Assembly (NCBI RefSeq): GCF_964355755.1
Contig: NC_092678.1
Coordinates: 22,362,365 to 22,426,364, forward strand
Length of the DNA stretch: 64,000 nt
Source: Antedon mediterranea
Taxonomy: Eukaryota > Echinodermata > Crinoidea > Comatulida > Antedonidae
Direction of reading: 5' to 3'
Shown: one piece after another, positions 1 through 64,000 of the stretch
How positions within the stretch are numbered: the stretch's first letter is position 1
How the letters are laid out: every line of letters starts with the position of its first letter
Translations under genes and position numbers: made by a program
Notes under the pieces: model-generated
Database searches by the model: none
The model's input: the letters and a program-made list of their open reading frames with translations, nothing else
What the model was told of the DNA's origin: nothing

Positions 1-266
1 CGACAATCCTTTCTCAGCAGGGGGTAGTCGAAACTATTTCGGAAGTTTCACATTTGAACCGTTAGTTATTACAGCTTGCCTATTTATTTTTGTCAATGAA
101 ATATGATCAATTTATAAAGTATTGAATGATACAATAAATTATGTATAGCCTCTAATTAAGGACCAACTAATCTGTCCACATTTTTTTTAATTAATTTTAA
201 TCTACTTGTTTTTAAGTGTGTTTTTTAAAGTTGTATGATAAATTAAAATATAATTTATTTTTTTAG
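1..266 (+). other. 3' part of an intron of the DUSP6/7/9-type gene
   Basis: This AT-rich segment ends in a T-rich tract and AG at 265-266, directly before the coding exon at 267. That exon opens in the middle of a codon, so an upstream coding exon must exist. In this family it carries the rhodanese-like, MAP-kinase-binding domain. No such coding sequence is visible here, so it lies left of the window. Confidence 0.75.
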
Positions 267-1646
267 GAGGATTTGCTTCTTTCGCTTCACAATTCCCGAA
301 TTTGTTGGACAGACAAGGAGAAAGTGAGTCGGACGACGAGCCGATGGTTGAAGGAATCGGTAGATTACGAATAAATTGTGGCGGCAGTGGCAGCGAGTCC
401 GAGCAAGAACCACCATTAGACAATCTTTTACCGGTTGAAATTTTACCAGCATTATTCCTGGGATCTAAGAAAGACTCTGAAAATCTGTCTATGCTCCAAG
501 AACTCAATATTAAATACATTTTGAACGTTACGCCAAATATTCCCAATAGCTTTGAGAAAAATGGACTTATAAAGTACAAACAAATACCAATATCCGACCA
601 TTGGAGCCAAAACCTAGCTGCATTTTTTCCAGAAGCAATATCATTTATTGGTAAGTATTTTTAAAAATCACAAAATAAGAAATCGTTAAATTTACAGATA
701 ATAAATTTAAAAAAAACACAATATTTTAATCTAAAATTAAATTTTGACAGAAAGTTTAAATTTCAATTTTCCAATAATGTTGGTTTATTTATATTAAAAA
801 CTTGGGGCATTGCCAAATCTGTTAATCACGGAAATAACTTAGTTAGCAGTTAACAAGGAAATCTCATTAAAATTAAATAAATTAAGCTTGTGTTCTTCCG
901 GAAGTTCACTATTTGTTTTGGTTTTTATAATGACGTAGGAAATGACAATGAATTCACATGATATGGATAATTTAAATCCAATGTTCTTCACACCTGTAAA
1001 TAAAATTTTACCCAAAATTACATTTATTTCTGAACAATTTGGCTTATAAATATTCATATATACAACCTTATTGAATTCAATGAAAATGTATTATGCATAT
1101 CTGCACTCAGACAATGTCTTTGTCGAGTATTTAGTACTAAATTATGCCTCAATCGTTCACTGAAAAAATCTATATCTCATTTACTAATTTCATCTATGAC
1201 CTTTATAGGTCATAAAGTCATTCATGCGTAACATTTCAATATTATTTGTTTTTACAGAGGAAGCCAGAGAAGCCAAGTGCGGAGTATTAGTACACTGTTT
1301 AGCTGGCATCAGCAGATCCGTAACGGTGACCGTAGCGTATTTGATGCACAAAATGTCGTTATCGTTAAACGAAGCCTACGATTACGTAAAGCTTAAGAAG
1401 TCGAACATCTCGCCAAACTTCAACTTTATGGGACAATTATTAGACTTTGAACGACGATTAATAAACAGTCCGTGTCGAAAAGGAACGTGTCATTGTGCTG
1501 CGGAAGGACGCAAATGCTACAGCCCGAAAATCTTGAATCAGTACACAGAAGAAATGCATTTTACGGATAATTGCCCCACCACGCCAAGTAGCACGGAGTG
1601 TTCGTCCCCATCTGAATTCGATTTTCCCCCGTACCTGTCGTTGTGA
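267..1646 (+). CDS. DUSP6: Dual-specificity MAP-kinase phosphatase, DUSP6/7/9 (MKP-3) type; 5' part missing
   Basis: Two coding exons are visible, 267-650 and 1258-1646, joined with a GT donor at 651 and AG acceptor at 1256-1257; the split codon gives Glu. The first begins with [13 protein letters not shown], which matches the end of the rhodanese-like domain, followed by a Ser/Asp/Glu-rich linker. The catalytic domain then starts at [11 protein letters not shown]. The general-acid Asp lies in ISDHWSQN and the signature is HCLAGISR, with catalytic Cys and Arg both present, so the enzyme should be active. Members of this group dephosphorylate the Thr and Tyr of the ERK activation loop, mainly in the cytoplasm, as negative feedback on growth-factor signalling. 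The tail after DFERRL is unlike vertebrate DUSP6: it has a Cys cluster ([15 protein letters not shown]) and then a Ser/Thr/Pro-rich end. Assignment to the group is secure; the choice among DUSP6, 7 and 9 is not, since an invertebrate probably has one ancestral gene. Confidence 0.93.
651..1257 (+). other. Intron of the DUSP6/7/9-type gene
   Basis: The donor GTAAGT starts at 651 and the acceptor TTTTTACAG ends at 1257. The intron is AT-rich, and no repeat or coding segment was seen inside it. Confidence 0.85.
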
Positions 1647-2583
1647 GACCTGTTTTATTTTCCCTCAGATACAAAAATATTCTAATATTTAATATATATA
1701 TATATAATATATATATAATTGGTGCTGATTTTGTAATGAATAGGACTGATACTCTTTGTTGAATTGTTATGTAATTTTGCATCTTAAAGATGATATTTTG
1801 TTAAATTGTTATGAAGTTTAAAAGTAGATTTTTTAATAAATTAATTTGAATTTAATCGATTTTTAACAGATCATCCCACCATACAATGTAATTGGCCCAT
1901 GATTTTCTTTTGTATGTTTAATTGATATCTTTCTCTCGAGCAAAAGAATTTAGTTTCTCGTTAGACTGATTGTGAAATTAAAAGATAAACAACTCATTAT
2001 AGAGAATGTATGCAAGAAATAGCTAGGGGGTTTTGTAATAAGGGATGCCATTTATACAACGTTTTATACGAGAACAATTTGACATTTGATACTGAAATTA
2101 TGTGTACTCCAAACACATGTACTTACGATTTTTAACTCACCATCTTCAACTTGGAATGAGGTGGGTCAAAGGTCAACATGTATAACTGGGTCACATGTGT
2201 GCAAAATTAGCATCTTTTGAATTCATTTCCTTGTGTATTTGCTTTAGTAACACAACTGATATTTCTCAAATATCTTTTTTTTCATTTGTAGGGAAAACTT
2301 GTTAAATTTTAATAATCAAGTATATTTGAACATTGTCTTGTTTATACCACCCTTGTTACATAACATGCTCAGAAATAATTTATTTTTAATGAAACCGATT
2401 TAAAATGTTTGAAAATGTTTTCAGCTTTGCAAGAGAAATATTTAAAAGATATAAAGTATAAATTTTATTTGTAACTGAAAAGATAATTGTAGTGAGAGGA
2501 TGCTGAAGACTTTGTATATCCTGTATGTATTATTGGTTCTTGTAAGATATTTTGTACAGTTGATTTTCCTGAGAAAAAATAAA
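1647..2583 (+). other. 3' UTR of the DUSP6/7/9-type gene
   Basis: The stop codon TGA is at 1644-1646, and the first good poly(A) signal on this strand is at 2578-2583, so the 3' UTR is about 0.95 kb. It is AT-rich, with a (TA) run near 1690-1720 and some ATTTA pentamers (near 1687, 2382 and 2430). ATTTA motifs fit the rapid mRNA turnover known for DUSP6-type feedback genes, but this function is inferred. Confidence 0.65.
2578..2583 (+). terminator. Poly(A) signal AATAAA (DUSP6/7/9-type gene)
   Basis: A canonical hexamer lies about 930 bases after the stop codon, and a T-rich tract follows at about 2605-2620, as expected for a downstream element. Confidence 0.6.
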
Positions 2584-5500
2584 GAAGATGAGTGAATTGT
2601 AATTCTTTTATTTTGTATTATTTACCGTTTTTGAGATACTTAACAAGAAATGTTTTTTAAAAATCAAATTATTTTTTAAAAATCAAAATTGAGCAATTAA
2701 AAACAGTTTGAGAAGAGACAACCTGTACAGTACTCAACGTCCATAAAACATCGTGACATACCTGTATGGTTAGCCTAGGTTCTAAACCGAAATTAGTAAA
2801 AAGATTTTGGCACATATGGCGTTTCATACGTATAGTACGTAAGCTCGTTTTTCAGGCAAAAATTGAAACGCTGACTGGTGGACTATAAAATAGACAATAA
2901 ATACAGACTTGGGCCAAGTCTACTGTAGGTAACTTTATTCATCATACAGTAGTTGTATAGAGTATAAAGATATAGGCAACAATCTTTCATGGCAAAATAA
3001 TGAAATATTAAAACTTGAAATGCATCTACCAAAGATAAATTTTTGATCGAAGTGTTGAAAATCCTTAATTTGTAGCTTTAGAAATAGATTTACTTTAAAA
3101 TTGTTACTAATGATGACAGATCATAAAAATATTTATATAATTTTTGGTTTCATTTTATGCTAAAATAGCAAGACAATTTGCCATTGAAATGGTTCTGCCT
3201 GATTGGATCGGTAAAAGATTTATGTATTTGGTATATACTGTGACCCACCTGTGACACCACCATGGGACCAAAATGTGGTAATTGAATTATTAATGGAGAT
3301 AAAATGCAACCACTACTGAATGAGGGACAGAATGGATTTGTTAAAGGAATTTGTGGTTCTTTACAATACATCAGTAGATGGAAAATGAAAATAACATTTC
3401 TGGTTTGGCAAGCAAAGAATGAAAACATGTTTCGCAACATCCTCCAAAAAAGTGGTTAGTTTTTCTAATTTTATTCTGTTTGTTCAACAACATGTGACAT
3501 TAAATCATTTTTTTATTATACACTGAACTGACAACTTTGTATCCCATCTGAAGAATGAGACAATAAGAGAAAAGTCTAAATATACAAAGAGTATGGCACA
3601 AACAGGACTCAACCCTATGCCTCTCACATGCATGATATTCCTTACCATTATGATTGACATACCACTCTAGTCACATAGATGTAATATTGTAAACAGCTTT
3701 GGAAACCAAATGCTAGTCCAGAAGTCTATTTTAAAATATTAAATTCACATTTAGTTTTGATTCAGTAGAAAAAAAAATAAAACAAAACAAATTCTGTATT
3801 ATTTTTCTAAGCTTTTCTCCAAATTCTTTTGAATATTCAATGAGATAATAAACAATTATATTTATAATTCATGATTATAATATTAATAGGAAACCTGTGA
3901 GTTACTATAGACCCACCATTTTCCTTCTAAATTTAATAGTTTCCCTATAAATTTTACATATAATTATAATTTCTTTCCAGTTTTCCAATTAATTGGACAG
4001 TTTCCAGAACAGAATTTTGATTTAAGCCGAAACTGAAGAATGCCGGATGTACATGAGAGATTGTGTAAACAGTGCGTTCATTTACAATATACAATGCGTT
4101 GCATTCGTTCTTTATTGATCATACAAAGACTCTTGCAAAGAATATGCTAAGTGTCTTGTGCGAAACCTGATACATTACAAAATGCGAATTTAATGCCTTT
4201 AGCTGTGGAGTATTAAAAATTGCCGATTATGTCAACAAACGCTTTGCAATTTTCGATATGAGTTGATTTTGCTCTCTGTTTATTTTAGTCATGTGATCGA
4301 TCTCAAATGTCGGAGATAATGTTTGTATACTCAAGTATTTTGAAATGATTCAACGTTTTTATTTACGCATATTGTGCTGTTTTGATTTTAAACATTTCTA
4401 AGCAAATAAACATTATTTATCCAACAATAATACATGTTTTTTTTTTATTTATAAAAGTATTTTTCTCTTCTTTTAAATGTAGAACATCATAAATAACTGA
4501 ATATTTAACTTTTTCATGAATCATAAAAATAAAGAATTATATTGACTTCTCAATATTTTTATATAATAATACACACTGACTCGGAAATTAGCTGTTTGTA
4601 AAGGAAAAACATAATGAACAAAATTTGAATTTATTTAGGAATCTATGGAGAAAATAATATTATTTTAGCTACTTGTCACACACACCATAAATGGGTTTTA
4701 TCACAGCAGCCTAGCCAAATGCACGATAAAGCGTAATTTTACTAGAAATAGCATTGAGCCGCTTGTGTGAAATTATTCCTATAAATAGCAACGCATAGCA
4801 GTTTGACTCGGTGTTTCATAATTTATGCTTGCGGATTATTACCGCATGTAATTGGAATATACCATTAAAGGTCATGTGATCAATATATGAGATGCAAATA
4901 GTCATAGTTGCGTACATTTTGTGTACATCACATTATGATAATGTGTATGTTTTGCTTTTTATTTTATTGCGATGCTGTAGATCGTGAAAAAATGCAACAT
5001 ACTAATTCGTATCATGAAGTATTTACAAATATGAAAGAAATGAAAAATTGTAAGTTTTCATAACACAAATTGTTTTGTATTTTTGAAACAAAACAAATGT
5101 CCTATGGTATTATACAAAGATATTACTGTATAATATTATTTTATACAAATTATTAATAGCAGTTCTGCAAACAATATACCATTTAATAAATGAAAATAAA
5201 TGCAGAATGGTGTATGCTCTTTTGATAGACATGTAGAAGACAAACAAATGTATATACAGTAATATTATTGTTAAATAATACCTCTTATTATTTTGAAACT
5301 ATTTATACTTTTATACCCAAAACTAAATATTATTTATCAACAACAATTTAAATAGATAAAGTTTACAAACATTTTTCATAAAATTATTTTGCTATCATAA
5401 TATTTTGAATATTATATCCTGTTTATAGTACGAATTGTATAAACTTCCACCCAAACAAGATATAACAATGTTTTTTTTTTATCATTATTAAAAATATTAT

Positions 5501-6853
5501 TGTCCTAATAGAATTGTTTTGCATTGTTTGAGCTTTAGCATTTGGATCAAAATTATCATAAATAATGCATTGTTATTTTGTTGACATTGTCTAGTTTGTG
5601 GCTCAACTTGGTAGCATGGGGCGAACCCTTTGTTTTCAACGGTTGAGTCATCGTTAGGCGGAATATTAATTTTTTCGAAATTTATGAATGAAAATCGCTG
5701 AAGCGCAACACTGTAGTATTCTAGAGAGACATGTAAATGAATTGTGCCTGGCCTCCTCACTGTTTACAATTTGTGTGTACAGTAGTAATATATTACACCA
5801 CACTATTACATCAATATTCAATTATTTCACCAGCATATTACAGATTAAGTCTTTTATACAGTGTAATATATGAAATTAATTTTTGTAATAAATATATAAC
5901 CGAATCAAAATAAAATTACATATTTGAGAAATAAATAAATAAAATAACATAAGATCATATGTTAATAAATAATCATATTAATAAATAAAAAATTGTATCA
6001 ATAACTTATTACTGATTTTTATAATTTATGTGTGATTGTACAATATTAATACTTAAAGATGTATTAAAAATTACTAAAATGGATGATGTAAGTTGGCTTT
6101 AATAAATATATAACCAAATTAAAATAAAATTACATATTTGAGAAATAAATAAATAAAATAACATAAGATCATATTGAAAAATGATCATTGGGAAAATGGG
6201 CAATCCGGAAAATGTACTGGTTAAAAAAAAATTGTATCAATAACTTATTAATGATTTTTATAATTTATTTATAATTTATAATTTTAATTTTTATTTATTT
6301 ATAATGTATTTGTGATAATTGTACAATATTAATACTTAATAATAAAAGATGTATATTAAAAATTACTAAAATTTATGATGTAAGTTGGCTAAAAATAGAA
6401 ATATGTAATATAGTAGTCACATGAAAACAACTATAATTAGCCCAAATGGAAATTACATAATTTATTTTACGATTTCTAATGACTTAAAATATATTATTAC
6501 ATAATATATTATTTTTAAATTTAATAATAAACAAATTTATGAATAATTTATGAGATTATAAATATTATTATCTTAAAACAATACCAAATATTATTTTCCA
6601 TTTTCAGACCTCGAAAGTTTTAGCCAATCAAATTGCTTGATTGAAATTGCTTAATTTAAATCTACTGCCCAAATTCATACTAAGCAGACTATACTAGGAG
6701 AGGCCTAGCTATCCCCATGTGTTTGTTTAAAAAAACCCTCCAAAACTGCATGTATTTTGACACCAACATCGTTGTTGCTAAGGTAGAGTGTCTCTTCTTT
6801 AATTCGTTTTTATCACTATACAGTTTAGAATAACTACATGTTTGTAGAAAGAA
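2584..6853. other. AT-rich intergenic region, no gene recognised
   Basis: I looked on both strands for open, exon-like stretches with splice sites and found none that I trust. A direct duplication lies at 5886-6390. Less AT-rich patches at about 4060-4320 and 4680-4930 contain possible transcription-factor motifs (an octamer-like ATGCAAAT, AAAGGTCATGTGATC). They could be distal control elements of the neighbouring genes, but nothing in the sequence proves it. Confidence 0.5.
5886..6390 (+). repeat. Direct tandem duplication, about 215-290 bp per copy
   Basis: Copy one (5886-6097) and copy two (6100-6390) both run from TAATAAATATATAACC through ATTTGAGAAATAAATAAA to GATGTAAGTTGGC. Copy two carries an extra segment near 6178-6220 (CATTGGGAAAATGGGCAATC) and small expansions of TTTAT. 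The ends coincide and the copies are adjacent, which points to a local tandem duplication rather than two transposon insertions. Confidence 0.8.
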
Positions 6854-7839
6854 ATGTTAAGTAGGCTAGGCCTAAGTAGAGAGATAAGTCCAGATGCTTG
6901 GCTGCAGCATCCAGACATCGTCTGGGTGGCCTACCTGAGTGTAAGTATGTGTGTATCAACTTTTTTAGCCTAGCCAGGGAGGTCAGAGGTACTATCAAGA
7001 TGTTGTTGTTTTCTCATTTTCAGAGTGTTCAGACCATGTTTAGAACATGGAGGTATAAAAAGTTTTTAATTTTTTTTAAAGATGAACAGTTTATTGATTT
7101 AAAAAAGCATGAATGAAAATCTTTTTTACAAACTTGATTTTAATTTTATGCTTGACTGTGTAGTTCTTCATTGGACTTGATAATTACCCCATGAACATTG
7201 TTGATGAACATTGTTCTTTTTTAAGAGTTATTTTCCGATTATGTATTAATTGTTAATGTTACTTTTAAAGTGTTAGTAATATTTACTAAATAAATATATA
7301 TAAAAAAAATCTAAATACTGGTTAGAAAAAATTATTAGTACAGTTTAAGCATAGAAGTAAACAATACATTTTTGATTATTATTTTTTACCTCCATGGTTT
7401 AAGACACACAGTACAGTAATATATTGGAAGATGACATCAGAAAAAGATCTCAAGCGATATTAGCCTTGGCAGCCTCAAAGGTAGGCAGCCTATAATAGAA
7501 ATGTATAGTTGTTGTTGTGATGAGTATCTGTTTAATGGGAAACTATTCTGTTCCGTTAGGATATCAGCAACCGGATGTTGTCCAGTTGTTAGCAGAGATC
7601 ACACAGGAAGCGGAGATCTTAATAACAATGGTACTAGCATATGACACTAATTTTAGCTAATGATGCCCTAGCCAAGTTGTTATATTGCCAGGCAATACAT
7701 TAATGCTTTTTTGATTTATTGCATTAATTAATGTGCAAAACAGAAGCTTGCAGACAGCTTTGGACGCTGGTTTCAGGGGCCCAGTGTAAGGGCTAAACTG
7801 TGTTCAAGCATGGAGGTATCCATGGTTCAAGTGAGGTAG
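6854..7839 (+). CDS. Unrecognised short multi-exon protein gene, about 112 residues
   Basis: Five exon-like segments stay in one frame with canonical splice sites: 6854-6940, 7024-7052, 7417-7480, 7568-7630 and 7744-7839. The ATG at 6854 is preceded by an in-frame stop at 6845-6847. Donors are GTAAGT (6941), GTATAA (7053), GTAGGC (7481) and GTACTA (7631); every acceptor ends in AG. The pieces read like real protein: PDAWLQHPDIVWVAYLS, then EDDIRKRSQAILALAASK, QPDVVQLLAEITQEAEILI and KLADSFGRWFQGPS. The middle looks helical and charged; there is no signal peptide and no clear membrane segment. The last exon runs to TAG at 7837-7839, with a poly(A) signal 210 bases further on. Alternatively a GTAAGG donor at 7786 leads to a further exon that I could not find. 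I do not recognise the family and assign no function. The start has a weak Kozak context. Confidence 0.55.
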
Positions 7840-8047
7840 TTTTTTGAGTGTTAAATTCTGGGTCTTGGAGGATTTGGTAGTTCTAGCATGGAGTATGATT
7901 CTAGGTGTGTAGGGGCATGGCTCATGTGTAAGAATCCAGATGATGTAATGCGTTATTAAAATAATAGGGATAATTATTAACATTAGAATGTTAGGAACCG
8001 TTTTTACTATTAATATGGAGGCCTACTCAATTTGATTTAAAGAAAAA

Positions 8048-8053
8048 AATAAA
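8048..8053 (+). terminator. Possible poly(A) signal AATAAA of the 6854-7839 gene
   Basis: AATAAA lies about 210 bases after the proposed stop at 7837-7839, in an A-rich context. It supports 7744-7839 as the last exon. Such hexamers are common in AT-rich DNA, so the support is modest. Confidence 0.35.
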
Positions 8054-8191
8054 TTGTACAATTAGTAACAAACCATATTCACTCCTTAAGGATGGCTGCA
8101 TGTGTTTTGACAAGATATTTTTGTCATGCCTAATCCTTCAGATAGGACATTACATAGGTGGATCAAAACAGGTGCAAACACTATCACAAAC

Positions 8192-8334
8192 CACTAACAC
8201 TATCAAATACAGTAGTTTGAAAAGTTTGATGTGCCCAAATATGGTAGTGATATACCCAAATATGGTAATGCTATGACATCATCACATCCATATACATTTT
8301 TTGTCACAAAGATTGATAGTGTAGACAGAGCTTT
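8192..8334. mobile_element. Short inverted-repeat element (TCTACACTATCAAA family), two core units
   Basis: The right end reads TTGATAGTGTAGACAGAGCTT, matching the family's inverted terminal repeat; the left end (ACACTATCAAA) is eroded. Inside are two adjacent core units (CCCAAATATGGTAGTGATAT type), then the family's ATGACATCATCA segment. It has no coding capacity and is non-autonomous. Confidence 0.8.
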
Positions 8335-9154
8335 AGATTTAAACAATTATAGCAGAAGCCCTATTGAGGAAAGTATTAGAAGAAGTAATTTTAATACTAA
8401 ATATTGCGCAGGCCTTTTATACGCACACATAATGCTTTCATTTGCAAAATCAATCGATTCTCTAACCCGCTTTGATTACATCAGCCTAGTGTGTGTACGC
8501 AGGGTAGTAGGTAAGACCCATTAGATTTCTTATGACAGGGAAAAGATCAAAGCAAACCGCAAAATACAAATTGTATGTACGCTTCTAGCCTTTTGGTGTT
8601 CTTTAGATTAAAAGATAAGAATACAGTGGATTACAAGGTCATAGCCTATAGCATTCAATTCAATACATTACAGTAGGTTGGTTAAATTTTTCTCCATGCA
8701 TTTTCTATGTTTAACAATCAGTATATCGCAGCGTAAATCGGATTGTGTCTATAATTATAGGTGTATTTACATAACATATATATAGGTTATATAGGTTATA
8801 TAGGGAAGATAACATAGCCTATAGCAAAAATCTACAATACGATATCCATGATGAAATTAGAATGTTATAAACAGTAGTTGAGCCTCAGAATTGGACGGCT
8901 ACCTTTGTAATCAATACTATTTCGTTGCTTATTATTTTAACTACAATCAAATTTGATAGTACAGTATATCTTAATACTATGATAACATAATGGAATTTGA
9001 AACTTGAATTGAATATAAATTATTTTAATCTGAACGTATGGTGACTTGTGTTAGGGAAAGACTGCTGTAGTTTCATCATCATGTATTGTTTGCATATTAT
9101 AAAATACATAATACATTCTTGACTGAAAACAGTACAAAATATCTTCAACATAGT
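8335..9154. other. Intergenic, nothing recognised
   Basis: This is AT-rich sequence between two inverted-repeat elements. The open frame that starts in the element at 8231 and ends at 8524 is mostly transposon and is not a gene. No exon or RNA was recognised. Confidence 0.4.
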
Positions 9155-9281
9155 AAAGCTCTGTCTACACTATCAAACTCTACTTAACAAAAAAATGTAA
9201 TGCGCCCATATATGGACATGATGATGTCATATTACTACCATTATTTAGGTTTAGCTAATTTGATAGTGTAGACAGAGCTTA
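9155..9281. mobile_element. Short inverted-repeat element (TCTACACTATCAAA family), single core
   Basis: Both ends are intact: AAGCTCTGTCTACACTATCA on the left and TGATAGTGTAGACAGAGCTT on the right. The interior keeps the family's CCCATATATGGACATGATGA segment and one degraded core unit. At 127 bp it is among the shortest copies in the window. Confidence 0.88.
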
Positions 9282-10180
9282 ATACATTCACAAGTACATT
9301 TGCGATATAATACACCAAAATCCAACAGGCTTATCATCGGCAGAACATGTGACATTAATGTTGTAATAATACTTGAAGCGACTACAACCTGTGCTCGTAA
9401 GCCCTTCACCGGGATTACACGCTTCGTTTGTAATATCCCTTGCGAGCTATAAATAGACAAGAGTACATTATATAATTACCCTTTGTTGTCTATCAACATT
9501 CCCATCATGCTCTCTTATTAAACAATATACGATACATTCAACATTTAAAAAAGTAAACACTTTTATTGCTTGTTGTTCGTCTGTTTTTTTGCACATCAGT
9601 ACTGTTTGTTTTTTGGGGAATTGTCTTTGATTTCTCCGTGACTTCCTGTATAAATGTTTTCTTATTAATCAATATATTACATTCAAAATATTCTGTTTAA
9701 AAAAAGTAAACATTTTTATGACTTTTTGTTCATCTGTTTTGTACATTATTAAATTTGTTTTTTGGAGAATTGTCTCTCTGTGACTTCCTGTATATTTTGA
9801 TGTGGTAAATTTTAATTTGTATGTGGTATTGATAGCTTTTAAGAAATAATACATGTTTTGTATTTGTCCACCTCATTAAATAGACCAGTCCATTTTGAAA
9901 CTCATAAAAATATTCCACTTTTAAACTAGTGAGTTATTTTACAACTCCCTGCCTAAACATTCATTGTTTGTATAAAGTATATGTTACACTAGTGAGATGG
10001 GTTGTCTTATCACCTTAATGGTTACATCTTATACATTTTATATACTTATCAGTATTATATTAAATAATTATATTTTCTTGATTGCAATTAGTATAGGCCT
10101 AGTAATTTTTAGTTTCCAGAATCACTTGCATTTTCATATATTCTTGGATATTTTATTTTGATTGTAAAGTATTATGAGCA
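9282..10180. other. Intergenic with one tandem duplication
   Basis: A tandem duplication lies at 9512-9800. The less AT-rich patch at 9350-9450 has a minus-strand open frame and a small hairpin (GGGATTACA pairing with TGTAATATCCC), but no convincing exon. Confidence 0.4.
9512..9800 (+). repeat. Tandem duplication, about 147 bp per copy
   Basis: Copy one (about 9512-9655) and copy two (about 9659-9800) share the order CTTATTAA-CAATATA, AAAAAGTAAACA, TTCGTCTGT/TTCATCTGT, TTTGTTTTTTGG-GAATTGTCT and GTGACTTCCTGTATA. The copies differ by many substitutions and small indels, so the duplication is old. Confidence 0.7.
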
Positions 10181-10500
10181 TTAAAGTTCTATCTACACTA
10201 TCAATATTTATGTGACCAACAAATCATGTGATGTGCCCATATATTGACATGATTGTGTCACCACTACCATATTTGGGCATATCACTACCATGTTTGGGCA
10301 TATAACTATCATATTTGGGCATATCACTACATATTTGGGCATATCACTACCGTATTTTGGCATATCACTACCATATTTGGGCATATCACTACCATATTTG
10401 GACATATCACTACCATATTTGGACATATCACTACCATATTTGGGCATATCACTACCATATTTGGGCACATCACTGCCGTATTTGTGTACATCACACTTCG
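10181..10500 (-). mobile_element. Short inverted-repeat element with about 11 tandem 21-bp core units
   Basis: The left end reads TCTACACTATCAA, with a decayed AAGTTCTA in front. After the CCCATATATTGACATGAT segment come about eleven copies of a 21-bp unit (GGGCATATCACTACCATATT, and variants) at 10262-10495. The right terminus is decayed or missing. This is the same unit, in opposite orientation, that fills the giant array at 45078-50528. Open frames of 87 to 113 codons here arise from the repeat. Confidence 0.85.
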
Positions 10501-11286
10501 AATGTATCAAACATGACACTATTTCCATTTCTTCACATGAAAAACACAAATGTACATTTTACTAGCCGATTACAAGTGTAATTACCATTCGTATATTGCT
10601 AAGTTTGTGCACTTAAAAAACCAGGTTTACATCTACCGGTATAAAATGTCTGTACTTATCCATTAATACTAAATCGTCGGGCTCCTCGGGCAAAAATAAC
10701 TTTAACGTAATGCTTTGACCTACTCAAATGATTCCATGTGTCTCTTCTTAGCGTATTTTCATTTGCTCGTCGATAAATCATTTTGGCTATGCTGTTTATC
10801 TTCGTGTATTTGGTTTTACAAAGTATTTTCTTTTTCTGATTTAAAATATATATGTATATAAAATTGGTTTTTTTTCGATGATATACAACATTTTTCAATG
10901 CTTTTAAATACAGTTGTAAAATACGTATTAAGAAATTTGTATTGAGATTGATTTCCAAATTTACAATACCAAACTGAATGGAAAAATGTCTACTCTAACT
11001 AGGAGCTTCAGTATCAATCCTTTTCTGTGAGGTTTAATAGTTATTTATTTATTTATTTTAGAGTAGTTTTTTGTCAAATTTTATTCATAGTAGCTCATAG
11101 TTTATATGGGAATTCAGGTATGCCACTATTGGCCAATTTCAATTTAATCATTATTTTAAACAAGATAATAGCACACCATAAAATTGTATATTATTATGTA
11201 TGCAATAGATGATATATCAAGCAGTCAAAGATTCTGGGTCTGATTCTTGGTTTGGGCGGCTGTTTCTCAATTTCAGATTTCCTCAC
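10501..11286. other. Intergenic, one possible minus-strand exon-like patch
   Basis: Complement of 10660-10790 reads MIYRRANENTLRRDTWNHLS and then KHYVKVIFARGARRFSING before a stop, a composition less AT-driven than its surroundings. I could not define splice sites, and it may be a decayed transposon piece. The rest shows nothing. Confidence 0.3.
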
Positions 11287-11920
11287 TTAAAGACCCCTTC
11301 CCTGCAATTTTGGACGTTTTTTGGAAAATAATACATATATATCACTTTAAAAACATTAAACCATGTCATTCCTTGTCTTAAATGTACGTTTTATGGTAAA
11401 TTATGATAAAAAGTGAGAAACAATGCACTACCTAAGTAGCTCGCGGCGATCGACCTCTCGTGGACGGTCTTAGGCCTAGCCTAGCTAGGCTTAGTTTTGT
11501 AGGCCTAGCTGGTAAACATCGGTAACGTACGAACATCGTACGCGAGCTATATACCTAGCCTGACATTGTATAGTTGCTGCATTAATTGTCTTTCTATTTT
11601 TGCCAGACTCCGTTGATACAAATTGGGGAAAACCCGGTATTTTCGCTGAAAAGTTAGGAGTCTTCCATTTGTTTTGGCCTCACGATCGATCGAAAAGTGG
11701 GCGAATTACAGGTGAAAAACAAAAATATCAATCCGCGCGCAATGCATTTTGGGATTTATAGCGGGCCGCTATAATTATTAGAATCGACTTATTTTTCACA
11801 TTTTTAACCGTTTAAAGACGAAAAAAGTTATCGCAATAGGACCATATAGTATTATTTTTACATTAAATATAGTTTGTGATCTTAAATTAGATCTAAAAAA
11901 CGTAGGGAATGGGGCTTTAA
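11287..11920. mobile_element. TTAA-flanked non-autonomous DNA element, 634 bp
   Basis: The left end is TTAAAGACCCCTTCCCTGC and the right end, read on the other strand, is TTAAAGCCCCATTCCCTACG, so terminal inverted repeats of about 18 bp begin in TTAA on both sides. TTAA target sites are typical of piggyBac and Kolobok elements. The interior has no coding frame and contains an AGGCCTAG-rich stretch at 11465-11515. The superfamily assignment is inferred from the target site only. Confidence 0.75.
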
Positions 11921-13246
11921 TCTTTACTGTTTACAAAGTAATTAATTCATTTCCAGAATATTACTAGGTGGTTTAGGGTTTATGATGAATGATGATATGT
12001 ACCAAATTAATTCCACAAGTATCATAATATACAATGCACAGAGTGTAGGATAGTCATATCCCTATCTTTGGTCATGGGACTAACTAATTATATTCCATGC
12101 TAAACCACATTTCCCATTAGTACAGCTACAGGCCTTTTGGCATTCCATACTGTCTAAATAATCATATACATACTTTTTCAATTATAAACCGTGTGGTATT
12201 CTTTAGCCAGATTGGCCCACTTATGTATGCTGGGTCGCTGCCATGTGGAGAGAATGTTGTAATTAGGAAATATTCTTATTAACAATTCTCATCCAATCTG
12301 ATGTTATTAGGCAATCAGTTGTTTCTAGTGGTCGCGTTTCATCCCCAGGGTTTGAAATAAATTCTTCGATTCATAGTCACAAATTGTACATAGCGTCCTA
12401 CATAGTGTTTTCATGTTTTATCGGCCGTATTTACGTGCATACTCTAAAACAGCTATCCACACAGCTGCCTGTGCAATTTTGCTACAAAATATTGTTAGTA
12501 ACCAATTCCATTCAATTTTAACGTTCTCCACTCCTCCCTCTGGGAAAAGCCTTCTTGCATTTTGTCGCCAATATCCCACAATGCAACATGGCACGTAAAC
12601 TTTTGCTTTGAATTTAATGAGGACACGAGGATTAACAACATGGTTGTTGCGAACGAATCTGTTTAATTAAAAGTTCGTTCTAATTCTGATAAAGACAATA
12701 TTACTGAAGCCCCAACCTAAAAATAGTCTTTAATTTGATAAGACACTTATAGTAGACCAACATTAAATTTCAAATTCTTGAGTTTAAGATTTTCTAAATT
12801 AGACTTAAGTAATTACCAGCAGGTTGTTAACCCTTGTCAATCCATCAATAACGCAAGTTAGTAACGCTTCTATTTTTTTTCCAAAATCGTTGAAGCATTG
12901 CTGATAATATTCGTAAACAATAGATTTTGTCTTTGTAGTTATGAATTGGAAATGTTGTTGGCATATTGCCAAGAATAAATTGCTGCACAAAATTATGGTA
13001 TATTAGCTGGTAATCATAAATTTCAAATAGCATAGCATATATGCATTATGATATCATTTCAATGTACAAACATAAAACTTTATGATATTATAATGTAATA
13101 TATATTTTAAAAACATTCTAAATATTAAATAGATATATTATTTGTTGTTTGTTTTTTAACTATTGTTCCCTTATCTATCATACATTGGTATGTGAGATGT
13201 TTAGCTGTTGGTGTGTATATACAAATTAAAACATTTATTAAAGAAC
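11921..13246. other. Intergenic, nothing recognised
   Basis: This is AT-rich spacer on both strands. Short open frames near 12413-12598 and 12805-13033 lack coding character and splice sites. Confidence 0.4.
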
Positions 13247-14336
13247 CAGGCGCGGATTCAAGGGGGGGGGGGGGCCACGGGGGCCCGTTCCCCCCGTCAT
13301 CAACACGGAAAAAAAATTTGTAAATGAAAAAGTAAAAAAAAAAAGTTTTTAGATTAGAAACTGGGTAACTTCTGTCAGTCTGTTTTACTGCCGAAATACG
13401 ATAGCTCAACAGACACGTTTAATATTTGTCTAGACAAAACCAAGCACACGTGCTGTAACAAGTTTGATTTGCTTGCTGCCTCCACCGTCGTGACACCAGT
13501 CTGCGTGACACACACTATTCATCATGTCTAAAAAACAGAAGGTGCAACATCATTTAACCTACTATTACTGTATAATAATAATATAGTATTTAGGCTATCC
13601 TGCGATATTTTTGCTATAAAATAAGAGACCCACGGATAACCGATATGAATAGTCTAGAGTAGTAGTACTCTCTATCTGGTACTAGGCCTAGTAGTAGAGG
13701 AATGTGCGCAATGAGCGGGAGGGATTTGAGGCCGGGAACAAAGGTGAACGATCCAAACTTATTTTCATTGCGGTCCAAGCGTCGATATCTAGACTGTATC
13801 AAGTTACAAGGGCCAAAGCGTGTAGTTACGCACTACCCTGGTGGTGTCCCTTTGTACGAATTAATTAAAGTTATAATTCTATATTTAGAAGTTGGCCCAG
13901 CTTACGCCGCCGCGGGCGTCGATATCTGAGTCATGCCCTACATCCAGGGACCAATACGTAGTTACAACAAAGCGATATCCTCCCTATTTGTAAGAATCAG
14001 CAATTCATTCGGAAAGCGCAGTGTACTAAAATGTTCATTCAGAAGGCGAGCGCAGAGAAATGCATATTCATAATAATGCTCCCCTAAAATGGGACGAAAT
14101 AGGACGCCCTCACTCAGATTTTCAGAGAAAGTCTTTGGGAAAAATACTTTCGCCACCCTGAAGTTCGGAACTGTGAATAGGTGAGGTGTGCAAGACCCTT
14201 TACAGATGATCAAATCAGAGTGCGTTAGTGATCTTGAACACCATAAAATGCATTTTTTTTCTGGGCTTCGCCCAGTGTATTTGCTCTCTGCGATCACGTG
14301 TGCCCCCCCGCAAAAATAATCCTGGATCCGCCCCTG
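13247..14336. mobile_element. Non-autonomous DNA transposon with CAGG(G)GCGGATYCA ends, 1.09 kb
   Basis: The left end reads CAGGCGCGGATTCAAGGGGG and the right end is CCTGGATCCGCCCCTG, an inverted match. AGAAC occurs immediately outside both ends and may be the target-site duplication. A 14-base G run lies inside the left end and a C run inside the right end. Open frames inside (13702-13929 plus, 13962-14297 minus) show no transposase motif, so it is read as non-autonomous. CAGG-type ends occur in hAT-like elements, but a 5-bp duplication does not fit the usual 8 bp, so the superfamily is left open. Confidence 0.78.
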
Positions 14337-14346
14337 AGAACGACTA

Positions 14347-14450
14347 CGGATCTATGGAAAACCTAATTCCAAATTTCTTATAGTTCTTAAACATTTATAG
14401 GCACCATGGACCAATAGAAAACCTAATTCCAAATTTCCTATAGTTCCTAT
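14347..14450 (+). repeat. Two-copy tandem repeat, period about 61 bp
   Basis: The block GAAAACCTAATTCCAAATTT followed by C/TTATAGTTC occurs at about 14355-14386 and again at about 14417-14448, preceded by similar GGATCTAT/GGACCAAT sequence. It adjoins the right end of the transposon at 13247-14336. Confidence 0.75.
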
Positions 14451-14979
14451 AAAATAAAGAACATTACACTTTTGTATTTACTTTCATCCATCCACTATTG
14501 ATTCCATTATTATTATTTTATTTATTTATTCCTTCTACTCTTCCTGGTAAACCAAAGATGAATTAAGTCTTGTAAGTTTGAACTCCAGTGCCTCTAGGCT
14601 GTAAATCCAATTTGTGGATACAACTCTCAATAATGTCATAAACATGGTAAATGAACCGTGGCAAGGTGTCGTATCATCCATACAAACATACATATGCTTT
14701 AATCCAATCATTCTTGTTTTATGTCATTTGTGTTTACTTCACTATCTAATCAAAAAGTTCTTTTAATAATTTCATGTTCAAGATTTCGCTTGATTAATCG
14801 TAATTTGCCGGTTATCAGATTTAACACTTTCGTCTTTCTGATGGTAATTTCGTGGTCGTAGATTGCTCTTTGGCTAATTTATCAAGATGTTGGTGCGTCA
14901 GAGTCCTACTTTCGATCATGTGATTGTTGGATTTGTTTCCCATTTTGCAATTTCAAATCGTGTTCTGGCTGTTGGATGT
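14451..14979. other. Intergenic, nothing recognised
   Basis: AT-rich spacer between two repeats, with no exon, RNA gene or repeat seen. Confidence 0.4.
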
Positions 14980-15143
14980 TTAAAGCTCTGTCTACACTAT
15001 CAAGCTACTGTAGTTTGACACAAAAAAACGTGCCCAAAAATGGTAGTAATGTGCCCAAATATGGTAGTGATATGACATCATCATGTCCATATGGGCACAA
15101 CACATTTTTTTGTCACAAAGTTTGATAGTGTAGACAGGCTTAA
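14980..15143. mobile_element. Short inverted-repeat element (TCTACACTATCAAA family), two core units
   Basis: TTAAAGCTCTGTCTACACTA is on the left and TTTGATAGTGTAGACAGGCTTAA on the right, so the copy is intact with TTAA at both edges. Two adjacent core units (ATGGTAGTAATGTGCCCAA and ATGGTAGTGATATGACATC) precede the ATCATCATGTCC segment. It is the best copy for defining the family boundaries. Confidence 0.92.
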
Positions 15144-16439
15144 TGTCAATTTCACACAATTTTTTTATGATACCCAATTTTTCTTTCATCTATTCATGAC
15201 TCCCTCTTTCTCTATTTGATGTAGCCCTCTTCATGCCTTAGCCAATCGTTTCTGTTCTTTGCTCAGATTTGTTTGTCTATTTTGGAAACTTCACACCTTA
15301 AAACTGTGGTGTGGTCAAAAAAGAAAAAAACATGACATGTGTTGATGTGTTTGTTTGGTGTTTAAATTCTCATAATTCTTTCATTCATTTGTCATATCTA
15401 TTTTTATTAGAATCAGTTCCTTGCTAATTGTAAGTTGAGTGCTTTAAGTCTGAACATACTATAGTAATGTGGTAACAAGTACAAATGGCAAAGATTGCTT
15501 ATGAATATGTACTTACTTACTTAATTAGTCCAGGAATTAAGTCCCGAACTTAATATGTGACTAGAAAAATGTACTATTTAGGTATATTATAGACAGGATC
15601 ACCAGTTTAATATCCTATCTATAGGATGAGAAAATAAACAGAAGTGAAGAACTTTTAAATCTGCGACTGGCACTTTGCCAAATCTTAAAATCTCTAATTA
15701 TCATCACTCCATCAAAGTCAAGCATTCTGCATTATTAACTGAACGACCTTGTAGATGTATACTTCTAAATCTTTCATATTTTCAAACAACGTTTTAAAAG
15801 CAATGTAAACTAAAAAGTGTACAGTAATGTTGTTCTTTATTCTAGCTAAAAAAATATATTTTTTCCTTATTAATACAATTCAACCGCAAACCAGACAAAA
15901 CAGAGCATCATATTTATATGTGACACATTGACAATTGTAATGGTTTTTGTTACTTATTTATTTATCTATTATCAGAGCAAACAAACAAGTATTTTTTATA
16001 TGCAAATGACAATAAATGGAAATAATTTTTCATGAATGATTGAATGAAAATAATCCAGCCTTCGATGCAATTCCACAACCCCCAGTCAGACAAAAAAAAG
16101 CATGCGTCCTATAGTAATACGATATTGCAAAAGAGAATTTTGTATATTTTTATGACAATTAAGATGTAAAAAGGAATTTGTTGGTATCTGTTGTAGTAGA
16201 TGAGTAGATTTTAATGAGCCGTCAATACCTAATTTAAAAGATAGTTGCACTGTATGTTTGTGACATCTACAGCTATAAAAGCAAACATGATCATAAATGG
16301 CTGGCAAAATTTCAATTGTGGGTTGCAAAGATCGTAAATCATAAGAGAGAAAAACCTAGTGAGGCTTCAGCTGTGCTCACATGTACTACGTGCATTACAG
16401 AGCTGATCCCAATCATATCAGAAACATTAGTTAACTCTC
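15144..16439. other. Intergenic, nothing recognised
   Basis: Spacer on both strands. The minus-strand open frame at 16086-16328 has no coding character that I recognise. Confidence 0.4.
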
Positions 16440-16560
16440 TTAAGTCCTGTCTACACTATCAAACTAGTGTGATGTGCCCAAATAATGGTATTGATATGAC
16501 ATCATCGTCCGTATATGGGCACATCATACTTTTGATGTTTTACAGTATATCAAGTTTTAT
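16440..16560. mobile_element. Short inverted-repeat element, 3' end eroded
   Basis: TTAAGTCCTGTCTACACTAT and AAACTAGTGTGATGTGCCCA match the left end of the family, followed by one core unit and GACATCATCGTCCGTATATG. The right terminus is only faintly visible (AGTATATCAAGTTT). Confidence 0.8.
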
Positions 16561-18493
16561 AATGCTCATGATATTTTCCTCATGAGCAAAACCTATCAAA
16601 ATTTAAAAAATACTCTAATAATAATTATACTCGTAGATTAAACACAGGAAAACCTTATATAGCGGAAACACCATTCCATACAGATTAAAATCATGCCATC
16701 CAAATCCAAGCATTCTTTCCTGTTGCGGTAATCCTTACATGAAAGCTTTCGTTTTATCATATGAATATATTAAGCCATTCATTGTAATATAACTATATAA
16801 TTCTTTACTATTATAATAGCCAATTGTATACATTGTATTTAAGAGGTTAGAGACCTGGTTTATTTCTAAATCTATTATTATTTTTATTACCAACTGCTTT
16901 TTATTTTTAGTTTATAATATTATAGTACTGCTTTTTGTAAAAATCAAATAAGTATGTCTCCATCACCTCAAATCCAACAAATAGTAAAGATTAAACTTGA
17001 AAAAAAATTTAAATCCAAAGGCAAATTACTGAAAAAATGACAATGCGGTGGGTATCAGTGTCTGGATTGCAACAATGGAGATACAAAAAAAAAAAGAAAA
17101 AAGCTATAATTAAATTACAACGATATAAAAAGTGAAATAGCCAAACAACAATAAGTTACAAACAGACAAACAGAGGTGCTAAGCTTTCGGAAATTACTTT
17201 TCCTTCAAAATATTAAGGCCTGGATGGATTTCTTGGATTCGTTTGAAGTTGATGTGGTTGAACTTTGTTAAAGTATATTTATAAGATAAATCTCTTTAAA
17301 ATATGTTTTATTTTAAGTTGAATGTCAACATAAAGTACTTTAACGCTATTATCAATAAATTGGCAAGAGAGTTTGCTTTCAGTTCAGTTTCCAGCAGAAA
17401 GTAGGCCGAGTGACTTCGGTTTTATTTTTAAAAAGTAATATAAAATCACATTCATAGAGAAAGTGTAAACCACCCATTGATACTGGAAATTAATTTTTAA
17501 ACAGAAAAGTGTAATACTGTGTACATACAGTATATCTGTATGTTTCTGAATGCAAGCCAACATAAAATTATATACTTTCGGTCTAAATATACTTTCCGTG
17601 CTACATTCATGTGCTACCCTTGGCTTGCTTTAAAAAATAAAGTTTTAGGTTTTCTAGTTACAGAATTTACATTCAGTAAAAATGTTTACTAGTAACTTTA
17701 TTTCTGAACTTAGGTGGGCTTCAGGGCAACAGTGAATTATGGGATGTGTTTATACTGAAATAAACAAATGTAAAAGTACTTGTCAAGTATTTCCGCTTGC
17801 ACTCAGTTACAGAAAATTGCTCTTAAAGAATATTTATTTAACATCTTACACGATTTGTTTGTTTGGCGGCTTGCCAACACTAATCAAAGAAAATATAACT
17901 TGTGAAAAGTCATTTCGGATCTGGATGCAAAGAATTTCCGAAACACAGCGAATAATAAGCGAGTTAGTGTGGCGTGTAATGTCCTTGTCGTTTGCAAAAC
18001 AGACTGTAAGAAAAATTGTTTGGTTTTGCTTAACTGACCCAGAAAAAGTAAAAATGCCTCATAACCTTAATCTTTTGTGCTGCAAGGTTAAGGGCCTGGC
18101 ATGAAAAGGCAGACTGGATCTAATTATTGACAAAAATTTCCCTTGAAATTCTCCCCTAATCCCAGTTTTCAGGTTACTCAAATAAAATATGAAGAGAAGC
18201 CAAGCAGGTCGCGCCAGGTCACTGACACCCATTGGTAACAGCTGGCAAGTGGTAAAGGACAGGTTTTTGCCATAGGTTATAACCCAAGTAAAAAACCTAA
18301 TGGATTATGTACAAATAACGTTTCCATAGTAACTAAGCACATTTTTAGACTGGAATGTTTCAAATGTGTACAGATTTAAAATGTTCTGTTAAAACAATTT
18401 CCATATGCATCAGCATATTAAAAGTAAAATCCTCTTATATTTGTAAGTGATAATTGATCTACTGAGATTTACCTTTAAAATAAATTAGTATTT
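16561..18493. other. Intergenic with one dispersed repeat
   Basis: A dispersed repeat lies at 17020-17200. A + strand open frame of 121 codons at 17739-18104 shows no recognisable domain or splice context. The adjoining 18190-18270 patch is less AT-rich. Nothing else is supported. Confidence 0.4.
17020..17200 (-). repeat. Dispersed repeat, inverted copy of the one at 22735-22865
   Basis: On the complement this reads CCGAAAGC, a T-rich run, GTATCTCCATTG, CACTGATACCCAC, GCATTGTCATTTTTT and AGTAATTTGCC, in the same order as 22750-22865. Two copies in opposite orientation 5.6 kb apart indicate an interspersed element of unknown type. Confidence 0.75.
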
Positions 18494-18715
18494 TCAGTAG
18501 ACCCTCTATGAAGGGGCCACCGTCGGGATCTAGCAAAGTGTACCCTCATATAGGTGTTTTTTTTTTAAATTCTGTATGGGTTTGTCATTTTGTTGAAACA
18601 TATATTTCTTCTCATATTAGTATTAACAAATATATTTTCTCTCATTTGCTTCAAGAAAACTATCCCCTTATGTGTTCCCTTAATAGGGGTGTCCCAAAGA
18701 GGTGGTTCGACTGTA
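18494..18715. mobile_element. Short TA-flanked inverted-repeat element (mariner/Tc1-like ends), decayed
   Basis: The left end CAGTAGACCCTCTATGAAGG and the right end, read on the complement, ACAGTCGAACCACCTCTTTG are related inverted repeats. The body contains the TTAATAGGGGTGTCCC motif. Related fragments occur at 36765-36840 and 55183-55413. CAGTCGAACC ends next to TA are typical of mariner-type short elements; this is family-level inference. Confidence 0.55.
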
Positions 18716-21166
18716 TTTCTGATTTTAGTAAATAATTGCATTTTTATTTAATTATATATTTCTTTACATTTAGAAAACAACGCTATGAAAGGAATATATA
18801 ACTCTGTTTTGAATAATCAACCATAATATTAAGGTATGTTTCCCATAAATACATTTTATACAGTGTAATATTATGTAAGATAAACAAGTTAGGATACAAT
18901 AACAATATCCCTTGGCAAAATCCCAATAAAAACAAAAATGTTCATAATATAATTTTGGATAAGAAACAGTTAAAAATGTTTCCTTTCAGTGTTGTTTCAC
19001 TATGTAAGAGATAAGCCAGCCACTATTTTGAATGATATTTCTATATGGACATGCTGGTTGGTTTGAACAACAATAATATCCAACTAATAAACTTTTAGGT
19101 GACTTGCCTTTGGCAATAAATTTTATGATTTCCGTTGTCGTGTATATGTAGCCAACAAAGTACATGTATGATGTGCCAAAATAAATCAGAGATGAAAAGA
19201 GATTCGAAAAGTGTTATTAGTACCAAAAAAGGTGTATGATCGATACATATACTCATATGCTATGAACAAAAAAATTTGAGCAGATGTGCTAAATCTATCG
19301 GTAGGCGATAGAAAAGGGATATTGGTATCTATAGGCCTTTTTATTTATATGGTATGATAGGATAGACAGATACCTTTTTTAGTCAAGCTCCTGTGAATAC
19401 TGTTCTGGTGAGCTCTCATATGCAAGTCAAAGTGCTGGAGAACGGAAGGGGTGTCAATGGTTCTCTGCTCTTCTTCTATTTTTTGTTGTTGGTTATTTTA
19501 AGTTATTTTATGAATCATTTTTGTGTGTAAAGCTCTTAGAAACATTGTCTTATTTATTATTAAGCTACACCACCTTATATAAGAAGTTTGACAAAACAAT
19601 AACAACATTTCGTCACTTATTCTGTTGATTGTTGCTTTACCAAAATTAACAAATCCCCTCCCCTCTAGGGATTGCATAATAACATAATTTCAAAACTTTC
19701 TAAACTTTTCTTGCCTAGTTGTTGACGTTCAAATAAACTGTTGTTTGATTTTTATCAACCTTCCCTGAGGTACTACCGTTTGTGTAGTTCTTTTTCGATG
19801 AGAAACTCAGATTCCTATCACTGAAAGTGGATTGTGAAAGGTTTCATATCACATCGTTGCTATCAATATTGAATCATATCCGCAAATTCTCAAGATTACC
19901 CCTTGGGTCTTGGTTTCCGGTGTTTGCCAACCGCTCAACCTTCGGAGAATTAAAAACACAGAACAAATTTTCTAATTAATATTTGTTTTTAATTAATTGA
20001 CACCTTAATTTGAAGGCAAAGGTCAGAAAGCTACAATACAGTGAATAGGTTTATAATGATCTTGGAATACAAACAAAATATTCAATACCGGTACTTAATA
20101 TTTGTCATCAGTACTTTATAATACTGTATATACATTTATAGGCCTAATACAATCATATAAAAATGTAAATACTGTATATAGATTGGTAAACCCTTTTTTT
20201 TATTATAAATTTAAGGGAATTTTGATTATGCCCTCTACATAACCATGGTAGCCACAGTGCAGCGCCTAACCCCAGCAAACGACTTCCCTAATATTTTTAG
20301 TAACATTCACTGTATGTATTTGAGACCAACAGCTTTACATCCTATCGGAAAGATGAGGCACTTGGTTCTTGGTACTGTATCTATCATTATTTATCCAGTA
20401 TCATGGTCTCGTTCCTTGATACAGAATTGTATGTGTGTCACATGTGACTTACCTTGTTCTTACAGTACAGTATCTGGCTTACAGTAATCGACTCATAATA
20501 GATTGATAGCGCAATTGTTTGGGGATAACTGTTTGATTGTTTTTAAATTTTATTATGAACAAGTTTCATTTTGAAAAATATTTGTCTTCAACTTACTTGT
20601 CAATTTGAAAATGTGAAAGTTGTTGAACAAGAATGGAATCCTCTGGTTTTGATTAGAACGTGACAAGATATTGTGATGATTTTGTGCCTGATCTGTTTTC
20701 GTGTTGTTACCTTTCTCATTTTATCTGCCTGATTTGTGTTGTGTTGTTACTTTTCACTTTTCTACATGACTTGTTCCTGTGTTTACAATCCCTGTTGGAT
20801 TATATAATACTTTATTGATGAGAATTTTGAGAGGAAAATCATTTTAACTCTTGCAAAATACAGATTATTTCGAAAACATTACTGGATGTAATCTTTTAGC
20901 TTGATTTGTTTTATGCAGTTTAAAATTGGTCATGATATTTAGATCCTGTTTATAAAACATAAATGGACGATGTGCTTGAAAAGATTTAATGATTTTGTTA
21001 ATTGTTCATCCATTTGTATTATTATGTCATTTTTTTAATTTGTGAATCCGCTATTATCAGTAGTCAGAGAAGATGTAATCGAGGGTAACAACTTCAAGCT
21101 CAAAACACATAGTTATTGTTAATACAGTAGCGATAGAAAACTGTCAGAATGCAACAAAATGTTCCC
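18716..21166. other. Intergenic, nothing recognised
   Basis: AT-rich spacer on both strands. The open frame at 20245-20487 has no recognised domain. Confidence 0.4.
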
Positions 21167-21455
21167 TTAAAGATATATTGTCCTAAAAAAACATGTAAAA
21201 TGAAGATTAATTAAATCAGACTTTGAATATGTTATTTTGTAGTTTTAATAAAGTTCATCACTCCAATAGAGAAAAAACGGAAAAAAAATCACATTTTCAC
21301 TTATAAAATGACAACAAAAATGTTAAAATTCAACAAAAAAATCCATTGGCTGGCAGCCAATTTGACCATTTTTTTGCTTTAAATTACATTTATTAAATTA
21401 TGATTTTATTGATCTTCATTTTTCATGTTTTTGGGGGAAAATACATGATGTCCCG
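21167..21455. mobile_element. Foldback inverted-repeat element beginning at TTAA
   Basis: The left arm (ATTGTCCTAAAAAAACATGT then AAAATGAAGATTAATTAAAT) and the complement of the right arm (ATGTATTTTCCCCCAAAAAC then ATGAAAAATGAAGATCAATA) pair over about 45 bases. The whole is about 290 bp and non-coding. The left edge is TTAA; the right edge is not sharply defined. Confidence 0.65.
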
Positions 21456-22458
21456 TGATGTAGCGTCAAAACATTTTGTTTGTTTCTCAAGGGACAGAGT
21501 CTTTATTAGGAGTGTCCCTGAATAGTTTTTAGCATATCTATTAATGTATACTTAAACATTTGGTATAATGTTTTTCTCTAGGCCTCCCCCAACTGTTTTA
21601 TTCAAGCAGTCAATAAGCTCTATGGTATAGGATGATGATAATCAAATCACCATTATGTATTTTCATTCATAACATCAGAAATATGAAAGTTGTGACTCCT
21701 ACTGTAGATTGGAATGTGAGATTTTGTTTTGAAATAAATGAACGTGACATGTATATGTCATGATTTTGTGCCTGATCTATTTCGTGTTGTTGACCACGGC
21801 TTGAGTTGCACTCCCCCATGATCTAGGCCTAATCAGCGATAACAATTGTTCACTCATGAACGACTCCTACCACCGGAAATAACCACTTCGCCTGGCACGT
21901 TGCTATCGATCTAAATACAGCCATTCATCTCGCTCATTGGTCGAAGTACTATTGTACAACTAACTAATTACTTATTAGAGCGTAAGATGTGATGGTCGTA
22001 TTAATTGCTGATTGGTCGATAGTGCGAGAGGAAAACGGAATGCTGTAATTGTTATTCGGTGGTAAAATATCACCTTCCAGCAACTTAAAGGGAATCGTGT
22101 CATGCTTGAACGATTTAATATGTTATTATTTATTTTGGTTGTCTGCAATCAGTAGGAATAATAGCATAGGCATGTGTATTGTTTTTTTCTCATTTCCTGT
22201 TACTATGTTAATTAGTGACTGTGTATGGGAATTGGATTTCTGTGACGAATTCTTAACATTCTAATTAATTAAAACCCAAGAATATATTGTTATTGAGATG
22301 TTTCACACACAAATACTATTAATTTTGTGTTATTTGACTACCAAATTTACTATTTATTATAAAGACAGGAATTTACATACGTTATTAGTAACTTTTCTCC
22401 ATCTACATCAAGAGTCTGTTTAATTATATTATAGTAAATTGGGTTTCAATAATACCAT
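21456..22458. other. Intergenic, possible control region near 21800-22040
   Basis: No gene seen. The 21790-22040 stretch is less AT-rich and has two ATTGGTCGA motifs (inverted CCAAT boxes), AACAATTGTT (a SOX-like palindrome) and TAATTA boxes. It could be a regulatory module, but no transcript start is evident. Confidence 0.3.
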
Positions 22459-22535
22459 GGAAGCGCCAGTGGTCTAATGGTTAGGAAATCTGCATATCAA
22501 GCAGAAGATTCCAGGTTCGAATCTCTGTCTTTTTC
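22459..22535 (+). repeat. tRNA-derived sequence (SINE head or tRNA pseudogene)
   Basis: An A-box-like TGGTCTAATGG is at 22470-22480 and a perfect B box GGTTCGAATC at 22514-22523, the internal RNA polymerase III promoter. The anticodon stem TCTGC/GCAGA (22489-22493 with 22501-22505) closes a 7-base loop ATATCAA, giving anticodon ATC. The T stem pairs poorly, and the expected acceptor arms (GCGCCAG and TCTTTTT) do not pair, so it is not a working tRNA. It may be the head of a SINE. Confidence 0.7.
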
Positions 22536-22734
22536 TCATTCTCACAAATTCCCTCATCTTATCGTTTCAAATGAATTAATTCATTTTTAGTATATCACCA
22601 GACACTGTAGTTTTATAGTATTAAGGTACTCTTATTTAGGATTGTTATATATTATTTCACATTTAGGCAATACCGCTAGATTTGTTGGGTTACAAAATAT
22701 ATATATATGTATGTATCACTTGCACTGATGAATG

Positions 22735-22865
22735 GCTAGTGTTGCCCGAAAGCTCTGCTATCTTTTCTGACTATTTTACTTTATCGGGTTTTTTTTTGTA
22801 TCTCCATTGAGATCCAGTCACTGATACCCACAGCATTGTCATTTTTTTAGTAATTTGCCTTATTT
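22735..22865 (+). repeat. Dispersed repeat, copy of the one at 17020-17200
   Basis: Ordered motifs GCCCGAAAGCTCTGCTAT, GTATCTCCATTGAGATCCAG, TCACTGATACCCACAGCATT and TTTTTTTAGTAATTTGCC are shared with the inverted copy at 17020-17200. It lies 200 bases after the tRNA-derived head, so both could be parts of one SINE, but the 17-kb copy shows no such head. Confidence 0.7.
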
Positions 22866-23283
22866 ATATATTAGATGTGTTAAGATCTAATAGTCTTTAT
22901 ACATATTTTTATACTTCATTCAAGTGCAAGGAAACGTTAATATTTGCTGTACACCATATTTGTATGTGCATGCCAACTTATGTGTCGTCTCATGGTCAAC
23001 TTGAAGATCAAGCAATTCATTCAACACTCATTTACATCTACTATTTTGCCGTAGGCTACAATACGTTCTTCTTGAGTCCTATACATCTGCAATACATTCA
23101 TTTTCCATTACCAAATGTCACAAGTTTCATATGTATATATCTTGTTGATATTTCATTCACTTAAATGTTGTGCATAAGACGGAATTTAAAAGGAATTTTA
23201 CATATAATCTTCTTAATACGTTGAAAATATTCATTTTCGAAAAACGGCTTGCGTGAAGCTTTAGAGCTGCAGAAGGCATATAG
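22866..23283. other. Intergenic, nothing recognised
   Basis: Spacer with a spurious 95-codon open frame (22877-23164) lacking coding character. Confidence 0.4.
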
Positions 23284-23802
23284 AAAAAAAACAACTTTTA
23301 TAATGACTCTTTACACCATAAAGGTATAGATATTATTATCATAATTAATATAATATCATCATCAGTATCATTATCAACATTTTCATCATTATCATCATGT
23401 CCACTTCATCTTTTTACAGTAGTAAAAATTATTATAATCATAATTTAGTAATGATTGAAATTTAAAAAACAACTTTATAATGACTCTCTACACTATAAAA
23501 GTATAGCAATTATTATCATAATTAATATATCATCATCAGTATCATTATCAACATTTTCATCATTATCATCATGTCCACTTCATCTTTTTACAGTAGTAAA
23601 AATTATTATAATCATAATTTAGTAATGATTGAAATTTAAAAAACAACTTTTATAATGACTCTCTACACTATAAAGGTATAGATATTATTATCATAATTAT
23701 CAGTATCATTATCAACATTGTCATCATTATCATCATGTCCACTTCATCTTTTTACAGTAGTAAAAATTATTATAATAATAATTTAGTAATGATTGAAATT
23801 TT
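23284..23802 (+). repeat. Three-copy tandem repeat, period about 178 bp
   Basis: Copies start at about 23284, 23464 and 23638 with AAAAAACAACTTT and end with TTAGTAATGATTGAAATTT. Each contains an ATC/TCA-rich core (ATCATTATCATCATGTCCAC). The copies are nearly identical apart from small gains and losses in the TCATCA runs, so the amplification is recent. Confidence 0.92.
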
Positions 23803-24285
23803 TATATATCTGAAAAAGTGTTTATTATTACGAAATTAATAAACAGTCCCTCAGCTTGATATAATTTAAAATCCTTGACCTTAACCTGCAATAAGATTAT
23901 TAGTAGCCTTAAAAAGATATTGGAAATGTATCCACAGGGTGAACATTTACCCTGAGCCCAACATTATGTCATTCAAAAAAAAACCAAGTAACCATATTCA
24001 GATTGCTTGCATGTACCAAAGAGTATAAAAGGAAGAAACGTGCGCTAGTACATCTCACGCCGTTCGGATGATGGAGTCCTGCCGACACAGAAACGTAATC
24101 GGATCTTATCTGGCAACAGATGCATAAACATGGAATTGCCAACTGTTGTTAAGATCATCATCCATGTTGAGGCCTCCTGTGAGCGACATTCATGTCCCCT
24201 GCAGGATTACATCCGGCGTTGATGGACACGCTTCAACGAGTTAGCCTACTTTTACAAATTTTGATCTATCTGATAGTCATTGGTC
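23803..24285. other. Intergenic with a GC-richer patch and a TATA-like box
   Basis: At 24023-24030 there is TATAAAAG, followed by about 220 bases much less AT-rich than the surroundings. It holds only short frames on both strands (for example MMESCRHRNVIGSYLATDA on the + strand). It may be a promoter with a non-coding first exon or a decayed element. Confidence 0.3.
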
Positions 24286-24405
24286 TTAAGCTCTGTCTAC
24301 ACTATCAAACTAGTTTGACATGGCCAAAATATGGTAGTGATATGACATCATCATGTTTCATAAATGTGCACATCACATGTCTTTATTACATAAAGTTTTA
24401 TAGAT
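24286..24405. mobile_element. Short inverted-repeat element (TCTACACTATCAAA family), right end eroded
   Basis: TTAAGCTCTGTCTACACTAT at the left edge and AAACTAGTTTGACATGGCC fit the family. One core unit and ATGACATCATCATGT follow. The right terminus has decayed to CATAAAGTTTTATAGATGTT. Confidence 0.85.
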
Positions 24406-26003
24406 GTTCTGAAAAGGTGAACCGAGAAATTCCAAATAAGGGATGAAGAGGGGGTGGGGGAGGAGGCTGTTCGGTACGTAGAATCTCTATTAAGGAAACA
24501 CCTTTGGAATTCAATACATTGTTTTTAAAGTTGATTGAAATTTTGATTGTTTTATAGTAAGATTTTTAAAAAATTTAGAGAGTATGTTTTTTTTTTTGCA
24601 GTATAGGAACATTGGTAAACATAATAATAATTTAATTTAAACACAGTAAAATAATTTAATATAGTTTAATTGTAGTCAATAAACTAGGACATTTATTGGT
24701 AATGGTACGATCTCCTTACCTTGATGAATCAAAATTTAGAGACCAAATCTCTTTTGTCCTTCTTTAATTAAGTAACCTTATTTGTGTGTTTTTCGTCATG
24801 CATATATTAAACAAAAATTTAGCGTAATAAATAATTTTTAATATATCATCAGTCAAAATATTAACAAAAATATTAATAACAAATATATAATGTACAGATA
24901 ATGGGAAAATAATTATTGATGTCTAGTAACTTAATATAGGTTATCCCTATAGATAATTAAAGAAATTGAAAGAGACCGATTCGTCATCATTTTGCGTTAA
25001 TCACACACAGACTAAGAGCACTCAGAGTAAGTGAAGATGCTTTGTTACGTGTCAAAGGTCAATATGCTCATCAATACACTAACAAAGAAGACGTTGGTAT
25101 TATTAGTATATTAATAGCACGCACTTGAACCACACCCATGTTGATTAATCAACGAGATGGGTTGATGACCGGTTAACGTGAGCGTCTATTGCGGGTATTT
25201 TCTTATAACTGATGCGATTCATTTTGGAATATAAATATATTTTCTTTGTTGACAATTTTTAAAGTAAAAATTATATTTTTTAATGTTATTTGATATCAAT
25301 AATCCTTCTGATAAAAACTTAAAATTTTAGATTCTCACAGTATCTATTTTGGAACATTTAATAATATGCTTTGATCCAACACAACCATAACCGACTCCTC
25401 GCGCTCTCATTTTCTTTAAGACCGACTAAAATTTAAATGTCCCAAATTTTGTGGGCTTAGTTAGTTATGTTTTAGAAGGCAATTTGACTTACATTGAAAA
25501 AAAATAACACACATAGTGTGTCATACCTATACTGCTGAATTAAAAAAAAATCAAAATACCTGCTGGTTACTTTTAAAAAGGAATTTAAATAAAAAGGCAA
25601 AAACTTGGGGAAATTGTCTAGGCTTAGGTGGTATTGTGCTATTATGGTAATCTGAACAAATCCCAATTTTTAATTTTCTCTCCATTACTGAAATCTTTTT
25701 TAATCACATAGATTTCTTGACTTGAAGTTCGCCCAGAAACAGGTTGACAGGAAGTGGTTCATCCCCTCTGGTGCCATCCCTAATCCCTATCTACTTTTAA
25801 TGACCACTGTGTTCTTTCAGTTAATAAACAGTAACAACAAGAATTGCTATAGTGGTTGTATTGACAAATATCTCCCTTAATTGTATTTCACTTAAGTCAA
25901 TACACATTAAGAATTTCCCTTGTATTCAGTTAGATAAGAACATTTTTAAATATCTAACACTGTTTTTTTCTTAAATGCAGCCGATTTTCGCTAGTGTATC
26001 CAT
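24406..26003. other. Intergenic, candidate control region at 24960-25200
   Basis: No gene recognised. The 24960-25200 interval combines TCAAAGGTCA (nuclear-receptor type), ACCACACCC (KLF type), the palindrome GTTGATTAATCAAC at 25140-25153 (HNF1-like) and ACCGGTTAAC (grainyhead-like) within about 130 bases. This is suggestive of an enhancer but rests on motif reading only. Confidence 0.3.
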
Positions 26004-26150
26004 TTCCATAGGAACATTTGGTAATACAACATCACATGTGTTTCACATGTATCTAGTATTAACCTACCCCTTTTTAACCTTATATGATACAGGCACAACA
26101 TGTGATATGAATGAGATGTTGTATTAATACCAAATATGATACTTCGGAAA
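26004..26150. mobile_element. Foldback inverted-repeat element, diverged copy
   Basis: The left arm CCATAGGAACATTTGGTAAT then ACAACATCACATGTG pairs imperfectly with the right arm around GAGATGTTGTATTAATACCA. The internal CACATGTGTTTCACATG motif links it to the element at 26949-27092. Confidence 0.6.
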
Positions 26151-26948
26151 TAGATAGTATGTGGAGACAGTACATGGGAATCGGGTGTTATAAGTAGAAT
26201 GATGAGTAGACCACTGGATATTACACCTAAATAACACAGGATTGTTTAATACAGTTCTTTTTTTGCCCCAAACTATAATAAGATGGGCTTATTATATGAC
26301 TGTCAGTATATAATAAGATGAGCATCCCCAAGGCGGTATAATACTTAAACAACTTGGTCTCTCTGTGAGGTGATTTGGTACTCTGGGCATTGTAGTATAT
26401 TTGTTTTGTAAAACCGTTACAACTACCTGGTAAAACGAAACAACCCAATTCATTAGATCAGAGTCAGTATAATTGTGAGGTATTGTCTTAGTTATCCATA
26501 GTCATGTGGTTGGTCTATACACCTGTGAGTCAAATGCTCTCTGTGAGGTTTATACACACAAAAAAAAAAATACATGGTGGGTATAGTCATCTATGTGGTT
26601 TGGCAGCATTGCAGCGGTTTGGAGAGCAATAGGCATTGTGAAATGCTGTAATAGTTATTTCATAACATCCACGCCAAAAATAACATATTGATGTGAACAG
26701 GCCATAGTTAAATTGAGTCATAAATTGTTGAGGTGTACCACATAGATCAAAATGAAAAAGATACTCTGATCTTAAAAATGAATCAATTGTTGTTCGCAAG
26801 GATAAATATTTGCACTCTATGGTACATAGCAACAAAACATTCTTTGTCAATTTCACATTAATAGTAGGCCTACCATCACAATATGGAGACACCCCTGGAG
26901 GACCACAGATCTTCCAATTCTTGGTGCTTTATCTCCACATATTTTTCA
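26151..26948. other. Intergenic, nothing recognised
   Basis: Spacer. Minus-strand open frames at 26227-26448 and 26587-26892 have no recognised domain or splice context. Confidence 0.4.
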
Positions 26949-27092
26949 GTATCATAGGCGATTTCTGTAATACAGCATACCATGTGTATCACATGTGATG
27001 CCTGTATCATGGAAGGTTAGGTTAAGGGTCAGTTATGAGGCATCATCACATGTGAAAAACATGATGATGTATCACAGAATGTGCCTATGATA
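26949..27092. mobile_element. Foldback inverted-repeat element, about 144 bp
   Basis: The left arm ATCATAGGCGATTTCTGTAA pairs with the right arm containing TCACAGAATGTGCCTATGAT. The inner part CACATGTGATGCCTGTATC mirrors GAGGCATCATCACATGTG. No coding frame, and the same family as 26004-26150. Confidence 0.7.
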
Positions 27093-27935
27093 TTATTTGA
27101 ATTTCAATACAGTTTAATTAGTGCAAAGATAATAATCATATTTATACTCAAATACCATACTTGCTCCAGAAGAAATAAGGTTAATTATTCAGAACTTTTG
27201 GGGTTGGTCACGCTAGGATTAAGGTATTATCTTTCAGTGGTGTTCAGCGCTGTTGGTAGAAATAACTAACATTAACAGCGTGATCACTGACCACGATGAT
27301 AACAGGGTTTGATTGATAAATCCATCTCAACCAATCAGAGGCTGTCTAGTGGCTGTATAACTTTGATATATGATTTGTACACAAGATGATTTCCTTAAAG
27401 CATATTTGTGTATAAATAATAATATTTTGAGAATCATATTTTATCGAGAATCATATGATAATATTATTAATGCTTTTTTTTATATCCCAAAGTTGATTTT
27501 GTTCTTGACGGTTAGTTCATCTGCTGTTATTTTAAGTAAAAATGATCGCGTAATAAATATCATTCAGATAAAGATTACATAAAAAAAGAGAATGACATTT
27601 ATTTGTTATCAGGAAACTGGATATTCAAACATTAATTACTGAACGTTATACCGAAATTAACGATCCAAAGCAAAATTGACGGTTTTTATTAAACCTTAAA
27701 GGATACAGTTACCGTATGATAGTGTTAAGTCTCATAGAAGCACATCTAGAAATGAAATAAAACTCCATCCAATTATAACGTGCATAGCAATGCTATAATA
27801 AATTACACAAACTTTATGATATGTTGTATACTGTGAATTTATAGACCTGTGCTCTCTGCCCTAATTCTGATCATTGGAAGAAACTTACCATACTATAGCT
27901 AATATAATGTTTAAATGCTCTTTTCTAAGTTCAAA

Positions 27936-27981
27936 TATAAGGTGCCCGACTTCTAAGACCACAGACGTAAGTTCAAATCCT
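27936..27981 (+). repeat. tRNA-like fragment, related to 29151-29199
   Basis: It shares TATAAGGTGCYCGRCTTCTA, AGACCA and AAGTTCAAATCCT with 29151-29199. The end resembles a B box, and the CTTCTAA segment resembles an anticodon loop. The D arm is missing, so it is a tRNA-derived repeat fragment rather than a gene. Confidence 0.5.
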
Positions 27982-29150
27982 ATGTGTGTGCATTTTTGTT
28001 CTCACAATTTATTGCAACACCTGTCTGGTATCATATACATACAAATGCCAACATCTGAAGGGAGGTGGTGTTTTTGTTGTTGTCAATAGCATCCTTTAAC
28101 TATTTATCGAGATAATCGCGTGATGGCTATGTGAAGGGATCCCTTTTCCGTTCAGAAAAAAATTAAAAAATTATGGTTGTACAATGAATAAATATCGTAA
28201 ATTTGCTTGTGTATAAACCTTTTTGGTAAATTTTAATGCAGAAAACAACACATTATTAAAATTCAGTTGTCTTTATAATCCAGGCGAAAATGTGGAAAAC
28301 CAGGAGCACGATGTCAGGCCGGGAGACGAATCTAAAACATGGAAGTCTCTCGACCAAAACGGGAGTGTTGGCATGTATTCAAAGATATTGCTAATATGGA
28401 TTTTGCCCTTATTATATGATCAATGGACATTTTCTAGTACAGTACTATTAAGTTTATATCGTTATATTTTGACACAGAGAAATACAGTATGCATGATTGC
28501 TTATGTATTGTGCTGTAACACCCAAGAGAGATTGTAAAGGAAGAAATTAGCCATAACTGTCAAAAGTCCTTGCCAATATTACTGTCATAAATTTTCTGTA
28601 TTACGAAGAAATGTTTTTAGAAAACCAAATAGGTTATATTTTTAAACATGCAGAAAGATATACGACATGGACTTAACATTATAAGATATAGTAACGGACG
28701 GACGTAGTATGAGTTGTTTTCTTTCATTGTAGAATTTGTGTTTTTATTTTTACAAATACTCCCGATTTATTTGACCTTGCAACATATATTGTATTCACCA
28801 ATATTTATATAAGATTTTGTTTATTTATTCTTTATACTGTATACTGTTTTTAAAGTTTCGAGAAAATAAACACAATTAAAGTAAAACAAATAATAAAAAT
28901 CAATAAAATAAAAATATTAAAAGTAATTATTTTATTAAATTAAGAGCATAAAATGGACATAAAACAATGTTAAATAAATATTAATAACTGGTACTTGATA
29001 GTTCCATTAGGAACTGGATAGGCTACCCTCAGTAAATATGGTAATAAATAAATAAATAAATAGCGCAAGTTAAGTGGCTCCAAAATGCGATAATAAATTG
29101 GTATATTTGGCCTAATAATTAGTTTAAAAGTTATTATTATTATTATTAGT

Positions 29151-29199
29151 TATAAGGTGCTCGGCTTCTAAGACCAGAGTTGTCAAGTTCAAATCCTGC
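29151..29199 (+). repeat. tRNA-like fragment, related to 27936-27981
   Basis: This is the second copy of the 46- to 49-bp motif with a B-box-like AGTTCAAATCCTG. It follows a (TTA) microsatellite at 29133-29150. Confidence 0.5.
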
Positions 29200-29816
29200 C
29201 ATGTTGTACGTGCACTATAGTAAAAAAACACAACACAAATTTGTTTGAGTTTTAAAAATATTTTCTCAGTAAGTTGAAAGTGACTTTCATTTTATGTGAC
29301 TTAATCCCTTCTTTGTATGGCTTGATTGTTGATTTTTTTCATTCATCTTTCATTTGTATTTGTTTAATCTGCAAAGAAGGCTGCGGTAAATTCCAAGTAA
29401 ATTGTGTCACATTTTAAAATCTTTTTTTAAAAGAATATAATTAATTCTCAATTTTAAAGAAAACAAAATATCAAATGGCCATTTTAAAAATAATCATTTT
29501 AATCGTAATTTTTTAATTACAATTAAAACTTCATTGACCTTTTGAGTCTGTCAATTTTAAATGCTTTATTTATTCTTTATTTCAAAAGCTTTAAATATTG
29601 CAAAAGTTAGATATAATTTCCAAACTGTTGCGGGAAGATCACTGAAAATGATAATGCAAAAGATTAGGTTCAGGATTTTTTTTTTAGAATATTCATAGGC
29701 CGCTGGGCCTCACTTAAGTGAGATATTTTCCTTTAAATTGTATTGACTTAGATTTTTCTAAATTTTAAGTGTGTTTCCCTTAGCCCAAGTGTGAATATGG
29801 CCACTGATCTAAAAAA

Positions 29817-29950
29817 CCTAGATGCGCGACTGAAGGTACGTGCTTACTTGGACTCGCTTATGACTAGACTAAGTATGGCGTAACCTAGATGCGCGACTGG
29901 AGGTACGTGCTTACTTGGACTCGCTTATGACTAGACTAAGTATGGTGTGA
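29817..29950 (+). repeat. Near-perfect two-copy tandem repeat, 67-bp period
   Basis: Each copy starts with CCTAGATGCGCGACTG and ends with AGACTAAGTATGG(C/T)GT. The copies (29817-29883 and 29884-29950) differ at only a few bases. They are more GC-rich than the flanks. A recent duplication is likely. Confidence 0.92.
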
Positions 29951-30890
29951 ACACTGTAAACTATGAATCAAATTTATAAAACAGACAGAATTACATATAT
30001 TTATTTTTGATAATTGAATTGTAGTAGGATACAGTTAATCAACTAATTTTTAAAACAGACAGAAGTACATACTGTAGGAGGTATTTATTTTTTGGAACTG
30101 TTATGAATAAACTTAGTATAGTTAATCAACATACACTGATTGCTAAAAACAAGCTTTGCAGTAATATATTGGAACCTACAGTCAGAAGCACAGTATTTTT
30201 TTGAACTGTTATTATTAAACTGTTATATATATATATTTATTTTTAATTGAACTGTAGTAGTAGGCTATAGTTAATCAACATACACCGATTGCTATAAACA
30301 TAATAGGCTTTGCAGTAGTATATTAAAACCTACCTATATTTAACTACTTAAAAAGGGATTCATCTCGTTAAGCATGGCCTTCTCTATTCAAGAATCCCTA
30401 GAAGACAATGTTTAACTAAGAACGACCTTTTCTATTGAGAAGTAACGGATCACACACCCACGTGTGAATTGTGAATAGTATGTGGGCGTGTTAGCTATAC
30501 ACGCGTGCTTACAAATCTTCTATCCCGAACAATGAGTACTAATCATTGTAGATCTTCTCTGCAGATTTCTGTTTTTACCAATGTCATTTCCTTTTACAAT
30601 AATGAGACTTTAAATATCTTATGTAAACTGAGTATTACAGTGCGTAACACATTATTCAGTGGGTACTAATCGTTGTAGAGCACACCTTTTTAGGACCGCA
30701 AGAAAATATAAAAAAAGTGACTAATCACAAGGACAATTCTCATTTTGTTTCTTTTAGGTTTTGTATGACCTCTAAATTTAATTTTGAAAAGTTTGTGAAT
30801 TTTAATGTGTACATGTATAGTAGCTTCCTTTTCCCTAACTTCCAACATGAAAAAACACCATTTTAGCAATTTTGTTTAGACAGCCCCAAA
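29951..30890. other. Intergenic with a degenerate duplication
   Basis: A degenerate direct repeat is present: GTTAATCAACATACACTGAT and GCAGTAATATATTGGAACC near 30120-30180 recur at about 30271-30335. No gene was recognised. Confidence 0.5.
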
Positions 30891-30893
30891 GGC

Positions 30894-30972
30894 CCCGTTT
30901 CTGCTGCCAAAAATATACCGTATATATACGGTATATTTTATATACGGTATATTTTTTGGCAGCAGAAATGGG
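30894..30972. mobile_element. 79-bp foldback element with ACGGTATAT palindromes
   Basis: CCCGTTTCTGCTGCC is on the left and GGCAGCAGAAATGGG on the right, with the whole centre made of ATACCGTATATATACGGTAT-type palindromes. Further partial copies follow to about 31110. A related copy closes the block at 35245-35325. Confidence 0.7.
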
Positions 30973-31487
30973 TCTCATAAAAAATATACCGTATATATTT
31001 GCGGTATATATACTGCATAAATATCCCCATCGTTTGTGGATATTATACGGTATATTCCAAAATATACCGTATATTTTGTTCCCCGTTTCTGCTGCACTCA
31101 AAATATACCGTAAATGTGACCCGACTCATGACACGAGGTCAAAAACTAACAGAGCGCGACGCGTTTGTTTTGGTTTTTCTGCTGCATTGAAAGTTGAAAA
31201 ACACGTGTAAAAGCAAGCAACAGATCAAAATGTCACTGTGGACCGAACAAATCACTATTTTTGCAATTCAATTGTGGGGGGAAGCGAAAGTTGGGGGGAG
31301 ACTGCATGGCAACAGAAGAGATACCGAGATTTTAATTACAATAAATCGAATGTTCTTACACGACAACAGGGAGTCTAATAACAACTCCCTGACGACAACA
31401 ACGTGATGTAAAATCATGGTAAAATACTGGAAAAATGGAAATTAAAACGGCAATATAGGATAATATAGCATAATATAAACTCAATTT

Positions 31488-34400
31488 GAACTAGACATGA
31501 AACTCGTCACTTTGACGAGTTAGTTATCCGCACGACAGATGCCACGTGCACGTCATACGTTAAAAACTATAATAAGAGGTGGTCCTGTATTTTCGCCTTG
31601 TATTATAATTATACAGTACACTGTGTATAAAAGGAGACATTAATTCTACATGATACAGAGGGCGGCAAACAACAATTTGCTCACATCAGAGACTATGCTG
31701 GTGTACATTGTACTACTGTATATTATATGACATATTAACTGAATTATGGGACCTGCCTTTAATTCAAATATTTAACATGATGATGTCATAAAAAAAAACA
31801 ACACAACGATAGCAATTTCTGAAGAAAATTATCTTAGCAACAACATATTAACGTGTAGAAGAAATTTGAATACGTAAAATGTTGGTGCGCGCACATTTAA
31901 ATGTGATGAACTATTACGCAAAATATGAAAATACGACTTTTTTTATTCAACTGGCAATATGATAACGTCACAACATCCGATTGGCAAAATGTTTACATGA
32001 ATTCGTATCTACAATCCTATAGCTTCCAGAAAACGTTTTAATCGTGATTATCACATTTTATTCTTACGAGCTATTACAGATTAAAATTTACTGTAAAGAT
32101 GAAATTAATGACCCACGTAATTAAAATTTTTAGGCATGATGACGTTATAAAAATGTAAATATTTTTTTCTCATGCTAAAGAAAGTTGATTGACCTAGACA
32201 ATATATAAATATAGGAGAAAAAGGAATACAGATAAGCGTGATGCGCTCCATTGAATGTGATGAGCAATAACGAAACAGACAAAAATCCTATATTTTACAT
32301 TCGTGTGGCCATACGATTACGTCACAATGTTTTTTTAGCCTTATCGATGCATGATCCGATATCTGCAACTCATCAACTTCTAGATTTTGTAATAAAAATA
32401 AACGGTTCACGGTTTACTTTAGAAACTATGACTGTTTAAAAAAAGACATTATTTTGATGATTTTTTAAGCTTTTTCATAAAAAACGCGCACAAATTGTCT
32501 AATTCAACGTGTTCGTATGGCGTTATTTAAACTGGAAAAGTTCTAAATTGTTTTCAAAATTACTAGGAAAGGCTTGAAAAATATAATTCAAGAGAAAAAA
32601 ATATGTTTTTATCGCTACGTGCGCACCGCGTGCGTAAAAAATTGCGCGCCCGTGGGAATTTTTGACATGCTCAAAATGACATGAAACGCGTAAAAAGTTG
32701 ATTAGAAATTAATTTTGCGCATTTTGAAATTTTAAATGCGCGTGCGCGCGTAACTTCTTGTGAAACATGCCATTTTTAATCCGTAGAAAGTTTGCCCCTG
32801 ATATGACTTAAATTTTGTCAAAGTGTCAATACTAAATGACTTTTGGTTTTTAATCTATGATCAATCATTGAAATTCATAAAATTGCGCGTAAGTCACGTT
32901 GCGCAACTATGACGTCATTCAAAAATAGGAGGTGCACAACTTCACGTAAATGCCCATATGTTGTCAAAGTTATGAAATGTTATGTTTACACATTTTAGAG
33001 AAACGCGACTCACAAAAAGGAAGGAAGGAAAGAAGAACTAGACATGAAACTCGTCACTTTGACGAGTTAGTTATCCGCACGACAAACGCCACGTGCACGT
33101 CATACGTTGGAATATTGCATTGCACACCGAAAAAGATTATGTCATTATGACCTGAACTGAAGAATATGATATGTTGTTAGTGCTGAATGCTGTATATTTT
33201 CTGTCATATAGTATACACAGTATAATCTGTATACATGTCACAAACAGTGTAAAATAGGTGAAATTACGGGACCCGTATTTTATTTTAATTTTCAAAAGGA
33301 AACGCGAAGGTACAGTAGTAATTTCGGAAGAAAATTATCTCAGCAACAACATATTAACGTTTAGAAGAAATTAGAATACGTGAAATATTAATGCGCGCTT
33401 TTTTAAATGTAATGAACTATGACGCAAAAGATGAAAATATGACTTTGTTTATTTAACTGGCCATATGATGACGTCACAACATCTGATTGGCGAAAAGTTC
33501 ACATGATTTCGTATCTACAATCCCATAGCTTCCTGAAAACGTTTTAATCGTGATTATCACATTTTATTCTTACGAGCTATAACAGATTAAAATTTACTGT
33601 AAAGATGAAATTAATGACGCTGTTAATTAAAATTTTTAGGCATGGTGACGTCATAAAAATTAAAATATTTTTAACTCATGCGTAAGATAGTTGATTGACC
33701 TAGACAATATTAAAATCTCAGAGAAAAAGGAATACAGATAGGCGTAATGCGCTCCATTGAATATGATGAGCAATAACGAAAGAGACAAAAATCCTATATT
33801 TTACATTCGTGTGGCCATACGATGACGTCACAATGTCCGGTTAGCCATATTGATTCATGATCCGATTTCTACAACTCATCAACTTCCAGAATATGTAATT
33901 AAAAAAAAGTTCACCTCGTTGTTTAGAATCTATGACTGTTTAAAAAAAGGCATAATTTTGACAAATTTTTTAACTTTTTCATCAAAAACGCACGTAAAGT
34001 ATCCAATTCAACGTGCCCGTATGACGTAATTGTAAGTCGAAATTGTTTTAAAATTGGTAAAATTACTATAAAAGGCTGGAAAAACATAATTCAATAAAAA
34101 AAAAATACTTTTAGCGCTACGTGCGCACCACGCGCATAAAATTGTTCGCGCACGTGGGAAATTTTGACATGGTCAAAATGTCATAATCAGCGTAGAAAGT
34201 TGATTAAAAATTAATTTTGCGCATTTTGAATTTTAAATGCGCGTGCGCGCGTAACTTTGTGTAAAACACGCAATTTTTTTTCCACAGAAAGTTAGCGCAT
34301 GATATAAATTAAAATTTTGCTAAGTTTCAATTTAAATTGTTATATGGTTTTAAATCTATGTTAAATACGCGAAATTCATAAAATCATGCGTAAGTCACGT

Positions 34401-34900
34401 TGCGCATTTCTGACGTCATTCACAATAGGAGGTGCACAACTTCACGTGAATGCCCATATGTTGACAAAGTTATGAAATGTTATGTTTACACGTTTTTGAG
34501 ATACGCGAGATACAAAAAGAGAGGAGAAATGCGCGTGCGCGCGTAACGTCTTGTAAAACATGGCATTTTTAATCCACAAAAAGTTTGCCCTTGATATGAC
34601 TTAAATTTTCACAAAGTGTCAAAACAAATTTATGCTTGGTTTTTAGTCTATGATCAATCATAAAAAATCATAAAATCGCACGTAAGTCACGTTGCGCAAC
34701 TCTGACGTCATTCAAAAATAGGAGGTGCACAACTTCACGTAAATGCCCATATGTTGACAAAGTTATGAAATGTTTAGTTTACAAGTTTTTGAGATACGTG
34801 AGGCACAAAAATGGAGGAGAAAGAAATAAGAAAAAAAAAAAAAAAAAGTAACAGGACGATTACAAGAAGTTATCCGCTACTAAGCGGATAACTAATAATA
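31488..34900 (+). repeat. Tandem array of a 1.55-kb non-coding unit (2.2 copies) with hairpin start and palindromic cap
   Basis: Copy one is 31488-33033, copy two 33034-34528, and a third partial copy covering only the 3' fifth is 34529-34810. Each full copy opens with GAACTAGACATGAAACTCGT and the hairpin AACTCGTC-ACTTT-GACGAGTT, then AGTTATCCGC. The array ends with hairpins built from the same GTTATCCGC motif. The units are rich in CpG-containing words (GCGCGTGCGCGCGTAAC) and have no long frame. Hairpin ends and tandem head-to-tail copies suggest a rolling-circle (Helitron-like) element, but no diagnostic ends were proved. Confidence 0.8.
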
Positions 34901-34966
34901 CAGAAAAAAAATGTTGATCTCGTACAATAACAAGGAGTTATCCGCTTGGTATACCAAGCGGATAAC
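34869..34966. repeat. Paired palindromes closing the 1.55-kb array
   Basis: 34869-34892 is GTTATCCGCT, a 4-base loop ACTA, then AGCGGATAAC. 34937-34966 is a perfect 30-base palindrome whose half is GTTATCCGCTTGGTA. Both are followed by TAATAA. The GTTATCCGC word also occurs just after the 5' hairpin of each array unit. Confidence 0.9.
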
Positions 34967-35465
34967 TAATAACAGAGTTTATTTATAGTGACATTTCTAG
35001 ATTGTGCTTGTATGTGCGGTGTAAATTCGTTGCCACTTCTGCTCATTAGATTTAAAATAGAAAGCAATGCTACGACGTTTTGAGAAACCATCATTGTTTT
35101 GTTTTTGTCAGCATGTACCGGTAGGTAAAAACCTCACTACACGAGGTCAATCCATACTTCCGTCTCACGAAATGCATTTTGGGTAATGAAAGCCAACTTT
35201 TTTACAACCCACCCACGAAGTATGTGCAGCGGAAACGGTGCACGAATTTCATATACGGTATATATACGGTATATTTATACGGTATATTTATACGGTATAT
35301 TTTGGGTTGGCAGCAGAAACGGGCCCAAAGACAATTGAGATACATAAAAATATATTTGTCGAGAATTGACTGAATACACACAATACATAGGCCTAGGTAA
35401 TATAATCAATTGACAAATGATGTTACATAACATTGTAGGCCTATTATTTCTTTATCATTACATAC

Positions 35466-36035
35466 CAGGCCCGTATCCAGGGGGAGGGGGGGTGCGTTGG
35501 GTCCAAGTCCCAAAAGGTCCACTATTTCCTCGGTTGGTATTTTTTCTTGTCTTGTTTAACTAAAGACAATATCATTATATATATACAAAATTTACATTAT
35601 CAATGGTATACAAACAAAAATACGTTAATATAAAATGAAAAAATACCGGTAATTAAATTACTACAAACTCGATGTAAAACATGCGGAGTCGATCATGTGA
35701 CGATAAGCAATAGCTTAGCGCTTCATGTACGCGGTACGCGGCAAAGTGTTTGCTGGAAATACAGACAACCGGCGGTAAAGACGTGTTTGGAAATACAGAC
35801 ACTATCGAATACGGCGCCTAAACATGGAAGGAAGGCCAACTCAGACAGCGTTGTACGACGCTGTCTGAGTTGGCCTTTAAACATCATGAAAGCGTTAAGT
35901 TCTGGTGTCCATCGTTCAACTAGCCCAAGCCACAACAAAGAGTCTTAAATCAGTCTTTAGAACGTCAAATAACGCAAATTTTGATGACCTGACCCCCTCC
36001 CCCCCCCCCCATTATAAATGCTGGATACGGGCCTG
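35466..36035. mobile_element. Non-autonomous element with CAGGCCCGTATCCAG ends, 570 bp
   Basis: CAGGCCCGTATCCAG at the left edge and CTGGATACGGGCCTG at the right edge are a perfect 15-bp inverted repeat. As in the 13247-14336 element, a G run follows the left end and a C run precedes the right end. No target duplication is clear. A 20-bp-stem hairpin lies inside at 35832-35877. Small open frames on both strands have no transposase motif. Confidence 0.82.
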
Positions 36036-36843
36036 CAAATCTATTTATTTGTAGGTGTTTGTTCTCTCAAAATGTTTACTATGACGTCATTGATACCTTT
36101 GACCTACTTATAATGAAAACCACTGTGCCACAGTACCACAATGTGCCAATGTGCACATACAAAAATAACAATTATGTTATTTACATGTGTTTATTTCTAT
36201 AATTCTTGGCACACAGCCAACATAGGATGTGCTGCATACAATTGCAAACCAATGAAAATAGTTTTTATGATTTCATATAGTTTGCTAGTATTTGTAACTG
36301 AAGAGGGCAATATTATAACAGATTTATGTTGCCTGATAGAAGTTTGTGATTTGATAATAGGCCTACTCTGCACTGTAAATGTAGGCCTACTCTGCACTGT
36401 TAATAAAGCCATTATTCTCATCTACAAACTGCTTTTAGACCAATTGGTATGTAAATAGGAAGACTTACTCAGATTAAATGTACAGTGTGTTAATCTGAGA
36501 CATAAAATCTATATCCTCCCACACCATAAACCATCTCTTAATCCAATTCTGTCTTAAATTAATATCTAGTCACAGGTAGCATATAAACACCATTTGTATG
36601 TTTTTTGTATAGGCAATAATTGGTAGATTTTTTAAGGTAATGTTGTATTAATGAACAGTACAAGATATTAGTTAGTGTACAATCATGTCAAAAATTGGCT
36701 TCACTCCTGGAATCTTTTCCTGATCAAGGCAATGTAATCTACTACCTGTAGGTGGATTACCACTACATGACAATCCTTCCTTTGGGTCATCCCTATTCAG
36801 GGAACATTTTAATGTTGTCCCCTTAATAGAGGTCCTACTGTAT
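36036..36843. other. Intergenic, nothing recognised apart from a repeat fragment
   Basis: A TAGGCCTACTCTGCACTGT motif is duplicated at 36359-36402. A fragment of the TA-flanked repeat family lies at about 36765-36840 (TCCCCTTAATAGAGGTCC). The overlapping frames at 36141-36458 lack coding character. Confidence 0.4.
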
Positions 36844-37097
36844 TACTTACACTATCAAACTTTATGTGATGATGTCATATCACTACCATATTTGAGCACA
36901 TCCCATTTTTTTGATTAAGCTCTATCTAACTATCAGATCATATTACTAGTTTGAAAAAGTGTGATGTGCCCAAATATGGTAGTAATAGGCCCAAATTATG
37001 GTAGTGATATGACATTATCATGTCCATATATATATCACATATTTTTTGTCACATAAAGTTTTGTCACATAAAGTTTGATAGTGTAGACAGAGTTTAA
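36844..37097. mobile_element. Two adjoining copies of the TCTACACTATCAAA family, one partial
   Basis: 36844-36910 is a truncated copy (ACACTATCAAACTTTATGTG, then one reversed core unit). 36914-37097 is a fuller copy running from TTAAGCTCTATCTA to TTTGATAGTGTAGACAGAGT with two core units. Within the second, the CACATAAAGTTT segment near the right end is duplicated. Confidence 0.85.
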
Positions 37098-37371
37098 ACA
37101 ACAGGGATTAAAATTAGGTTTACTTTTTCCAATTTGTAATTATACTATTATAAGTTTAGAAACAAGTCTACCTTAACATGGCGTACAATTAGAATAATCA
37201 ATTTCATCTAGAAATAATTTCTTTTGTAACGATTTGCATGGATAAGTGAAGAAGTTAATTGATTTCAATTAGATATTGACATTTTTAGAAAATTATTCTC
37301 AATTACCCGAGTTCAAAGACGTGTTAACGGAAATGAGGAACAATACGTTTTATTGTATGTCGCTTATAACA
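37098..37371. other. Intergenic, nothing recognised
   Basis: Short AT-rich spacer. Confidence 0.4.
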
Positions 37372-38545
37372 AGTTTGTCGAACCTGGTAGTTTCTGTGAC
37401 AGCATCGATTATCTGATCACGAACCAATAGATGAGACTACAAATAATTCATGAAATTATATTAATAGTATCTATAGATTGTCTTGTTAATGATCAGGAAA
37501 TTTTACAATTTTTAGTATTGACCTAAAAAAACGCTTTTGTATTTTGCTATGATTGATCAATAACTCAATCTCATCTAAATATTAGCCTTGATATTACAAT
37601 ATTAGACCAACGGAAATACATCACTGTGGATGATTGAGTTACAATCCTACCTTCTAATTTAGTATAAATTTAGGTTAAATTGGTCAATTCCAATATGCTT
37701 AATGTGGCCAATCTAACCAAGTCTAGTCTAATTAAAGTTGGTTCCAATTGGATGTAATAGGAAGTAATTTGACCAATCATGACTTTATGAGTCATCCAAC
37801 TGTGGCTTGTGATTGGTCAACTCACTTTGGTTGCATCTATGTTTTTGCGTTGCGTTCAAATGGGAACCAAACTTAAAGCTCTGTCTACACTATCAAACTT
37901 TATGCGACAAAAAAATGTGATGTGCCCATATATGGACACGATGAAATCATATCAATACCATATTTGTGCATATCACTACCATATTTGGGCACATTTTTTG
38001 TCGAGTTTGATAATGTAGGCATAGCTTAACGCCTAAAAAAAATTGGATTAAGATTACAGCAATGACATGTTTAGATAAAAGAAATGAAAATCTTTAGATA
38101 AAAGAAAAAAAAAATAAATCTTGATATTTATTTAAAAAACATTGATGGAAGGGCAGACAACTGACAAGGACAATGTCATCTATGCCTCATGGTCTGACAG
38201 AAGTAAAGAACAATATTCTCTCCTCTATTATTACAATAATATTTGAATAATTATATAAATTAATTTACTTAAGATTGAGTTATTGATCACTCACAAAAAG
38301 CACCAGATCAATATTTTACTTATTAAAAGTTTGTCGAACCTGACAGAAAGTGTGACAGCATTGATTATCTGACACAGCATCGATAGAAGATGACAAAAAT
38401 AATTCACTAAGTGATATTAATAGTTTCTTTAGATTGTTTTGGTAATGATCTGGGATTTTTACAATATCGAGTATCGACCGGAATAAAAAAACGCTTTGTA
38501 TTTTGCTATGATCAATAACTCAATCTCATTAAAGTATTAGCCTTG
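37372..38545 (+). repeat. Direct repeat pair (37372-37590 and 38329-38545) around an inverted-repeat element
   Basis: The two copies, about 957 bases apart, share AGTTTGTCGAACCTG, GTGACAGCAT-GATTATCTGA, TTTTGTATTTTGCTATGAT, CAATAACTCAATCTCAT and TATTAGCCTTG in order. They have diverged by substitutions and small indels. The spacer contains the transposable copy at 37873-38029. A segmental duplication is the simplest reading. Confidence 0.85.
37873..38029. mobile_element. Short inverted-repeat element (TCTACACTATCAAA family), two reversed core units
   Basis: TTAAAGCTCTGTCTACACTA is on the left and GTTTGATAATGTAGGCATAG then CTTAA on the right, with TTAA at both edges. The core units read TATTTGTGCATATCACTACC and TATTTGGGCACA. 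Confidence 0.92.
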
Positions 38546-40596
38546 GTAAAAGAATATTATATATGTCTATTTATACGTCTTTAGTGTAAAATAGTTGTAG
38601 GGCTTCTAGACCTCTAGAAAGTGTGGTACCGTGGGGGGGTCACTGTAAAATAAAAGCATATCATACAGTAATTTTAATAAAAGTATTTATTGTTATTCCT
38701 CCATGATAGAATTAGATATTAGGAATCATTTCAAAATCATTCATCTGCAGTTACTGCAGTAACTACACCTTGTCTACTCTTTAATTTTTTCATTGGATTA
38801 TTTAGCAAACTTTTTTCGTAGTAATCATACATAGGCCTACTGTACTGTTGATTGTAGCTAATTATCTTTAAAACTTCTACATTGACACAAACTAAACAAT
38901 AAAAGAAATTCGCAACTAAGTCTTTCTTTTAAAACCAAATTATTAAATTATCTCAATATTTTATTTTAAAAATAATTTTGATATTGAAAATGTGTGTAGT
39001 TTTTTGTAGCTGCTTTAATTGTAAAACGTAATTTTTTATTTTTTTATTTCTGTGCTCTGTTCTGTGTTGACCAACTAGCATAGGTGTTTAGCACCTGTTT
39101 GGTCTTGCCTTGCCTTTTATACTTGTTTTGTCTTCTTTGTATTGTGTATGGCAGAAAATGTTTATTTATTTAATTTCAATAATGGCAAAATAACAATAAT
39201 ACTGTATATGATATATATAGACATTAATTGAGGAGAAGAAACTGTACTGTTGTTACTGCGGTAGAAAAAAAACCTTGTTGTGGTCCCTTATTAATTGTGG
39301 TTTATGGCTGTACACAAAATAAGACAATTTTTATTTTATAATTAGTACATGGAGGTAAACCTCCATGATTAGTACTGTATTACTCAAAAGTTTATGAATT
39401 AAATCAGCCCACAATACTTGTTGTATACAGATTAATTAGCCTTCAATGTGACCTTAATTACATTGAACTAAAAACATCCTAGAGGTGTCAATTCGCTGAC
39501 CTCACAGGTGACAATTCGCTGACCTTATATTCAATGACATTACCTGTTTTGGTAGTGTTTACATCTATTGATCTTTAATTCTTATTTACCTGTTTTTTCA
39601 TAATAGGTATTGACGATTCGTAACTAAAGCGGAAGTTGAGTCAATGTTACATGATTCCCAAATTGACGTCAGGGTTTTCAGACAATGCCTTTGAAGTTCT
39701 GAAGGAGATCTCTTTTAATAGATAAGATTTAAGAATTATGTTTAAAAGATATACAGTATTATAATACTACAGAATGATGTATCATACCTTCTATATTATA
39801 GAAATGTGTCAATATTCATCGTTTTGTATTGTAGTATTGTACCCTATCTAAAAGATTAGCAAATTAAACTTTAGAATTTAGAAAGTCCAAACTTTTAATG
39901 ATAAAATATCTGAATAGGAAAGCATGGCAGTATATTTAAAATGCATCAATTGTAGAGGGCGCTATGTATAAAATCTTGGACCTCAGCAGTAATATTCCAT
40001 GTTTTGTCACGCCGCATCTTTTATCAGTTATATATTCAAGAGAACAGAAGCATTAGGAAAATTTTACCATATAGTTCACTACGGCTAAAAAAATGGAATG
40101 GGACTGGGCATGTGCACACCCTACCAAGTCTGGGAAAAGAGAGTCTATGAAAACATTTGCCGATAGATATTGAGATGCATGTAGACTAGAGCGGGCGTTT
40201 TTTGTAAGAAATTGTTGTTTAAAGGTCTTAGGTAGAGTGTAAACAATAAATGTATACATATTTCTTTCCCATATCCAGGATTACTAAAAACATGTGTCAT
40301 TTTGGGGGATATTACAATACAGTACATGTTTATGAATTTAGACAAAAAGAAAAATTTAGTCCATGTTTCATTTTACACAAACAAGGTCATTTTGCAATGT
40401 AGAATGGACTAAATGAACTCAAGAGTCCACATTTAACTGCGTAAAGATACAAGAATTTTAACTACCCTTGGAGAGGGAAGTGGTGAATGTTCAATTGCGA
40501 AGCGACCTCACAGGACCAGTAACAATATATACTACTGTAATACGAAAGTTTGAAAAAAAAAGCAACAGACATTTTATTACTGTTTATACCAAGTGT
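38546..40596. other. Intergenic, nothing recognised
   Basis: AT-rich spacer. A small 21-bp duplication (CAATTCGCTGACCT) lies at 39489-39525. Minus-strand frames at 40053-40345 show no recognised domain. I searched this stretch for further RPL29 exons and found none. Confidence 0.45.
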
Positions 40597-40602
40597 TTTA
40601 TT
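40597..40602 (-). terminator. Poly(A) signal AATAAA of RPL29
   Basis: On the minus strand AATAAA lies about 88 bases after the RPL29 stop codon (40691-40693), a normal distance for a compact ribosomal protein gene. It supports 40691 as the true end of the reading frame. Confidence 0.75.
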
Positions 40603-40690
40603 TGCCAATGCATTACTCGTAAACAGTAGTATTTTTGATCTAATTGTTTGTAATAAACAGTTCTATGTTACAGGTATCTGCAAAATCCAT

Positions 40691-41099
40691 CTATGCCTTC
40701 GGTTTAGGGTGACGTACATTGTGTTTCTTTGCGAACCTCATATTCTTCAAAAACTTTGGATCAACCTAGAAAAGAAATATGAGAAATTATATTAAAATTA
40801 CATTACATACAGGAATTACTAAAAAGTTGAGTGGTGTAATAACAAAATCCTTACCCCTTTCAATGATGGGTATCTTTGTGTTTTCGGCCTCTTTATACCA
40901 TTTCTGTGGTTTTTTTTACCTGTTTGGGGGAAAAAATTATAGTAAAATTAAAATGCATAATAATAGCTATTTGCCACAGAATTTCTTGATTATCTTGCCA
41001 ACACTTACAGTTACACTATTTTTTCTTTTTGTACAGTGCATTCTCTTATTTAGGAAACTTACTTTGGTTATGACTTGTATGGTTCTTTGACTTGGCCAT
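40691..41099 (-). CDS. RPL29: Ribosomal protein eL29 (RPL29), complete, 58 residues
   Basis: Three coding exons on the minus strand: 41099-41063, 40919-40855 and 40765-40691. Exon 1 gives MAKSKNHTSHNQ, the hallmark start of eL29. Exon 2 adds SKKNHRNGIKRPKTQRYPSL and KG; exon 3 adds VDPKFLKNMRFAKKHN and VRHPKPKA before TAG. Donors are GTAAGT and GTAAGG, acceptors AACAG and TCTAG. Introns are 143 and 89 bases. eL29 is a small basic protein of the large ribosomal subunit. At 58 residues it is close to the fungal length (59) and much shorter than the 159-residue human protein, lacking its long Lys/Ala-rich tail. A GTACGT donor-like site sits inside exon 3 after KKHN, so a longer spliced form cannot be excluded, but no further exon was found and a poly(A) signal follows. 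It is divergent from CENPP, with 317 bp between start codons. Confidence 0.92.
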
Positions 41100-41416
41100 G
41101 GTACGCACACAGTATCAACCTTAATAGAAAGAATGATGTCACCAAGATACAAACTGTCCAAATACACTATATAGAACCTAGGCCTAGCTTGGCCTAAGAC
41201 TAGCTAGGCCTAAAATATCCGACACGGGGAAGTCGAGCAATATCGATATTTATAATAGCACTTACTGTCACAATAGTGCTTTAAAATTACCAAAAAGTAT
41301 TAAAATAATATCCATTAAATAGATTAAAGTAACAATTACTTTTCGATTTATTCTAAGTAATTAGATATTTAGTGATATTTAACAAGTTTATTCTCACCAC
41401 TGTTTACGTCTCAAAG
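41100..41416. promoter_or_regulatory. Shared (bidirectional) promoter region of RPL29 and CENPP
   Basis: The two start codons, RPL29 at 41099 (minus) and CENPP at 41417 (plus), are separated by only 317 bp. On the minus strand there is a TATA-like CTATATAG (around 41165-41172) and a pyrimidine-rich CATTCTTTCTATT (around 41125-41137) that could be the TOP-type start of a ribosomal protein mRNA. On the plus side no TATA box is evident. AGGCCTAG words fill 41179-41213. Exact start sites are inferred. Confidence 0.6.
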
Positions 41417-44400
41417 ATGGCGATAGGAAAGGAGGATAGAGGGCGCATTATACTGCCACCAATGCTGCTTCAGGAAATGGGAGAGGAGAGAAACGTAAAC
41501 AATGAAATAACAATAATAAATATGGCGGGTTATTCGGATGGTGATTTCTTAAAAGAAATGACAAACATTCAACGCCTAATACATGAGTGAGTTTATGACA
41601 ATTTATATTTAAATAAAACTTAATTAAAGCTTAGCTACCTTCTGACCTGTCAAATAGTCCAGTCGAATATATTTGTTTTAGTTAGGCCCCTACACTAGCC
41701 TATAAGGCTAGGTAGGCCTACTAGTACTAGAGCTAGGAGTTAGGCTAGTAGTAGTGACAGACAGTGAGTGAGTGTCAGCAGTAGTAGCGTGTCGTGTCAG
41801 TACAGTTCAGTAGGTCTAGCCTAGTCTCTAGGTAGTAGTATAGTAGGCCTAGCTAGTGCTAAGTGTGGTGACAGTGTGTAGACTAGGCCTATAGGCCTAG
41901 CCTAGCTAGGCTACTAGCAAGGCAAGCAAGGAGGCTAGTAAAAGTAATAGGCCGCGGCCTACTAGTACTACACTAGCTAGGACCAGGACAGGTACGTTAG
42001 TTAGTTAGGCCCTATCTATAGGCTAGCTAGCCTAGTAAAGTAGTAGGAGTATGCCTAGCTAGTAGGCTAGTAGTAGTAGCTAGCTAGCTACCTTAGTAGA
42101 GCTAGTCTACCTACTACATAAAGACTGTGTGGTGTGTAGTCTAGCTAGGCTATAGTAGTACTGTAGTACTGTATGTAGCTAGACTAGATAGGCTTAACTA
42201 ACTACTCTATTACTAATAGTAGTAGGCTCTAGCTAAGTAGCTAGCCTACTACTACTAGTATTAGGAAAGGCTTTTCCAACTAGAGCTACAGTAGGCCTAA
42301 TAATGATATTATTACTAATAGTCTAACACTACTAACTAGCGGCTCTGTCTACCTAGTCTATTCTAGTAAGTTCACCTACTAATTTGTTTGTTTTTTAAAA
42401 GGTTTCCAAATGATCAACAGGGATCAGGAATGTCTCCACACATTGACAAGTTTCTCGAGGACAGTATGAAAAGGACAAGAAACATTGAGAGTTGTGAGAA
42501 ACTGGTGGAGCAATTGAAGATGGAAATTGAAAGTTTAGAGTCTGAACTCGACTCACAGAACGAGTCACTTCTCGGATTCTCAAACACTGAGCTTGATGCC
42601 ATTCAGTAAGTTTGCCATGAGACGATATGTTACAATAACTGCAGTGTTCCTCTTATTACTATACACACCAAAACTATTACAAACCTCCCTATAAATACCT
42701 CGATAGTATAATAATACTGTATATAGTTTATCAAGGATTTTTGTGTTGTCTTAGAGGTGGGTGTTGCTTACTTTTAGTACCGAGACGTTTCTTGTTTGGG
42801 TGCTATCATGTTCAAATTAGACTGGGTGGAAGTCCTTAAAATAACTTTAGGCTTGGTCACCCACTTCTCCCAGTAAATTTTGAAGGTGTATGCTTTCACC
42901 CATTCCCCTTAGTTTTGCCCAATAACCTTTGAATATAAGGAAATGTTATGGATTAATGTAAAAGAAATTATGGTTTAATTCACAGAGAAATGTTTAAAGT
43001 TGTAGAAGATAAGCATGGTTTTAGACCAGTGAATGTACAGCTGAAACCACATGATGTAAGTAGCCAAGACCTTTTGGTAGCTAAAATGAAGTTATGAACT
43101 ACTTTGATATCTATTTTTGATAGTACTATAATAATAATTATTAGCACTGTTGAAAAAAACCTGGATCTGCCCCTGCACTGACTACCTATAATAAATATCA
43201 TAATAAAATTATTTAAAAAATTACATAAAATTTTGAAATTACACACAATAAATAATAATAATTTATAAATTAGTAGTTAAATAGTAGAGGCTATTTCCAA
43301 CAAAACACTAACTTCTAAACAACTATATTATACTGTATAATCCCATTGTTGAACAAATGAATGTTTTTTTAACTTTGAACAAACCTGTCAAAACTTTACC
43401 TTCAAATGAGAGTCATTATGTTCCAAGCATATCGCCTCATTGCGTATTAAATATTTTTCTCTCAGAATTCTCTTATGGCATCTCTTACTGGCATTCATTT
43501 TGATGATTTTACCCGGAAATCAATTGGTCAAGAGGACGGCAGCATCATTATTAGGCAACACCTTCAAGGTCATTGCTACAATCAGGAATTTGATGTCGTG
43601 TTTGATGTAGCTGAAGTACAGGTAAGAGACCATAGAGATGATAAAAATAAAGTGTACAAGATGACAAGATTTTCTAGTTCTGTATACACTATCAAACTAG
43701 TTTGACAAAAAAAAGTGTGATATGCCATAAATATGGTAGTGATATGACATTATCATGTCCATATATGGGCATCACATTTTTGTAACACAAAGTGTGATAG
43801 TGTGGACAGAGCTTTAATCCTGTATTGCAAATGTAGGATGTTAAAACTTGTACCCCAACACACATCCTAGATAAATAAACTATTATGACTAGCCCCCTCT
43901 TTTTATAAAGCTATCTTTCAACAACATCTTTGACAGTGCCCTCTATTTTAAGTAATATAAATTTTGAATTGACTTTTTGCCATTCAATTAAAATTCTTGC
44001 AAATATCTTAAAGTCTCTCCAAGAATTCCCAAAGTTATTTAGTATTTGGAATTAGAAAAATCCTGTTGTAACACAAAATAAAGTAGGCTTATGCTTATTT
44101 TCACAATCTTCACTCAATTAAAACGATAATTGCTTAATTTAACTACAATTTATGGAAAACCTTGAAAATTATTAATTAGCTCGCTATACCTGTGCTTAAT
44201 AAGGTGTTAATTACTTATTGAACTTAAAATAATTGGAATGACATTTACGTTGACTAAATTTGGAAACATAGACTGTCCAGGGTTATTAATTGCCTAATAT
44301 GGTGTTTATCACTTATATAGTATTATTAACATGTTTTATGCTCTGTTGACAACAATAGCATTTTATATCTTTTATTATATAACACCTAAATAAATTCCTG

Positions 44401-47400
44401 TCATTTGATTGGACGAATGTGGGTCACATGGCGTGTAATAGTACGCACTATTCAACGATCGTTAAATAGTACTTTTATAATAGTTTGATTTGGTACTAGG
44501 TTAGTGTCAATGTAATGTAGTGTAAATAGTGTAGTGTTGCCAATACAGTATTTTGGTTTATATATATGCTATAGGCTTTCAATTGATATATATGGTGAAG
44601 TCCAACTATTTATTTTAATTTTAGTAGAATTCCTTATTAAAGAGACAATTTCAGTTGAAAATAAAAATCACTATTGTCAAATAGAGTAGAGATTCTACTC
44701 TATGAAGTCATTACAAATTGCATTCTCAAGTTTTAAAATTAAAAATCTTTCTGAAACTATTTTTAGTCGATTACAAGAATACCAGGGCATGCTTCAACGA
44801 CCTCCGAAACTGAAATCATTGTCACGCAACTGAAAATAAAAGTTGACCCAAAAATTGAAGAACATCTCAAGAAATTTATAGAGAAATGTGAAAGTAGGCA
44901 GAACCTGCAACCATTCTTTCAAACATACTCACAATACGCCGAATGGTATGACCACCGACAGAGGACCTACGAACATTTTAAGGTATAGTTTGTCTTTTTC
45001 ATGTCTTCATATCAAACTACCCAAATTAAACGGTCTGTCTACGCTATCAAACTAGTTTGACATAAAAAGTGTGATGTGCCCAGGTATGGTAGTGATATGC
45101 CCAGAAATTGTAGTGATATGCCCAAATGTGGTAGTGATATGCCCAAATGTAGTAGTGATATGCCCAAATGTGGTAGTGATATGCCCAAATGTGGTAGTGA
45201 TATGCCCAAATGTGGTAGTGATATGCCCAAATGTAGTAGTGATATGCCTAAATGTAGTAGTGATATGCCCAAATGTGGTAGTGATATGCCCAAATGTAGT
45301 AGTGATATGCCCAAATGTAGTAGTGATATGCCCAAATGTAGTAGTGATATGCCTAAATGTAGTAGTGATATGCCCAAATGTGGTAGTGATATGCCCAAAT
45401 GTGGTAGTGATATGCCCAAATGTGGTAGTGATATGCCCAAATGTAGTAGTGATATGCCTAAATGTAGTAGTGATATGCCCAAATGTGGTAGTGATATGCC
45501 CAAATGTAGTAGTGATATGCCCAAATGTAGTAGTGATATGCCCAAATGTAGTAGTGATATGCCCAAATGTAGTAGTGATATGCCCAAATGTAGTAGTGAT
45601 ATGCCTAAATGTAGTAGTGATATGCCCAAATGTGGTAGTGATATGCCCAAATGTAGTAGTGATATGCCCAAATGTAGTAGTGATATGCCCAAATGTAGTA
45701 GTGATATGCCCAAATGTAGTAGTGATATGCCCAAATGTGGTAGTGATATGCCCAAATGTGGTAGTGATATGCCCAAATGTGGTAGTGATATGCCCAAATG
45801 TGGTAGTGATATGCCTAAATGTGGTAGTGATATGCCCAAATGTAGTAGTGATATGCCCAAATGTAGTAGTGATATGCCCAAATGTAGTAGTGATATGCCC
45901 AAATGTGGTAGTGATATGCCCAAATGTGGTAGTGATATGCCCAAATGTGGTAGTGATATGCTCAAATGTAGTAGTGATATGCCCAAATGTAGTAGTGATA
46001 TGCCCAAATGTAGTAGTGATATGCCCAAATGTGGTAGTGATATGCCCAAATGTAGTAGTGATATGCCCAAATGTAGTAGTGATATGCCTAAATGTAGTAG
46101 TGATATGCCCAAATGTGGTAGTGATATGCCCAAATGTAGTAGTGATATGCCCAAATGTAGTAGTGATATGCCCAAATGTAGTAGTGATATGCCCAAATGT
46201 AGTAGTGATATGCCCAAATGTGGTAGTGATATGCCCAAATGTGGTAGTGATATGCCCAAATGTGGTAGTGATATGCCCAAATGTGGTAGTGATATGCCTA
46301 AATGTGGTAGTGATATGCCCAAATGTGGTAGTGATATGCCTAAATGTGGTAGTGATATGCCCAAATGTAGTAGTGATATGCCCTAATGTAGTAGTGATAT
46401 GCCCAAATGTAGTAGTGATATGCCCAAATGTAGTAGTGATATGCCCAAATGTGGTAGTGATATGCCCAAATGTGGTAGTGATATGCCCAAATGTGGTAGT
46501 GATATGCCCAAATGTGGTAGTGATATGCCCAAATGTAGTAGTGATATGCCCAAATGTAGTAGTGATATGCCCAAATGTAGTAGTGATATGCCCTAATGTA
46601 GTAGTGATATGCCCAAATGTGGTAGTGATATGCCCAAATGTGGTAGTGATATGCCCAAATGTGGTAGTGATATGCCCAAATGTAGTAGTGATATGCCCTA
46701 ATGTAGTAGTGATATGCCCAAATGTAGTAGTGATATGCCCAAATGTAGTAGTGATATGCCTAAATGTAGTAGTGATATGCCCAAATGTAGTAGTGATATG
46801 CCCAAATGTGGTAGTGATATGCCTAAATGTGGTAGTGATATGCCCAAATGTAGTAGTGATATGCCCAAATGTGGTAGTGATATGCCCAAATGTGGTAGTG
46901 ATATGCCCAAATGTGGTAGTGATATGCCCAAATGTAGTAGTGATATGCCCAAATGTAGTAGTGATATGCCCAAATGTAGTAGTGATATGCCCTAATGTAG
47001 TAGTGATATGCCCAAATGTGGTAGTGATATGCCCAAATGTGGTAGTGATATGCCCAAATGTGGTAGTGATATGCCTAAATGTGGTAGTGATATGCCCAAA
47101 TGTGGTAGTGATATGCCCAAATGTGGTAGTGATATGCCCAAATGTGGTAGTGATATGCCCAAATGTGGTAGTGATATGCCCAAATGTAGTAGTGATATGC
47201 CCAAATGTAGTAGTGATATGCCTAAATGTGGTAGTGATATGCCCAAATGTGGTAGTGATATGCCCAAATGTGGTAGTGATATGCCCAAATGTAGTAGTGA
47301 TATGCCCAAATGTAGTAGTGATATGCCCAAATGTAGTAGTGATATGCCCAAATGTAGTAGTGATATGCCCAAATGTAGTAGTGATATGCCCAAATGTGGT

Positions 47401-50400
47401 AGTGATATGCCCAAATGTGGTAGTGATATGCCCAAATGTGGTAGTGATATGCCTAAATGTGGTAGTGATATGCCTAAATGTGGTAGTGATATGCCTAAAT
47501 GTGGTAGTGATATGCCCAAATGTAGTAGTGATATGCCCAAATGTAGTAGTGATATGCCCAAATGTAGTAGTGATATGCCCAAATGTAGTAGTGATATGCC
47601 CAAATGTGGTAGTGATATGCCCAAATGTGGTAGTGATATGCCTAAATGTGGTAGTGATATGCCTAAATGTGGTAGTGATATGCCCAAATGTAGTAGTGAT
47701 ATGCCCTAATGTAGTAGTGATATGCCCAAATGTAGTAGTGATATGCCCAAATGTAGTAGTGATATGCCCAAATGTGGTAGTGATATGCCCAAATGTGGTA
47801 GTGATATGCCCAAATGTGGTAGTGATATGCCCAAATGTGGTAGTGATATGCCCAAATGTGGTAGTGATATGCCCAAATGTGGTAGTGATATGCCCAAATG
47901 TGGTAGTGATATGCCCTAATGTGGTAGTGATATGCCCAAATGTGGTAGTGATATGCCCAAATGTGGTAGTGATATGCCCAAATGTGGTAGTGATATGCCT
48001 AAATGTGGTAGTGATATGCCCAAATGTGGTAGTGATATGCCCAAATGTGGTAGTGATATGCCCAAATGTGGTAGTGATATGCCTAAATGTGGTAGTGATA
48101 TGCCCAAATGTGGTAGTGATATGCCCAAATGTGGTAGTGATATGCCCAAATGTGGTAGTGATATGCCCAAATGTGGTAGTGATATGCCCAAATGTGGTAG
48201 TGATATGCCCAAATGTGGTAGTGATATGCCCAAATGTGGTAGTGATATGCCTAAATGTGGTAGTGATATGCCCAAATGTGGTAGTGATATGCCCAAATGT
48301 GGTAGTGATATGCCCAAATGTGGTAGTGATATGCCCAAATGTGGTAGTGATATGCCCAAATGTGGTAGTGATATGCCCAAATGTAGTAGTGATATGCCCA
48401 AATGTGGTAGTGATATGCCTAAATGTGGTAGTGATATGCCTAAATGTAGTAGTGATATACCCAAATGTGGTAGTGATATGCCTAAATGTGGTAGTGATAT
48501 GCCCAAATGTAGTAGTGATATGCCCAAATGTAGTAGTGATATGCCCAAATGTAGTAGTGATATGCCCAAATGTAGTAGTGATATGCCCAAATGTGGTAGT
48601 GATATGCCTAAATGTGGTAGTGATATGCCCAAATGTGGTAGTGATATGCCCAAATGTGGTAGTGATATGCCTAAATGTGGTAGTGATATGCCTAAATGTA
48701 GTAGTGATATGCCCAAATGTGGTAGTGATATGCCCAAATGTGGTAGTGATATGCCTAAATGTGGTAGTGATATGCCCAAATGTAGTAGTGATATGCCCAA
48801 ATGTGGTAGTGATATGCCTAAATGTGGTAGTGATATGCCCAAATGTGGTAGTGATATGCCTAAATGTGGTAGTGATATGCCCAAATGTGGTAGTGATATG
48901 CCCAAATGTGGTAGTGATATGCCCAAATGTGGTAGTGATATGCCCAAATGTGGTAGTGATATGCCTAAATGTGGTAGTGATATGCCCAAATGTGGTAGTG
49001 ATATGCCTAAATGTGGTAGTGATATGCCCAAATGTGGTAGTGATATGCCTAAATGTGGTAGTGATATGCCCAAATGTAGTAGTGATATGCCCAAATGTGG
49101 TAGTGATATGCCCAAATGTGGTAGTGATATGCCTAAATGTGGTAGTGATATGCCCAAATGTAGTAGTGATATGCCCAAATGTAGTAGTGATATGCCCAAA
49201 TGTAGTAGTGATATGCCTAAATGTAGTAGTGATATGCCTAAATGTAGTAGTGATATGCCCAAATGTAGTAGTGATATGCCCAAATGTGGTAGTGATATGC
49301 CTAAATGTGGTAGTGATATGCCCAAATGTAGTAGTGATATGCCCAAATGTAGTAGTGATATGCCCAAATGTAGTAGTGATATGCCCTAATGTAGTAGTGA
49401 TATGCCCAAATGTAGTAGTGATATGCCCAAATGTGGTAGTGATATGCCCAAATGTGGTAGTGATATGCCCAAATGTGGTAGTGATATGCCCAAATGTGGT
49501 AGTGATATGCCCAAATGTAGTAGTGATATGCCCAAATGTAGTAGTGATATGCCCAAATGTGGTAGTGATATGCCCAAATGTGGTAGTGATATGCCCAAAT
49601 GTGGTAGTGATATGCCCAAATGTGGTAGTGATATGCCCAAATGTGGTAGTGATATGCCCAAATGTGGTAGTGATATGCCCAAATGTAGTAGTGATATGCC
49701 CTAATGTAGTAGTGATATGCCCAAATGTAGTAGTGATATGCCCAAATGTAGTAGTGATATGCCCAAATGTAGTAGTGATATGCCCAAATGTGGTAGTGAT
49801 ATGCCCAAATGTGGTAGTGATATGCCCAAATGTGGTAGTGATATGCCTAAATGTGGTAGTGATATGCCCAAATGTGGTAGTGATATGCCCAAATGTGGTA
49901 GTGATATGCCCAAATGTGGTAGTGGTATGCCTAAATGTGGTAGTGATATGCCCAAATGTGGTAGTGATATGCCCAAATGTGGTAGTGATATGCCCAAATG
50001 TGGTAGTGATATGCCCAAATGTGGTAGTGATATGCCTAAATGTGGTAGTGATATGCCCAAATGTGGTAGTGATATGCCCAAATGTGGTAGTGATATGCCC
50101 AAATGTGGTAGTGATATGCCTAAATGTGGTAGTGATATGCCCAAATGTGGTAGTGATATGCCCAAATGTGGTAGTGATATGCCCAAATGTGGTAGTGATA
50201 TGCCCAAATGTAGTAGTGATATGCCCAAATGTGGTAGTGATATGCCCAAATGTGGTAGTGATATGCCCAAATGTAGTAGTGATATGCCCTAATGTGGTAG
50301 TGATATGCCTAAATGTGGTAGTGATATGCCCAAATGTAGTAGTGATATGCCCAAATGTAGTAGTGATATGCCCAAATGTAGTAGTGATATGCCCAAATAT

Positions 50401-53400
50401 GGTAGTGATATGCCTAAGATATGCCCAAATATAGTAGTGATATGCCCAAATATGGTAATGATATGCCTAAATGTGGTAGTGATATGCCCAAATATTGTAG
50501 TGACATGCCCACATATGGTAGTGGTATGACATGTCCAATATAGGCACATCACATTTTTTTGTCACATAAAGTTTGATAGTGTAAACAGAGCTTTATTATG
50601 AAAACTATATAAACATATACCACCAAACAAAAATTTTAAATTCGTTTGACATATCTGAATCTTAATTCCTTATTCTTTTTATGTCGACATCAATGACAAT
50701 AAAAAAGTTTAAATATTTGTATGTTTGACCTGTTGTCAGTTTATCATTCTCAACCCATTTTTCTTCTGCCTGTTAACTCCTAAATTTATAAATCAAACTG
50801 ACAGCTTTTGATATTTTCTTCGCCCATCCCAAAAATATTTTACCAACGGAGGCTCCATGAAAAATGAATTCGCCCATTTTTTCACTAGCAGCTGTCCATG
50901 ATGACAGAATAAAGAGGGAGAATTCAAAATAGGCTACCCTTCTTTAAAACTGTAACTGTATTATTGATACTGGAGTCAAATTTAGGAATGTAACTCTTTC
51001 ATTTCTGTGTTTTTTACCCCCCCTTCCCCAGAGAAAACTCAATGGTATTTTTAAGCAAGATCAGAGGGGATTGTCATAAAGCATTATTTCTATTTAATAA
51101 CCTAAGAGTTAGATAATTAAATGTTTTGACATTTTTAAACAGTTTAATTTCTAAACGGTTATAGATTTTGTTGCTATGGGTGACTTTAAACACTTCCCAA
51201 ATTAGAGAGACCCCCACCCACACCCTTCTCTAAAGCAAGATAGTTTTTTGAAATCCACATCACCCTGAAAACCTCTAATTCTAACTGATTTAAAAACTCC
51301 AAAATTCATCAGCTCAAATGAAGCATTCAGTCCAGAATCATGTTTACTAAATTCAATTTTCAGGCCAATTATTTTAGGAATTCAATGAATTATGGTATTT
51401 TGATATTTGTATGATTTTTTTAAAAAGTTCTGCTCCAGTGAAATTTTTGGATTAACCTGTTTTGATCATGTGACCAGCTGATGAGCCTACCACCTGCCTA
51501 ATTCCCCCCTATCTCGACTCGTAAACAGGTCATCTTAGATCCAAAAACCCTTGGTTGAAATGTTTGAGAACAGATTTACAGATTTCCTCCTATAAAATTT
51601 GTCTACAATATCAAACTAGATTGACAAAAAAGTGTGATGTGCCTAAATATGGTAGTGCTATGCCCAAATATGGTAGTGCTATGCCCAAATAAGGTAGTAA
51701 TATGCCCAAGTATGGTAGTAATATGCCCAAGTATGGTAGTAATATGCCTAAATATGGTAGTGATATGTCATCATCATGTCTATATATGTATGGTACATCA
51801 CATTTTTTGTCACATAAACTTTGATAGTGTAGACAGAGCTTAACAGTGTGTGAAAGCATTTAGTATGACAGCATTCTCCTGTTTTTTTTCCCTTCCCATA
51901 TTGATTTACCATTTGAAACATTCAATAGTACGTCTCAATATAAAATTAAATTACATTTAAACTACATGATAAAACATTTACTGTCTCTTGTTTGATATAT
52001 CTTCTTTTTGTCTGCTCTGCTCAGTAAAAAGATATGATTATTACTGCTCACTGTCTGTGTTCCTGTGGTTTGAATATAACTCTCATGAGATCTGCCTATA
52101 TTTAGTAAAATAATTGCAAATTGTACAAACCATGAAAGTCGTTTTTAGTCTGACTTTGGAAGAATGTTTTGTCTATTATATCTGTTAAAAAAAAAAGTTG
52201 GTAACAGTCAATTTAAAACATGGAATTTTTAAAATAAATATTAATTTTAGGTTTTTTTGTTAGATTATAAAAAAAGTAATTTATTAACTGCAAAGCATGT
52301 AATGGTATTAAACTGACATTCCAATACATTACTTAGTTTTATGGAAAAAAAAAATTTGAGGCGTTTGTAATATTAATAGGTAGTTTTTCGAACTTTGTGT
52401 AGGCAGGGGCGTAGGCTATTTGACAACTTATGTCATAAATTAAAGTTTAAATGCAAAGACAAACAAAAAATGAATAAATTAACTTTAAAAGGTCGTCACC
52501 TAATTCACTTATGACATCTTTTAGTGTATTGTTAGTAACAAAAATACCTAAAATTTGCCAATGTGAGTGACTTATGGTACCTGGAGACTTGGACTGTGGG
52601 TAGCTTACTGTCATTTTATGGAAATATATGATACAAGTACTTGGTAACATGTTTTAGTAATTAATTGAAAAATGTAAAGGTGGACATGGCTTGACCACTA
52701 GTGAACAAATCAAGTTTAATTTGACCACAAGTAAAGCAATACCATTTACACATTGGTTGTATTCTATCTGCCAGAATAATATTAAAATACTCTATTTATT
52801 TAGTCCGATGCTGTTTCATGGGCCCAGCTTCCCCTTTAAATTGTTAATATTACAATGCAAAGATAAGACATGATTAGTTTAAAGCTCTGTCTACACTATC
52901 AAACTTTATGTGACAAAAAATGTGATGTGCCCATATATGGACAACCCATATTTGGGTACATCACAATTTTGTTGACAAACTAGTTTGATAGTGTAGACAG
53001 AGCTTTGGTTCAGAACCTAATTTTACAATTTATAGGCCTTGAAGGCCCCCTTTTTCAAAATCGTGGAATCACCACTGCATGTGAGGTGAACAAATATTGA
53101 TTTTTTACATACAGTTGTAGAGAACCTTTCTTTAGCCCACTATTTAGAGTAAACTTATAATGAGTGGAAATATAATACATTATAAAACACTAATGCCAAA
53201 CCATATAATTGGACACCCATATTCATGTGACACGACTTTCCTATATTTTAATTGAACACATTATTGGATCCTAAACGTGTCCCCTTTAGCCACAACACAC
53301 TTTTTTAATAAGGTTCTCTATTTTATTGTACTCATACCATACAAACCTAGTGGTGTTAGGGTTGTAGACTGATTGAATATAGTGGCACTTGATAGGAATG

Positions 53401-55070
53401 TTCCTGTTGGCCTACCTTTTACTTACAGGCACCTGCAGACACAATACACTTGTTATTACTTACCAAACATTATTTATTAAGTCTTACTAGTGTTAACTGG
53501 CCGCTGGTCAAGGTCTAAATTGTGAATTTATTGCCAGTGATAAAATCAATAAACTCAAATGATATTTAATCCACAAAAATGAAAATACCAATACCAAGTG
53601 CAATGGGAATGTTTCTAATGATGGATAAATTCAATTTGTTGAAAGGAATGGTACAAATGAATGTCTTATGCTACCTCTAGGCTATCAATCTTGGCCTGTA
53701 ATTGCTGGCTGTCTTGTTAAAAGTGTATTGTGAATTATTGATAGTGCTGTTGACTTTAAAACCCTTCTAGAAATGTGGATATTATGTTTCTGGGTTGATG
53801 GTAGACAGTTAAATTTTTTAAGGGTAAAACTACTGTAAAAGCAGGGAGGAGTGTAATTTCACTCTTCCATGGTAAAAGTAAATGATCAGAGCACAACGCT
53901 GAAATTGTGGCATAATTTTAAAAATGATTAGAAGGTAGAATAACTTAAATTAAAATCAAATGTTATAGAGAAAAACAATTTAAAAATATTAAACCGTAAA
54001 AATAAAATGAGAATTTGTAACTTAATACTGTACAAAGTTCAGCCATTTGAATCTGTTTAAACTTTAAAATGTTTGTACTGGTTACAAGAAATTGGGACCA
54101 ATTTTGTATAATTATGTTTATGAAAAGAATATTATCATTTAACAAACACAAGGAAGACTTTTAAAAATGATAGCGTACCGTAGGTAATTCGGACAAAAAT
54201 GTTTTGAGTCAAAAGGGCAATATGGGGTGGATTTCCTTCTATCCCCTAAGTATCTAATAATGACATTAAAATATGGTTTCTCTAATTATAATACTCTAGT
54301 GTTTCCTTTTCTCTTTTAGGAGGCTTTCGACAAGGAAATATCGCTGCCCAATGGGAGTACAGGATCTCTTCTTCAGTTCACGTTGCCAGGTCAGACAAGG
54401 TGGGGATTAGGAAATTGGTTATTTCGCTAAAACTATTTGTATGATTTTGTCCTAAAATGTGATTAACATACTGTAATGTAATAGAAGAATCATGTAAAAA
54501 TTATTGTATTACAGTATTACATTGTTTTAAGCTATGTCTACACTATCAAACTTTGTCATATCACTACCATATTTGGGTATATCACTACCATATTTAGGCA
54601 CATCACACTTTTTTTGTCAAACTAGTTTGATAGTGTAGACAGAGGTTTACTCATGAGTTTGTTTGTGTAGAGGCAGTCAGTCACTGTAATAAACTTAAAG
54701 CTTGCTAAATTATTAAAAAAATGATTACATTTGAACTCTCTAAATATGTTTGTCTTCCAGGATCGTGTTCCTTTTGAGTTGGGACATCCACATTGATGAA
54801 GAGGACAAAGTTCACCAGGTCATTGACCTTGTTCCAAAAGCATCGTCAACAGGTAAGCTAATGAGTGGTTTTGATTGGTCGATATTGGCTGACTTCATAA
54901 TTAATTCAATTTTTTTTTAAAGTTTCAATTTTGTTTTCTACTTTGCAGTTTATGATGTTGATGAAAATGACATTTTAAAAAGTTTACCAGAAAAGTTTTT
55001 GTTGATGGTGAAGACCCTTGGCATGGAGCACGCCCTTAGTACTCTGTTTAAAAGTGTCTGTGAACAATAA
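41417..55070 (+). CDS. CENPP: Centromere protein P (CENP-P), complete, eight coding exons
   Basis: Exons: 41417-41586, 42402-42605, 42986-43055, 43466-43621, 44767-44982, 54320-54399, 54761-54852 and 54949-55070; together 1,110 bases, 369 residues. All introns are GT-AG and the frame is kept throughout. CENP-P is a subunit of the CENP-O/P/Q/R/U complex of the inner kinetochore (CCAN) and acts at centromeres. Recognition rests on SLTGIHF in exon 4, EWYDHRQRTYEHFK in exon 5, LSWDIHIDEED and VIDLVPKAS in exon 7, and LGMEHALSTLFKSVCE at the end, each matching human CENP-P in order. Exon 2 (EKLVEQLKMEIESLESELDS) forms the N-terminal coiled coil. Human CENP-P has 288 residues, so this one has a longer N-terminus. 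A second ATG at 41522 (MAGYSDGDF) would remove 35 residues. The ATG at 41417 has A at -3 and G at +4. Intron 5 is 9.3 kb because of a repeat array. Confidence 0.93.
41680..42370. repeat. CTAG/AGGCCT-rich low-complexity island in CENPP intron 1
   Basis: About 690 bases consist almost entirely of short words built from CTAG, TAGTAG, AGGCCTA and GCTAGC, with no fixed period. Scattered smaller patches of the same words occur at 6690-6880, 11465-11515, 13680-13692 and 41179-41213, so it is a genome-wide sequence habit concentrated here. The coding exons on either side are normal in composition. Confidence 0.8.
43676..43817. mobile_element. Short inverted-repeat element (TCTACACTATCAAA family) in CENPP intron 4
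   Basis: TTCTGTATACACTATCAAAC is on the left and TGTGATAGTGTGGACAGAGC then TTTAA on the right. One core unit and ATGACATTATCATGTCC lie inside. It starts 54 bases after the exon 4 donor at 43622. Confidence 0.9.
43818..44766 (+). other. Rest of CENPP intron 4
   Basis: AT-rich intron sequence ending in the acceptor CTATTTTTAG at 44766. No repeat or second gene was recognised. Confidence 0.6.
45026..50595. mobile_element. Inverted-repeat element enlarged to 5.6 kb by an internal minisatellite
   Basis: The left end (TTAAACGGTCTGTCTACGCT then ATCAAACTAGTTTGAC) and right end (TCACATAAAGTTTGATAGTG then TAAACAGAGCTTT) are those of the family that elsewhere spans 120-250 bp. Between them lies the 21-bp array at 45078-50528. 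The array therefore grew inside one element, which sits in CENPP intron 5 starting 43 bases after the donor at 44983. Confidence 0.92.
45078..50528 (+). repeat. Giant 21-bp minisatellite, about 258 copies
   Basis: The unit contains AGTGATATGCCCAAATGT plus GGT or AGT. Units vary mainly at two sites, GCCC/GCCT and TGTGG/TGTAG, plus a rarer CCCTAATG form. The 21-bp phase is kept without a slip from about 45078 to 50410. At both edges units carry AAATATGG as in ordinary family members, while the inside is homogenised to AAATGTRG. Because 21 is divisible by 3 the array is open for 1,787 codons on the + strand (repeat VVVICPN) and in long stretches of other frames (MPKCGSD plus, LGISLPH minus). These are not taken as genes. 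Confidence 0.97.
50596..51592 (+). other. CENPP intron 5, unique part
   Basis: AT-rich intron sequence with no recognisable feature on either strand. Confidence 0.5.
51593..51843. mobile_element. Short inverted-repeat element with about six core units, CENPP intron 5
   Basis: The left end TTTGTCTACAATATCAAACT is worn; the right end CTTTGATAGTGTAGACAGAG then CTTAA is intact. Six units of the 21-bp core (GTAGTGCTATGCCCAAATAT, AGTAATATGCCCAAGTATGG and similar) lie inside. It is an intermediate stage of the expansion, only 1.0 kb from the giant array. Confidence 0.92.
51844..52878 (+). other. CENPP intron 5, unique part
   Basis: AT-rich; no feature recognised. Minor open frames on both strands lack coding character. 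Confidence 0.5.
52879..53006. mobile_element. Short inverted-repeat element (TCTACACTATCAAA family), CENPP intron 5
   Basis: TTAAAGCTCTGTCTACACTA is on the left and TTTGATAGTGTAGACAGAGC on the right, both intact, with almost no core unit (CCCATATTTGGGTACATCA). At 128 bp it is a minimal copy. Confidence 0.92.
53007..54319 (+). other. CENPP intron 5, 3' part
   Basis: AT-rich intron ending in CTTTTCTCTTTTAG before exon 6. No further feature recognised. Confidence 0.5.
54527..54648. mobile_element. Short inverted-repeat element in CENPP intron 6
   Basis: TTAAGCTATGTCTACACTAT is on the left and AGTTTGATAGTGTAGACAGA on the right. Two reversed core units (CATATCACTACCATATTTGG and one more) are inside. 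It fills a third of the 361-bp intron between exons 6 and 7. Confidence 0.92.
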
Positions 55071-55182
55071 TTTGTCAGATATTAAATATGTGAGTAAATG
55101 ATTATGATTTGTTCTTAGTGCAGTTTTTAAGCGCAACACAAACATTTTTCAAACAGTTTTTTACATAAAATATAACTCTAAG

Positions 55183-55413
55183 ATCCCTTACTAAGGTAAT
55201 ACCTTCAGGACCAAACAAAGGTTCTCCTCAAAAAGTCTGTCCCCTTGATAGGTATTGGATGTAATGATACAGCGTAATTATTTCCTCATGTTTCACAGGG
55301 AAAGTGCCCCCTGAATAGAACATTCCATTGAACTGGTTGTAGTGTTAAAATTACTGATTCTTTCACCCTCAATAAGGGGTGTCCAAAAGAAGGGGTAGCA
55401 ACTGTAGTTAAAA
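55183..55413. repeat. Decayed TA-flanked repeat, related to 18494-18715
   Basis: CCTCAATAAGGGGTGTCCAA and GGGGTAGCAACTGTA match the right end of the 18494-18715 element (TTAATAGGGGTGTCCCAAAG and GGTTCGACTGTA). Other parts (TCTGTCCCCTTGATAGG) also fit. Boundaries are uncertain. Confidence 0.45.
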
Positions 55414-57511
55414 ACTTTATTTTGTTAATGTTACAGCACACCTCTTAGCTGTAGTTGTCCCTTCCTCATTCTAGAATGATTAAACTGCTCAGACATACAT
55501 AGATTATTGTATTCGTTCCACCAGGGACCTTCCACTTCATTCAATATACACAATATTTAATGCACATGGATAGGCCTGACAGCTGGGTTGAACATAAACA
55601 ATGGTTGGGATTTGAATAATATAGATATATAATTGTAGCTGTTATCATATTATGATTAATGTATTACTTTGATATATCTTCTCACGATAAGTGTGGTACC
55701 AACAACTCCTTAGATTTCTTTTTTGTTTTTTAAATATGTACATTTAGTTTAGGACTTTATTCATTTCTGACTATATTTACACTATACAAAATGATTTTTA
55801 AACAAAAGTATTATTATTTCTTAAATTATTAAATAGAATATAAAAAAAAAAGCATCATTTAAAGAAGAAAGAACAATAAATAAATCTGTTCCGCTTTTTG
55901 TGAGAAATATTTCTTGTTCAAATTGTATGATTGTACTGTATGTGCTGATATGCTTATAGTTTTCAACAACCCTGTTTTTAACCAAAGAATATCTTATTAA
56001 CTTTTAGATGGATCATTAATTAATTGGTGCAATTCGTGTCATGGAAAAAAGAGCACATCTATACAGAAAATGTAGATGAGTTTGTGTAGAGCGCAGCAGA
56101 TCAGTCTGAAGATTTAAAAGCTGGCGAAGGAAAAAATTCTCTTTGGGAGAGTTGTTTAGATTTGAACTAAGTAATTTTGACTATTAGTAGTCATTTCGTC
56201 CCTGTATCTATCATCACTGGTACATTTAAAGTTCATTACTGTAATGTACTTGCAATGTAAGGGGTCAATTCCTCCCAGGTTATGTACCTGTACAGTACGT
56301 GGTATTATGTATATATTATGGTAGGTGTATCCACTGTACAGTATTTAAGATATTTTAACTAATAATATATATTAATTTAGATTTTTTTTATAATATTGAA
56401 CTATCTAGTTTAAAATGCAGGTACAGACCAAATACCATATTTGACCTATTAATATTAATGGACTATAATTATAATACATTGTAAACCACATTAATTGTAA
56501 GAATATATTGTGATCCATTGGTTCACCTTAGCACAGTGTAAATAATTGTAAATCTTTATATAAATTTGTATTTGTACAGCACTATCTAATACATGTTTGT
56601 AAATCATTTCTTAAAAAGAAAACAAAAAACCCATTAATTTTTGTATTTAAACTGATTACACATTTGTTCACTCACTTTCATTTGCCATTCGATTTTTGCA
56701 TGAACGGCGTTCCATACATATGACTCAATAGCAGTTGTTACTTAAACTTTGTCAACAAAGATTAAATAGTAAAAGTGTCAAAGTGGCGTTAAAAATATTA
56801 AAGACATTATCACCGCAACAAGCTAAAATTGTCTACGTCATTGTAGCCGTCGCGTGATCACGTATCAGCACGCACTTTTGGGTAAAAAAGACAGTCTGTG
56901 TTCCGTAATGCCAACATGCTGCATGTTTTACGCAGAAAAAGCATATAATAATAGCTATACTCGACGCAAATGCTATATTTTAACTATCTGAGCCATTGCA
57001 AGAAAGCATAGGCCTAATTCTCGACGCATGTACTTTTCTTTATACTGGTATCTGGGCTAGTGTCGGTATATCTGTGTAAGTGCACGGTGACGCGTTGGCA
57101 GTGCCGCGTTCACGGTGACGCATTTACGGTTGACGGGTTCATAGTGCCGCGTTCTCATTGAGATATACATGTCACACTCACCAGATTGACCAGGTCAGGG
57201 CTGCCCTGAGCCTTGCAGCAGTTGACAAGGCAATGGTCTTTCTCGGTCACATTGAAATTAAATTAACAACGTTTATTCGTCGGGTTATCTTCAATTTCCA
57301 TGTTGTGTTGATTCATTAGAATTCTCCAAAAAATTGAGTCATTTTCGTGATTATTAAACGATAAGTCACGTGAGTGTATCAGGTGATTGATAGCAGTTGA
57401 CAGGACGGCATCCGTCACTAATCCTACACAAGTTGAGAATCACTCAAACTAAATCACGGTTGTGTTTTATTGAGGGTGGACGGACACTTTATCAACTGCC
57501 TTAATTTGTCT

Positions 57512-57820
57512 AGTGTTCGTTGGGAGAAATGGGCAGTTTCAACTCGACAAAAAAAAGGCGCCAATATAATGTACTATTAGCCTGCCGACAAAAAAGGCGC
57601 AATAAATGCTTCATCATTTAAAAGATGCAACACCTTAATAAAAAGCGTAGTTTTCCTTTCTCGTTTTTGTTGGAGAAATGGACAGTTTCAACTGACAAAA
57701 AAAGGCGCCAATATAATGTACTACTTTTAGCCTGCCGACAAAAGAAGGCGCGATAAATGCTTCATCAATTGCAAGATTCAATACCTTAATAAAAAACGTA
57801 GTTTTGTTTAGTGTTTTTTA
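57512..57820 (+). repeat. Two-copy tandem repeat, about 150 bp, with GGCGCC motifs
   Basis: Both copies share GAGAAATGG(G/A)CAGTTTCAACT, AAAAAAGGCGCCAATATAAT, TAGCCTGCCGACAAAA, AAATGCTTCATCA and CCTTAATAAAAA-CGTAGTTTT. Copy one is about 57512-57660 and copy two about 57661-57820. GGCGCC and AAGGCGC words make it stand out from the AT-rich surroundings. Confidence 0.88.
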
Positions 57821-59584
57821 CATAGTTAATGAAAGACACTTTCACGTTTTACCTATCAGTATCATTTTTAAAAGGTACCGGTAACGCACTTCCCTTGGGT
57901 TCAAATGACATATTGATTGTCATTAACATGACATGTACACGACAAAAGGTAAACACGTCACTACTCCGGTGGTCCCAAAACCACAGATAATCAGCGAACA
58001 AGTTCGGTAATCTTCAATCAAGGGTACCGCCTTGCTTTCATTAAATATCTCGTGTAAAAATATCTGTGTAATGCGTTTTCCATTGTTTTACCAATCTCGC
58101 TTACATTTGCAGTTTTATAACAGTCATTCGTACAATAGGCCTATGATTGTGCAGAACGTTTTAAAAGATGTATGTTTTATCAGAACAGTATATATGGGAA
58201 GCGTATGGGGCTAAAAGTCAATCTAACTGTAAAATATTTCTTGTAAATGATTGTCACTGTTGGCCCTAAATGCTGCCCATAGTGAAATATAATTTCTGAT
58301 TTGGAGTGTAAATACATACACTTGTTATGACGTGTAAAGTGCATATATACACATCCACTTGTATTGTATAGGGCATAAGTTGTGCGTAGCACGTGCCTAT
58401 GTTAAAGGTATACGGAAACACCCACTACTAGTAGATATACCAAAAAAAAAAAAGGAAAACCACCGATATAATAAACAAACACAAAAAGTTTATATTATAA
58501 TATCGTACAGTCTAGACCGTTATTTATCTTGACTCATCATCATGGAAGAACAACAGCCGGGAAAAGGCTGTTTCCTACGCTACTCGCTTTCCTGATTAAG
58601 CTGATAGGGCCGCTACTTGTACAGGCTTAAGTGATGACAACGTAATTCGTAATTTAAATTGATCGTTTCCGTTTCTAGCACCTGTGGGTATTTTAGTAGA
58701 GAGTTTAATGACACCCATGAGGTGCAATACATGCACGCAATACGCCTATGTGCAGCTTACACCCTTGTTGGTGCGGCACATGAACCGAATTTAGCGTCAT
58801 TGTGAATTTCCAGCGCGCGCGGTGCAATGCATTGCTTCACGCATACATACGTAGAATGTTATCAACGTTGCGCCAGTCGTAAGGGAAATATTCTATTTGA
58901 TAATCTCTCAATATTATATTATTATTTATAAGAGAGATCCATAAGCATACCCATTTCAGTGTCTCAAGAATGATAAAGCTCCGTTCAAACTATAAGCCCT
59001 GAATTCCAATCCCGTGGTCGGATAAAAACAATCGATTTAGGCCTATCGCGCGTTCAGTTTGGGGTCTTAAAGTACCGTGCCCTAGATTTTGACTGAGTTG
59101 TATTTCAAGAACGAATGAAGCAAAACACTAAATCGTGAGAAAATTGCTCTATCAATTAATGGAATTAGTTGCTGTTGTTTACACAAAAGGTTCGCATCAT
59201 TGCTCTTTGATTATTATCAATATCATTTTTTTTCTTCAATGAAACGATTGTCACCTCTGCGTGTGTAGTGATAAAGCTAAAGCACCACGTAACACAAATT
59301 CAACGCGTGCGCGCGTACAAAAGTAACGCATACGTACTGGCGCGTACAAAAGTCGTTACCGTTTTATCAACGTTTTAACGCGCTGGTCAAAAATTCTATA
59401 TATTCGCCACGTAGGTCAATTATGTACTCATTAAAAATGTTAAAAACTGAATTATTGCTTCATTATATCACTAATTGAAATACAATAGTATTTAAAGTAA
59501 TCAATTAAAGTCGACAGAAATTTATTGATATGCCCTCCTAAATAGATTTCTATTATTTATTAATCCGAACAATTTACCCTCAAA

Positions 59585-59824
59585 ATGCCAAACATAAAAG
59601 TGGGAAACGTAAGGTCACGAGCGGAAGAAATTGTAGGCGTGGATATTAGCTGGCAGCCAACCAACCGTGCTGCTGCTGGAGCGCTACTCAGGCATTCAAA
59701 ATATTCACCGGTAATATATCGGCCTGATTTCCGCGTCATATTTCAAGAAACACTAGCGAGCCGTACACATATTCATCCAGTAGTTGTCAAGTCCTCAAAA
59801 GGCAAGGTCTTAAACGCCTTATAA
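59585..59824 (+). CDS. Possible small open reading frame or upstream ORF, 79 codons
   Basis: An uninterrupted frame opens at ATG 59585 (A at -3) and ends at TAA 59822-59824. It reads MPNIKVGNVRSRAEEIVG and continues with a mixed, less AT-driven composition (KYSPVIYRPDFRVIFQ). It lies 153 bases before the ATG of the coding exon at 59978 on the same strand, so it may be an upstream ORF of that mRNA, a separate small gene, or chance. I recognise no family. Confidence 0.3.
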   Translation: MPNIKVGNVRSRAEEIVGVDISWQPTNRAAAGALLRHSKYSPVIYRPDFRVIFQETLASRTHIHPVVVKSSKGKVLNAL

Positions 59825-59977
59825 ACCAACACCAAACGTCAACAGTGCTGTATCTGTCTCTTGGATTATTTTATTTTATACAAAACGTATTCATCGTGTA
59901 AAGGAATATTAGTATTGCTTGAAAACAACTCATTTTACGTGTTTTTCTGTTGGTGATAACATTTTAAACTGTGCATT

Positions 59978-60121
59978 ATGACGTCAGGTGAGGAGACGCA
60001 GCTTTTGGTCCCCCCTCCTGCTGCTGCCAAAGATGAAGAGGACTCATCAGAGGCTCTTAATAAGCTCAAATTCCACACTAAGAAGATGAACTGGAACTTA
60101 AAAATACTGAAAGATCAATTG
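59978..60121 (+). CDS. First coding exon of an unrecognised gene, continues beyond the window
   Basis: ATG at 59978 (A at -3) opens a 48-codon frame that ends exactly at a strong donor GTAAGT (60122). It reads MTSGEETQLLVPPPAAAKDE then EDSSEALNKLKFHTKKMNWN and LKILKDQL: an acidic, proline/alanine-containing N-terminus followed by a charged, probably helical or coiled-coil segment. There is no signal peptide or membrane segment. The next exon should start in phase 0; I found no convincing one before 64000. I do not recognise the protein. A TGACGTCA octamer overlaps the start codon (59979-59986). Confidence 0.6.
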
Positions 60122-61367
60122 GTAAGTAAAGTTTATTTTTCGTTTTTCTAGTTAAGTACTTCTCCTAATTCAAGAGTAAGACCGTTGGGTCGTACCCTCC
60201 TCACTAATTCTAAAAACATACTTGTTCTTCCTCTTCCTTCTGTATTAGTATTCAGGGTACTCGCCTCATTAAGATTTTATCATTGGAAACTTAACCGTGA
60301 TCTCGGTAAATCAATCTGCCTACAATTTAGTACAGTGCGAATGAGGTTAACCATATACGTGCCATTTTTAATGTTTCCCTTTGAGATATACGAAAAGAAA
60401 ATCCCTAACTTTATTATTGATTAGGCGTACGCGATGAAGAAATGGGGGAGAGGGGGGGGGGGTCTGTACGGTAACATTTCTTGAAGTTTACTTTACGTTC
60501 TCTGTATTTCATTTTGCTTACCAAAAAAAGTCTCAGAAAACCTGCATACATACATATTTTATGAACGTGATATTGTTATTATTTATTACAATAGGGCTTC
60601 TTATTTTTGATTTCCTTGTGGTAATCTGATATCAATGGAGCTATTTTTATAAACAACAGGATAATTTATTTGGCTCAATATCAGGTATAAAAGGAACTAT
60701 AGGCCTATAGATAAGGAAACAAGGATGCCCCCATGCCTGTATGTGTCATGTCAGTCAGAGTTCGGTAATTTTATGTTTGTAATGATCAGTAGACATAGCC
60801 ATTTACCTTTTATCAATCAAGTTATGTACAGTAATTGATATACCTACACACATTTCGTGTAGCTACACACATTTTGTGTGTAACAATACTAAAGCGACAG
60901 AAACGGCTGCAAACTTGATTAATTCAATTTACTCGTCGTAGTGTTAGGCTACTACAAGGATACGATAAACTCATTGACATGGAGTCAAAATAGTGGTAGC
61001 CATCGGAAGGACGTTTTCGGTAATTAATTTTGTAGCGTTTTAGGTTCAAATCTTCCATCACTCTGATGTAAAACTGAAATTCATGCAAACAATTACATAA
61101 TCTAATGTTGTGTGACGTCACAAGTGCTAATATTGTAATCGCGTTGACTAATATTGATACTTTCATATAATTATTTCTTTGCGGTTGCTTGAACCATGGA
61201 TGATGCACTACTGTACTAATTCTATGAATTCTAATGCCCAAAGCTATAAGCCTAAGCAAGAATTTTATATTAGATTCCTGAAGTCGTCAGTGACAACACA
61301 GACACCCATTGATATGGCGCGCCATGCTGTCATTTATTGGGAAATAAAGATAGCTTAGTTATCTATT

Positions 61368-61390
61368 GTTTGTTTGTTTGTTTGTTTGTT
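61368..61390. repeat. (TTTG)n microsatellite
   Basis: About five uninterrupted GTTT units. Confidence 0.9.
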
Positions 61391-62340
61391 TTTATTTCTT
61401 GCTCATATAAAAATAACCGTGGTACAGAAAAATATATATATATACATCAAAAGTCGCAGACTTAACAAACAACAAAATTCAGAACAAAGACAACAACAAA
61501 AAACGAGTAGGAGCAAAGGATAACCCTCTAAAAACTCGGAGGTTGCTTGAATAAACTTGGCGCGCCATACATTGATGAAAGTTGTACGTTGTGTCTTTCG
61601 CAATGTCTGTTGATAAACCATCGGTGCATTACATAGCATTCACATTAATCAACGATCGTGTAATTACTTTAATTAGCAACGCGTTGTAATGATGTGTGAC
61701 GAAATGCAAGACTTTTCAATGTCATCATTAATTTGTTGAGGCTACCATGTACAGTCCGTGATGAAATATGCGTGCGTACTTGTGTTTTCTCGCGCAGTGG
61801 ACTTGATCGCGGTTTTCGTTCGTTACCCCCTGATCTTTGCCTGAGTGAGACATCAAATTGTGTTTATTTTGAACACTCCTTAATCGGTAAACCCCCACTT
61901 TTTTGCATTGCACGTGTTTTGTGTTGGCATGTGTTTGGGTTTAGTCAGAGACAGACATTCACTGGCATGGTATTCGTACCACGGTGGTTCATTCCTGTAG
62001 TTTTCATGCGACAAAGTGTTACAATCCTTTAATTGAAACAACTCAGTAGACACCAATGTCCGTCTATATCGGGTCGTCCGTAATACACCTGATTTACGCA
62101 TTATCCACAGTGGTTTCAAACTAATTGACTTATTAAGCCTCATAATCAACAACAATTTTAGCGGTTTAAATGTCGTTTGATTGCCTGGATTGTTCAATTT
62201 AAACCTACGAATTTCTCTAATAATACGGTACAGCTGTAAATGTGATTATTTAATATTATGCCAAATAGTTCTTCAAGTAAAGATGTCATTTTAGCGCCAA
62301 TATTTTGTAGTTTTTGAAAGTTTCAGTCTGCTGTAATTAG

Positions 62341-62474
62341 AATTAGTCTACACTGTCAAACTTTATGTGACAAAACTTTATGGTCAAATATGGTAGTGAT
62401 ATGACATCACCATGTCTATATGGGCACATCACATTTTTTTGTCACAAAGTTTAATAGTGTGGACAGGGCTTTAA
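62341..62474. mobile_element. Short inverted-repeat element (TCTACACTATCAAA family)
   Basis: AATTAGTCTACACTGTCAAA is on the left and AAGTTTAATAGTGTGGACAG then GGCTTTAA on the right. One core unit and ATGACATCACCATGTC lie inside. The left end has lost part of GCTCTG. Confidence 0.9.
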
Positions 62475-64000
62475 AGTATTGTGATGAAATAACCCTTTTG
62501 AAATAGTGGTCTAATATTATTGGGAGACGTGTACATCAATAAATTATTGCTGTAGGCCTGGCCTGTTTTCATTTCATCGGTTTTAATCTGTATTTTTACG
62601 TATGCTTTGTACGATAGCCTACAATTATTTCCATTGGTTCTAATCTATTTTTCTGCATAATGCTTTTTACGTTAGGCTACTATTAATACGCTATTTAATA
62701 ATCTTTTGATAAATATCTACCGGTCCCTAATCAACTTTACAATACTTGAAATAACTTATGCATCTTTCTTTGTTATTTCTGTTGGGGACAGCGTATCACT
62801 GTCGCCACAGTGAACTTACTATTGTGTTTATATCTTATGTACTTTTTTAAAGTACAAAAGAAATCCCCAATTTGGCCGTATTGTTCAAGAACAGTGCATT
62901 GGTACCTTGTTTTTCATTGCCGTAAAACCACACGAAATCTGTCATAATTCGTGCAGGAATTCGCAACACGTGTGTTGGGTTGGTCACATACCGTATACCC
63001 CAAACTAAATAAATTTTAGTTGAATTGGGTTGTAGACTTTAATTGCAATCTTTTTGGTAGAGAGGAATCCTAAGATGTATAGGGGCAAACCCGGTCACTG
63101 TGTCGTCATTATATTAAATGTATACCCATTACTGTATGTATATCAATGTACTATTTTAAATCATAGAGCTGCATATGCAGAAAAGATAGAAAAAAAATCA
63201 AAATAAAACAAATTAAGCTATAGGTTTTAGTTTCTGTACAGTAGCTTTGTTCATCTTTCCATTATAAAGTCACTTTTAAAATAATTCGGAGTTAATAAAT
63301 TATAATTGAGTTGAGGTTAATTTAAAAACAACAACGTTATATAGTATTGATGACGTCAAACCCATTATTTACTTTGTAAACAAACACACACCCACATGGC
63401 TTTTGGGTGACGTAACAAATCCTTACCGTTAATATCTATTATAGTCCATTAGACCATTTATGTATCTGAAACGGTATAGTATGATGCTGACCTGGGCTTA
63501 ATAGTAATTTGAGCAATCAAAATAATGTACTACATACACATGGTCAATTTTGAAGGGATTCGACGGAAGTGTGCCATATGCTAGAAATGACACAGATCAA
63601 GTAGCGCGTACTCATGGACACGTCATCGTAAATCTTCAAGATGGCGTCAAAATAATCTTGACCTCCTCTTGTTTAATCCATCTTGCTATATCATCATTTG
63701 TCAGGACGACGTGTTACCTCATTTGTATCAAGTATTTACCGATTCAAGTGCTATACTTTAGGGTAATCGTAATAATTTTCAATCGTATTGTTGGGGTTAG
63801 CCGACAGTTATGAAACGCTATACCAATATTCTACAATAGTTAACAACAATCAACTTAATTAACTTTGTGATTTGGACGTTTCATAATTATTTCATTTTTT
63901 CCCCTCGAGAATAATACGTGTCGTTTTGTGCGTTTCCGCATGTTTACATTTACGAAGCAAATGTTTTAAAGAAAGTGAAATCTCTTTATCCAAAATTGAA

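What the first reader, a model, noticed from the sequence alone, without database searches (positions are those of the whole stretch)
10181..51843. A transposable element family caught at successive stages of becoming a satellite
Copies of one short inverted-repeat family carry about 1 (9155, 16440, 24286, 43676, 62341), 2 (8192, 14980, 37873, 54527), 6 (51593), 11 (10181) or 258 (45026) copies of the same 21-bp internal unit. The ends stay the same. This is direct evidence that tandem arrays are seeded inside mobile copies, which can disperse array seeds through the genome.
Basis: seen in the sequence. Interest (0 to 1): 0.75.

Follow-up and report, generated by a model that had tools for sequence, protein, structure and literature searches.

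The report
Tandem arrays growing inside hairpin transposons
A very abundant short hairpin-shaped mobile element carries a 21-base piece that is usually present once or twice but in some copies has multiplied in place, up to about 259 times, so this genome shows how a scattered transposon can seed satellite-like DNA; the principle is already known from other species.

Summary
The window holds 14 copies or fragments of one ~140-bp, almost perfectly palindromic MITE-like element; its 21-bp unit occurs about 1, 2, 6, 11 and 259 times. The host genome has 26,638 matches to the inner terminal repeat, none in the reversed control. With fixed anchors, gap windows for 1-2, 3-4, 5-6 and 7-8 units give 1577, 102, 22 and 15 hits, some of the longer ones not arrays. 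Among the first 100 listed, 2-unit copies outnumber 1-unit copies 72 to 28, so the tandem seed itself is a mobile form. From three units on, growth is local: unit 3 shares private variants with unit 2 of its own copy (34 letters; permutation mean 8.8, maximum 21), and a locus duplicated with its flanks carries 43 versus 24 units. Of 42 array clusters, 22 have both element arms beside them, 15 one, 5 none. Seeding inside mobile copies is supported; "always bounded by the termini" and an even gradation are not. The family also makes arrays from its ends (42, 92 bp) and its left half (82-87 bp). The principle is known (Tetris, Xenopus MITEs, BrickBuilt).

The parts
8192..8336 (+). element copy, 2 units; left end decayed
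9155..9281 (-). element copy, 1 unit, both TIRs
10181..10518 (-). element copy with about 11 units; only the right arm (10185-10259) recognised
14980..15143 (+). element copy, 2 units, both TIRs; second unit with G at position 6
16440..16533 (+). element copy, 1 unit; right arm truncated
24286..24407 (+). element copy, 1 unit; right end truncated
37873..38028 (-). element copy, 2 units, both TIRs
43676..43815 (+). element copy, 1 unit, both TIRs
45031..45070 (+). left arm bounding the long array (TIR plus A-rich spacer)
45071..50520 (+). array of 259 units of 21 bp; own consensus GTGATATGCCCAAATGTGGTA, 119 of 259 units identical to it; one phase break near the right end
50521..50595 (+). right arm bounding the long array
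51593..51843 (+). element copy with 6 units, both TIRs
54527..54647 (-). element copy, 2-3 units, right arm shortened
62341..62473 (+). element copy, 1 unit

Best explanation
This is a non-autonomous hairpin (fold-back) MITE that moves as a 1-unit or a 2-unit form and in which the second unit is a seed for in-place satellite growth. The 1-unit element is a near-perfect ~140-bp palindrome. Its 21-bp unit begins with GTGATGTG and is followed by GTGATATG, an imperfect 8-bp direct repeat (7 of 8 letters) 21 bp apart near the hairpin apex. Misalignment of that repeat during replication or repair duplicates the 21 bp (inferred); it has left two mobile 2-unit lineages, with A or G at position 6 of unit 2 (shown as counts; two separate duplications are inferred). 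These forms were spread by transposition to more than a thousand places (copies at many positions with unrelated sampled flanks are shown; the transposase is not identified). In a minority of copies unit 2 was then re-duplicated in place, and unequal exchange or slippage enlarged and homogenised the array (local duplication and in-place length change shown; unequal exchange inferred). Long arrays can lose one or both arms and remain as orphan satellite arrays (arm loss shown, order inferred).
For: Hairpin. Copy number. Unit numbers at fixed anchors: 1577 / 102 / 22 / 15 hits for windows of 1-2 / 3-4 / 5-6 / 7-8 units; by match length 28 of the 100 rows listed have 1 unit and 72 about 2; of 99 rows, 77 have 3-unit and 22 have 4-unit lengths. 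Two 2-unit lineages: exact 55-mer with A6 at 85 places, with G6 at 22 places; two arrays are built of G6 units (L064 127 of 136, L096 13 of 13). Local growth: U2-U3 share 34 non-consensus letters against permutation mean 8.8, max 21 in 5000; U1-U3 share 6 against 4.5 (74 of 99 rows parsed). In-place length change: L065 and L073, 14 kb apart, with flanks that align strongly on both sides, 43 and 24 units; CCA-type units 14 versus 3. Array-specific units: mean difference within arrays 1.16, between 2.46 (42 arrays of 8 or more units). Arms beside arrays: 22 both, 15 one, 5 none of 42 clusters. Eighteen 3-4-unit copies fetched with flanks show no related left flanks (best pair score 31, shuffled best 30).
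Against: The 1-to-2 direction is inferred from the hairpin and from the two lineages; deletion of 2 to 1 is not excluded. G6 could be a conversion of A6 rather than a second duplication, and a longer G6 array would also match the 2-unit pattern. Only 10 of 42 arrays have a within-array distance smaller than their smallest between-array distance, so many arrays are not distinctive. Arrays on different contigs, W45 (C9) and L063 (C5), share three rare unit types, which pure in-place growth from the family consensus does not predict. Target-site duplication and transposase are not proven. One assembly: no alleles, and possible assembly error in array length cannot be tested.
Confidence: 0.78

Rival explanations
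1. Multi-unit copies (3 or more units) are themselves mobile: an expanded master copy transposed and each array is a daughter.
For: Nine 3-4-unit copies (L105-L113), which I fetched because they share CTC-type second and third units, lie at unrelated left flanks; W45 and L063 on different contigs share three rare unit types; half-element dimers with the same junction (up to 2 mismatches) sit at six loci with unrelated left flanks.
Against: Unit 3 tracks unit 2 of its own copy across many different variants; several large arrays have private consensus units; CTC-type second units are already present among 2-unit copies, so they need no mobile 3-unit form. The order of unit types is not shared between W45 and L063 beyond shuffles (longest run 13, shuffled maximum 15).
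Confidence: 0.2
2. The satellite came first: a pre-existing 21-bp satellite was captured between the arms of a MITE and the 1- and 2-unit copies are contracted remnants.
For: Arrays without arms exist: 5 of 42 clusters, one of them (L086) with no arm remnant at all.
Against: Unit 1 is part of the palindrome stem of the 1-unit element and array units match that stem segment; at fixed anchors 1-2-unit hits (1577) exceed the 3-8-unit hits (139) about elevenfold; 37 of 42 array clusters keep an arm.
Confidence: 0.05
3. Array sharing between loci is due to ectopic gene conversion or re-insertion of circular array DNA rather than transposition.
For: W45 and L063 share a variant library without shared order or flanks; L063 has a left arm but no right arm.
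Against: Only one such unlinked pair with three shared rare types among the 42 arrays; the shared variants are single steps from the shared consensus and could be parallel.
Confidence: 0.2

Closest known systems
Tetris fold-back transposon / TIR-220 satellite of Drosophila virilis (PMC4079207; abstract and two discussion sections read)
   Same: Palindromic non-autonomous DNA element with an internal tandem repeat that varies in number, duplication of the second internal unit (alleles with 3 versus 4 units), and arrays of up to 66 copies said to originate inside the element.
   Different: About 220-bp repeats in the TIRs; here a 21-bp unit on one arm near the apex, and a mobile 2-unit form that is commoner than the 1-unit form among the copies sampled.
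MITE-borne tandem repeats of Xenopus: Xmix/Xstir and miDNA4 (named in passages and references of the review PMC9659126; the original papers were not read)
   Same: Satellite monomer born inside a MITE and amplified to arrays; the review describes monomer birth, amplification and homogenisation.
   Different: Not comparable here: no sequence of those elements was available to me.
BrickBuilt MITE of Porphyromonas gingivalis (PMC4596501; abstract and outline seen)
   Same: Inverted-repeat ends around a tandem repeat of a 23-nt unit, at many places.
   Different: A bacterial element with 19 copies in one strain; no kilobase arrays in the abstract.
Cg_HINE Helentrons of the Pacific oyster (PMC7492417; abstract and outline seen)
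   Same: Mobile elements carry central satellite-like repeats and spread them.
   Different: Helentron superfamily; the abstract describes flanking modules around central repeats, not a hairpin of this kind.

Membership tests
MITE | short, terminal inverted repeats | tested here: met
   typed consensus ~140 bp, near-perfect palindrome; 42 TIR pairs less than 480 bp apart among the loci and window scanned
MITE | high copy number at unrelated sites | tested here: met
   26,638 inner-TIR matches, control 0 (both ends of one element and TIR arrays such as L003 count several times); unrelated left flanks in 18 sampled copies
MITE | target-site duplication | tested here: inconclusive
   TA beside both ends in 33 of 42 short TIR pairs, but no letter-by-letter dependence between flanks in the 54 pairs, which include mispaired ends; no empty site examined
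MITE | related autonomous element | not tested
   no transposase search was made
PIF/Harbinger | 3-bp TWA target-site duplication with matching middle base (definition recalled) | tested here: not met
   middle base not correlated between flanks; 54 pairs, some mispaired, so the test is weak
Tc1/mariner | TA target-site duplication (definition recalled) | tested here: inconclusive
   TA at both ends in 33 of 42 short pairs; transposase unknown
satellite DNA | long homogenised head-to-tail arrays | tested here: met
   259, 180 and 136 units, mean 0.66, 0.29 and 0.74 differences from own consensus
satellite DNA | heterochromatic or centromeric location | not testable with these tools
   only a distance-to-contig-end measure was possible

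The most novel reading that the evidence does not exclude
One palindromic MITE family acts as a general generator of tandem arrays: besides the 21-bp core it has seeded arrays of TIR plus flanking DNA (42 and 92 bp) and of its left half (82-87 bp), in the core and half-element cases through a dimer that can be spread by transposition before it grows in place. The palindrome, not the unit sequence, would be the cause.
Probability: 0.35. Interest if true: 0.62.

Novelty: new member of a known kind. Interest (0 to 1): 0.45.

Why it matters
Where satellites come from is usually reconstructed from end products. Here one genome holds 1-, 2-, 3- to 6-unit copies and arrays up to 259 units of one family, with a built-in marker (position 6 of unit 2) for the first duplication and private variants for the later ones. 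That makes it possible to count how often a second unit arises, how often a dispersed 2-unit seed escapes to three or more units, and how often arrays outlive the transposon that carried them.

Tried and rejected
TWA (Harbinger-type) target duplication: not supported, flank letters independent in 54 pairs, some of them mispaired. Enrichment of arrays at contig ends beyond that of young copies: not found; exact 1-unit, exact 2-unit and 3-4-unit copies and arrays are all distal-biased to a similar degree (median relative distance 0.20, 0.22, 0.24, 0.25; 2-unit versus arrays p=0.16). The sets: the 100 listed of 538 one-unit hits (list cut at C9), all 85 exact 2-unit places, 99 of 102 hits (including a few that are not arrays), 39 array places. 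Shared unit order between W45 and L063: not above shuffles. Frequent nested self-insertion at the apex as the source of the half-element dimers: not supported; a gapped exact search found 9 left-arm junctions, 8 of them the same kind of junction on C3 and one other on C11. A paper holding the TIR or unit strings: none in the held library (six strings). Organism name: not identified. No structure prediction and no viral or prokaryote collection was used.

Full report
The thing itself. The window (C9:22362365-22426364 of an unnamed 354-Mb genome in 18 contigs) contains a short inverted-repeat family. The typed consensus of about 140 bp folds as a single DNA hairpin at -55.1 kcal/mol, against a shuffle mean of -13.1 (sd 2.7, z -15.4). 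The left arm reads AGCTCTGTCTACACTATCAAACTAGTTTGACAAAAAAAGT, then the unit GTGATGTGCCCAAATATGGTA, then the seam GTGATATGACATC, then a right arm ending in the inverted TIR. Unit 1 lies in the stem; in the folded 2-unit core fragment the extra unit lies in the apical region, outside the main stem.

The observation. Two further places were missed (36848-37092, 52883-53004). The copy at 10181 shows only one arm, and three others have a decayed or truncated end, so 'the ends stay the same' is not general.

Genome-wide abundance. The inner TIR (19 letters, up to 1 mismatch) has 13,239 forward and 13,399 reverse matches; the reversed control has none. This counts ends: both ends of one element can match, decayed copies do not, and TIR-containing arrays such as L003 add many. 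The number of copies is therefore only known to be in the thousands.

Distribution of unit number. With the same two anchors (19 and 13 exact letters) and four gap windows the counts are 1577 (1-2 units), 102 (3-4), 22 (5-6) and 15 (7-8). By match length, 28 of the 100 rows listed are 1-unit and 72 about 2-unit; in 99 rows, 77 have 3-unit and 22 have 4-unit lengths, a few of them not arrays. Of the 22 rows, about 10 are 5-unit and 3-4 are 6-unit arrays, 4 are half-element arrays and the rest are not clear arrays; of 15 rows about 5 are arrays (my reading of lengths and first 80 letters). An unbiased sample of 58 TIR sites on C1 (L005-L062; script) likewise shows mostly 1-2 units, with a few of 3-5 (for example L008, L011, L053). 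So the series is graded, but as two dominant mobile forms plus a steep tail reaching 259.

Where the second unit came from. GTGATGTG at the start of unit 1 and GTGATATG at the seam are an 8-bp repeat with one mismatch, 21 bp apart: a plausible misalignment site. A junction after the mismatch gives a second unit with A at position 6, a junction before it gives G. In 3-4-unit copies position 6 is G in unit 1 (66 of 74), A in unit 2 (70 of 74) and A in unit 3 (72 of 74). Exact 2-unit matches number 85 with A6 and 22 with G6. Of the 152 places within one mismatch of the G6 form, 22 are exact, 85 are the exact A6 form and 45 are others. Twenty-two exact G6 copies with a cloud of their own are more than I expect from single A-to-G changes of the A6 form, so I read G6 as a second 2-unit lineage. 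L064 and L096 are arrays of G6 units (127 of 136, 13 of 13), so both kinds have grown arrays. Conversion between lineages is not excluded.

Growth beyond two units is local. In 74 parsed copies, unit 3 and unit 2 of the same copy share 34 non-consensus letters; permuting copies gives mean 8.8, maximum 21 in 5000. Unit 1 and unit 3 share 6, mean 4.5. Eighteen 3-4-unit copies fetched with flanks (of 102; nine of them chosen for CTC-type units) have unrelated left flanks (best pair score 31, best shuffled 30). L065 and L073, 14 kb apart, have flanks that align strongly on both sides, that is, one locus was duplicated, yet they hold 43 and 24 units; a marker unit stands fifth in both, and the CCA-type units number 14 and 3. 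L077 and L081 hold further local duplicates with 12 and 19, and 12 and 8 units. Across 42 arrays of eight or more units, units differ by 1.16 letters within and 2.46 between arrays; in only 10 of 42 is the within value below the smallest between value.

Are arrays bounded by the termini? I took the 38 other array loci that a search with 1.3 kb of the long array returned (the best 40 of 3173 first-look candidates are scored, so this is a selection), plus the long array itself; these make 42 clusters of four or more units (not quite the same 42 as). Both arms are adjacent in 22, one in 15, none in 5. The five are the two copies of the duplicated locus L077, the first part of the compound locus L081, L092, whose right flank scores just under the threshold (24 against 27), and L086, which shows no arm at all. 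The same scoring at 835 random window positions outside the listed copies gave at least one arm at 8. So the 21-bp arrays come from the element, but arms can be lost.

Sharing between loci. The two largest of these arrays, W45 (C9) and L063 (C5), share three rare unit types, the only unlinked pair to share three; their order of types is not shared beyond shuffles and L063 lacks a right arm. This suggests transfer of array DNA between loci, or parallel change at favoured positions; I do not decide.

Other arrays from the same family. L003 (C1) is a 39-copy array of a 42-bp unit made of 11 bp of flank, the TIR and 8 bp more, ending in a deleted element. L004 with L101 and L102 (C1) is a 92-bp TIR-plus-flank array of about 4.9 kb. 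L103 and L104 (C3) are arrays of the left half of the element, 83 and 87 bp. The half-element junction (up to 3 mismatches asked, 2 at most found) occurs at six loci, five on C3 and one on C5, with unrelated left flanks (best score 24, best shuffled 22) and 4, 5, 3, 2, 2, 2 halves; in L103, L104, L123 and L124 the halves of one locus share their own variants, while in L125 and L126 they do not clearly, by eye. Nearly the same junction at six places with different flanks is best read as a dispersed dimer that then grew in place, parallel to the 21-bp case.

Mechanism, with status. Shown: palindrome, copy number, two abundant forms, two kinds of 2-unit copy as counts, local growth, in-place length change, arm loss. 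Inferred: misalignment at the 7-of-8 repeat, promoted by the hairpin; transposition by an unidentified transposase; unequal exchange as the main enlarger. Not shown: target-site duplication (TA beside both ends in 33 of 42 short TIR pairs; no dependence between flanks) and autonomous partner (not searched).

Known or new. Tetris in Drosophila virilis shows the same logic, including a 3-versus-4-unit pair of alleles explained by duplication of the second unit, and arrays of up to 66 copies (PMC4079207, sections read). A review lists Xenopus Xmix/Xstir and miDNA4 and others as MITE-born satellites (PMC9659126, passages). BrickBuilt (PMC4596501, abstract) and Cg_HINE (PMC7492417, abstract) are further cases. 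Five literature searches were run; none of the six sequence strings occurs in the held library. So this is a new member of a known kind, with unusually many intermediates in one genome.

Noticed in passing
window 44767-54917: The long array and the 6-unit copy lie between pieces of a CENP-P-like gene: the exon at 44767-44985 matches Pfam CENP-P (E 1.3e-11, profile 31-86), the piece at 54744-54917 weakly (E 0.012, profile 116-140, below the cut-off). A satellite-like array thus probably sits in an intron of a centromere-protein gene.
   Followed up: partly
window 45052-50466: Because 21 is seven codons, the array is open in several frames (up to 1804 aa); these look like artefacts that a gene finder could report as proteins.
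   Followed up: no
window 254-1646 (+): Two pieces of a dual-specificity phosphatase gene (Pfam DSPc, E 2.3e-12 and 2.6e-26).
   Followed up: no
window 23286-23801, 29815-29945, 34235-34822, 57523-57805: Other tandem duplications of 174, 67, 292 and 151 bp.
   Followed up: no
L003 256-1885; L004, L101 3457-4051, L102 1-1912: Arrays whose unit contains the element's TIR plus flanking DNA (42 and 92 bp, 97-98% matches).
   Followed up: partly
L103, L104, L123, L124, L125, L126: Left-half dimers and arrays with nearly the same junction at six loci.
   Followed up: partly
G000 C5:8332140-8332464: Three G6-type 2-unit copies in the same orientation, starts 143 and 127 bp apart, perhaps whole elements in tandem.
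   Followed up: no
L066 (C7:2368050-2370400): A 69-unit array with blocks of 22- and 24-bp spacing, that is, several periods in one array.
   Followed up: no
G000 C1-C11: Exact-consensus (young) copies and arrays alike lie nearer contig ends than uniform.
   Followed up: partly
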